64,000 nucleotides of DNA from Owenia fusiformis. Lineage: Eukaryota > Annelida > Polychaeta > Sabellida > Oweniidae. Of the stretch, positions 1 through 64,000 are shown in pieces. The stretch covers positions 14,280,150 to 14,344,149 of the forward strand of contig CAIIXF020000002.1 of NCBI GenBank assembly GCA_903813345.2. Direction: 5' to 3'. The first letter of the stretch is position 1, and every line of letters starts with the position of its first letter. The notes beneath the pieces were generated by a model. It was not told the DNA's origin. It did not search any database and saw only the letters and a list, made by a program, of their open reading frames with translations. A program made the position numbers and the translations under genes.

Positions 1-224
1 TCTGTATTATGCCATATTTTCACCTTTTCATGACAAAAATGATTGAAAAATAGCTACAGATTAATAATACAGATGCAAGATAGCATGGCAGGTATAGCAG
101 AAAGTTCCCTTTAACTTAAATACCATCTGTTTAGTGGTTCAATTCTCATATAGCCCTTATGTATCTAATAGTTATGCAAATTAAAATATGTCCAGTAAAA
201 GAAAATGTTATCTGTCCAATACTG

Positions 225-363
225 AACAAATATTTTACTCTATTGAGGTGAATACCTGTACATCTTTCACAAGTGATATTCCACGAAGCCCGAAGGGCAA
301 GTGGAACATCACCTTGTGAAAGTGCTACAGGTATTCACCGAAAATAGAGTGAAATATTTGTTT
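225..363. repeat. Long hairpin (foldback) sequence
   Basis: About 60-bp arms, 225-285 and 301-363, are near-perfect reverse complements (for example GGTGAATACCTGT against ACAGGTATTCACC). The loop carries GAAGCCCGAAGGGC. It directly abuts the inverted-repeat module at 361-579, so the two probably form one element. No coding potential. Confidence 0.85.
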
Positions 364-579
364 TATTATATCACTGTCTAGCTAAACATCCCTAATATTA
401 TTAAGTCATTAAGTCTTCAGATGTTTTTACGAATCTACTGGGAGCGTGGGATATCGCTAGATATCTCACGGTTGTCTTATCTGATTAGCATTGCCATTGA
501 ATATCGCCAGATATCCCACGACATGTGACCCGGTTTTGACCAATCATACTGTCGCTAGCTAGATAGTGATATAATAAAA
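361..579. repeat. Inverted-repeat module with CCAATCA
   Basis: Bounded by 23-bp inverted repeats (361-383 and 557-579, TTTTATTATATCACTGTCTA type). Inside are a second short hairpin (ATATCGCTAGATAT / ATATCGCCAGATAT) and the motif GACCAATCAT near the right end. Two other places in the window have the same arrangement with different sequence (26707-26877 and 53362-53631). Confidence 0.75.
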
Positions 580-2541
580 GAAGATATTCCACTTTTTGTG
601 ATTTTGTCTCATTTTCCAAAACAATTAAATTTTCAAAGTTAATAAACAATTTTTGAAACCATATTTCTAGATGTACTTTTGCATGCAGATTTCAAATATG
701 ACATCACTTTGACTGAATTTTGATGTTATAACAATATTGAAGAAAATACATGGATATGCATGACAACAATGTTCCATAGTTATGATGTCACAGCTTAGTT
801 TTGGTATCTGTGTTGTTGATGTTTGTGAACCAGTGATGTCACAAGTGAATCTCATCTTGCATGTGTGACTTTTTAGGATGAAAGGTGGCAATATCTTGCA
901 TGAGTTTCATATTTTTGCCTTGGATACTTGTAGCCAACAAGCGGCTTGTATATTTTCAACATTGTAAAATAGATTCAATTTAGTAAGAGCTTTAGCAGAA
1001 TGTACATGTACACTGCTCTTGGAAAGCTGTTATTATATTTACTGTTATGGGAACCTTTAATAGATCAATAAAAAAGTTTGAAAACTTAAAAGTAACATTT
1101 GTTTGTTTAATTAACTTGAAGAACAACAGTCTAGTCGGTAACAATACTGTTGATGACATTACTACTTAATTAAACAGTACATGAGGAAAAAATGGGTTCA
1201 TGACGTAATAGTGTAATATTTTTGATTGTTTGTTACTGATTGTTATTGGCTGTTTTTCATGTAATGAGAAGTAGCCGCGTACCTATTGCTCAATCAAATT
1301 ACTGGAATTTTCATAGTGTATGATAAAATCGTCATCCCGTATCACACGCTGAAATGTGTGATAACTGATCATCATATCTTACGTGGGGTAAAGGTGGCTT
1401 TATCTTTGATAGTCATATGAGAAAATGCTATTTAGCATGACAAAAAAAAATACCACCATCTATTCAAATACCAGCTACAAGCCTGCAATTGATCTATTAA
1501 ACTCCTGATTTGTTAACGAGACATCCCGATTTTTCAAAAAAACTCCCGATTTTTAAATGGTACCCTCCCTATTTTCTTTCTCCAGATTTGTTAATGAGAT
1601 GCCCTCGCAAAAAAATGAAAGTATAAAACAGGTTTTGAGATAAAACAAAATATACAATACATATGTTGATCCTGATCAATCCCGATTTTCTCCCGATTAT
1701 TTTTGTAAACCCCAATTTCCTCCCAATTTTCATTATAAACTCCCGATTATCCTAAACAATCCCGTTTTTTACAGAAAAACCAATTTTCTCCTGATTTTTC
1801 TTAAAAAATCCCTATCTTTCTTAAAAAATTCTGACTTCTCCCGATTTTCAAAACGAAAATATCCAATTTTTTATTTTCTTATTTGACAGGTAGGCACTTA
1901 CCTAAATATGCTATCGTCATATTTCTCAGAAAATTCTGGTAAAATCACCAAGGTCAAAATCACTCTGCCCCCAACTTAAAATGAGATTTCCCACTGAACT
2001 TTCGCATGTTTTCAGATAAATTAGGACCTACCTTATAAATATTGAGACCCAATTCATTTACCAAACGCCAGATGGCCCTCTAATAGGGTAGGGAAGAAGA
2101 AAAATGACTTTTTACACAGAAAACCAAATCACTAACTGTAACCGCTAGTATCTTTATGTAGGACTATATCCACAACTATTTGTCAGTTTTTCAGGTTATG
2201 GAAATGAATTTGTATTTGAAGGTATTATAAACATTTAAAAATTAAAAACATTTGTATTTTTTCTACTAATTTCTGTATTTTATAATTTTCAGAGTTTACA
2301 GTTTAGGTTTCAAAGTAAAACACATTATTTACATTTATCAAACTCCTCTGAGATGAAATTATACTAACTAGGGATATTTTGTATAAAGGAATCTATTCTT
2401 AACGATCTAATAATATGCACTTATATCACTCTCATTGGCTATAGTACACACTTGTTATTGTGGATGACACTTTATTCTGTGCTAATTTTAGCCAATATCT
2501 TCCCCCCATGCAGCACTTCATGCAAGTCCATTCAAACATAC
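580..2541 (-). other. Intron, no gene seen
   Basis: Lies downstream of the last visible TAF1 exon. Apart from a T/C-rich patch at about 1500-1870, where the motif TCCCGATTTT recurs many times, no coding exon, RNA gene or long repeat is recognisable. None of the short open frames resembles the TAF1 tail. Confidence 0.6.
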
Positions 2542-2610
2542 CTGCTGGGACTGGTCCTCATAGTTCTCCACATCAACAAAGTCATCATCCTGCTGCCCGG
2601 CATAGTCTCC
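2542..2610 (-). CDS. TAF1: TAF1 exon 30 (last in window)
   Basis: 23 codons, phase 0/0. Encodes [20 protein letters not shown], an acidic tail segment. Acceptor GTGACAG and donor CAG|GTATG are good, so at least one further exon lies left of position 1. Low conservation makes this the least certain exon. Confidence 0.75.
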
Positions 2611-5600
2611 CTGTCACAACATAGATGGAGTAAATATACAGTACATAAACACAACAGATAACAATACAGAAAGAGCATGCAGGTTTATGTTCAGCGTGAC
2701 ACACATACATTAACAAGACACACAGTGAACAGAATCGCACCCTTGAATAGATTACAGTTTTCCATGAAACTGTTTGGCTGGAAACCTGTAGATAAGACTC
2801 GACAGACAAGATTTAGGGATGGAAAATCAAAACAAGAACACAAATGTGTACAAAATGTCCCCACCTATTGGTGATCCCGTCAAATGGTTATCCTAAAAAT
2901 GAGTAGACAAGATTTTACCGACACAATTTGAGGACGGAAAATCCAAAATGGCCACCTTAAAATTTACCCAGAATGCCAAAGAATTAGTCAGTTCTAGATT
3001 GTCATACTAAGAACCACCCCTGAAAATTTGAAATTGATCAGTCACACAGTTAACCAGAAAACATGTAAACAAGCCTTTACAGACAAGATTTGAGGACAGA
3101 AAATCCAAAATGGCTGCCTTGACATTTATCCAGAATGCCAAAAAACTAATCTGTTTTAGATTTTCATACTAAGAATCATCCCTGAAAATTTGAAATTGAT
3201 CCACCAAACGGTTCACCTGAAAACGCGTAGACAAGACTTTACAGATAAGATTTTAAGACGGAAAATCCAAAATGGCTGCCTTTACATTTATCCAGAATGC
3301 CAAAAAACTAATCAGATCTAGATTTTCATACTGAGAATCATCCCTGAAAATTTGAAATTGATCTACCAAACAGTTCACCTGGAAATGCGTAGACAAGACT
3401 TTACAGACAAGATTTTAGGACAGAAAATCCAAAATGGCTGCCTTGACATTTACCCAGAATGCCAAAAAACTAATCAGAACTAGATTTTCATACTAAAAAT
3501 CATCCCTGAAAATTTGAAATTGATCAACCAAACGGTTCACCTGAAAACATGTAGACAAGTCTTTACGGGCACGATTTTAAGACGGAAAATCCAAAATGGC
3601 TGCCTTGACATTTATCCAGAATGCCAAAAAACTAATCAGATCTAGATTTTCATACGAAGAATCATCCCTGAAAATTTCAAATTGATCTACCAAACGGTTC
3701 ACCTGAAAATGCGTAGACAAGACTTTACAGACAAGATTTTAGGACGGAAAATCCAAAATGGCTGCCTTGACATTTACTCAGAATGCCCAAAAACTAATCA
3801 GATCTAGATTTTCATACTAAGAATCATCCCTGAAAATTTGAAATTGATCTATCAAACGTTTCACCTGAAAATGCGTAGACAAGAGTTTACAGACAAGATT
3901 TTAGGACGGAAAATCCAAAATGGCTGCCTTGACATTTACTCAGAATGCCCAAAAACTAATCAGATCTAGATTTTCATACTAAGAATCATCCCTGAAAATT
4001 TGAAATTGATTTACCAAACGGTTCACCTGAAAACGCGTAGACAAGACTTTACAGACAAGATTTTAGGACGGAAAAATCCAAAATGGCCGACAATAAAAAA
4101 GTGATTATGAATTTTTGCTGATTTCTTTTTACAAAATTATCACATATAACTACTGTTAACAATAAAATAGGCTTTTACAACAAAGTACACCTGAAATTAT
4201 TTATAAAGCTACTAAATAGTTTAAGTATGAAAACTGAATGAAAAACACCATTCAATATGATACAAAGTATTATCGTGCGCTAACTTTTCTTAAAACATTC
4301 AAAATGGCTGACTTGACTGAGCTAACAGGTCCAAAACCTAATCAGATCTAGAATGAAGTGAGCTGAACAAGATTTTAAAGTTTTTAAAGCAACTGTGAAG
4401 CCGTTTTCTTAAAGTTTGCAGACAAGGATTTTAGCATTTGACTTCAAAATGGGCGACAGCAAGTACGTAAGTTAATTTTTTTTCATCCACATCTTTATGC
4501 ACTCATAAGTTATCCCTGAAAATTTGAAGGTGATATCTGTAACGGTTTTGGAGAAAACTGCCGGACGTACGGATGGACAGACAGACGGACAGACAGACGG
4601 ACGGACGCGCCTAGGCCGACAATATGGCCCCACACTATGTGGTGGGACATAAAAAGGGCCATCTTACATTTACCCAGAATACCGAAAAACTAATCAGTTC
4701 TAAACGTTCATGTAACATCACTGAAAATTTCAGATGAAATCCTAAAATGGTTTGGCTGGAAACCTGTAGATAAGCCTCAACAGACAAGATTTTAGGACGG
4801 AAAATCCAAAGTAGCCACCTTAAAGGGTGACGATTAGCATCCCGTATAAAAACAATATGGCGGCTCCAGGCGAATCAACTGGATCAGTCCATTTTTAAGA
4901 AATAAGGGGAGTTCTGTAAAATCCAGTTTATTGAAATTGTCTTTGAGATAAAGTAATCCGTTTATAATGATTTTGAAAACGTTATCCAAAGAGTGATTGC
5001 GTTCAAATAATACATGTACAACAGACAATATAAATTCTTGTATTAGAAACCGGTTTGTCTTGCTTTGTTTCATTTGTAGGATATTTCATATGCCAAGCTG
5101 TGTGCTATTACGTTATGGGGAAATTTAGATGCCAATTTTTCCTTATTATACACAAATAGAAGATCCTGAAACTTCACCCATAAATGTGGAATTGATTTGT
5201 CAAAATAAAAATCACCCTTTTATAAATGTGTGACGATCTATAATATACTTATGCTATATAACAGTTAGAGGTGTTGACACAACGACCTCGAACCTGTGAA
5301 CCCTTGAGTATTATTCCGGGATCGGGCCTTTTATACTAAACGGTGAGCAACACAAGAAACGAGCGTTCGATTTGCTAAACGATATGCGTCACCCTTTAAC
5401 ATTTACCCAGAATGCCTAAAAACTTATCAGCTCTAGGCGTTCATATGTAGAAACATCCCTGATAATTTCAAATGGAACCCTGAATTTACCCAGAAAGCTG
5501 AAAAACTAACCAGTTCTATACTGTAGAAACATCCTCGAAAATTTCAAATAAATTCCTGAAACAGTTTGGCTGTAAACCCGTAGACAAGCCTTGACAGACA

Positions 5601-8600
5601 ACATTTTGGGAAGAAAAATCCAGAATCGCCGCCTTCCATTTACCCAAAATGCCAAAAAACTAATCAGTTCTAAACTTTCATATGTAGAAACATCTCTGAA
5701 AATTTCAAATGAATCCCTGAAACGGTTTGGCTGGAAACCTGTAGACAAGGTATGAGTACCGTAATCCAACACCAAATTCGAAAATTCATAACAATACTTT
5801 GCACATATGGCGTTCGTGACCAACTATTAAACGCTTACCCCCCATAGTGTTATATATCAAAATGTACCTGTTCATATAGGGGTTCGATTGATCTACATCA
5901 AATTATAGGGAGTCAGGTTACTTTTTGAGATATCAGCGTCCATTTATTGTAACTCGCGTTTGCCACCACTTCCTCAATTCTGATATGACGGGCAAACGCG
6001 TAGTAAACATGCTCACGTCGGAACTATTTTTGACCTACATCGCTATTTTCGTAATTCAAATGAAAGTTGAACTCCTCCTCTTTATTTTGATACCAAATAG
6101 TGGCATACTAGGTACCCTAGAAGCCAACTATGGCGTTATTTAGAACAATACCACAGGTTTTTAAATGGACTATATAGGGGTCATACCTTTTGGCGGATGG
6201 ATATGGAACCTCATACCACAAGCCTTGACAGACAAGATTGTAGGATGGAAAATCCAAAATGGCTGGAAACCGTAGACAAGACTGGATGGACAAGATTTTA
6301 GGACGAAAAATCCAAAATGGCTGCCTTTACATTTCCAAGAATGCCCAAAAACTTATCAGGTCTAAACTTTCATACGTAGAAACATCCCTGAAAATTTCAA
6401 ATGAATCCCTAAAATGGTTTGGCTGGAAACCTGTAGACAAGCCTCGACAGACAACATTTTAGGACGAAAAATCCAAATTGACTGCCTTTACATTTACCAA
6501 GATTGCCCAAAAACTAATCAGTTCTAAACTATGATATGTAGAAACATCCCTGAAAATTTCAAATGAATCCCTCGAACAGTTTGGCTGGAAACCTGTAGAC
6601 GAGATTAATCAGGAAGCCTGCCCACCAACCTGCCCGGCTGATCACAATATAGCACACAAGGGTGTGATAAAAACATTATTCTACTAATTTATGAAGTCAT
6701 TGATGCTACCTAGTAGACATGTATGTTCATGTATTATGTGAAAGTCATTCCAAAATTAGATGGTTACATTTCCATAATGCATGTAATGAGTGCTTGGTAT
6801 ATTGCAAAAAATGAAAAATCAAACTACAATCCACTTTATGGAAAGTGCACAACATACAATATTTACGTATACATAATCTTGTACTGAAATCTGGTATCTT
6901 ACTCTGTTGGTCATTTTTCACTTTCTCAGTTAAATTGAACAAGACCTTAAATAAATAAATCCTGTCATCTTTTGCTGAGTTGTGTTAATATGGATAAACA
7001 ACTATCCCAGCTTTTTATATCTGAGTGGTAGAAAATTAAGTCCTAAGGTTAAATTGCCACAACTGGCTCAATTTCATCTGATTTGTTTCACTATATCAGT
7101 ATTGTTTGTTCTATATCCTAGCTTCTTTGATGAAGCATGAGGTTACAAGGTTTATTTGAAAGGTCTAATGAAGCTTATATTTAAGCACTGAAGCAGTAAA
7201 GGATTTTCCTCGTGCTTTCCAAATACATTGCAGTATTTCTGATTGCACTGTTCTGTTACCTGAGACTGTGATTGGTCCATCATGTAACTCTTGCTCATCA
7301 TGGAATCCTCCTCTGCTATAGTGACATTGTCCTTGGACACATTGTAGCTGTTCAAACTCTCAACATCTGCAAAAATGCAATAACATTGTAAATAAGATTG
7401 CAGTTGCTTAAATTATAAATATCTGCAACTACAATAACATTGTAGCCATTTAAACTTAAAATAGTGCAAATAAAACAAGGTATTAACAAGCAAAATGTCA
7501 CCATCTGCCATTTGTTAAAAATGCCAACTGCCAAACACTGTTCACAAAAAGTTGGAGACCATTACAATATAAAAATATAACAATTTCACCCCAGAATAGC
7601 CTGACAACGGTAAAGTCAGATACTGTTGTCACAAATGGCGGAAATAACCGTCGCTTCAATTAGATTTTCATGAACTGTATGTTTAATAGAGCACCTAGAC
7701 TAGATTCCTTTGGAACAACAATCAATCAAAGTGTCTTAATACTCATTGTACATTTAATAATGTTCTACCATCGAAATAAAGTCTTTAATTTAACCGATCG
7801 AATGAGATACCGAACAACAGACATTGTAATTACCATATGCCGTTGCCTTTCTAAATTACTCAAATTCAGATTCCGTTGTCATTGACGATATTGAAGATGC
7901 TATATTGTGGCGATTCATGACCCAATTTGATCGAAAATGGGATTTCATATGATACATTATCACAAGAGCTTAATACATGCGCAGAATTAGTGACAATAAA
8001 ATCCCATGAAATGAGGACCAAGTGATTAAACAGTTGAAGCGACGATTATGTCGGCCATTTGTGACAACGGTGTCTGACTTTACCGTTGTCAGGCTATTCC
8101 GGTGTGAATGTAAGTTACAAATACTGATGCTGAATGCCAGTCACAAGAATGTTTATAAATGATGCTGTGTTGCAAACTACTGTAATCAGTGAACAAAGAA
8201 ATAGCTGACCCACCTTGCATGCTGCTTTCATCCATGTTGAATGATGTTCCTGTGATAACACTGTCTGTCTCTGCTGCATCCAGGGCAGCTTCCTGGACAG
8301 CCTTGATGTCTCTCTCAAGCTGAGAAATGTAGTCATCTTGCTATAAACACATCAAAACATCAAGCTGTACTATTATTTTGCATCATGCTACTTGTTATCT
8401 TGAACATACTTTTTTTTATCTTGAAATTTCTGGTGCACAACTAACAAAGGGTTCTCTCATTCTGCATACTGTTAAATCAGTGTATTCCTTCAGTCATACA
8501 CTGGTATTGTTGTTCTAAAATTTATGCCAAACATTATGAGTGATTTTGAAATTCACTGTCTTTATTTTAAGTGGCCAGAATAGAACTAGTCATATACATA

Positions 8601-11600
8601 TCAAGGTATGAAGTACCCTGATGGATCAAGATACTCATTCTGTGTTAAGCAGCATTAAAATCTGTAGAATCAAATGACATTATTTGCATTGGTACCTCTT
8701 GTAAGGCTTCAATGCCAGCATCCACAACTTGTCTAGCTGTCCTTGAGTAGTTACTGTCATTTCCATTGTATTTGACACAGTTGACAGCTATTAACTCTGC
8801 AGCCTCTATGAACTCATGTCTTGTGTGGTACTTATGTTTCTGCACATTCTGTAAATAACAATGCATTTATTCATCATCCTTTCAGTTCAATTCTTAACTA
8901 TTTTACATCATCAAACTAATATTTACATTTCAAAAATTATTTAAGTTTTTACAACATGTTTGGTTAAAAATGATTGGGGATTTGTAGGTCTAGGGAACAT
9001 TCTTGTTTTAATAGGACTGCACTGGGGTAATTACTGTATGTAAACCAAAAACACAAAACACAGCACGAAAAAGAAATATTTAAGAGCCAAACCAGAGATT
9101 AAACCTAGTATTATAAAATAATCTAACGTCTCATGATCCTTCGTCATGATACAACACAACATCATTTCTTCTGAGCCATGATATGTAGGATATGCTATGG
9201 TATTATGGGTTTAATTTGGTGATCCAAGAGAGCCCAGATTTGAGGACATTTGAGATATTTCATCTCACCTTATATCTCATCTAATTGGGGGATCATAAAA
9301 CTTCACAATATAAAACATGACAGTTGTAACTCTTCCTAGAAGTCCAAAGCAATAAGACAACAATAGGACATTTTATCCATACTGAGGGTAAGCTTTCATA
9401 AACAGCGCTACAGATATAACATACCTTGAGAAGAGTGTCCAGATCCATAGGGTGTTTTATAATCTCATAGTAGTCCTTGACAAACTTCTTGTTGACAGGT
9501 TTGTGGAATGGCCATGACTGAAACCAAAGCAAAGTCGAAAGAATTCATAATTTTCATAATAGCACATAAGGCTTCATTTTATAAGTTTTAATCATTGAAG
9601 TAATTAAAAATCATCATATTTTTTGCTAAGCTATAATTCAATCACTGGCAACAACTTACATTTTCAACAACTTTCATTTTAGTTTGAATAATACTCTCAA
9701 AGATGAATGAGAGTGCCACTTGATCATCATCATCCAACAGTGGGTTGATGGCCTTCTCTAACCGCATTAACTTTTCCTCTTTCTCCGCAATGCGTTGCAA
9801 ACAGAGGTCCAACATCTTCTGGGCCGTGTGGGTGAGCACACTGGTGGGGCCATTGTAAAGTTTACTGTTCTCAACCACTTGGTTAAGGTCCTCTAAAAAT
9901 GCCTGCCTGTTGTGGTACTTCCTGTCCCGTATAGACTGAAACACCAAGTGGAACCATTTAAGATTATGTGAAAAGACAATAAGTGCCAACCATTCACAAG
10001 CATGTGAAAAGACAATATTTGCAAATCATTTACATGTATGTGAAAAGACAATATGTGCAAACAATTTACAAGTATGTGAAAAGACAATACCTAGAGACCA
10101 TTTACAAGTATGTGAAGACAATTAGTGCAAACCATTTACAAATGTGTGAAAAGACAATATGTGCAAACAATTTACAAGTATGTGAAAAGACAAAAAGTAC
10201 AAACCATTTACAAATATGTGAAAATATAAAACTTTTAATTTGTATTATCATTTACTCAAAGAATAAGCATTATATACTTCACTAAACTATTCTGGAGATT
10301 ATGTGAGATATGTCGCCATTAAAATGGCCATGTAGTATTTGTATTTACTGTTATTATCATTATTTAATTTTTAATTTTCATACTGTACTATTCCTTTTTC
10401 CAAAAATGTACTGAAACCATATAAGGTTTTGTATGCTAATTATATGCAAAACAACAGGTTCTACCTCTCTAATGGCCTGGAGGTCCATTGGTCTCTTCAC
10501 TATCTTCAAGTAGTCCAGCACTAGCTTAGTGTTAACTGGGAACAAGAAAGGCTGGGTCTGAAATCAAAGAAATGCATCATTGGGACTGATATCATGACTT
10601 TGGGTAGATACATACATTTATAGTTTATAGTAAGTAGGCTATATGTACAGTAGTTTAGGCTACATCTTTAAGTATGGGAATTTTAGGTTTAAAAATGTTA
10701 GACTGAGACATAATTTTTAACTGTACCAACTTTAAGGGAAAGACTCTCATTTCAAGTTTTTCATATTTATCTGAGACATGCAATAACTAAGTTGTAAAAA
10801 TCAGTGTCCCTCTTTTCTTCCAAGTTATTATCACACAAATTATGGCATTGGTATATCTTATTGGTTTCACTTACATCAGGCAGTTCTCGGATTTCATTAA
10901 GGATATTCTCAAATATAGATGAGAGTGATATGAGGGGGTCGGCCCGTCTTCGGTTAGACTGCTTTGGTGGCTTCTACAACAAATAACATTATATTATAGA
11001 AAAATAGTTTTGCAAACAAATCATGTAATTGGGAGTATTGTTGGATCACACATTCCTCATTTTACATTACAATAACATTTTCAACTTAAGCACAAAAAAA
11101 TATTAAAAATATCAATTGGATTATACCAATAGATCATGGATTAGCATCTCCTCAGTTATTCAAAATTTCCTAATTAGAAAAAAGAGGATCTCAGTTTTTC
11201 TAATTTTGGGACAAATGTAGATTGAAATTAAATATAATAATAATGTGTTGTCCAACAATACTCACAGTCAAAAATAAAGCTGTCCAAGATTGTTTAAAAT
11301 ACAGTATGTGGTCCTTTGATGAGACATAATTAGAGGTTATGTCACTATTGTGGCATATATGCTTGAGATTTTCAGGGCCATTGATTTCCGAAAACCAAGG
11401 GAACATACAAGATCATAGTGACATACACAATTTATAACATACCTATGATGATATAGAGTGGTCAAGCAGTACCTTTTCTTATCTAATAGACTATACTCTA
11501 AACACCTTGGTGTCCGACTATCAAAAAATCCAATTATTCTCTCATTTGGCCTTATTCTTAAGTTTTCCCTCCGTATATAAGTTTGGCCGAAGACTTATCT

Positions 11601-14600
11601 AGCGCCACCTACCTTTTGTCAGTTCATCACAGGAAATTGAACAGAAATCCAATTCTCTCATATCACGCAAATCATTTCTCCCTCGCATTCGTCTCAAATT
11701 CCAACATGGAAGAGATTCTAAGAAAATGACGTCAATGATGTCATTTAGAACAGTATGGTTTCCCCGAAATGGGAGGAGATTCCATGAATTTTGTCAAGAG
11801 TTTGAACTTCTATGAAGTCTGACGTCATCCAGACAGAGGGCAAGAGAAGATTTTCTGAAGAAAATGACTGAGTTTCTTACAGCATTTGGATCCATTGCGA
11901 GTATCACTATTACTATGACTTATGGAATGGACATTCATTTGACTTCAAAAAATAAGTCAAGTACATATGAGTAAGAAGACCAAATGATTCAATTGAGGCA
12001 TTTAAACTTTTTTTAAAAATTAATTTTTTGACTGTCAGACAGGAAGGTTTTTAGAGAGTAGCAAATGGTTTAAAACAGAAATTGATGGTCTGTTCCAGTG
12101 TCTGCATTTGACCTAATGCATTACTAGCTACTACATCCCATCAGTTGAAGACAAAACTACTTTCATGATCTAATTTCGAGCTGACTACTTATAACCATCA
12201 TCTTTCACTTTTTTTTCACCCATTTGACATATTGTGTTTGAACTAACATAAATTATGAATTATGTAATTCAAGTTCAAAATACCCATATCTGGACTGCAG
12301 TGGATGCCGCCATTGTTATGTATCAATGACGTCATTGATGCCTGAAAAGTGTCACGTCATACTCAAATCACGTAATCGCATTATATTCTACTTGAAAAAT
12401 ATCCTCAAGGAATTATTTTATATAATGATAGGGTATCCGTCGGAAAATAGGCCTGACTGTCGCAATTGCTTTCTTACCTTATGGTAGATTTCTCCAATTT
12501 GTAGTTACAAATGGGTCTACCAAAAAGACTGACAACTGGCCAATCTGGCTTCTACTCTTAGACAAATAGGTGCAGAATTAAAGAAAATAAAACTAAAATC
12601 AATAGACCTAATCAATGCCAATGACAAAGTAACTTAAACGTGTTTAAAAAATTAAAATCATTATGAATCCTCTAGTCTAAATAATATGTGTATAAATGCC
12701 AATCTCCAAAAACATGTCAAGAATAAAAGTGCAATATACCATTCTAAGTCATGATAAAACTTGATATTCTTTATAAATGTGAGACCTACACTGTAATTGA
12801 GACGGGAACTTGATCTAAGTGATTTAAACGTGGAACTGTGATAGTTAGATTTTAATTTTCATGCTTGTGTCACAATTATACTAGATATACTCCCGGGGGG
12901 GGGGGGTACTCCCATATATTGGCTATATTGGGACGTGCTGCTAAAGTGGGTCACTTTTTTGACGAAAATCCCAAATGTGGGTCCCATTTTGAAGGAAAAA
13001 ACTAGATATGGGTCCCATTTTGATGAAAAAATCAGAATGCTTGATTTCTCATTATTTCTTAACTGAATCTTGAAATTCTCAGAAACACCTTCAGGTTCGA
13101 ATTTCCCCTACAAATCACAAACAGATCGCTTTAAGAGGGATACCAGCGGGGAGCTGTTATTGTCAGCTTTACAATGGCACTATTAATTTAGAAATTGATC
13201 TACAAATGACGGAGAAAAAGACAGATAAGTGCAGTTTCTAAGACATAGAGTTTGGACACCAAAAAGTGGATTGGGACTGCAAGATAGGCGTCCAATCAGA
13301 ATGCAGTATTTCTTACGTGAAACTTGGAATTCCAAAAATTGTCTTTACCCTCGATTTCACACATTTTCTCACAATCTGTTCACTACAAGAGTGGTACCAT
13401 CAGAAAGCTATCATTGCGAGCCAAATCATGGTCTTATTTATTTAGAAATCCCGTGCCAAACGGCAGAGTAATAGACCGATGAATTGCATTTCTTAAACAG
13501 TCAGTTTAGAGTGAGAAAAGTGGATTCAGACTGCAACAACTTTATGCAAATTAGCTAGTGATGTGTCCATGTTAGTAGGTCATGTATATAGGTTAGAAGG
13601 TTTGTTCTGTCAAGGCCGCGCATGTATTGTATATAAAGCCAGATCCCATTCAAATCAACTTCATTATTCCGACTGAAAAGCTGGTAGTGAACATTAGGGG
13701 CAGGAACATGTCTGGCCATATTCGTTTTACCGCATTTCAGAAATTGATGGCCAATAAACTTTAGTATACGTAAACCAGTATATATAAACTAATGAATGAC
13801 ATGGGAAAATAAAAGTTAATGATACATGCAATGACTATAAGTTGATGATATTAATGGACATGGAAAAACTTACACAGGATTTGATTCTCTTTCTAGATCG
13901 CTCATCTCTTTTTAGTGTTTCAGTTTAAGAATTGTTGGATGTAGACAAAACAGTGCCTCTATATCATGGGCTTGGATTGAGGCAGCGTCTGCTTTTATAG
14001 TCTTGCTCCAAGTTTTTGATTTTTTGAACTGTCTCCCCAATACACCGACAAATTGTTCATTGTTTGAATAATCATCCTGACGAAAATGATCGCTGCAAAC
14101 TGTTTTGTATTTATTGAAAATGAAATTGTTTACATTCCACGGCATACCATTTCGATCTACTGTTCCAATATTATGAAGCCATCTGGCCGCTTATTCCCGA
14201 TTTTTACTTCAGTCCGGAATCCTGTTGAATTTTATATTATTTTCTTTAGATGGTCTATTGTTGCAACCGAAATATAAACAGGTTGGCATTTTCTTCAAAA
14301 ATGGCGCCAGAAATCTTTTGGAATGCTATGGCATCAATGACGTGATAACAATGTCGTAAAGAACCACTTTACAGTTAAAATGGCAGCTCCATGGTCCAGT
14401 TCACATGCAAAATCCAGGGCTCCATAATAACTTAGGGGTTAATGATAGAACAACAAAACTAAGTTGGATTGAAAGATGTATCCGTATTCTAACTTATAAT
14501 CAAGTTTAGAAGACAAAACTTCGCATTCCCTTTAAGGGCATGAATTTATCAATAAACACTATTAATCTATTCATTTACATGAAATTATTTGAGATTAAGT

Positions 14601-17600
14601 GATGTTAGATGAAATAAATGGTGATTGAATTGTGTTCGCACAATTTTATCTTCGGTTCATTGGTTAGTATGCATGTTGTAGTCCAAGCGCCTTGACCAAT
14701 CAGAAAGTTAGCGGGCGCGAGCTTTTCAAAACTTATATTGGCCCGCTGTCTTGTGAACAGTTTACACCATACATCATCATAGGTACATGTATGTTATAAC
14801 AACGTATTATTTATATCAACAGTACCATGGTTAACAAGGCATTAACATGACAAAATGTCACCACCTAGTTGCTCACAATATTATTGTAGATGATTTTGAA
14901 AAAATGGTCAATTTGAAGCAAGTTGAAAAAAGACCTTTTTTGCCCCTGAAAAGGTTATTGAAGGTGGAATCTCAAATCTAAAGTCAGATTTGAACTTCTG
15001 AGAACTTGTAGATGATTTTGAAAAAATGGTCAATTTGAAGCAAGTTGAAAAAGACCTTTTTTGACCCTGAAAATGTTATTGAAGGTGGAATCTCAAATCT
15101 AAAGTCAGATTTGAACTTCTGAGAACTTGTAGATGATTTTGAAAAAAATGGTCAATTTGAAGCAAGTTGAAAAAAGACCTTTTTTGACCCTGAAAAGGTT
15201 ATTGAAGGTGGAATCTCAAATCTAAAGTCAGATTTGAACTTCTGAGAACTTGTAGATGATTTTGAAAAAATGGTCAATTTGAAGCAAGTTGAAAAAAGAC
15301 CTTTTTTGACCCTGAAAATGTTATTGAAGGTGGAATCTCAAATCTAAAGTCAAATTTGAACTTCTGAGAACTTGTAGATGATTTGGGAAAAAATAGTCAA
15401 TTTGTAACAAGTTGAAAAAGACCTTTTTTGACCATGAGAAGGTCATTGAAGGTCGAATATTTTTTGACCTGGGGGATATCATCGAAGGTCAAATCTATAG
15501 TCAGATTTGAACTTTTCAGAAATTCTAGAAGATTTTGAAAAAAATTGATCAATTTGTAGCAAGTTGAAAGACCTTTTTGACCTTGAGAAGGTCAGTGAAG
15601 GTCAAATCTCAATTCTAAAGTCAGATTTAAACTTCTGATAACTTGTAGATGACAATGAAATAAAATTGTCAATTTAAAGCAAGTTGAAAAAATACCTTTT
15701 TGACCTTTTTTCACCTTGAGAAGGTCACTGAAGGTCAAATCTCAATTCTCAAGTCAGATTTGAACTTCAACAGCTTGTACATGATTTTGAAAAAAATGGT
15801 CACTTAGGTCAAAAAATACCTTTTTTTACCTTGAGAAGGTCAATAAAGGTCAAATCTCAAATCTAAAGTCAGATTTAGACTTCTGATAACTCATAGATGA
15901 TTTTGAAAAAAAATTAGTCAGTTTGAAGCAAGTTGAAAAAAGACCTTTTTGACCTTGAAAAGGTCACTGAAGGTCAAATCTTACATAAAAGTCAGATTTC
16001 AACTTCTGGAAACTGAAAACTTGTAGATGATTTTGAAACAAGGCACAGGACGTGAACGAGATCACACCATCAAATAGGCAGACACTATGAACCAGGAAAA
16101 CTGTTCTCCTATTATGTTTACAAATTTCAAGAACAAGAAAACAAGATGGCCGCCCAAAAGTTAATCAGCTCTACTTGATATCCTCTATCATTTGTGTAAA
16201 TTTGAAGGAAATCCGATGAGCGGTTTTCCTGAAATGGCGATGACAAGATTTTTCGAAAAACCTTCAAAATGGCCACAAGAAAACAAGATGGCCGCCCAAA
16301 AGTTAATCAGCTCTAGTACTTGATATCCTCTATCATGTGTGTAAATTTGAAGGAACAAGATGGCCGCCCAAAAGTTAATCAGCTCTAGTACTTGATATCC
16401 TCTATCATTTGTGTAAATTTGAAGGAAATCCAATGAGCGGTTTTCCTGAAATGGCGATGACAAGATTTTTCGAAAAACCTTCAAAATGGCCGCCAGAAAA
16501 CAAGATGGCTACCCAAAAGTTAATCAGCTCTAGTACTTCATATGCTCTATCATCTCTGCGAATTTGGAGAAAATCTGATGAGCAGTTTTCCTTAAACGGC
16601 AATGACAAAAAGCGGGACGATCACGATCACGACCACGATCACGATCACGACCACGATCACGATCACGACCACGATCACGACCAGTATGACGACTATATCC
16701 CACCGATGGTGTGATAAAAACATAATTACAATAGTACATTTTAGGGACTTTTGTGACTGAAATACACCATTCACTAAAAAAATATCTGGTTACAAATATA
16801 TTGAAAGATAAAATAACTTACTTTGAGATAGTCACAATGTACAGTGGTGCCTGCCCTTCGTCGTTTTTTAATGTCAACATTTTGTTTTGGGAACTTCAAA
16901 ACTAAAGCTTTCCTTCTAACTGAGTCAGCGCTGAAACATGGCAATATACAAATTAGCAGTCAGTCTGCATTGTGTGTGGAGTCTTTTTTAAGAATAATTG
17001 TATCATTCAGTACATCAAATTGTTAGCCAAATAAGAGATATAATATAATAACAAAGGACAAAATTAAAAGTATAAGAAAAAGAATTCGAGTGTGGCTTAC
17101 TGTTGAATGAGATCCTTTGAGAGTTTTATCTTGGTGTCCTCCACCTTGATGAGTTCCTGGTCCAGCAGGTCAGGGTTGGTGGCCTCCTCCTCCTGTTCCT
17201 CTGTCATAGCAACAGGTATTGGGGCATTTGCCCCTCCCTTGCTGTATAGGGGGCACTCCTTGTTGGTCCTCATGTGTCCCATCTGGCCACATGCCCCACA
17301 CTTCAACTAGAATTAATATACATAATAATAGGAAGTTGTGTATCTTTAAGACATTAAAACAATTTAAGTTCAGAATCTCCCAAGGAATCTAAATCAATAA
17401 CAAAACCCCGAGGTCATAACTTTAATTATATTTTAGTCACTAAAGGAAAGCAATAAATTCTTATAAAATAAATTCAGGTTCTGACATTGAAAACAGTTAA
17501 TAGTATAACAGTGCATAAAAGTGTTTTATTTCCCATCATTAAAGATACTTTGAATATTGTTAATTTTTTCAATATACATTGAGTTCAACATACTTTTAAT

Positions 17601-20600
17601 GTGCTCAACTTAACAATAGCATTGTCTTTCTTCTTGCGTTTAGCTTGAGGAGGTGTCAGTCTGTCCCGTTCTTGGTTGCGCTTGACACGTCGCAATTGTT
17701 CCTGAATACGTCGACGCTCCTTCTTCAGCTCAGCCTTCTGTGTGTCATCTAATGTTGCAAACTGCTTGCTGTGTTGAAAAAAATATTAATATTTACTTGA
17801 AATTAATTTAAAAAATCAAAACATGAGGTTGTAGTTGTTACATAAGATTTGATTAAAAGTTAAAGAAAGATGCCTTATATAACTATATAATATGAAGTTT
17901 GTCTTACATGAAGTTATTGTCCTTAGTCTGCCTTACTCTGACATAGACATCAATAATTGCAGGTTTCCGGACAATCTCTGTCCTTGTAAACTCACGTCCC
18001 TGGTCATCTCTGAACACACGTGTGATCTTAAGCTTCTTCCCACCCTGTAGAAAGAACATTGTACACAAGATGTACATAAATTGTATGCATAAAAACATAT
18101 TGCATATGAACTCTCTTTCATTGCTTGGGCTTGTAAAACTACATTGCAAATGATCACATTGGTGATAAGTATGGCAATGTTTTGATTAATCATGGAAACA
18201 CTAATTTATATAATATACTACAGAGGATCATTTGACCTATACATTCGTTTCAATCCAATGGACTACTAGTATCCCATGTCTTTATTTAGTTCTTATTTTA
18301 ATGTATATATTTTATGATAAAGCAGTATATTATCACGGTTTACATATCCTGTGAAGAAAGTTTTATAAAAAAAAATAAAGAATAAAAAATAGAGAGGTAT
18401 TATAAGAATATTGTGATTAAACCTCGTACATTCACTAGAATCTAATAAACCTTATTAATATACTTACACCAAAGAGGTCATCCTCATCCAGTTTTCCACC
18501 AGGTGTAGGTGTCCCAGCAGACTTACGTTTCTTTGCAGCTTTGCCATCATCTCCTCCCATCAACATCTTCTGTAGTTCCCTCCTCTCTTCTTCCTCTTTC
18601 TCAAGCTTCACCTGAACACATACAATATACTAGAACTAGAAAAAAGCTACTCCCGGAGTAGCAAATCCCACCAAACAAAACATGAAATCACTCATCATTT
18701 TGGACATAACCAGGGAGCAGTAAAGTAATATACAATGTCTCCTTTTTGCAAAATCTACACCCATGATGTGATATCAACCAATATTCTAAATTTCTTTTTG
18801 AGTAGTTTCTTCTCTGACAACAGGTAACTTGAGTTGAAACATTAGGCAGCCATATTAAATTCAGCAGCCATACGGGATATTACTCCTTGAGCAGATTCCT
18901 ATGTACCTATGAAATTAGCAAACATAATTTGAACCAAATACATCAACTGGTATCAAAGATTACATTTCTTGCAAAAAATGGTGACTATTGAATTAAGTAG
19001 ACTAATACACGATAGATGAAAACGTGGTCGTTAACATATATATATCCGGCAATGCATTGCTTTGAGTGGGAAAATTTTCATTGGTCAGTCAGTCAATATA
19101 TTATTCTCTCAACCTTTAGACCATGTTCTTGCGTATTGTTGGGTCAATAAAGTTAATACTAATATCAAGTTACAATTCTCACAATTGATGGCTTCAGGGA
19201 ATGGAGTGATGATAATACATTTTATGATTATCGTCAGTTTCAGAAAATATTTGTGAAAATGCTTTGCAGTTTGTCATAAGGACATTTAGTACTACGGCCA
19301 AGGCGATTTGTGTCCAAAACACCTAGATTCAATTTGACTTTAGATTCTTGTAGGGGACCCCAAGGCATGTAAAAAAAGTTTGTGAACCCTTACAAAGCAG
19401 GCTCAAAAGTGCTGAATCAGCAAATTTCATCATTTTCGAGTCGGAGTTTGACCATATGCTTGAAACTATTTAATATCTCATTTGAGGATGATGCAATTGT
19501 AATGAAACATTGTTAGTATATCAATAAGGCATGTATGAAGAATTCCTGAAAGTTTGGGTCTTATCCAACAAGATTTGGTAGAGATATGGGATAATTTGTC
19601 CCTAAAAGTTCATAATTTCTCTTCAAAATGTCTTAATCAGTCGATAGTTAATCAGTCATTTAAAAAACAGTAAGGGCCTATGGTGTATAAAACCTGATTA
19701 AAAACTTCACTGATGATGTTAGCAAATATTTCTTGCATAAGTTTCAATAAAAAGTGCATGCATCTATTTTTTCCGATTTTTCTCTTTACCTTCCCCTAAA
19801 AATTCAGTTGTTGAACTTTTTGCTAGGGTCAAATAGAAAATATGTATCATTATAGCAAAAAGTGTTATTCTAAATAAATCTTAACACTATTTGTGACATC
19901 ATAATATGCTAAACATATTCATTATCTATCATTTTATATTTTTTAAAGCTTATCATTGCCATAAACCATAAAACCATTATTAGGGTATGTGTGGTCAGCA
20001 ATTGGAAATACATGTATGTGTACTCATAACATTTTTCAAAACTGTATTTCGGGTGCCATTCTTTCCTAATGTTGTCCATGTAGTTATAGTTTATGTTTAT
20101 GAATGATAGCACTTCCCATCATAAGTTTGGCAACTCAAACCCCTTTGAATCACTTATTAAAGCCTGTTTATTTTTGGCATATGAAATAGAAATATCCGAA
20201 ATATGGTAATAAGGAACATAATCAAGGTTTAAACATTGACAGACTTTGATATGCTATCATATAATAACTTTCAGTTGCCAAACTTATGGAGGGGGTGTAC
20301 ATGCTTTATAGTATAGGGTCCATGTAAACTGCAACAAGACACCTATTGTTGCTGCAAATAATTAGCTATATAATAACAAATTGTAACACCAAATGATTAA
20401 AGGAATATTCCTTGCCAAACCATCTCTCTCCTCATATGGTAGCTATAACCATATATATGCTTGCCATGTTTAGCAAAACACGCAAAAATGTTTTGATATG
20501 GTCAAATTTGATCACTTAGAAATGTGATGCTCAATTCCAGTAAGCTGCCATCTTTTAAAATTTCACACAGGAAGTGATGTCATCGACTCTCAACTTTGCA

Positions 20601-23600
20601 TATAGCATTAGGTGAGGAGCTATTAAGAATTACAAAACCAGCTAAATATTCTTTTTCAACTTTGTATCATATTTAATCCTTCTGAAAATCTCATCTTTTA
20701 TTCTAAGTTGACAAGCCCTGAAAATATTTTTGCACAGAAAGTAATGATCACTTGTCTAGAAGTGATTTTGTGCTACTTTCCTATACTGTTATGGGCAAGG
20801 TTATAGAAGTTGAGAGTTGATGACATCACTTCCTGCAAGAAATCTTAAAAGATGGCAGCTCACTGGAAATAAGCACTAGATTTTTAAATGATCAATATTG
20901 ACCATATTAAAACATTTTCCCATGTTTTGATAAATATGGAAACTATATATATGATTATAGCTACCATATCAAGAGAGAAAGGGCCTGGCAAGGAATATTC
21001 CTTTAAGAGCCAGAGTTTCTCAGAGCCTGGTTGCAGTTTGCACACTTCGTATTGTATATATGTCATAAATTGTTTAGTTGTAGTCTGTAGAACATAACAA
21101 GATGTGTATGTTTTGTTTATGTCAAAATAATACATCTTGTCCATAGGCTTAGCCAGGGGGTGCAATGGGATCGCACCCCCCCCCATAACCAATAAAAATA
21201 TAACCATGAGATAGAACAAGAGTTTTAAAATGCTTTTTATTTTAAGCTTCTAGCCCTATTTTGAGGGAAGTTGGCATACATTCATGGTTGCGCAGTTTTT
21301 GTGATACGGGTGAATATGCCATACTCACCTGTGGTATATGGCATATTCTGCAGGTGAGTATGCGATATTCTGCAGTGAATATGCGATACATTGATTTCAG
21401 TGAATACCCCATACTCACCTGCGGAATATGTCATACTCACTTGCGGAATATGCCATATACCGCAGGTGAAAACGTGATACAGAAAGCCTTGATTTGATTG
21501 GTTGCGAAAATCGACTCTAAATGTAAAACTACACTGGATTACCAATATACTGTAGTTAGTGCGTCTAGTACTAATGTATCAATCCAGAATTGATTGAGTA
21601 AGTTTATTGCACAAGATTGGCGACTGATACTTCTGTTAAGTTAATATATTTGATACACAGTGCTGTTGATTCAGTAATCATTATAATAATTTATAATGTT
21701 TAACTTGCTCCTTCAATCTAAGCAATTGACAATTGCGTACTTCCATATCACATTCTCACTGGTTAGTGTGTATGCCATTTACCGCAGGTGAATCTGTCAT
21801 ACACCACCAAGTGAATATGCCATATTCATTGCGGAATATGACATACTCAGTTATTAAGCTTACTTACATTTTGTCACTCCCATTGACTTTTGGAATCTGT
21901 TTTTCCAAGACCATACAGTATGTTATCATTGAAACCCCTTCATAACAAACCTATTCAATCTAAGACCAAATGACCATGGAATGGCTCATCCCCGAAGATC
22001 CTATGGATTCTGGAGTAAAATGTGGTCATGAATTGAATGCTATTTGAAGATATTATGAATGGCACTGGCCCGCTCAGTTTGTGTAAAACTAAAATATCCT
22101 TAGCAGACAAGTGAAATCGGTCCAAATAATCACGCTCTTACAAAGTTTTGACAACTTTTCCTTTTTAACGATTTGATGAATGTAACAAAGGAAGTTACTT
22201 CGCTAAAGCCTAACATACACCAATACAGCATGGTGGGACCTCCATTGATTTAACATTGGGTGGGACCTCGTGGAAATTCGTTGGACTTCATTGAGCTTTG
22301 CCCGATGGAACAACTTGGGATTCCTTGGGATTTACCCCATGAAGCCCCATTGAGTCCCATGAGATTCGATGGGGTATCATTTGGCGAAGTCCCACTGAGA
22401 ATGAACCTATTCATTCTTTCCATTGGGCATCGCGGGACTTTTGATCATGGGATGTGTCAGCTAACTTGAAATCAAAATGACCTTAACATTACCTTCTAAA
22501 CTAAATTACATCATTTCCGTGGGACTTTGTGGGATATGGAGGGACTCGATGAGACTCCATGGGGCAAAGTTAACAAGGTCTCTTGGGACATTGTGGGACT
22601 CGATATGGCATGGTGGAACTTGATGGGGCGACTGGGATTCTGCACCATTGGAATATGTTGGCCTTAAGACCAAACTCGCGTAATGTTTTATATCATATAA
22701 GTAATGTCAACAAACCCAGTGCCACGGAATTGATCACTGTCTTTGAGAGAATGTAAAGCACTATTATTTCCTTTGACTTCAGGTTTCTACAACTAAACAA
22801 TTTATGACACATATAATACTTATACACCCCCTCCATAAGGTTGGCAACTGCAAGTTTTCATATGATTACATATTAAGGTCTGTCAATGTTTGAACCTTGA
22901 TTTTGTCCCTTATTGCTTTATTCCAAAAGCTTGATGTCTTGTTTAAAATTGCCAAACAGCATGACAAGCTTTAATAAGTGATTCAAAGGGGGACTTCCAG
23001 TTACAAAACTTATGATGGGGAGTGTAATATAACATATTATCATCATAATTCATTCTTAACATACCATAACTACATGAAAAACATTAGGATAGAATGGCAT
23101 CTGAAATACAATTTTGAAAAATGTTATAAGTACACATACATGTATTTCCTATTGCTGACCATACATACCCTTAAACGGTTTTATGGGGTATGGCAATGAT
23201 AAGCTGTAAAAATACAAAATGGTAGATAATGAATATGTTTAGCATATCATGATGTCACATATAGTGTTAAGATATATTTAGAATAACACTTTTTGCTATA
23301 ATGATACACATTTTCTATTTGACCCTAGCAACAGGTTCAACAACTGAAGTGTTATGTGCCACGCCCCCTTTCTTGAATTTTTAGGGGAAGGTAAAGGGAA
23401 AGATCAGAAAAATAGATTATTCTACTTTTTATTGAAACTTATTCAAGAAATATTTGCTAACATCATCAGTGAAGTTTTAAATCAGGTTTTATACACCATA
23501 GGCCCTTGATGTTTTTTAAACGACTGATTAACTATCGACTGATTAAGAAATTTTGAAGAGAAATTATGTACTTTTAGGGACAAATTATCCCATATCTCGA

Positions 23601-26600
23601 CCAAATTTTGTTGGTTAAAGGGTGACGCATATCGTTTAGCAAATCGAACGCTCGTTTCTGGTGTTGCTCACCGTTTAGTATAAAAGGCCCGATCCCGGAA
23701 TAATACTCAAGGGTTCACAGGTTCGAGGTCGTTGTGTCAACACCTCTAACTGTTATATAGCATAAGTATATTATAGATCGTCACACATTTATAAAAGGGT
23801 GATTTTTATTTTGACAAATCAATTCCACATTTATGGGTGAAGTTTCAGGATCTTCTATTTGTGTATAATAAGGAAAAATTGGCATCTAAATTTCCCAATA
23901 ACGTAATAGCACACAGCTTGGCATATGAGATATCCTACAAATGAAACAAAGCAAGACAAACCGGTTTCTAATACAAGGATTTATATTGGCTGTTGTACAT
24001 GTATTCTTTGAACGCAATCACTCTTTGGAGAAAGTTTTCAAAATCATTATAAACGGATTACTTTATCTCAAAGACAATTTCAATAACTGGATTTTACAGA
24101 ACTCCCCTTATTTCTTAAAAATGGACTGATCCAGTTGATTCGCCTGGAGCCGCCATATTGTTTTTATACGGGATGCTAATCGGAACCCTTTAAGACCCAA
24201 ACTTTCAGGAATTCTTCATACATGCCTTATTGATATATTGACAATGTTTCATTATAATTGCAACATCCTGAAATGAGATATTTAATAGTTTCAAGCATAT
24301 GGTCAAATTCCGACTCAAAAATAATAAAATTTGCTGACTCAGCACTTTTGAGCCTGCTTTGCAAGGGTTCACAAACTTTTTTACATGCCTTGGGGTCCTC
24401 TACAAGAATCTCAAGTCAAATTGAATCTAGGTGTTTTGGACACAAATCGCCTTGGCCATAGTACTAATTTATTTTTATTTAATGTGCAAATATACGTGAA
24501 GAAGAATGTCAATTAAAGCTGAAATGTTGCGTTCAAAATTTGACCCTGTATATTTCAATGGGAAAGAACCCATATGTAAAAAAATCTTAACCAGAGGTCC
24601 TCTGCCCAGATGACATAAGCCTATATGAGCTGTGAGTAATATAACTTTGGTTAAAATACATTGATGAAATATCAAGGGCAGGTTTAGTATTGAATAAGGT
24701 AATGTTGTTCAGTTTCAAATTGGCTCAGTATAGCGAATACGGTATGTTAGAATAAGCATACTTTAAGGAAAAGAGAGCTTGAGCGACTTTCAATTATCAT
24801 TTGGCATAAGAGTGTCTGATTTTGGTATACTCATGTCGCATTTTGGCATAATCATTCATATCATGAGGAAAAGTAAGTTTACTTCCACACAAGGTACTTG
24901 TTCCTTGTCTTGAATGTAATTGTACCCATGTAACTAACCATGTTTCATTAGAAGTATGCTGGGATATGTCGGGCTCGTTCCAGACATTATGTAAACAATA
25001 CATCTCACAGAATCTCTTCCACATTGCATTCCAAAGGAGGTTGATTTATGCAATGTAATTCTTAGTAGTTTGTGTGTTATCTATTTTAGGAAACCTTCTA
25101 CAGAAGTGGGAAAGTACCTCTTGTGGAATTCGGCTGGAAATGGTGAGGCAAAACGTCTTGACAAACAGAATCTATTACCTTAGAGGCAAAGCGCAGTTTG
25201 AAAGTCAATATCAGTGTAGTAGACTAAATGTCTGAGTATAAATTGTGTACAAATGAGACAAGAGCTAGATGGACTTCAGGTTTTAGGAAAGATCCCTTAT
25301 AAAAAAAACAACCATTTTTTCCGAAATTCAATGGTTTCATTGCATATCATGTAACCATCATTTCAACCTTGAAGATCAAAGGAAAAATCTTTTATATCAA
25401 CCATTCAAAACCATTGCGCAACCATTACTTCACCCAATCTTTTCAACCCTTTTTACATAAAGTTGCAATGGTTACGCAACCATTTTTGAGAAACCATTGC
25501 AAAACCATTACAACCATTACCCATTGAAATTAACAGTTACAATTGATTGCAACCATTGATGGAGAACTGCAACTATTGCAACCATTAATCCTCAAAATGA
25601 ATGCTCATGGGCAGACCTGTAGCCAGCTTTTGCACTTTTGACAAATTTACAAGGGGATTCATATTTTATAACTATGGCCAAAAATTGGCCAAAATCGCTT
25701 GAAAAGTCCTCAATATGGTGAAAAACTGCATGAATTTGAAATAATTTTTGGCTATGGCTATGTTGATATTATTAGTATGTTTTTTTTTTAAGTAAGCATG
25801 TCTGTAGTCTGCAGTCTATCACACTCTTCTCTCATTAAAGAATTTTTTTTGGACTTTGTGTGTCTCGGATCTTGTTCTCAATGACAAGTCTGACGTCACT
25901 ACCAGAACAACAAAAAACATACACTTATTTGTATATATCATTTAATCTAATACCTAGGATTTTAAACACTTATTTCTATGACTATAGCAATCACTTATCG
26001 GGTATCGTTTTTAAGGAGAATGAAAAATGCAGAAATCTTTTAAGAAAATAAGGATTCTTTTTTGTTTCAATTCAATATTGTTTAATTTTGCTGGTTTATT
26101 ATCATTAAGAAAATTGTAGAAATACAAATTAAGATTTCACATTATTGAATTCAGATAAGGTACAAAGACAGAGCAGCAACAGTTGCACAGACAGAGCGGC
26201 AACGGTTGAAATGCTAATTATAACCATTGAAAAGCTAATTATAACCATTGAAATGCTAATTATAACCCTTGAACAGCCAATTAGATAAAGTTCTGTTTTG
26301 ATAGTTTAACAAAATCATTACAAATTAATTCTTTTTTTAAGAATTATTTTTGTCTGAATAATTTATTTTTGAATTCCCCCTACCATAATAATGACACAAT
26401 CATAGTAAATTAGATGAAATTCACATTAAGATTTTTGAAGCCAGCTATGGTCTTGATGAATTCTCTTTTTTCTAGCGATAGTTAACTTAAGTTCATAATA
26501 CAATTTTGAGACATATCCAACTTCAAGTTCATGCTCATAGGCATAAAACCATGTCTAGTAATATAAGTTATTGAATGATTTGAAGTGCAATACAGGATAT

Positions 26601-29600
26601 ATTCTGTTCGAGAAATTTTGTATTGGAACGAGACGAAGTCGAGTGCCAATACAGAATATCGAGACAGAATACATCCTGTATTGCACTTCAAATCATTCAA
26701 TAACGTTTTTATCGTTTGATCCTCTGTATTGCTACTGAGATTGTCCCCTCCGTACCAATATTTTTTGTATTGCGACGGAGATGATCAACGGGGACAACCT
26801 CAGTAGCAATACAGATTGGTACAGCACAAGAACTGACCAATCAGAAGGCTTCATTTTATAGATCATACGATAAAAGGAAATATCATCTATTCAAGTGTTT
26901 AAGATATTTCCCTTTCAGTCATTATGATTAAAGTTTAATCCAATAGTAATTAATATTTTTGATTTGTAAATGATATTGAAGAAAAGACAATCTATCCGGC
27001 TCTTGCCTAATCCAAAGCATAAATACAAGGATGTTGATGTTTCAAAATCATGTTTTGGAAACATTTTCAGTTTAATCTACTTAATTGTTGTAATAAGACT
27101 ACTTTGATATTGAAGAAGCAGTTATTTTGGCACTAGCTTAATCCAAATCATAAATAAGAGGCAGGAAATACAGGCTTTGATGTTTCATAATATGTATGTA
27201 TGTACTTTTAGTCAGAAACATTTTTTTGTTGAGACAGGAGAAAAACAGAAAATTTCCACAGAACGTTTTGTTGTATTGTTCACTAAAACTGAATGAATCA
27301 AGAAGGAATTTCCAAATAAACTACAAGAATGACCAGGGCCAAAAATGAATACACTTGATTCTCTTCAATAAAATAGAAATACTATCTCTATGAACATGAA
27401 CTTGAAGTAATATTCAGTACCAAAAATGAATAAACCTTATTCTTTATAGAAATAATATGCCTATGAGAATGAACTTGAAGTCATATCCAGTGCCAAAAAT
27501 GAATAAACCTTATTCTCTTCGAAATAATATGCCCATAAACATGAACTACTGTATTTTGAAACATGATAATGCATTCAATTTACTTGTATGTTCTTCATGT
27601 TTCAAATTGTCTCATTCTTAAACTAAATAATTTCCACAATATGGTTGAAAATAGTTGCAACCATTTGGTAAAATGCAACTTAAACAATCAATGGATTGTA
27701 ATGGTTGCAAATGATTCCATAATTTCAATGATATGCAACCAAATTTTAATGGTTGCAATGTAATGGTTGGAAACCATTTCAATTGGTTGCAGCAATGGTT
27801 ATGCAATGATTTGTAATGGTTGCGCAATGGATTTTAACGGTTGAAATTCGGAAAAAATGGTTGTTTTTTTCCTAAGGGATAAGAGCAGGTTAGAGAGGAC
27901 AAGATAGAAAAGTAAGATGGGTTTGGAAAGTGGAGGAAAGTTTAAGATCTGTGGAAATGGAATTATGTAGAACTTTGTACGATTTGGAAAAAAGAAAATA
28001 AAGTGAAGAAGAAAATTAAATAAAGTCTCGGCCTTTATGTTTAGGAACTTTAGATCCGTTTACCGATAAGGAACACCAATGACATTGATCATAAAAGACT
28101 TTAAGTAATAATGGACATTTGGTCAAGAAGAACATGCTCATTTAAATTAACGGACAGAGCCTACCATAACATATGCCCATTGGTGTCTAGCGGAATGATT
28201 TTATAGTACATAGAAGAAATATAAGAAATTATATAATAATAAGAAGAAATTACAAAATAAATAGAATTGAATTGTTCTTGCATATTGTGCAAGAACAATT
28301 TAATAATGCTTTGCCTTTGCAATTTGTCGTAAGGACATTTATCTAGTCGTCCTGCAACTGGTATTTAAGTTATTAAAATGAGATTTTGTCATGAAAGTGG
28401 TGGTCATTTTGAATTGAGCACTGAGCAGCCATCTTAAAAATTCTGTCTGAGCACAGTCCTTTGTCCCTTAAGTATGAGCATATAAATTTGAAGCAAAACT
28501 ATTAACTGGTAGTAATCAAAGATTATATTTTTATGAAAAATGTGCCGAACACCGTCCACAAAAAATTGGAGACTCGTGGTGGTGACATTAAAATTAAATT
28601 GGTTTCATGAAAAACTGCTGCCTTTTTGAAATTCAGTTGCCATATTGGAAATGCCTTCTTGAGCAGAGGTCCTTTGCCCATAAGACATTAGCCTCAAAAT
28701 TTTGGACAGGGTTTAGGTTTTCATATACATTTAATTTTGGTCCAAACTTTTTATATTGCACTGATTTTTTTACAAATTACATTACATGAAGTGGAGACCT
28801 CTTTGGGGATATTATCCACGAAAATTTACTTGTCTTTCTATTGGTTCAAATGTTGGTTCCTTAGGGGAGGCATCAAAAGTTCGATGTCGGATAGAAAACT
28901 AAATAAATCTAGTTAGGGGGAGGGGGTTCAAACCCATTTCAGTTTGCTATCCGACAAATTTCAACATTTCAAATTTTTGGCAATTTCGACTCAGAATGCC
29001 TTCAGAATGGTTTAAAAATAAAGATTTTACCTGATGCTTTCTTTGTCAAGATCATTCCAATGGATTCTATTCTATCAATAGTTGTTAAAAGCCGCAAATT
29101 ACGATAGGAATTAACAAAAAAACTAGATCGCGTTTAGCAATAATTTTTCAAATTCTCGAACCGAAAGTCAGCGATCAACTTTCATGGTATTTAGTTTTGG
29201 GGGAGGGGGGGGGGGGTCTGAGTCAAAACTTGATTTATTTAGTTTCCGATCCGACTTCGAACATTTGATGCCTTCCCTTATGGGATCCAACATTTACTTC
29301 CATTTAGAGGAGGTTTAGGAAGTCCAGTTAGATTTAATTTGATATCATCTTTAATTTGTTCTTTACTGGTTCATCTATTTGGAAATTCTTCAGTATCATC
29401 TCATAAAATCGTCTTTAGAACAGTTTTAACATTAAATAACCATTGTATTGATTTACTGTATAAGATTGGATTTTAATATTAAAGAATAAACTTTTATGAC
29501 TTTTACTTGAGTTTTATGTTAGTTTATAACCCGGAATAAACTGTTTCACATGGGCCATTTTTGAGTTCAGTGAAAGTTTATGAAAATTTGATTTTTGGCA

Positions 29601-32600
29601 GAGTTCATATCCCTTAGCATTAAAAATTTAAATTAATTGGTCAACTGCTATCTAAGTTGTTAAATTTTTATGAAAAATGGCAGCTATTTTAAATTAAGCA
29701 GCCATATTGAAAATTATTTTTTGAGCGATGAAGAAGCATCCCTGAAAATTTCAAACCTACGTTATTTTATTTAAAATGCACAATGTATTATGATGATTGT
29801 ACCTGCAAACTTGTTTTCTTGTTAGACAACATGCTCTCAATATTCTTGCCCATCTCTTCAAAATCAGAGTCCTCGCCAGAATCTGACTCATCATCAGTGG
29901 ACAACACCTCCTCTGACTGTAGCACCCTGCAAAATACATATGCATATAAATCAAATAAAAAGGAAAGATTGAACTTGAAAAATCTGAAAAGTAGATTAAA
30001 CTGCAATAGTCCTTTAATCAGGCAAGATATTATTAAACACTGTACATGTAAAACAGCATACGAAGCATTTATTTATTACTGATTGAGACAGAACATACGG
30101 TCTACCATACCTGTTCTGTAAGTCAAATATTCTCTGGCATTCCTCCTTGTATCTTTCCTGATGTTCGGCTATAGAGAACCTGTTGCCTCTAGCAAACTTA
30201 GTCATGCCAGCTGAAATGTAGGGAGAACAAAGACATGATATACTAGCTCATAGATGTTACAACAAGTTTCTCATCCTAAGAAAAACTAATTGCCAAAAGC
30301 TTATTACATGTAATAATATTTTGTTAAGCAAGAATTCCACCCAAATGATCCCACCAAACAGGACTTTCCATAATATTCAGAATCTTACATGAATCAGAGT
30401 CATTTTGGAAATTGATTTCATGCAAAGTTATTTCTCAAAATGCACATTATATATATATTTATCCTATACTTAGTAGTGTTAAAGTCCCCGTCTAAAGTTT
30501 GAAAATATTTTTTTATCATTGACATTTACTATTTGTCAGGACTTAACAAGGCACAGGACGTGAACGAGATCACACCATCAAATAGGCAGACACTATGAAC
30601 CAGGAAAACTGTTCTCCTATTATGTTTACAAATTTCAAGAACAAGAAAACAAGATGGCCAGCTCTAGTACTTGATATCCTCTATCATGTGTGTAAATTTG
30701 AAGGAAATCCGATGAACGGATTTTCTGAAATGGCGATGACAAGATTTTTCGAAAAATCTTCAAAATGGCTGCCAGAAAACAAGATGGCAGCCCAAAAGTT
30801 AATCAGCTCTAGTACTTGATATCCTCTATCATTTGTGTAAATTTGAAGGAAATCCAATGAGCGGTTTTCCTGAAATGGCGATGACAAGATTTTTCGAAAA
30901 ACCTTCAAAATGGCCACCAGAAAACAAGATGGCCACCCAAAAGTTAATCAGCTCTAGTACTTCATATGCTCTATCATCTCTGCAAATTTGGAGAAAATCT
31001 GATGAGCAGTTTTCCTTAAACGGCGATGACAAAAAGCGGGATCACGATCACGACCACGATCACGACCACGACCAGTATGACGACTATATCCCACCGATGG
31101 TGTGATCAAAAGTGATTTAAGAGATTTTTGAACAAAAAACATTTTTTGAAGGTTGAAATTTCTTAATCATCAAATATTTCTTAATGCATTTCAAAAAAGA
31201 TTATCTTTTCAACACCAATGCAAAGATTGAACAAAGGACACACTATTTCAATAATAAAATGCCAACTTTACATGGGGCCTTTAAGGGTAAATAACATATG
31301 GGGATATAATCGATATCTGAGGTGAGCGGGTGATATATACAGGGTGGTCAAAAAATGGCAACCCTAGTTTTTCCTAATATCTTTATCATTCTAAGAATTA
31401 ACTCCCTGATATTTTACACATTTGTACATCATTCAATTTCCTACCAACTTACCATATTTCATGATCATGGGACTGATAGTCACAATATTACTGCATTTTA
31501 AGCAACATACCCCAGATGGCCACTTTTGGGCTGTCTGAGCTGGTCTGTTATTCAAATGAACTCCATTTCCAACTTGATGCACTGGTAAACTCTAACAACT
31601 ATGTATTCTTGGGGAGCCAACCACTTGATGAAGTAGTGGAGAGACACCTTCACACAGATAGATGCACAGTTTAGTGTGTTCTTAGAAGATAGGGTCCTTT
31701 ACCTTTGACGATACCAATGGATATGCAATAACTGTCAACATCAAACTCTATTTTGTGATTCCCATGGAGTTCTTGGGGACTTTAGGTGAACCCAGGGGGG
31801 TTAATAGGCAGCAACAGTGGTTCCAACAAGACAGAACCATACCCCATACACCCAATGATGCACAATAATGGCTTTGGGACCACTTCAATGACCACATTAT
31901 CAGCAGTACAACAGACAATGAATGGGCACCCCATAGTACAGATATGGCCCCATTTAATCTTTACCAGTGGGGATACCCCAATGATAGAGTGTAGGGTAAT
32001 AACACTAGAAAGACATTTGACCTCAAAATAAAGATCACATGTGTCCTTCAGGCCATACTTCCTGAGGAATGCAGTTGTGTCATTGACAGGTTTGGAAAAT
32101 ATGTGCAGGCTTGCCCACAGCACGATATTGGAAAACTGGGGCACCTTGTTTAAAGTGCTGTAACATTGCGACTATCAGTCGAATGGTCATGAAATAATGC
32201 AGTCTAGTATGAAATTGAATGATGTACATGTGTGCCAAATATCAGGGCAAAATTTCTAAAAGTGACAAAGATATGAGGCAAAATTAGGGTTGCCGTTTTT
32301 TACCACCCTGTATACCACCCGCTCACCAGCAATACCCGGGAATTTCGTTTGTTGCTTTTTGGCACTATTGGTGAGATATTAATTCCCTATACTGTTAAAT
32401 ATCTAAAGCAGTTGAGTTTAAAAAGCAATAAATGTCAGGGGCGGAGCCAGCTTTCAGTCAGGAGGGGGTGGGTTGTGATTGCCAAAATTCTTTTTGCTTT
32501 TCAGTCATGACATAAACAAGGCAAAAAATTGGAATACATTGTATTAAGGTTTTTTTGAATTTTACAAAATTGATGCAACTTCCTTCAAAACTGACCTAGA

Positions 32601-35600
32601 AGCTTCAAATAAAAAGCATTTTAAAGCTTTTATTGGTTATGGGGGGGGGGGGGGGGGTGATCTCATCCACCTCACCTCCCCTGGCTACACCTATGAATGT
32701 TAAGAACTTCAAATTGAGATGAAACATTCATCTTTTCTTTTGATTGTTATTATCATTTGGAATTATTACATTAGGGTTCTATAAGATTCAATGCATACTT
32801 ATTCCTCATTATCTACTAAGTATAGGATAAATCAGTTATTAAATGCTCAATTTTTGATACAGGATATATCCCTCAGTAAATATAATATATCAACCCTCTG
32901 TCCCTTACGGTCCCTCGGGTAGATATATTGTATTTCCCTCAGATATAACCTGTATCAAAAACCTCCCATTAAATAACCTCTTTATATCAGATCAAAAGTA
33001 TTCTAGTTTTTACTGAAAATCAAGGCAATTTTGAATCGAGCAGCCACATTGACACTTTATTTGCATAATTTCCAAAATACAAATTAAAAACAATACTAAA
33101 CAAAGTAGCCCACGTCTTATTTTTCATATGGTAATTTTTACAGATACTGTAGTAATATAATAGGAAGAGTTCAAATCTCAGAAGAAAGTTATTTTCAAAA
33201 ACTTATGTGCAATACTTGGCAACAATTTCAAATAAAATAGTAGCATGGGTACTGGGCCCACATGATATAGCTCAAAAAGAGACAAAACTTTAAAAAACAG
33301 CCCCCTTAACATTTACCCAGGATGCACAAAATTTAATCAGTTCTAAACTTCACATCAAAAATTTCAGTAATTCCATCAAAGGAGCATGTAGGTGATCACA
33401 AACAATTTCAGATGATTCTAACTTGAATTATGAATATTTTCTGATAATGAACATGGATGTATCTTTTAGACCCATTCATTATCTTCAAGAAAAGTATATA
33501 CAAAGGTAACTAGACAACACCAACGCCAAAGCGTAGCAAATCCCATCAAACAGCCATGGCTGGCATATTTACAAACAAAGTATATAGCAAAAATGGTACC
33601 CATTTTTCAAAATGGCCACCTTCTACCAAAAGTATCATTAGACAGTGTGCCATGCTTATAGTAATGTACATTGGTTAATTTCGCAAGTTTTAATTTCTCA
33701 GCTAATAACAAATTCAATGGTATTTAATCTACAATTTCACGACGATAAATTTTTGCGATTTTAAAACACTCGCAAAAAAGCGCAAAACTCAATCGCAATC
33801 GAAAAATATCGGGCGTACAGTATTCACATACCAAATATGAACAAAATCGCTCCACTACTTTTCAAGTTATAGTAAAATACGTTAAAATGGCGGCCAATTT
33901 TCAAAATGGCCACCTTCTACAAAAAGTGTCATTAGACAGTGTGCCATGCTTTATATAGTATTCACATACCAAATATGAACAAAATCGCTCCACTACTTTT
34001 CGAGTTATAGTAAAATATGTTAAAATTGCGGCCAATTTTCAAAATAGCTGCCTTCTAACAAAAGTGTCATAAGACAGTGTGCCATGCTTATAATAGTATT
34101 CACATACAAAATATGAACAAAATCCGCTATTTTTCGAGTAACAGCAAAAATCGTAAAATAACGAGTAAAGGCCGTCATTTTTCAAGATGGCTGCAATGTG
34201 CTTCATTAATATCTACATTTCTAACTTTATTAATGTCCTATATAATTTCTTTGCATTTAAAACATATTGCTATGACATTCTTACATATTGTACCTAAATT
34301 ACTGTAAAATCGGCACTAAAATGGCCACCATTTTTAAATGAGTGGCCATTTTGAAAATCCACTTTTGAGCAGAATTTCTATTCCCATAGGGTATATGTAT
34401 ACAAAATATGAACAAAATCAAGCCAACAGTATTTGAGTTATTGCCTGAATGGACGGACATACGTACGTACGTACGGACGGACAGACGGACGGAGCATTCC
34501 CTATATCCCTCTGAACTTCGTTCGATGGGATAATAATTCTAATTTGCAGATTTCTCTCATAAATCATTCGATCTGTCATTGTTTGCAAGATTAGACAAGA
34601 ACACAAATGTGTATAAAATGTCCCCACCAATGGGTGATCCTGTCAAATGGTTATCCTGAAAATGAGTAGACAAGACTTACCAACACGATTTGAGGACGGA
34701 AAAATCAAAATATCACCAGCCAATAATGAAAAATAACAAACATTAAACACTGACACCATTATATGCCAAATGCCAATCACCAAAAATGGTAGTCACTACC
34801 AGTTTTAGTTCAAATTATTTTAAGTCCATATAAAAATAACTACTATAGGATAAATATGATATCCTATGATTTTCTCGAGCTATCATTTTTATCCACTCTT
34901 GGATATCGCCGATCTCCACTTATTCGCTGCGCTCACTCATGGAGATGGGCAATATCCACTCATGGATAAAAATGGTATCCCTCAAAAATCATAGGATATC
35001 CTCTATTTATCCGATGGATACTAATTATATATGGGGATAATAACACAAAATAATTTTGGTATGCGCCACTTAAAATATATCCGATCCATATGACGTGATA
35101 TCCAATTGTATCCGACAGATATTATTTAAAAAATATTATGAAAAAAAATTGAGGACCTACCTTCTTGGCCTGCCTTAGCTTGCTCAGTAGACATTGTACG
35201 TACAACATCAATAACTTCCCATCTTGAGAGCTTCTTGATCTCTCCCTCAGGAACTCCAAACTTGCGCAGTAGGTTCTTGGCATCCTTCAGGGAAAGCCTC
35301 CTCAGATCGGCATCTGTCCCTGTCACTGTTTTCTTGACGGGAGTCTTTTCAAGCTCCTGGTCCTGGCCCTTTAAATATAACATTACGGTATTACATTAGA
35401 GGGATCTTCTCAAGAGCTTAGTGCTGGTCCTACAGGCATAATATTATGGTATAACAAAATGGGGGTCTTCTCAAGCTCCTAGTCCTTGCCAAAAACACAT
35501 ATTGTATCACAAAACAGGAGTCCTATCAAGCTCTTAGTCCTGGCCCTACACAATAAAATTGTGGTTTTACATTACAGGGGTCTTCTCAATAGATGTGTAT

Positions 35601-38600
35601 TAGCATCCTACTATCACTCTAGTATAAACATTTATTAATGCACAAGATTGCCAACTCACCTCAATTCAATTCACTTTATTTCAAATGTTTTAGATACAAT
35701 ATTTTACCATGTGGGGTGTATTAGTTCCATGTTAACATACAATATATCATTTACTAAATTGACAGTCAGGTTATATGGAAACTGAAAATGACAAAGCATA
35801 AAATACATAAATAAAAATAAATAAATGAAAACAACAGGCAAAATTAATGGAAATCATAAATTTAACATGGAAAATTGAAAATTCCCTAAAAAACAGGCAA
35901 TTTTGTGAAAACAACCGGTGAAAATAGCCTGTTAATGCTGCTAATGAAACCCCTGCATCATAATAAAATACAAGTAATGAGAAGAAAGCATTTTACAAAG
36001 TAGATATAATTATGACAAGCAAATCAAACTTGAACTTTCGTTCAAATGATTTGATATGTTTAGACTTTTTGAGATCAAGTGAAAGATCAAGTAAAGTAAT
36101 GGGCTACTTATTTCAATTGATTTTCTTCCAATTTCTGTTCTGAATTTTTTCATAGTTATTGATTCTTGTATCATGATTATGAATTGCTGTTCCTGGAATG
36201 ATTAAATGTTTAAATGTTTTCTATACAAAGCTAGCAGTTTGTAGTTTATTTATGTCAAATATATTCAATATTTTCAATTTTGAAAAGAGAAGTCCTGAAG
36301 GAGCTAGACGATCAGAATATGTGATAACTCTTATCACTTATTAACTCACCTTCCCAGCATTAGGTTTGTTGGGAACTTTAACAAATGAGAATCCCTCCCC
36401 ACAGCCAGTAGGGTCCGCCACACCTGTTAGTTGTAAGAGACACTTGCCCTTCAAGGCAGCTATGTAGGCCCTGGTGGTGTTCCAGGGTGCTGTGCGCACC
36501 TCATCTTCTATCTTGTTCTGCAACACATATACTGTACATAAAACAATCAAATTCATCAGCTCAGTGGAGCATGTTGCAATAGTTTACGCATGTGTATTTT
36601 TTATATATTTTCTCAGCAATTTTGTTTTATTGTTGATATGAAACCCAAACTGTTTTATTATTATTATACCTTGGTTACCGCCATATTTGGCGAGCAATAC
36701 CTCATTGGTATATTCTGTATTTATGTATTTTACACTCGAAGATAGAGCCAGAAACCCCTCCTTGGAGGAGCCATGTGTTCTTTTATGTGCACAGGTACAC
36801 AGACATACAGGTACACACCACAGCCTTTTATACGAGTCGTGAACCACTCAGTCAAACACCCAGAATTACATAACGCACAAACAAACTTGTCTGAACCGGG
36901 AATCGAACCCGGGGCCAAGCGATATTGGTAACCTTGACTCTCTCTGCCACTGAGCCATAGCGGGTGGACTGTTATTGTTACCAAATTGCAATATTCTCAT
37001 TTAGGTTAAGTCTACCATTGTCCATACTTTGACATCATTATCACTAGAAAAAAAAACAGCAACTCCACATAGTAGCAAATTCCACCACACAAAACATATT
37101 TTGATAATTAGTGGCCATCTTGAAAATTTCTTCTTGACAAAACATATTAGCATATAAACTTTGAACCAAATCTGGATCTACTTGTATTTGAGTTATCAAA
37201 GATTATGTTTTTTCTCAGAAAAATGCTTGCCATTTTAAAAGTGAGCAGCCATCTTGAAAATTTCTTCTGAAGCAGAGCTCCTCTGTCCCTACATGGCAGT
37301 ATATAAAATTCGAACTAAATCCGTCAATGGGTATTTGAGTTATAAAAGATTATGTTTTTTGAAAAATCGCAGCCATTTTGAAATTTGGCTGCCATTCTTA
37401 AACATTTCTTTGTCCCTAGGTAACATCATATAAAATTTGAACCAAATCCATCGACTGGTATTTGAGTTACCAGATCACGGGAACATGTAAAACGTTGCAA
37501 TCTGAACTTGGAAAGCTGACCCAGAATACGAACTCTATACAGGGCAATCTAGCATCTATCACACGTATTGTAACTAGCTCTAAACCTTCCGACCTTGTTA
37601 ATTCCAGTGCACCCCCTAAACAAACTCAACAGGTAATGGCTAATTTTGCCAAATCTTCTATAACGGAATTGAATGCTAGTAAGCCGCTGAGTACGCCAAA
37701 TGACCCAGACGTCCCGGATTATACCGACGGGTCAAATAATGTAAACAATAACATTAGACCTGAATCGACCCAGGTCAGTGCAACCCCAGCTGCTGATGCC
37801 AGCCGCAGTCGAACTGATCTTCATATGGATACCCCTGGCACATCGCAAAATGCCATTTTGCCACATACACTGCTGCCCTCCCAATGTTCCGCAGATCAGC
37901 ATGGTTGTAATAAACTGAATGGTGAACCCTCTAAACAACGTAGAAGCTCGACACCTCGAAGCAGTCCCCAGAAATTGACGTATACGAGAACGCAAACCCC
38001 CACGCCCCCCAGACCACCTAGATCGAATCTTAACCTGAATACGCCCCAGGGGTCAAGTGGGCAGGTGACCTATGGCGTGACGGACACCGGTGTATGGCGC
38101 GGTCCACCTCCAACGGATCGCGGAATATGGAAGGGCCCCGACCCACCTGGCAAGGAATGGCAAACGTGGCTCGGAAATAATCAGCTTCGGCGAAAGAAGG
38201 CGGCGGCGAAACAAAAGGAATATGTCAACACGGTCCCCACAAGACCCGATACAACACGTGACAACGCCAGCACACGACCCAGAAGCAGTGGCCTAAGAGG
38301 AATTGAGTATGAGGAAGTGAGGGTACTTTATTTAGAAAATATTTATCAATCAAGTGAGGAGGACGACGAGGATACAATCAATAATGTGAAACGTTTTGCA
38401 GTGGATAATAATATTAGATTGAAACAAATACATGTTGTGCATAACCGGATTTCTTGTGACAAAGTTGGATGTAAAATAACGATACCTAAACACCAGGTAG
38501 ACAGGGCTTTGTGTGTTGACTTGTGGCCCGTTCCTATTAGATGTAGGGAATGGGAACGTCGGAGACGACGTTATGTTGACAACGATGACAGAAGTGACGT

Positions 38601-41600
38601 TGATTTGAGGCCGAGATACAACTTTTAACTATGTGTTTCACCTTCAAGATTATTCTCTTATTGCATCTACTCTTTGTTGTCACTTTAATACAGTTAATGG
38701 TATCAATATCGCAATGGAACATAAATGGTCTGAATTCATCGGAGGTGTACCTGAGAGATCTTCTTAGATCGAGTGATATAGTTGCTGTTTCAGAGCACCG
38801 TTTATTTGAATGTAACCTTAATAAATTGAGCTCTGTAGACTCTGATTTTAATACTCTTGCTTTTAGCTGTAAATCACTTGACTCAATGCAATGCGGGCTA
38901 ACATGGGGACATGGAGGCATAGCCTTATTGTGGCGAAAATCTTTAAAATATCCCGTGTCACCGATTAGAAAATTCTGCACTGATAGAATCGCATGTATTA
39001 AGGTTGAAACAAATGTACCAATTTATGTATTTTCTGTATATCTGCCACAAGTAGGTTGCAAAAATGATATTTTTGAGGATGTTTTGAATTTTCTCGAAGA
39101 GTGTGTAAACCAATGCAAACGAGATGCAAATTGTATTATTGCTGGTGATTTTAATGCCAATTTAGGCAATTTATATGAAACGCGACGGTCTACTGGTAAA
39201 CATAGTTTTAATGGTCTTTTGTTGTTTCAAATGTTGCAACGCAACGGATTAGTAGCCGTTGATATGCAAAATAGTTCACAAGGTCCATGTCATACATATG
39301 AAACTGCCACTGGGCACAGAACTTATATAGACCATATTGTACTGTCTGAATCTTTATTAGAACATGTAATTAGCTGTGATGTATTGGTTAGCGCTCACAC
39401 TGCAGATTTTGGTCATTTGGCGATTAGGAGTGTGATTGACCTGCCATCTTTAAAACATGTATTTAATTCAGCGCCTAATTGTGTAATGAAAATTTATGCT
39501 TGGAATAGGGTGACTAAAAATGACATTACAGAATTGTTTACGTGTCCAATGCAAACTGATTTAAAACATTTAATTAACGAAATATCAACCTCTAGCAATA
39601 CTGACAGTGATACCATAGATAACTACATTGATAGGTTAATCAAATTAATCAATTGTAGAGCCGATATAGTTATTCCACTTAAAAAATTCATGAAACATCA
39701 GAAACCTTTTTGGAACAGCCATTTAACTCGCCTGAAGAAACAACAGAAACGGGCTTGGCATGTTTGGGTGAATGCAGGGAGACCGAGGGATGTTATGGAT
39801 ACCACAAGAAAGATTTACAAGGACTCAAAGAGGATATTCCGGGCGGCTTTTAACAAATACAAGGTCGAGTACGAGCACAAAAAGTTAAATGAATTATACG
39901 AACTTGACGAAATGGACCAACGAACATTCTGGTATCTTTTGAATAAAAGTCGACAGTGTAAAAGTAAATCAACAGGCGCTGTTAGAGCGGACAATGGGGA
40001 AATTATAATGGATCCCTCTGCAGTTTGTAATGAATGGCAATCATATTTTTGTAAGTTGGCTTCATTTGACCATAGGGATATTTTTGATAATCATTTTGAA
40101 AACGAGGTTGTTTCTGACATGAATATGATGAAAATGAATTCTGTATTTAATAAAGATGGTATTTTAGACACTGATTTTACGACTGAGGAAGTTAATAAGT
40201 GTATTTTAAAATTGAATAATAATAGAGCTGCCGGTCACGATGGTTTAAATGCTGAACACATTAAATATGGTGGCCCATGTATGACTACTTTTCTAACACT
40301 GCTTTTTAACGTTATTCGTGTTAGTGAATATATTCCAGAAAACTTTTGTACAGGAATTCTTATTCCTCTTTTAAAGTCAGGTAACAAAGATTGCCTTAAC
40401 AAAGACCACCACAGAGGTATAACGTTAATGAGTATTTTAAGGAAACTATTTGATAATATTGTACTTGCTAGGATGCTCCCAAGGCTCAGAAATGCTATCC
40501 CTCAACTTCAAGGTGCTTCAGTCGAAAAGTGTTCTTCACTTCACACATCTTTTTTGCTTCAGGAAGTCATATCACATAATGTTAAAGAAGGAGTATTTTT
40601 GGCGTTAATGGACATTCGGAAAGCCTTCGATGGTACCTGGATTGATGGGCTGTTCTGGAAACTGTACCAAACCGGAATTAATGGACTTGCTTGGCGTATC
40701 TTATATCAGTCATATTGCAAATATAAATGTAGAGTTCTTGTAAATGGTGTAATGAATTCTGAATCTTTCTACGTGCGTAGGGGAGTCCACCAAGGCGGGG
40801 TCTGCAGTATGCATCTCTACCAATTCTTCATTGCCGACCTCTTAAATGACTTAATAGACAGTAATTGTATTGCAAAGATTGGGGGACACCCTGTAGGCTG
40901 CCCTGCATACGCCGATGATCTCGCGCTAATAACTACTGAACCAGAATATATGAATAGACTACTTAAGGTTGCACATGAATACAGCAGACGTTGGCGGTTT
41001 GAATTCCACCCAGATAAATGTGTAATAATGACTTATGGTCCAGCTAAAAGGACATTGTATGATTTCAAACTCGGGACAGCATCCCTTAAAACTGTTCAGA
41101 CAGCTCAACACGTTGGAATCCCTCTTGGTAAAACAAAAGATCATGTGAAAAGTGCAATATCTGCAGCAAGAAGGAAATACTGTTCACTATTAGGGCTGGG
41201 AAATGGGTGCGGTGGCATTCACCCACTATTAGCTTCAAAGTTATACTGGTCCTTCGCTTATCCAACTATGACCTATGGATGTGCTGTAATACCATACTCA
41301 GAAGATGACATCAAACTGATGGAATCCGCGCATAGAGAGATTGGCAAGCGAATACAGTCATTACCTAAGAATACACCAGATCCCGTAGCAACCAGACTAC
41401 TTGGCTGGATGCCAGTACAAGCGAAGATCGATTGCGATAGGCTTATGTTCTTATTTATGCTGTTATCTTTGCCCATGAATTGTATATATAAAATCATATG
41501 TTTGGAGAGCCTAATTCGAATGATGTACACAAATGTAACCTGTAAACACATGAAGTCCCCCATTTATTACATGTGGGAAACGGTTCTTAAGTATAACCTT

Positions 41601-44600
41601 ACTGACATTGTGAATGAAATGGTTTTTAATGCTAAATATCCAAGTAAACTGAATTTTAGATATACTATTTATAAGAGAGTCAAAGATTTTAATACTCGTA
41701 CCACTGTGCTATCGACATTGATGTACAAGAGTTTAAATATGATGGCAGGTTCTTTGTTGGAATTTAAGCCAAATGTTTGGTGGATTATTGCTAAAAATAA
41801 CCCCAATTTTGTGTACTGTACTAAGATTATGATCAAATTATTAACTGGAACGTATGATTTAAATAGTAGACGTCGCGAGGGTGATACATCTGTATGTAAG
41901 ACATGTGTGCTCTGTGAGCTCAATGAAAATGAAACTGTGAAACATTTCTTATTAAAGTGTCCGGCTCTTTCTGGAGTCAGGGAACCCATGATTAACATTG
42001 CAATGACCAATCTGAATGTTCAAGATGACAATTTTATTCTTAAGGTAATACTTGGTATAGTATGTTGTGACAATGAGAAACTATTATCCATATCACAGAA
42101 AGTGTACATAATGCATAAGCAGAGACAACTGCTGTTAAAAAATGTCTAATTACTGTACATTACCTACTCTTTATTAATCTTTGTCTGATGCTTTTACTTT
42201 TTAATTTTTTTGTATAAATTTGTGAATGTAACTCTCTTGTTATTAAGAGGCAAATAAATTATACATACATACATACAAAGATTACATTTTTAACAACTAA
42301 TGCCTGCCATTTTGATAAATACAGTAGGTGCCATCTCAAAAATATTTTCTTGAGCAAACTTCATCTCTTGCATCTTGAAAATTTCTTCTTGGGCAGAGGT
42401 CTTTTGCCGATTGGTAGCAGTCAAATTTGAACGAAATCGATCCACTGGTATTTATCAAAAGTAACATTTTTTACGAAAAATGGTGGCCATTTTGAAATTC
42501 AACTGTCATCTTGAAAATTTCTCCTCGAAAAACGTTCCTTTGTCTCTTGGAAACAGCATTTAAAATTTGAACCATTTATCCGTCCACTAATATTTGAGTT
42601 ACTGCTAATACACTTAATTTGGCTTCCATTTTAATTTGACGGATTGGCGGATTGGAAAATCTGCCAAATTAAAAGTCCGCCAATTTTAATTTTAATCAAA
42701 TCCGTCATCTGGTATTTGAGTTATCACCCTGACGGACAGATTCTCTAAATCCCCCTCGAACTTAGTTCAATGAGATAACAATGGATTTAGGAATTTTGGA
42801 AGCTAAAAGTGTTAAAATGTACCTCAGAGACATATAAGATTTTATAAAATATCCATTTCTTTCTATCAATCAATTTAAAATTGCCCTAAATAATCATAAG
42901 TGCCAATCACATACCTGGTTGTCATCATCATTTTCATCATCAGGAGTGAAGAGTGATTTTTCACCATATCCTGCATCTTTCAGTCTCTGCTCTGCAGCCA
43001 GCATGGAGTAGTAGCCACAGCATTGTTCTGGGGACACCATGGCTCTCATTTCCTCTTCTGTGGGCAATCTAAAGTCTGGCTTTAAAACCCACCAGTTGGA
43101 GTCCATACCTAAACACATCAAAAACAACAACATACTCTCTTCATCCAGCATAAAATTGTTCATCCAAACATAACAAGGCATTAACATGACCAAATGTCAC
43201 CACCTAGTACATGTAGCTCATACTATTTGAAGAAGATTTTGAAAATAAAATTGGTCAATTTAAAGCCAGTTCAAAAAAGACCTTTTTGACCTTTTTACAT
43301 TGAGAAAGTCAAATCTCAAATCTAAGTCAGATTTAAAATTCTGAGCACTTGTAGATGAGTTTGAAAAAATAATGAACAATTTGAAACAGTTAAACAAGAC
43401 CTTTTTGACCTTATTTTGACCCTAAGAGGGTCATTGAAGGTCAAATCTTAAATATTAAGTCAGATTTGAACTTCTGAGATATTGTAGATGATTTTGAAAA
43501 AAAATTTGGAGTAAGTTGAAAATAGACCTTTTTGACCTTTTTATGAACTTCTGAGAACTTGTACATGATTTCAAAAAAATTGAAGTCAGTCTAAACAGTA
43601 TTTGTTAAGTTATTGGAAGTTTTTACAATTTGTTACAGACCCTTGACGCCAACCGCTGCCTGCCAACCATCATTACAGAAATACAGTCAAAGATGCAAAA
43701 TATGATAATTCAAATAAGTGATAATTCTTCTATTTCATTCATTTCCATACCCCTCTATAGATTGCAATATTGACTGCTTGTCCTGTGCCAAAAACCTGAC
43801 AATTATTTTTACCTGTTCTTTTGAAGTCAGCACATAATTTCAGTCTCTTTCTGATACTGCTCTCAGAGTGTGATGGGAAAGCTTTCTTGATATCTTCCAT
43901 CTTGATACGACGTACACTGTCTTTGTTTTTCCAGAATAGTCGGTATATGAACACCTGCAACAGTTGACCAATTAAACATAAGACTGTATCTGATAAAGGG
44001 TAGGTATCGATGTGGTGAACTAAATTCAACAATGTTTTTCTCTTAAACCAATTATTGAAAACATTCTGTAAAAAACACGGTCCTTCATGTAATGTTGACT
44101 GATTGACAACAATTTAATGTGAAAATCATTTATTATTTTAACTGTTTTTGTTAAAAAATTTTGTGTTTAGTGCAACTGTTTTTTGCTCCTTTCTACCAAT
44201 TCTTGAGAATGAAATAAAATCTTTTATTTCATTACACAAGATACTTTTTTAAAATCAACCGAACTTTCTTTTGTACAATTACAATATTGAGAGACCTAAA
44301 CACATTGTGTTTATGTCATTTTGTTCCGGTGAAGTTGGGAAAGATGTTTCATTTCATTCCAAACATATGATACCAAGAAAAAAAGAAGTGTCTGATGTGT
44401 TTTCTAAAACAATATAGAGAAAAGTATACTGTATAATTTCAAATTATAATGTTACCATCCAAAAGATGACCATTAAATTGACGATGTGTAACATTTTCAG
44501 AATGTTTTGAAGACTGGTTTAAAGTCCCCGATAAATCGGGCTACGTATACCGCCGTGTTTACATTAGGGGATTAGAAGAGTTTATTTTTTATTTAGGTAT

Positions 44601-47600
44601 GCAAGCTACGTATATCAATATTAGGCCTTCATTCATGTACTCGTGTGCATGTAATCAGCATGCCCTTCAATATTATGTAAACCAGGCTATTCAAGTACTG
44701 TATAATGTACACTATTTATGTGTGTACTACATACAATACAATTCCCTGTGAAACAAAACACAAATACTTTTTATATGTTCAAAATGAGCCATTTGATTGA
44801 TGCAAACACTAAATAGCTTCATAAATAACATCTACAAAGTATATCTAATTGTAATTTTCAATTTCAATGGTGAAACTTCCCTGGTTACGCATTATCTGGG
44901 AAATCATCACGAGACGAAGATCGTTCGCCTTCCTGGCTAACCTCTGAATCGTGTACCTGGTAATCTCTTTATATAGTTTAGCGAGAGCGGTGCGCCTGCG
45001 CAGTTTTAAACTTTGGCGCACACTTTAAGAGAAATGTGTTTTCAAAAAGTTCACCATATCGATACCACTCCTTTATATTTCTAAAGACAGAAATTAAATA
45101 TGAAAACCTCTCCAGTTGGTAACTAACACAGACGTGTTAATGGGAACCTGGTATCTTCTCACCTGTAGAAAATCCCTGATAAAATTGTTAGCACGTTTGG
45201 AGTTGGGACCAGGCACCTCATGTAGGGGACACTCTTGTCCTATAGCAAATATACCATCAACCTCTCTTATATAATAACTGTTTCTTGTACGAACCACTAG
45301 GAAATCTGTATGTGGCATCTTATGTTCATAGATTGGTGCCCGGAATAGGTTATTCTCCGTGGCCTGTATGGATTCACCAGGGGAGAGACCCCCTAGAAAT
45401 GGTGATGTGTGGGCATATGCTAATTCACCAAATTTAAACTCCTTAGGTGTATTGTCAGTGCCAGTCTTTCGTTTGTAATAGTTTTTTATTTTTGTTGCCA
45501 TGCCAACTTGCATCATAAGGGGAGGGAATTCCTCTGAGTATTCACAGAGAATCAACTCTCCATCCATTCCTGTGAGATCCTGGGGAGTGCGCATGAAGAA
45601 CATGTCTCCGCCTCCGCTCGCCAGTCTCTCCTGCTCACGAGTCTGAAATAGACACCTTGGCAATCAGAAAAAGTTATGTCAGCCATGTTTGTAATTTCAT
45701 GTTTGTTCTGTCATGTTCATTACTTATTCTGTAAAAATGTGTCACATGAAAATTGCTCAAATTTGAACAGATATTTAAACATTTTCTCCCAAGAATTTCT
45801 GGAAAACCTAAAATGAAATAAGCCGCTTAAATATGAAAGAACTAGAATAATAGCAACTCCACAGAGTAGCAAATCCCATTGAACAAAACATATTTTATAA
45901 AATCTCTCATCATTTTGAACATAACATGATAGAAATAATCAGGCAGTAGTATTATTGTCTCCTTTAGGCAAATCTACACCCATGATGTGACATGATTTCA
46001 TAATATAACAAATTCTTTCTTGACTAGAAGTCCTTGGCCATGGGAAGGGGGCATTAGCTTGTAAACTTTTGACCAAAATATGATAATGGTTTTTGCTCAA
46101 CCATGATAAGCATTTATTAGTGCTATGATTATTTGCCCAAAAGATTGATATTTTTGTTACAGCGAATGAAAAGAAAGTATTTTCCCGGGCATCAAAAGAA
46201 CAGTTTTAGACTCGGTTCTTTATGATCTGATGGTTCCAGTACAAACATGAGGCAAAAGATTGTGATTAACCAAACCAAAACGTACATGACTGAAAAAATG
46301 GTTTAATATTACTTGGTCACCTGAAAAACAAGCCTGTCAATAGTACTCTGTAATAGTTATAAATATCAGATATAGAGGTTCTTGTATGAATGCCTGTGCT
46401 GTTTAAAAGATCATTCATTCTTGACAAAAAAAATTTCCAGTCATATTTTTAATGAATATCAAGTCTTTTACAGGTACAAATACAAGAATGTTTCTCTCAA
46501 GTGACTCTGTTCTATTATGCAATACATTCATTTTTAAGACAAAATGTTAAACGTTGTTACAGTGATACTCATGGATACTCATTGCAACAGTGTTTATTAG
46601 AGGTGTCAAGGATACCTGATTTTGTCACAATAAAGGCTCTCAGTTTGGAAAACAGAACAAATATGCAATCTTTCGGTTCAGTTCCAGAACAAGAAAATCT
46701 TAACCTTTTCAGCTTCTTTGGCCTCAAAATTCTACAGAAATGGCAATTCTTTCCTATTCTTTGCAACAAAAGTTGGTCTTATTTCCACTCCTTCTCAATA
46801 AAGAGCTTAACATGATACTTCGAATCAATCCTCATTTTATGCGTACATAACGTATGAGGGGATTTCGAGCGGTCTGATTCTGAACCTGTTCTGTTAGTGA
46901 TACATAACCTCACATAATCATGAATATTGCTACATAGTTCTTAAGGGATGAATATTGATTTATTTTTGTTTCCCTTTATTTCTGTATTCCCATAAGCTGA
47001 CAAGATATCCAATCTTTACTAATAAGGCGCTAGATTTGTTGCAAATGAATACCCATTTAGATTAATTTATTATGAAATGATGCTTCCTTTTGTAGGGAAC
47101 ACATCTGTGGTGTCAAAAGACCTATGCATTCACTCTGTTCCAGGCCCTAGCTGAATTATTCCAATTGTTCTTGTTCCATAACACCTTTAATGTTTATGTT
47201 GCCATGTTGTTGTTTTATACAAACAAGTGATGTTACAAGAACATTTCATCTTAAGGATGAAAGATGGCTGTATCATTATGAGGTAAGGATGGTTGAATCT
47301 CAGGAAGTGATATGAGAAAATGATGATTCAGTATTTACCTTTGAATACAAACTACCTACTTTTGCTTTGCGTTTTATAGCTTTGGTAAGTGAGTGCACGG
47401 GATGTGGACCTGGCTGTACCAGCTGCCCATATGAGTACTTCTTGAGAGGGGGTCGGTGAAAGCTCCTTAGCTTGGTAGGCCCCATGTGTGTGGGGAAGAA
47501 TGGCTGCCTCAGCTCTATGGCCGGGGTGGAGTGCTACAATACAAATACACATTTTACTTTTTTTATCACATGTCCCAATGACTGGCATGTTTCCTATTAA

Positions 47601-50600
47601 ATTCTCAAAGATAAAGAGAGTAATTGTGAGTTGTCATTGAAAGATTGAGAGCTACCTGGATGAGTGTTGCCCCAATGTTTGTCCTCAGTGCATTCTCCTG
47701 TGTCAGCTTAGGGTTGTAGTACTCATCATTAGAGATATTGAAAGGATCTTTATTTGGCATCTCCTCCTCTTTCTCTTCCTCTTCATCCTCTTCCTTAATG
47801 AGGCCAGCCTTGTTGAGCAACATCTTGGACTTCTTCATCTCTTTCTCTTTCTTCGCTGGTTCATTTGTTCCATCGTTACTGGCATGTTTGTCATCAGGTA
47901 TACCAAGTATGATATTCTCATCATTGGCATCCAGTGTAAGAATGGGGGGACTTGGAATTCTATCCATATTCTACAATTTAAAACCAAAACGATTTCTCAA
48001 CAATTTAAGGAATAAAGACTGAAACTCACTAAACAAGACAGGGAAGGGACGTAAAACTATAGCCAGGGACAAAATATACAATTTACCATTAATGAAGCAT
48101 CTGAGGTCTTTTTTTCATTCAAAAATGATAAAACAATCCAGGAAAAATCAATATGACAAGCTTTTTTCATTTGGTCAATCATCCAAATTGCAATAGATAC
48201 CTTCACATTACTTATAATATTTTGTTTAAAAAGGTTCTAGCACGCAAAAATGCCTTGAAATCGTATTTTACTTATTGAAAATCAAAACCTCCATATGTCT
48301 TAAACAAGGCCTCAAACACACGCCCACCAATGGATAATCCTATATAGATTTATCATCCTTGAATGCACATCACTAATCAGTTGAAGAAACTGATTTTAGG
48401 ACAAAAATCCCAAATTAACATTAACCCAGAATGCTAAAAAACTAAGCAGTTTGAGGTTTTCATACAAAGAATCATCCCTGCAAATTGCATGGCCCATTCA
48501 AACAGTTCACCAAGAAATATGTAGACAAGACTTTATAGAGAAGATTTTATGACAGAAAATCCAAAGTGGGCATTTTAAATTTACTTAGAATGCCAAATAA
48601 ATACCTTCAAATAATTCAGTTGGGAGGCAAATACAAAATGGCTGCCTTAACATTTACCATTAGAAAAAAAAAAGTAATTATTCACTGGGAGGGATTTGAT
48701 ATTGGGAATCACAAGGATAATATCAATATTTCCAGAGGGAACATAGTGACCAACTGGCAGGGAAATATCTATATCATCTGAGGGATATACTCCATATCAT
48801 CCTGACAAGTGAATAATGACCTTATACCATGGTCAAGAGCAATATCTAAATCAAAAAGCATCTGTTGGATGAGAAAACAATAAATCAATCTTGGAAATAC
48901 ATAACTGTCCTAAGAAATTATGACTTGAAATAATAGGGTAACAGAATTATAGAAATAACACTGTGACTGTCACTGTTCTTGGCTAGAATAGAAAAATCAA
49001 TAATTGGTCTTTTCAACTTCTTGACCTTGGTTGATTTAGCCATGTTAATGCTGATGCAACCGCAAATGAAGTTTCAAAACATTTCCCCAGGAATATATAC
49101 CCAGGCTAGGATGATATCAGAAGCATGATATGGGTATCAAACCAGATATCATCCTGCTAATTTCAATATCATCCCAATATTAGTCCCAATCTTAAATATG
49201 TGATTTATTACTTGGTGGTGTTATATACCTTATATTGCTCTGACCATGGTATAATGGTCAATATTATGCAACAGTGAAATAAGCAGTTACCTCAGCATCC
49301 CAGATGATGTCATCCTCCCAACATCCATATATTAGCTCCTGGTTCTCAGCAGGGAATATACTGTACCACTGCTTGTCAGTCTTAGGGAGGTCACCATCTG
49401 CAACAAGCATCATGTTATATGTCTAACTAGATCATGAAAGGGGTGAGAAAAAGATAAATGAGTGTAGCCATTCCTTTAATGCTAAACTACTGTAAAACTC
49501 ATTGAACTTGCAAGAGCAATTCTCATTTTCATGGATTTGTATATCTGTTTCTTTTCCTCAGTATTTATGTTTTTGCGATAAACCACAAATAACAAAATCC
49601 CTTGGAATTTTTCAAAAGTGAATTGATGATAAGGTGAAACATGAATTTCCCCTTAAAGTCCCCATATAAAGTTTAAACCACTTTGGCTTATATTGTAGTC
49701 TTACCCCATGTTTTCAAAGTGTGATATGTGAAACTTTTTTTTTAAATTTCAAAAAGTGGTTTTTAATTAGCCACAATTCATACCAATGCATAGCACTTAT
49801 CCTAGCATGTTTTTTGCCGAAAAAATTAAGAAAATCTGTTCATAAATAAGCAAGAAATGAACTTATCAGTGCATGAAAATGGTTCCGAGAAAAATGCATT
49901 TCAAGATTCTAGGTCTCATAGAAACCAATGGTACAATGATATCTAAAACATAATATATTCTTCCTTTTAACCTGGTTAGACAATCAACATTGGTTTATTA
50001 TTGAAGTCTAGCATATTTAGAAAAGATTGACATCGAAAAAAAAATTTCAATATTGGGCACCAAATTTAGCGATTTTTGAGCTTTCAAAATGCCATAACTT
50101 CCGAATGGGAAAGGGGTGGTATCGATATGAAGAACTGAATTCAACAATGTTTTTCTCTTAAACCAATCATTGAAAACATTCTGTAAAAAACACGGTATCT
50201 TATGTAATGTTGACTGATTGACAACAATTTAATGCGAAAATTATTTAGAAATTGTTTTTGTTAACCATTTTTTTTTTTTTTTTAGTGCAATTGTTTTTGC
50301 TCCTTTCTACCAATTCTTGAGAATGAAATAAAATGTCTCTCCGAACCTTGTTGGAACAAAATAGCATATACAACATGTTTTTTAGACTTCTCAATATTAT
50401 AGTTATATAAAGGAATTTTTGGTTGATTTTAAAAAAGAATTCAAAAAATTAAAACAAAATCCCCCAAAATAGATAAAAACCAAGATAAACCAAGACCTAA
50501 ACATGTTGTGTTTATGTCGTTTTGTTCCAATGAGGTTCGGAAAGATGTTTCATTTCACTCTGGAAACATGATACCAAGAACAAAACAAGTGTTTGATGTG

Positions 50601-53600
50601 TTTTCTAAAACAATATAGATGAAAGTATATATATATTTTTCAAATTATATTGCTACTCTTCAAAAGATGACCATTAAATTGACAATATGTAAAATTTTCA
50701 GAACTTATTGATGACTGGTTTAAGAGAAACGTGTGTTCAAAAAGTTCGCCATATCGATAGCCATCTTTTGGTTTGCATATTCAGATTCCTGAGAAAATTC
50801 TACCCTTATTTCAAATTCATATGTTAAATTTTGAGAACTCTTTAGTTTGACCTACTTTCTGGATGCCTTATCTCAAAATAATCAAAATCGGTAATCAAAG
50901 TAATAAAAAAACAGATGGCACACTCTGGATTTGGCTTCTCTTAGCTACATAATGAGATGTACATCCAGGTGTTAAGATAAATAATGACAAGATAATTGAC
51001 AGAATGTTAAAAATTTAAGATTTGACCAAGTTCTTGACCTTAGACCTTGATAAGAATTTGACCTAATTTCCCAGAAACTAGGTTGATGGGCTCTATTAAC
51101 TATGTAAGTAGGTTAAAGTAAGCTCTTCCCGTTGCTGAGATAAAGTGTTGACATTGGAAATTGAACAAGTTCAATTTCTGACTCCAGATTTAGACTTTCG
51201 TGGCATCCACAATAAGCTGAGTCACCCAGAATAAGCCGAGTCATTCAGAATAAGCCGAGTCTTCAAGAATAAGCCAAGTCATCCAGAAAAAGCCGAGTCA
51301 TTCAGAATAAGCCGAGTCTTCAAGAATAAGCCGAGTCATCCAGAAAAAGATGGATGGATGAATGGATTGAATAGGAAGGAAGGATAGGATAGAATAGGAA
51401 GGAAAAATAGGGTAGAATAGGATAAGAGGGATAGGATAAGATAGGATAGGAAGCAAGAATAACATAGGAAGGATAGGAAAGGATAGAAAGGAAGGATAGA
51501 TAGAAAGGATATGATAGAATAGGAAGGAACAAGAGGATAGAATAGGAAAGAAGGATAGGATAGGATAGGAAGCAAGAATAAGATAGAAAGGATAGGAAAG
51601 GATAGAAAGGAAGGATAGGATAGGAGCAGACAGGATAGGAAGGTTGGATGGATTTTTCAATATTTCTTTGCTACTCTTGACTTTCTATCAGGATACCATC
51701 AGATTGATTTTACTCAAAATTTCAAAACGCCATTACTTCGGAACCGGAAGTAAGAGCGATATTTGGTTTGCAGATTCGGATTCCTGACAAAATGCTACCC
51801 CTAATTCATAACTCATACGTTGAATTTGGAGAACTTCTTGTTCTGACCTACATTTTGGCGGCCATATCGGTAATATTTCAAAAACTCCCATAATACACTG
51901 AGAGTCTCTAATGGTATACCGAGATTGCTATGGTCAGAATTAACATTCATTATAGCTTTTAAATCATCACTTTAAGCGAATATACAAGAATTCAAGGGTA
52001 AGTCAACATGACAATTTTCATTTGATAATTCTAAGTATCACAAGCCAACATATTGCATTAAAATAGATCTAAACATTAGCAAATAATGTGCAGAAGCTAT
52101 AGCAACACAAGAAATATTTGGGCATAGCTTTCCTTTAATTTACCATGCCTGATAGTTTTTTTGTTTAATTTTTAATATCATGGTAAAACTAGAAATCAGC
52201 AACTCAACGGAGCAGCAAATCCCAACGAATGCCATTTCATGAATCTGTATATGTCACAATGTAATGTTTACCACCTACTCTACCCTTAATTAAATTGGCA
52301 GATATTAAGACATGTATTAGAGATATATCAGAATTTCCAAATAAAGCATTTTGGGTGACTTATGAGTTTCAAAGGAACAAATCAAAAAAGACACTATAAT
52401 ATAGTATTTAACCATACTTTAAAGAGATCTCTAAATAATATCAAATTCTTGCTCAAGGCAGCCATTTTGAATTCTCTGAAGCACAAATCAGAAGAACAAC
52501 ACCATAATTATGATGTACTCTAAAATTCCTTTAATTTAGGTAGAATATAGCCATACTTTATAGAGATCAGAAATGTATTGCGAGATTCCACATAAAGTGG
52601 CGATTTTGAATTACACAAGGCCTGAATTAAAAACATTATACAAAATTTGGAATCTACTCTAAATTGCCTTTCATTTGAGCATAATAAAGCTATACTTCAG
52701 AAAGATCTCAAAATTCCTGTTTTCCTAACTGCCATACACAGCCCCTGGGGGTCAGGCTAGAAAAACATGGATAATATGTGAAATAGATAGATGTTGTGAA
52801 TATACTACCAAAATTTCAAACAACAATATTCATTACTTTAAAATGAATAACTTAAGATTTTTACAAAAATTCCTGCCATTTCGAAAGTGGTAGCTATCTT
52901 GCGTAAAACTATTCACCAATATTCATCTTCCCACTAAATATGAAGCAAATCCATCCACCAGTATTCGAGTTATCTTCCTGACAGATGGACTGACTGGCTG
53001 ATGGACAGACAGAGGGCTTCACTATATCCCTACCAAACTTTGTTCGTTGAGATAAAAGGTCATCCCCAGTCAGATTCTTTATTGGATTTATCTTTCAGAA
53101 TGATGTGATATCTTCCCTCTGGAGAAACCCAATACAAAAAAACCCTCCCTGGATATATAAGAACGTGTAATTCTACCTGCTGCTCCAAGCATATGGGGAG
53201 CATTAGGGAGCCCTCCAAGTTTCACTCCTCCACCTGCAGCCTGGGAACTGCCACCACCCTTAGCTAACAAAATAAACACCAACACCAAATATCTATTAAA
53301 TCATTACATCAATCCAACATGTATACTTACTTATTACCATATTATTGTACACATTCAATAATACTGTTTATTATGCACCTCATTAAAATACTCAAATCTG
53401 ATTGGTTAAGAGCTGCATTGCCATACGTGGCAGCAAGATCTCGTTCTATCCACTATTGAAGCAACGAGATCTCCAACCATCCCGCATACCTATCCTCCAA
53501 AAAAAATACTAGGCTCGGCTTCTGTTTTAGTAGACCCATTCTTTAAAATAAAGTACTTCTTGACAATTTAACCCCATCTGATATATATATGATTAATGAT

Positions 53601-56600
53601 TAACCAAGGGAGGTGCATAATAAAATAAATACTGAATGGACATGATGTGGATATGCCAGAATACCTGTCCTCGAAAAAAATACCAGGCTCGGCTTCGCCT
53701 CGCTTAGTATTTTTTTCCTCAGATAGATATTCTGGCATATCCACCTCATGGTCATCCAGTATTTGTTTAATACATACAGGGTGACACAAAAAGCAACTCT
53801 TATTTTTGATTAACTTTCTCAGGTTTATAATAGTGAAATCTTAAATATTCTTTACAAATAAAAGGCTCAGTAAAACATGTGCTCAATCCTTTAACCCCTT
53901 GTATACTTATTTATCATCAAAGAATATAATATTTAGATGTATATGCAGACTCTTCAAATTGTTTGAAGCTAACTTTTTGCTTTTACAAACTCCATTACTG
54001 ATATTATTATTATTATTTATCCAGAAAGATATTTTCTCCATTGATTCCAAGACAAAATTTGATGACAAAGAAAAAAATTAAAGCCTTTCCAGTTAAAAAC
54101 TTTTATCAATCTATCAGTATACTGGTCTTCCTTTCACTGACTTATATACCTAAAGAAAAATTATAAAAAAATCTTAGTACCATAGTAAAAGTAAAAGAAA
54201 ACTAAAGGAACCAGCGTCTATATTAATACTAAAAGCTTAATAAATAACTTACATTGCTGTAAAAATTGTGCAACAGTGCGACTGGTTGAGCTTGGTATCC
54301 AACCAGCAGGTGCTGCCCTCTGGCGATGGGATGCAAGAATTTTGTGACGTACTTCATCACCATTCCAAATAATATCATCTTCCCATTGAATCTGCAATGG
54401 TGTCACAATAAAAGTGCACATACGCTAGAGACAATGTATATAAGACCAATCAATTTAGATATACTTTAGAATTGAAAGTTCCAATCGGAAAGCACTATAG
54501 GATGTCAGAAAATGTTGAACCTGACCTGTGTAACCATGTGATATGCTTGGTCTGGGAATGTTATAGTCGGCTTCTCTTCTTCAACCTCAACCACCTCACC
54601 ATTTTCATTTCTAGGCTCCTGCAACAGAAGTAAATGATAACTGGTCATCTCAATCCAAAGTCAGCTTAACCCAAAATAATTTTCAAGGAGTATTAAAGAT
54701 TCACTGTCTCTTAGGTTTCTCCCTGGACAATCAGTGATGTCCATTATAAATGCTAACATAATTCCTTACATACTTTAAATACCAACTTATGGGCGCATTA
54801 TTGTCAATATATTGAGAAAATCAACAGAACAAATTGTTCAACTGTCAAAATTGAACGAATTTAAGCTTTCCACCAACAAAGGGAATACACATCACGTTGC
54901 ACAAGCATTGTTTCAGGGAATCTCCTGTTAATCTCATCTGTCATGTGACTTGAACCAAGGGAGTAAATCAGATTAAGAGTGGGTTTTAAATTTAATATTT
55001 CTGACCATCCAGTTATAAATCATTTCTGCATACAATCATGAAATTGATACCTTAGACGTAGGAGTAGGTATTTGACTATCAGTAAGAAGAACGGTGAACC
55101 TGTTTTACATCTCCTAATGCAAAATATCAAGGGGCACCCTAATAATGCTCCTATCAGACATTGGTTTATTATGATTCTGAATATTTCTAACAGATATGAA
55201 TGGTAACATAAGAACTAACAGAAAGATTAAATTATTGTAAAGAACAGCATGCTCAAACCTAACAATGTATAATACATTTTATTGATTTTTAATTGATTAA
55301 ATTTTTACAAAAAAGCATTGTGTAAATCTTATTTTACATTATTAATGATTTTAATGACAATATAGTCATCTTTTCTGACAATGTGTATTTTTACTAGAAT
55401 GTTCCAGTTTTAATTTTTTTAACGAAGTTTTTCTTTAGTATTTTTAAAAATACATGTGTATTTATTTTATCTAAAGTTGTTGAGTTGACCAATGGTTGAG
55501 GTGACCTGGGTTGAGTTGACTTTGGGCTGAGCTGACAAGGAATCAAGTAAATAATCACAATCCATACATCTTTCGTAAAGCAGGAAGCAAATTGTCTTTA
55601 TCCAAATGAAGCAACAGTTCAGTCATAGATCATTTCATTTTTATCATTTGAAAATGGCAGTATGTTGAAAAACAGGGACATAAACCACTATTTATCGTAA
55701 TTATGATGCACATTTACAATAAAATAAAAGGAAACCAAAAAACTACTATATTTATGAACAGAGTGTGAAGTAGAAATGGCAAATTATTAGTTTAAACATA
55801 GTTTAAGAGCCACCAACCTGCTTGAGTTTAAATCCATATTGAAAATTTTCTCCTGACTCGTCTACTCCCATCATGTCATACCAGAGTTGTGCAGGTCCAT
55901 AGCGCCAGGAAGAATACTTTGGGACATCCTCCACATTCGAACTTGACTCACCTGTCACTTTGCTCTCACCTTCAACTTCTGGTTTCATAAATTCAACCTA
56001 GAATTGTAAAAATATTAACTATTTTAAATATACACATGAATATCACAGTCAATACAAATCAATACAGTGAACAAAGTCAACAACCCTAACATATTCTCAA
56101 ACACATGCAGATCCTGCCAGAAGATGATTCCTACCAGTTGGTCCTCCATGACTTCATGTGGCTTAGGTTCACGACCCATGTCCAATCTCCAGGGATCATA
56201 GAATGGGTCTTTCAGCTTCTCCTCTCTCCTCTTCTCATCCACCTCCAACTCTTCCTTACTCCTCTTCTTGTGCTGCTTCCAGATCTTGGGCAGGTAGGCT
56301 GTCTTGAACAGTTGGGAGAACCTTAGAACCTACAGATACGAAAACACAAGTGCATGAAGGGAAAACAAATGAAGAGTACTACAAAACATAGCAAGAAAAG
56401 GAAACATTTAGGAGCAAAAGGAACATAAGGCAAACACACAACAAGATCCCTTAGCTATGATCTGACAAACAAAGATAATGTCAAATAACTCCTCCCTCTC
56501 CCATGCATACGGAAATCAAACTATTCAAGTTAATTCAAATAATTACAAATAAATTAGACTTTTCCTTGTGAAGACTTGCATATCTGAACTTTGAGTCTAT

Positions 56601-59600
56601 CTACTTCTAAGCATAGAACTGGAACTATTTATGGAAAACAAGACACAGAGTGAACAGAATGCCAACCTTGAATACAGTTTTCGGGACTAAAAATCCAAAA
56701 TGACAACCCTAACATTTACCCAGACTGGCCAAAAAACTAATAAGTATTTAACTTAGAAACATTAAAACATCCCTGAAAATTTCAGATGAATCCATGAAAT
56801 GGTTTGGCTGGAAACCTGTAGACAAGCCTTAACAGACAAGATTTTAGGACAGAAAATCCAAAATGGACACCTTAATATTCATCCAGGATGCCCTTAACAT
56901 TTATCGAGAATGCCCAAAAACTAATCAGTTCTAGGCTTTCATAGAAACATCCCTGGATTTCAGTTGAATCCATGACACAGTTTGACTGGAAACTTGTAGA
57001 CAAGATTTATCGGGACACCCACCCATTCAACAAAACGTCTGCCCAGCAACTTATCATAATTAGGGTGCGAAAAAAGTTATGCCTAAAATGTTCTTGACTG
57101 ACCTTTCCCTTTCTGAACTCAGGGAATAGCTCTTGTACATCAACTTTCTTCAGTTCCTCAGGCAGCATATCCGCAAGTGGAGCTTTAAGGTTCTCTGTCT
57201 TAACATCATCAGTTGATGCCTGTTATACCACAAAAATACTAATTAACATAATACAAATAAGCATTTAGAATACAAAAACTTGCATACTAGTCCGGGCTGT
57301 TAAGTGGTCTCGTGGGAATTTTTTGTTACAGCTTGACAACATAGTGTACTTTATAGAGTTTGAGGTGCTGAATAAGAATTTTGATGTTGCCAAATCTGTA
57401 ACATGAATGTTGTTGCTAGGGGCAACCATTTCCATAGCAACCACAAATTTTACCTTGCAACGGGCCTAAAAATACAAAAGTTGTTGTAGATTTTTTTAGT
57501 TATAATCATTTTTGATAATATTTATTGTGAAGTAAAGGGAAGTAATAGGGGAATTTGTTATGCAACACAATTTGGTTAACAATTGATTTTTGAGCTATTG
57601 TGATGTCATAATAGCCCAAATTTTGTTATTTTTCCTAATTTACATATAATTCCACATTACTATTACTTTTTTTACCTCTTCAAAATACCGAAAGTAGGTA
57701 AGCCATTTGCTACATTTGTTATTTCTGATGTGCTCTTTCCAGCGATGGCTTTGGATTTGCATAAAAATAAAACAATCTTGTTCTAGGAATGATTGAAACT
57801 AGGGTGGTATCTGAATAGAATGACGTTAATCTACCCTAATGACAAACCTACTTTTCGAAATATTTTGATTCTATGTATTTGCAGCTATATGCAAGAAATG
57901 TTTTCATTACTATTGCAATTTTTGTTTCAAAGTGGTTAATAAATATTTTATTGTGGTAAACAGGAGTTTCATGTTGCTGGGTATGATGTTGAGCACCATT
58001 GCTATGGAGACTATTTCCTTAGCAACCAGCCATGACCATGTCCTTTAAGCTTGATGTTGAGATTGAAAACTTTTACTAAAATAAAGTTATTGTTTACAAT
58101 TTTTAAGGTACATGTTGACGACGATATCCAGTCAAACTAAAAAATATAAGTAATGACAGCATCTCAATTTTTTGTAATAAAACCCCATTATGATGTCATT
58201 ATGGACCCGTACTTTGACAAACGCGCTTTCATCAATTGGTTAATAAGTGGTTTTATAATGCTAAGTCATTTTGATCAACTGAATAAAACATGCCTGGATG
58301 AACAGCAGTATAATAAATAATTTATATTATTAATATGTTTAATCAGGATAGATGGTTGGATATTATGTATGTTAAGGTTTTAACTTGTATTATTGTTGCC
58401 TAGCAACCACATGACAACAGGAAAAATTAAAGAATAACATGGATGGAGTTTCATTAATTGACTGGGCGATTGCTTAACATGATTCAGGAAGATTCCCATT
58501 GGAAAGACCATGTGACATCATGAATAGTGTGATTGACAACCTGGAAAGACAGGTAAATTTAATGATGGGTTCAGGAAACAGGGCATGTAAGTCATGGCCG
58601 TGATGCCACAAACACAATGTTGATATTAGAGAATCAGTAGTTTGCTCTGTAGCTCAAGTGGCAGAGCACTCGGCGTGTAATTGGGAGGTTGTGGATTCGA
58701 TTCCCACCGAGATGGAATGTTTTTTCACACCAGCCCTTAGCATAGGATTTAATCCTATGTTTCAGATTTACTACTGAGCATGAAAATAAAAAAGATCAAA
58801 AATGGAAACGTTTTGTCCCATTGCATGCAGCACTCCTATTAAACCAAGGGGTAACAAGAGGAAAGCTTTAGCAGACATACCGAATTCAAATGATAATGTA
58901 CACTGTGTAAGTATCTTTATAACTTTATAGTAATTCATTTGTCCATTTTCAAATTCATGATCTAATATACCATCAAAATCAGCACCATCAAAATCAGCAT
59001 CATCAACAAAAGCAGGTTTTCTCCAACAACGTTACAGAATACGTGCTCCCATATGCCCATATTTCCTTATGTCACCCTTTTCTTCAAAGTATAAAGGCCC
59101 AATGCCAAAAGCTAGTATGTCTTTGCTGTATTTTTAATGACTTGTTTTGATAATCTAGTGGGGAAAATCCCTTTGGGGTGGCCAAAGGCTATGCCCAAAT
59201 TTTCTGTAATTTTAATTTTATTTCAAAAGTCTGCTTGGAAAATCCCTTAGTGTGGCCGAAGGCTATGCCCAAATTTTCTGTAATTTTAATTTTATTTCAA
59301 AAGTCCGCTTGGAAAATCACTTAGTGTGGCCGAAGGCTATGCCAAATTTTGCTCTATCTATAATGGTTTATTTTGATGTTGTAATAAGAAGATCCATTCG
59401 GGTTTGCCTAAGGCTATATGTCAAATTTTTGTCTTATTGTTCATTTCAATTCTGTTTTGTATATTGTTATATTAGTCAATATTTAATTGTATACCTACAA
59501 TTGGCCATAATGGCCAAACTGTTCTTGTGCATTTTCTCTTCTCCAAAATTCAAAACACTGCAATTTCCTAAAGATTCCCTTTACCTGTTTAAAAGAAGGA

Positions 59601-62600
59601 ATGTCGTCATATGAACTGATACACTGTGTGTTTCTTACATGTATATTACGTAGAGTGTCTGAAACACTTTAAAAATCTTGAAAATCTGTCAGATCTCTTA
59701 TAATCTATGAACATTGAAATAATTCAAATAAGAGTAAGAACCATGTTGATATATAATAATTTTCACCTTTCCTGCGATATTGCAATCTCATTAAAGTTTC
59801 ATGCTAGTTTGTGCAATTTAATTTTTTTAGTTCAAATAAATAATTCTTACTTTTGATATTATTTTTAAGAGGTAAAAAAGTAATGTGATCTTGGTATTCT
59901 GACTGAATGCTGAATGTGAAAAATGCCCCAACTGACCGCTACTATTTTTCTTTTATTAGACTCCAGATGCAAATCTGGAGTCTGCATCTGGAGTCTATTG
60001 TTTTTGCTACTTTTCTTATTAGACTCCAGATGAAGTCCGGAGTCTATTGTTTTTGCTTCTTTTCTTGTTATTAGACTCCATTCTAGTTATTCTTAAACAT
60101 AGCACGTTCTTTCAACAACCATAAGACATTCAGTAAAGACAATCATATGGTCAATTAAAGTACTATATCTAGTTCCTAGGAAATTTGTTCAATGTTTTAT
60201 ATAGGTCAATAACTAGGTCAAATCCAGTACTTTGTCACTTATTAAATTTTCATGGTCATCCTTCTATATTTTCACTCCGGTTTTTTTCATTGTGTTCCTC
60301 ATAAAAAAGTAACATAATGTAGATTTGTAGCCGATTTCGAGATATCAGTGTCTGAAAACGAGGTCCGAAAAAAGTACTACTTCCAGTTTATGAGCTATGA
60401 TCAATGTAATAAATGTATCAAATCAAAAAATCAAATCATATAATATCATATCAATCATATTGATCATATCATATCATATATCATATCAAATAATATCATA
60501 TAACATATCATTATCATATTAAACCATATCATATAACATATTATATATCATATTATTTAATATCATATATCATCATATGATATGTCATATTGTATATCAT
60601 ATCGTATATCATATCATATATCATATCGTATATCATATCGTACATCATACTGTATATCATATCTTATCCTATTATATCATATCGATCATATCATATATCA
60701 TATCATATAGCAAATCATATCATATCATATATTATATTAAATCATATCATATAACATATTATATATCATATCATTTAATATCATATAACATCATTTGATA
60801 TATCATATCGTATATCATATCGTATATCATATTGTATATCATCTAATATATCATATCGTACATCATATCATATCAAATATCATATCAAATCATATCGTAC
60901 ATCATGGTGTATATCATATCATATATCATATAGTATATCATATCGTATATCATATCATATCAAATATCATATTAAATCATATCGTACATCATACTGTATA
61001 TCATATCATATATCACATCCTATTATATCATATATCATATCATATAGTATAATATCATCTCATATTTCATATCATATATCATATCATACATCACCTATTT
61101 AAAACCTATCTATCTATCTAAAAACTAAAGACAATTTTAAAAAAATCAGTCATCTGGAGTCTGAAATTGAACTTTTTCCAATTTCTAGTTGTTATTTGAA
61201 ATATTAGCTTCAAAATTAATGAACCATTAAACCATCTAAAGAACCATTTCAAATACCCTCTAAGAAATATGTATTGAAGACCCATCAGAACAAAGCAATC
61301 AAAGATCATGTACATGTTGTCCACCTAAAACACATGGTGATTCCTTTTCCCTTTTTTCAGGAAGGCCAATTAAATCATGTCAGACTCTGCATTTCCTGCC
61401 ACTCTTCCAACATAGTCAAGAATCCAAATCCAAAATCATGTGACCTCTTCTATCAACGACTTAAAGTACGTGTACAACACGGAGATTCAAAATGCATTGA
61501 AATCAATGATAAACTGTCAAACCAAAGAGATAACGAGAACAAAAATGTGTCATGGTGCCGTGGCTGCTATAGTGAAGTAGTGAACATCAATAAACTAAAA
61601 AGATTTGAAGACAAGTACAACAAAAAACAAGAAAATCTAGCCAAAATATCAACCAGTCAACAGTCAGTGCCAGCACTTGAAACAAGTGCCAGTGTTTATC
61701 TGAGATCCTCAAATAAGACTAAAGCATGTATTTTTTGCTCAAAATCTGGGAAAAAGTTAAGAAGGGCTGGTGAAGATGTCAGGAAATATTTGACAAAAAT
61801 TGCTAAGTCAAATTCAGAGCAAAAACATAGTATACCACCTTGCCTGTTATGTTCAACACCAAAGGTCAGTGTCCTCTCATAAAGGAGGCAAAGATGATGT
61901 CCAAAGAGCATTTTTGCAATCAGTTCGAAGTAAACTTGACCAAAGTAGTTCATCTGAGAACAGCATTGACATGTCCTCAGTTGAGGAAATATATTCCGAT
62001 GAAATTCGGAAACATGGAATTGATGATATTCAACAACCTCACAGAAAAACAATAAAACTCTTGCTCAAGGGGAGTTTCAATGACATTGAATTCACTAGGC
62101 CAAAGCAGCTTAATAAATCAGAATTGGTGGTCCTCCCAAATTCCAACACACTGGATACAATTAAAGAGACAGCAGACATAGTTCGCATTGATATTTTACT
62201 ATCGAGATCTGATTGGAAATTTCAATAGCAAAAAATCAGTAGTCAATAAAATGTTCTAACTTTCCATTAAACTTTAAAAATTACAATTAAAACTGAAAAA
62301 GTTTTACCAATGTCAGAATGAATTTCTATTTTTATGCCTCTTTCTGTGCTTACAGGTCTGGTTGCTATGGAAACCATTGCAACCAGAAACAGTTTTCCAA
62401 TTACTGATGTGTCCATATCTGAATTTCTTAACCAAAGACATCATTGAAACAAATATAGTAAAATTAGCACAGTAACAAGCATTTACTTTGTTGAAATACA
62501 ATTATTTTCATGGGATGAAAAGGAAAACTAAAATGTGAATTTATTTGAGTTTGAAAAAGAGCCCAATTCGAGCTATCATGAGTCATGACATCACAATGGC

Positions 62601-63606: not shown

Positions 63607-63704
63607 CTTGAAGAAAAACACACCAGTTTGATTATGGCAAGAAGTGGAGTTAACAAAAGTGAAAAGCAAATTATAATTGTGAGAAATTATGATACCAGAC
63701 CTTA

Positions 63705-63980
63705 ATATTAGAGCATTATCCTTATATTAAAACAAATAAAGATATTAGAAAAGACAACAAAGTATCACCTACTAGCAAAAGACATATCCTTATATTAGAG
63801 CATATAAAAATATTAGAAAAGACAACACAGTATCACCTACTAGCAAAAGACATATCCTTATATTAGAACATATAGAAATATTAGAAAAGACAACACAGTA
63901 TCACCTAATAGCAAAAGACATATCCTTATATTAGAACATATAAAGATATTAAAAATATAATTCAGTACCACATACTAGAT
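63705..63980. repeat. Tandem repeat, 69-bp unit
   Basis: Four copies of GCAAAAGACATATCCTTATA, TTAGAACATATAAAGATATT, AAGACAACACAGTATCACCT at 69-bp spacing, continuing close to the right edge. It lies in the intron just upstream of the first visible TAF1 exon. Confidence 0.88.
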
Positions 63981-64000
63981 TTTATACAATATTGGAAGAA

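Follow-up and report, generated by a model that had tools for sequence, protein, structure and literature searches.

Elements in the window

The 64-kb stretch of Owenia fusiformis DNA analysed here (the window) contains complete and partial repeat elements of families A, A′, B, C and D (Table 1). Families with different bodies share a common layout of two paired subterminal words, tandem units and an ACGG or CACGAT microsatellite, confirming the preliminary description, which had placed several sequence-distinct families with 120–165 bp units on one plan. The units measure 122 bp in A′, 138 bp in D, 145 bp in C and 162 bp in both A and B, and those of the nested family A HINE span 2881–4087. 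The direction assigned in that description was reversed, as the genes inside autonomous relatives of A and A′ set the true direction. What had been called the 5′ end, with the word followed by CTTGT or CTAGT, is the true 3′ end, and what had been called the 3′ end is the 5′ hairpin end.

Ends at 7475 (A′), 18635 (D-type), 37050/42741, 45841 and 56638 (B) had been missed, and the other end of B, reported as not seen, was matched with 2 edits at 6638–6668 in an edit-tolerant scan of the window. Only the CTTGT end was seen in the A′ copies at 14834 and 43173; the window scan with 14 patterns located no 5′ end for either. A non-LTR retrotransposon (ORF2 at 38604–42149, plus strand) lies between the D-type ends at 37050 and 42741, and we infer that it probably interrupts a single D element to which both ends belong. 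Nesting was observed twice, with A inside B and C (16038–16715) inside A′.

Table 1. Helentron-like elements and element ends recognised in the window
Feature	Position	Strand	Remarks
Family B HINE, complete	2713–6668	−	3′ end 2713–2745 (CAAGGGTGCGAT..GTCTTGT, minus strand); 5′ hairpin end 6638–6668; A nested inside
Family A HINE, nested in B	2832–4650	−	3′ end 2832–2865; 5′ hairpin end ~4619–4650; ACGG microsatellite
Family A′ 3′ end	7475–7506	−	4 edits
Family A′ element	14834–16037	−	3′ end 14834–14865; 122-bp units; interrupted by C
Family C HINE, nested in A′	16038–16715	−	Both ends exact; CACGAT microsatellite
D-type (D3-like) CTAGT end	18635–18677	−	
Family C HINE	30546–31106	−	Both ends exact; paralogous empty sites indicate insertion between T and T
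Family D HINE, subfamily D1 (word ATCCCATC)	33509–34531	−	Both ends present
Family A 3′ end fragment	34595–34720	−	Body end not delimited
Probable D-type element	37050–42776	−	3′ end 37050–37093; hairpin end 42741–42776
Family A′ element	43173–43640	−	3′ end only; right limit approximate
D-type CTAGT end	45841–45883	−	
Family D HINE, subfamily D2-like (word ATCCCAACG)	52188–53053	−	Both ends; decayed
B-type 3′ end	56638–56670	−	3 edits

Element ends and their words

Family ends occur in the genome far above the chance level. When each end pattern was compared with the same pattern read backwards over the 498-Mb genome, there were 372 matches versus 0 for A, 2994 versus 3 for the CTAGT end of D and 3347 versus 0 for the hairpin end of D, and, with 3 mismatches allowed, 299 versus 0 for C, 168 versus 0 for B and 3326 versus 0 for A′. 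In an edit-tolerant scan, the reversed window gave 0 matches to the 14 end patterns.

In seven (sub)families the inverted words are asymmetric, the 5′ word being terminal and the 3′ word lying approximately 21–31 bp from the 3′ terminus. At the family level, the two words are identical over 11–12 nt, the 3′ word being an inverse-orientation copy of the 5′ word that is followed by a short stretch and CTTGT or CTAGT. Together with an inverted copy next to it, the 5′ word of each family is predicted to form a terminal hairpin; this folding was obtained for 7 of 7 consensus ends, at −4.1 to −10.2 kcal/mol (DNA parameters). A predicted 3′ hairpin is clear in D1 (−5.8) and moderate in D2 and D3 (approximately −3). 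For A′ (−2.8), and still more so for A, C and B, the predicted 3′ stem is weak, and it takes in part of the word.

The words had been said to co-vary between families, and this holds for the seven (sub)families: the cognate duplex outranked all others in each row and column of the 5′ × 3′ comparison, and the identity arrangement was the sole permutation of 5040 to reach its duplex sum. Furthermore, letter 7 of the D word was concordant between the ends in 24 of 26 pairs, a level reached in 0 of 20,000 shuffles. The words may co-vary because the members of a cognate pair have to agree, whether through base pairing or through one protein that reads both.

Insertion sites

Paralogous empty sites showed insertion between T and T without duplication in 7 of 7 sites read for the autonomous A copy and in 9 of 9 read, from 33 listed places, for C at 30546, so that all 16 sites read agree. 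Within each set, the sites are paralogues of a single host repeat, so the two sets record one insertion event apiece. For 8 other joined sites, no match was found among 40 scored of 2199 candidates. At the site where A is nested in B, the A-run, read by eye, is approximately 4 bases longer than in the B units, and T-run length is therefore not conserved there.

Gene-bearing partners

The ends of A′ bound three autonomous copies, whose open frames are 2424, 2508 and 2576 aa long, the copy on C11 carrying Helitron_like_N and PIF1 (Pfam); those of A bound C1:4661045 to approximately 4673247, enclosing Rep and endonuclease; and those of D bound two gene copies (E5/C4), on C5 and C4. Direct Pfam matches covered Rep and PIF1 for A′, Rep and endonuclease for A, and all three for D, and the putative endonuclease part of A′ was assigned via its 37% identity to the A endonuclease. 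The A′ and D partner proteins are approximately 30–33% identical over long aligned parts. Rep/helicase elements with the same ends, proposed as a check in the preliminary description, thus exist for A, A′ and D, and no autonomous partner with B or C ends was found in this genome. The single replication machinery envisaged there is replaced by three families that each have their own divergent protein.

The ends of large Helentrons with frames of approximately 3000 aa (E6, E12, C5:12.4 Mb, C13, C104, C3 and C347) were sought but not found. Short B-type HINEs upstream of large Helentrons on C3, C347 and C6 were rejected as their ends, being complete nested passengers. The flanks of C2:24601785 and C7:20018186 gave loose generic matches only, with no end of families A–D.

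Class identity and proposed mechanism

The sequence evidence indicates that the families are very probably HINEs, non-autonomous Helentrons of the Helitron2 type, copied by the Rep–helicase–endonuclease of autonomous Helentrons with the same ends. The Helentron-like class suggested earlier is supported by these same-ended Rep/helicase elements and by TT insertion without duplication, seen in two insertion events (autonomous A and C). Short and without protein genes of their own, the repeats belong to a known rolling-circle class, and the matched end-words are a known hallmark, unusually clear here.

The following scenario is fitted by inference to the present data from the model of Bao and Jurka (2013). 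Rep would nick at the T/hairpin end, and the helicase would peel off a single strand. On emerging, the 3′ word may pair with its 5′ counterpart, which would open the hairpin there and signal the stop; the peeled strand would then form a circle and insert into single-stranded, T-rich target DNA.

Inverted words at both ends, and the former naming of the similar bivalve element Pearl as a MITE (PMC7492417), might suggest MITEs that move by cut and paste, carry true terminal inverted repeats and duplicate their target. However, the words are placed asymmetrically with respect to the two termini, the empty sites read show no duplication, and the same ends enclose Rep–helicase–endonuclease genes. 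This origin is very improbable: gene content rules it out for A, A′ and D, as do the empty sites for A and C. Even more remote is a scattering of ordinary satellite-like repeats without transposition; tandem units of 120–165 bp constitute much of each element, but this explanation is refuted by sharp common ends, which recur in either orientation at hundreds to thousands of places, and by the existence of empty sites.

Within the Helentron interpretation, the co-variation of words might instead reflect one Rep that binds three double-stranded copies of its site (the 5′ word, the neighbouring inverted copy and the 3′ word) with no single-strand pairing, to which we give a little less than an even chance. 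It explains the 11–12 nt identity of the words as well as pairing does, and letter 7, forming a T–G pair in the predicted D1 hairpin and C–G in D3, is structure-compatible and weakly hints against it. As for the E5/C4 gene, whose direction is opposite to that in A and A′, a D element may have captured a foreign Helentron gene in reverse, rather than the D ends and this gene being partner and machinery. E5 and C4 diverge greatly just upstream of the gene, A′-like remnants lie on the minus strand between the CTAGT-type end and the gene in both (approximately 5.6–7.1 kb into the fetched stretch in E5 and 4.7–4.8 kb in C4), and reversal by self-insertion has been proposed elsewhere (PMC5148889). 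Capture is nevertheless rather unlikely: the two copies, at different places, are 95% identical across 5.3 kb of gene with D ends on both sides; their homology breaks off where the D hairpin end terminates; when both stretches were scanned with the 14 patterns, no other family had ends flanking the gene on both sides, and the interval from the gene to the D hairpin terminus held a single loose generic match, on the minus strand in C4; and reversed Helentron genes are already in print, as in Helentron-Da-40 (PMC4067079).

Comparison with known systems

The system is not undescribed, as had been proposed, since accounts of Helitron2, Helentrons and HINEs already describe asymmetric paired words, a 5′ hairpin, a 3′ palindrome and interfamily compensatory changes. 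Helitron2 (Bao & Jurka, 2013; PMC3627910) is described with short asymmetric terminal inverted repeats, the 5′ repeat lying in a 5′ hairpin with a 5′ T and the 3′ repeat approximately 20–30 bp from the 3′ end, ahead of a hairpin; compensatory mutations between two related families and a pairing model for the stop are reported there. The present data differ in that a single genome holds seven (sub)families, concordance was counted copy by copy and the endonuclease domain of Helentrons is present. Helentrons, HINEs and DINE-1 (Thomas et al., 2014; PMC4067079) share Rep–helicase with an AP-type endonuclease and, in HINEs, subTIRs, tandem repeats, microsatellites and TT insertion without target change; the subTIRs of mite HINEs lie 38–60 bp from the 3′ end compared with approximately 21–31 bp here, and that study concerns other families.

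Compared by architecture alone, Cg_HINE/Pearl elements of oysters (Vojvoda Zeljko et al., 2020; PMC7492417) are similar in a left flank with a subTIR and inverted copy, satDNA-like central repeats (approximately 160 bp in Pearl), mostly 4-nt microsatellites (GTCY-like) and a right flank with a subTIR and palindrome. FoHeli of Fusarium (PMC5148889) likewise has asymmetric inverted repeats, 5′ hairpins and ORFs reversed in two subgroups, with joined ends experimentally supported for one subgroup; its hosts are fungal and the endonuclease domain is reported as not found, whereas the Helentrons here carry one. The identity of the repeats is settled, and three abundant HINE families are tied to gene-bearing partners, unlike in the oyster study, which reports that none of 10 autonomous Helentrons could be related to Cg_HINEs. 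The letter concordance provides a copy-by-copy test of the idea that both end-words must match.

Shared strand orientation

The plan published between 2013 and 2020 covers these elements, and their shared local orientation is less expected. The 14 insertions recognised in the window all point the same way; on chromosome C1, neighbours belonging to different families were likewise co-oriented in 36 of 46 cases at 10–30 kb. All element ends in the window are sense to the TAF1-like gene. On C1, four places chosen by eye from the D and A′ end-match lists, each lying less than 15 kb from an ion-channel exon, were all antisense (8884731, 8861373, 7063380 and 6282829), and the single A′ end among 14 ion-channel exon loci (L069), where the exon is on the minus strand, was sense. 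Host-gene sense was thus rejected as the cause, with only 1 of 5 element–exon neighbours outside the window sense and 4 of 5 antisense. T-tract asymmetry in the window, approximately 1.05–1.25-fold, is too small to produce 14 of 14. A splice-donor pattern was useless as a marker of gene strand (1327 matches versus 1655 backwards).

Helentron insertion might conceivably be strand-directed by local chromosome state, single-stranded circles joining T-rich single-stranded targets exposed on one strand (e.g., the lagging-strand template), so that unrelated families would be co-oriented over tens of kilobases and HINEs would record germline replication-fork direction, a proposal that we consider unlikely. 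Should the shared orientation be genome-wide, the strand preference of rolling-circle insertion would be testable from sequence and replication-direction maps. Among the C1 places, 8884731 sits between exons of a channel gene, and 8861373 lies beside the same gene.

Shared layout and copy number

The genome examined comprised 498 Mb in 525 contigs, 12 of them of 32–62 Mb, and the window corresponds to C2:14280150–14344149. Sequence reading and tandem-repeat analysis of the window upheld the proposal of the preliminary description that several repeat families share a common layout. The window was scanned for ends with 14 edit-tolerant patterns, permitting 25% edits, and the reversed window yielded 0 matches. 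The second end of family B, previously reported as not seen, is present at 6638–6668. The window's non-LTR retrotransposon apparently inserted into a D-type element. Across the whole genome, with the same end pattern read backwards as the control, there were 372 matches for A, 3326 for A', 168 for B and 299 for C (0 backwards for each), 2994 for the D CTAGT end (3 backwards) and 3347 for the D hairpin end (0 backwards).

Features of the window
Feature	Position	Strand	Remarks
Complete B element	2713–6668		end-pattern scan; contains A element
Complete A element	2832–4650		end-pattern scan; nested in B
Complete C element	16038–16715		end-pattern scan
Complete C element	30546–31106		end-pattern scan
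Complete D element	33509–34531		end-pattern scan
Complete D element	52188–53053		end-pattern scan
Lone A' ends	7475, 14834, 43173		end-pattern scan
Lone A end	34595		end-pattern scan
Lone D-type ends	18635, 37050, 42741, 45841		end-pattern scan
Lone B end	56638		end-pattern scan
TAF1-like host gene	about 9296–45663	minus	DUF3591 and bromodomain exons; best PDB match TFIID subunit 1
Non-LTR retrotransposon	37441–42149	plus	open frame of 395 aa and EN-RT frame of 1181 aa
Long simple-repeat arrays, ATCAT-type and GGATA-type	60416–61093 and 51364–51640

Paired end words

At the (sub)family level, the 5' word equalled the 3' word over 11–12 nt in seven (sub)families: A (ATGTCCCCACC), A' (ATGTCACCACC), B (ATCGCACCCTT), C (ATCACACCATC), D1 (ATCCCATCGAAC), D2 (ATCCCAACGAAC) and D3 (ATCCCACCGAAC). 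Individual copies vary, with one or more words altered in each of the A, B and D2-like copies of the window. Folding with DNA parameters predicted a hairpin at 7/7 5' ends. In a comparison of seven sequences transcribed by hand, three of them D subfamilies, the predicted cognate 5'×3' duplex was the best of every row and column, and, of 5040 permutations, none but the identity attained its sum. On contig C1, pairing of 92 of 100 listed D 3' ends (the 8 outside the range of the other list were dropped) with all 100 listed 5' ends gave 26 correctly oriented pairs within 6 kb among the matches listed. Letter 7 of the word was identical at both ends in 24 of these (A in 14, C in 8, T in 2) and discordant in 2, a concordance equalled in 0/20000 shuffles. 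Because letter 7 marks subfamilies, the 24 agreements show lineages co-varying and are not to be counted as independent events. The cognate duplexes and letter 7 thus bear out the earlier suggestion that the words co-vary between families. A 2013 paper (PMC3627910) records compensatory changes for one family pair, together with a pairing model; the kind of element is already known, and the paired words and gene-bearing partners are shown cleanly here.

Autonomous partners and element direction

A profile search of the genome gave 58 Helitron Rep-domain matches, many in open frames of at least 2000 aa and up to 3377 aa. Small contigs (C13 and higher, roughly 4% of the assembly) hold 33 of the 58, with two or more each on several (C13, C158, C412, C505 and C515). 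The Rep-bearing A' Helentron on C11, whose protein contains Helitron_like_N and PIF1 (Pfam), has the 5' terminal hairpin ATGTCACCACC-AAAA-GTGGTGACAT and the 3' terminus GGTGGTGACAT..CTTGT. The latter is the reverse complement of the A' 'start' of the preliminary description, so that this 'start' is the 3' end and the 5'-to-3' direction proposed there is reversed; copies on C6 and C10 have both ends as on C11, at different sites. The 5' terminus on C11 occurs in two tandem copies 48 bp apart (stretch L009, 3832 and 3880), and the element itself sits inside a D element. The A partner on C1 has a hairpin end at 4661045, Rep at 4667175, an endonuclease frame (Exo_endo_phos, Pfam) and a CTTGT end near 4673247.

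The D partner is represented by E5 on C5, two frames of which contain Helitron_like_N, PIF1 and Exo_endo_phos (Pfam), and by C4:27741500–27756500, where D ends separated by 13.8 kb flank a Rep-helicase-endonuclease gene of E5 type whose frames are broken; a truncated third copy survives as a remnant on C8. E5 and C4 share 95% identity over 5.3 kb of the gene and are collinear as far as the D hairpin terminus, where homology ends. Immediately upstream of the gene E5 is unlike C4; the upstream D end of E5, a CTGGT variant, is located 26.6 kb away at the far side, and C4-homologous parts lie behind it. The gene points away from the CTAGT-type end and towards the hairpin end, the reverse of its direction in A and A', which is a known but uncommon variant. 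When both stretches were scanned for all 14 family ends, no second family's ends flanked the gene on both sides; besides the D ends there were a few loose generic matches and short minus-strand A'-like remnants in the interval separating the gene from the CTAGT-type end (about 5.6–7.1 kb in E5, about 4.7–4.8 kb in C4), plus one weak A'-like match at 11.8 kb in E5. The E5 remnants (L044+L043) comprise one A'-like hairpin end followed by several consecutive A'-like 3' ends that terminate in CTTAT. A C4 segment (L034+L040+L035, about 4522–5386), 97% common with the C8 remnant (L042), resembles a protein-kinase fragment by eye and is perhaps captured host DNA.

A Rep/helicase element with matching ends, which the preliminary description had suggested seeking, was thus found for A, A' and D, and the genome search yielded no autonomous partner for B or C. 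On C3, C347 and C6, large Helentrons have short but complete B HINEs (L028, L030, L032) as passengers upstream of Rep; the C3 and C347 copies are sisters.

Insertion sites

Ten joined-flank sequences were searched together for empty sites; 40 of 2199 candidates were scored, all 40 from two of the ten. Reading 7/7 listed places for the autonomous A copy and 9/33 for C at 30546, we found insertion between T and T without duplication, as previously anticipated, in 16/16. Because the sites of each set are paralogous copies of a single host repeat, the 16 represent two insertion events. Compared with the empty site, the joined flanks had a single extra base, which was T in A (either side) and a 5'-side G in C.

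Local strand orientation

All ends recognised in the window lie on one strand, representing 14 insertions if 37050 and 42741 belong to one element, and genome-wide strand totals were even for the A, A', B, C and D patterns. T-tract asymmetry was too small to be the source of this bias. The window's elements are all in sense because the window lies in the minus-strand TAF1-like gene, which spans much of it; however, four of five element–exon neighbours checked outside the window were antisense and one was sense, arguing against host-gene sense as the cause.

On C1, 404 places among the matches listed were merged to 377 and compared with 2000 shuffles. Same-strand pairs among the matches listed numbered 37/47 at 3–10 kb (0/2000 shuffles), a bin that may include both ends of long D elements, 69/96 at 10–30 kb (0/2000), 95/175 at 30–60 kb (258/2000, not significant) and 158/269 at 60–120 kb (4/2000), with no strand agreement at 250–500 kb (580/1162). 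Different-family pairs among the matches listed, which are free of such paired ends, were on the same strand in 14/16 cases at 3–10 kb (1/2000) and 36/46 at 10–30 kb (0/2000). A literature search found no report of same-strand domains for Helitrons, which is weak evidence of novelty, and the local bias merits a genome-wide test. By family, again among the matches listed on C1 at 10–30 kb, same-strand counts were 8/11 for A' with A' and 18/29 for D with D, neither significant, and 22/29 for A' with D.
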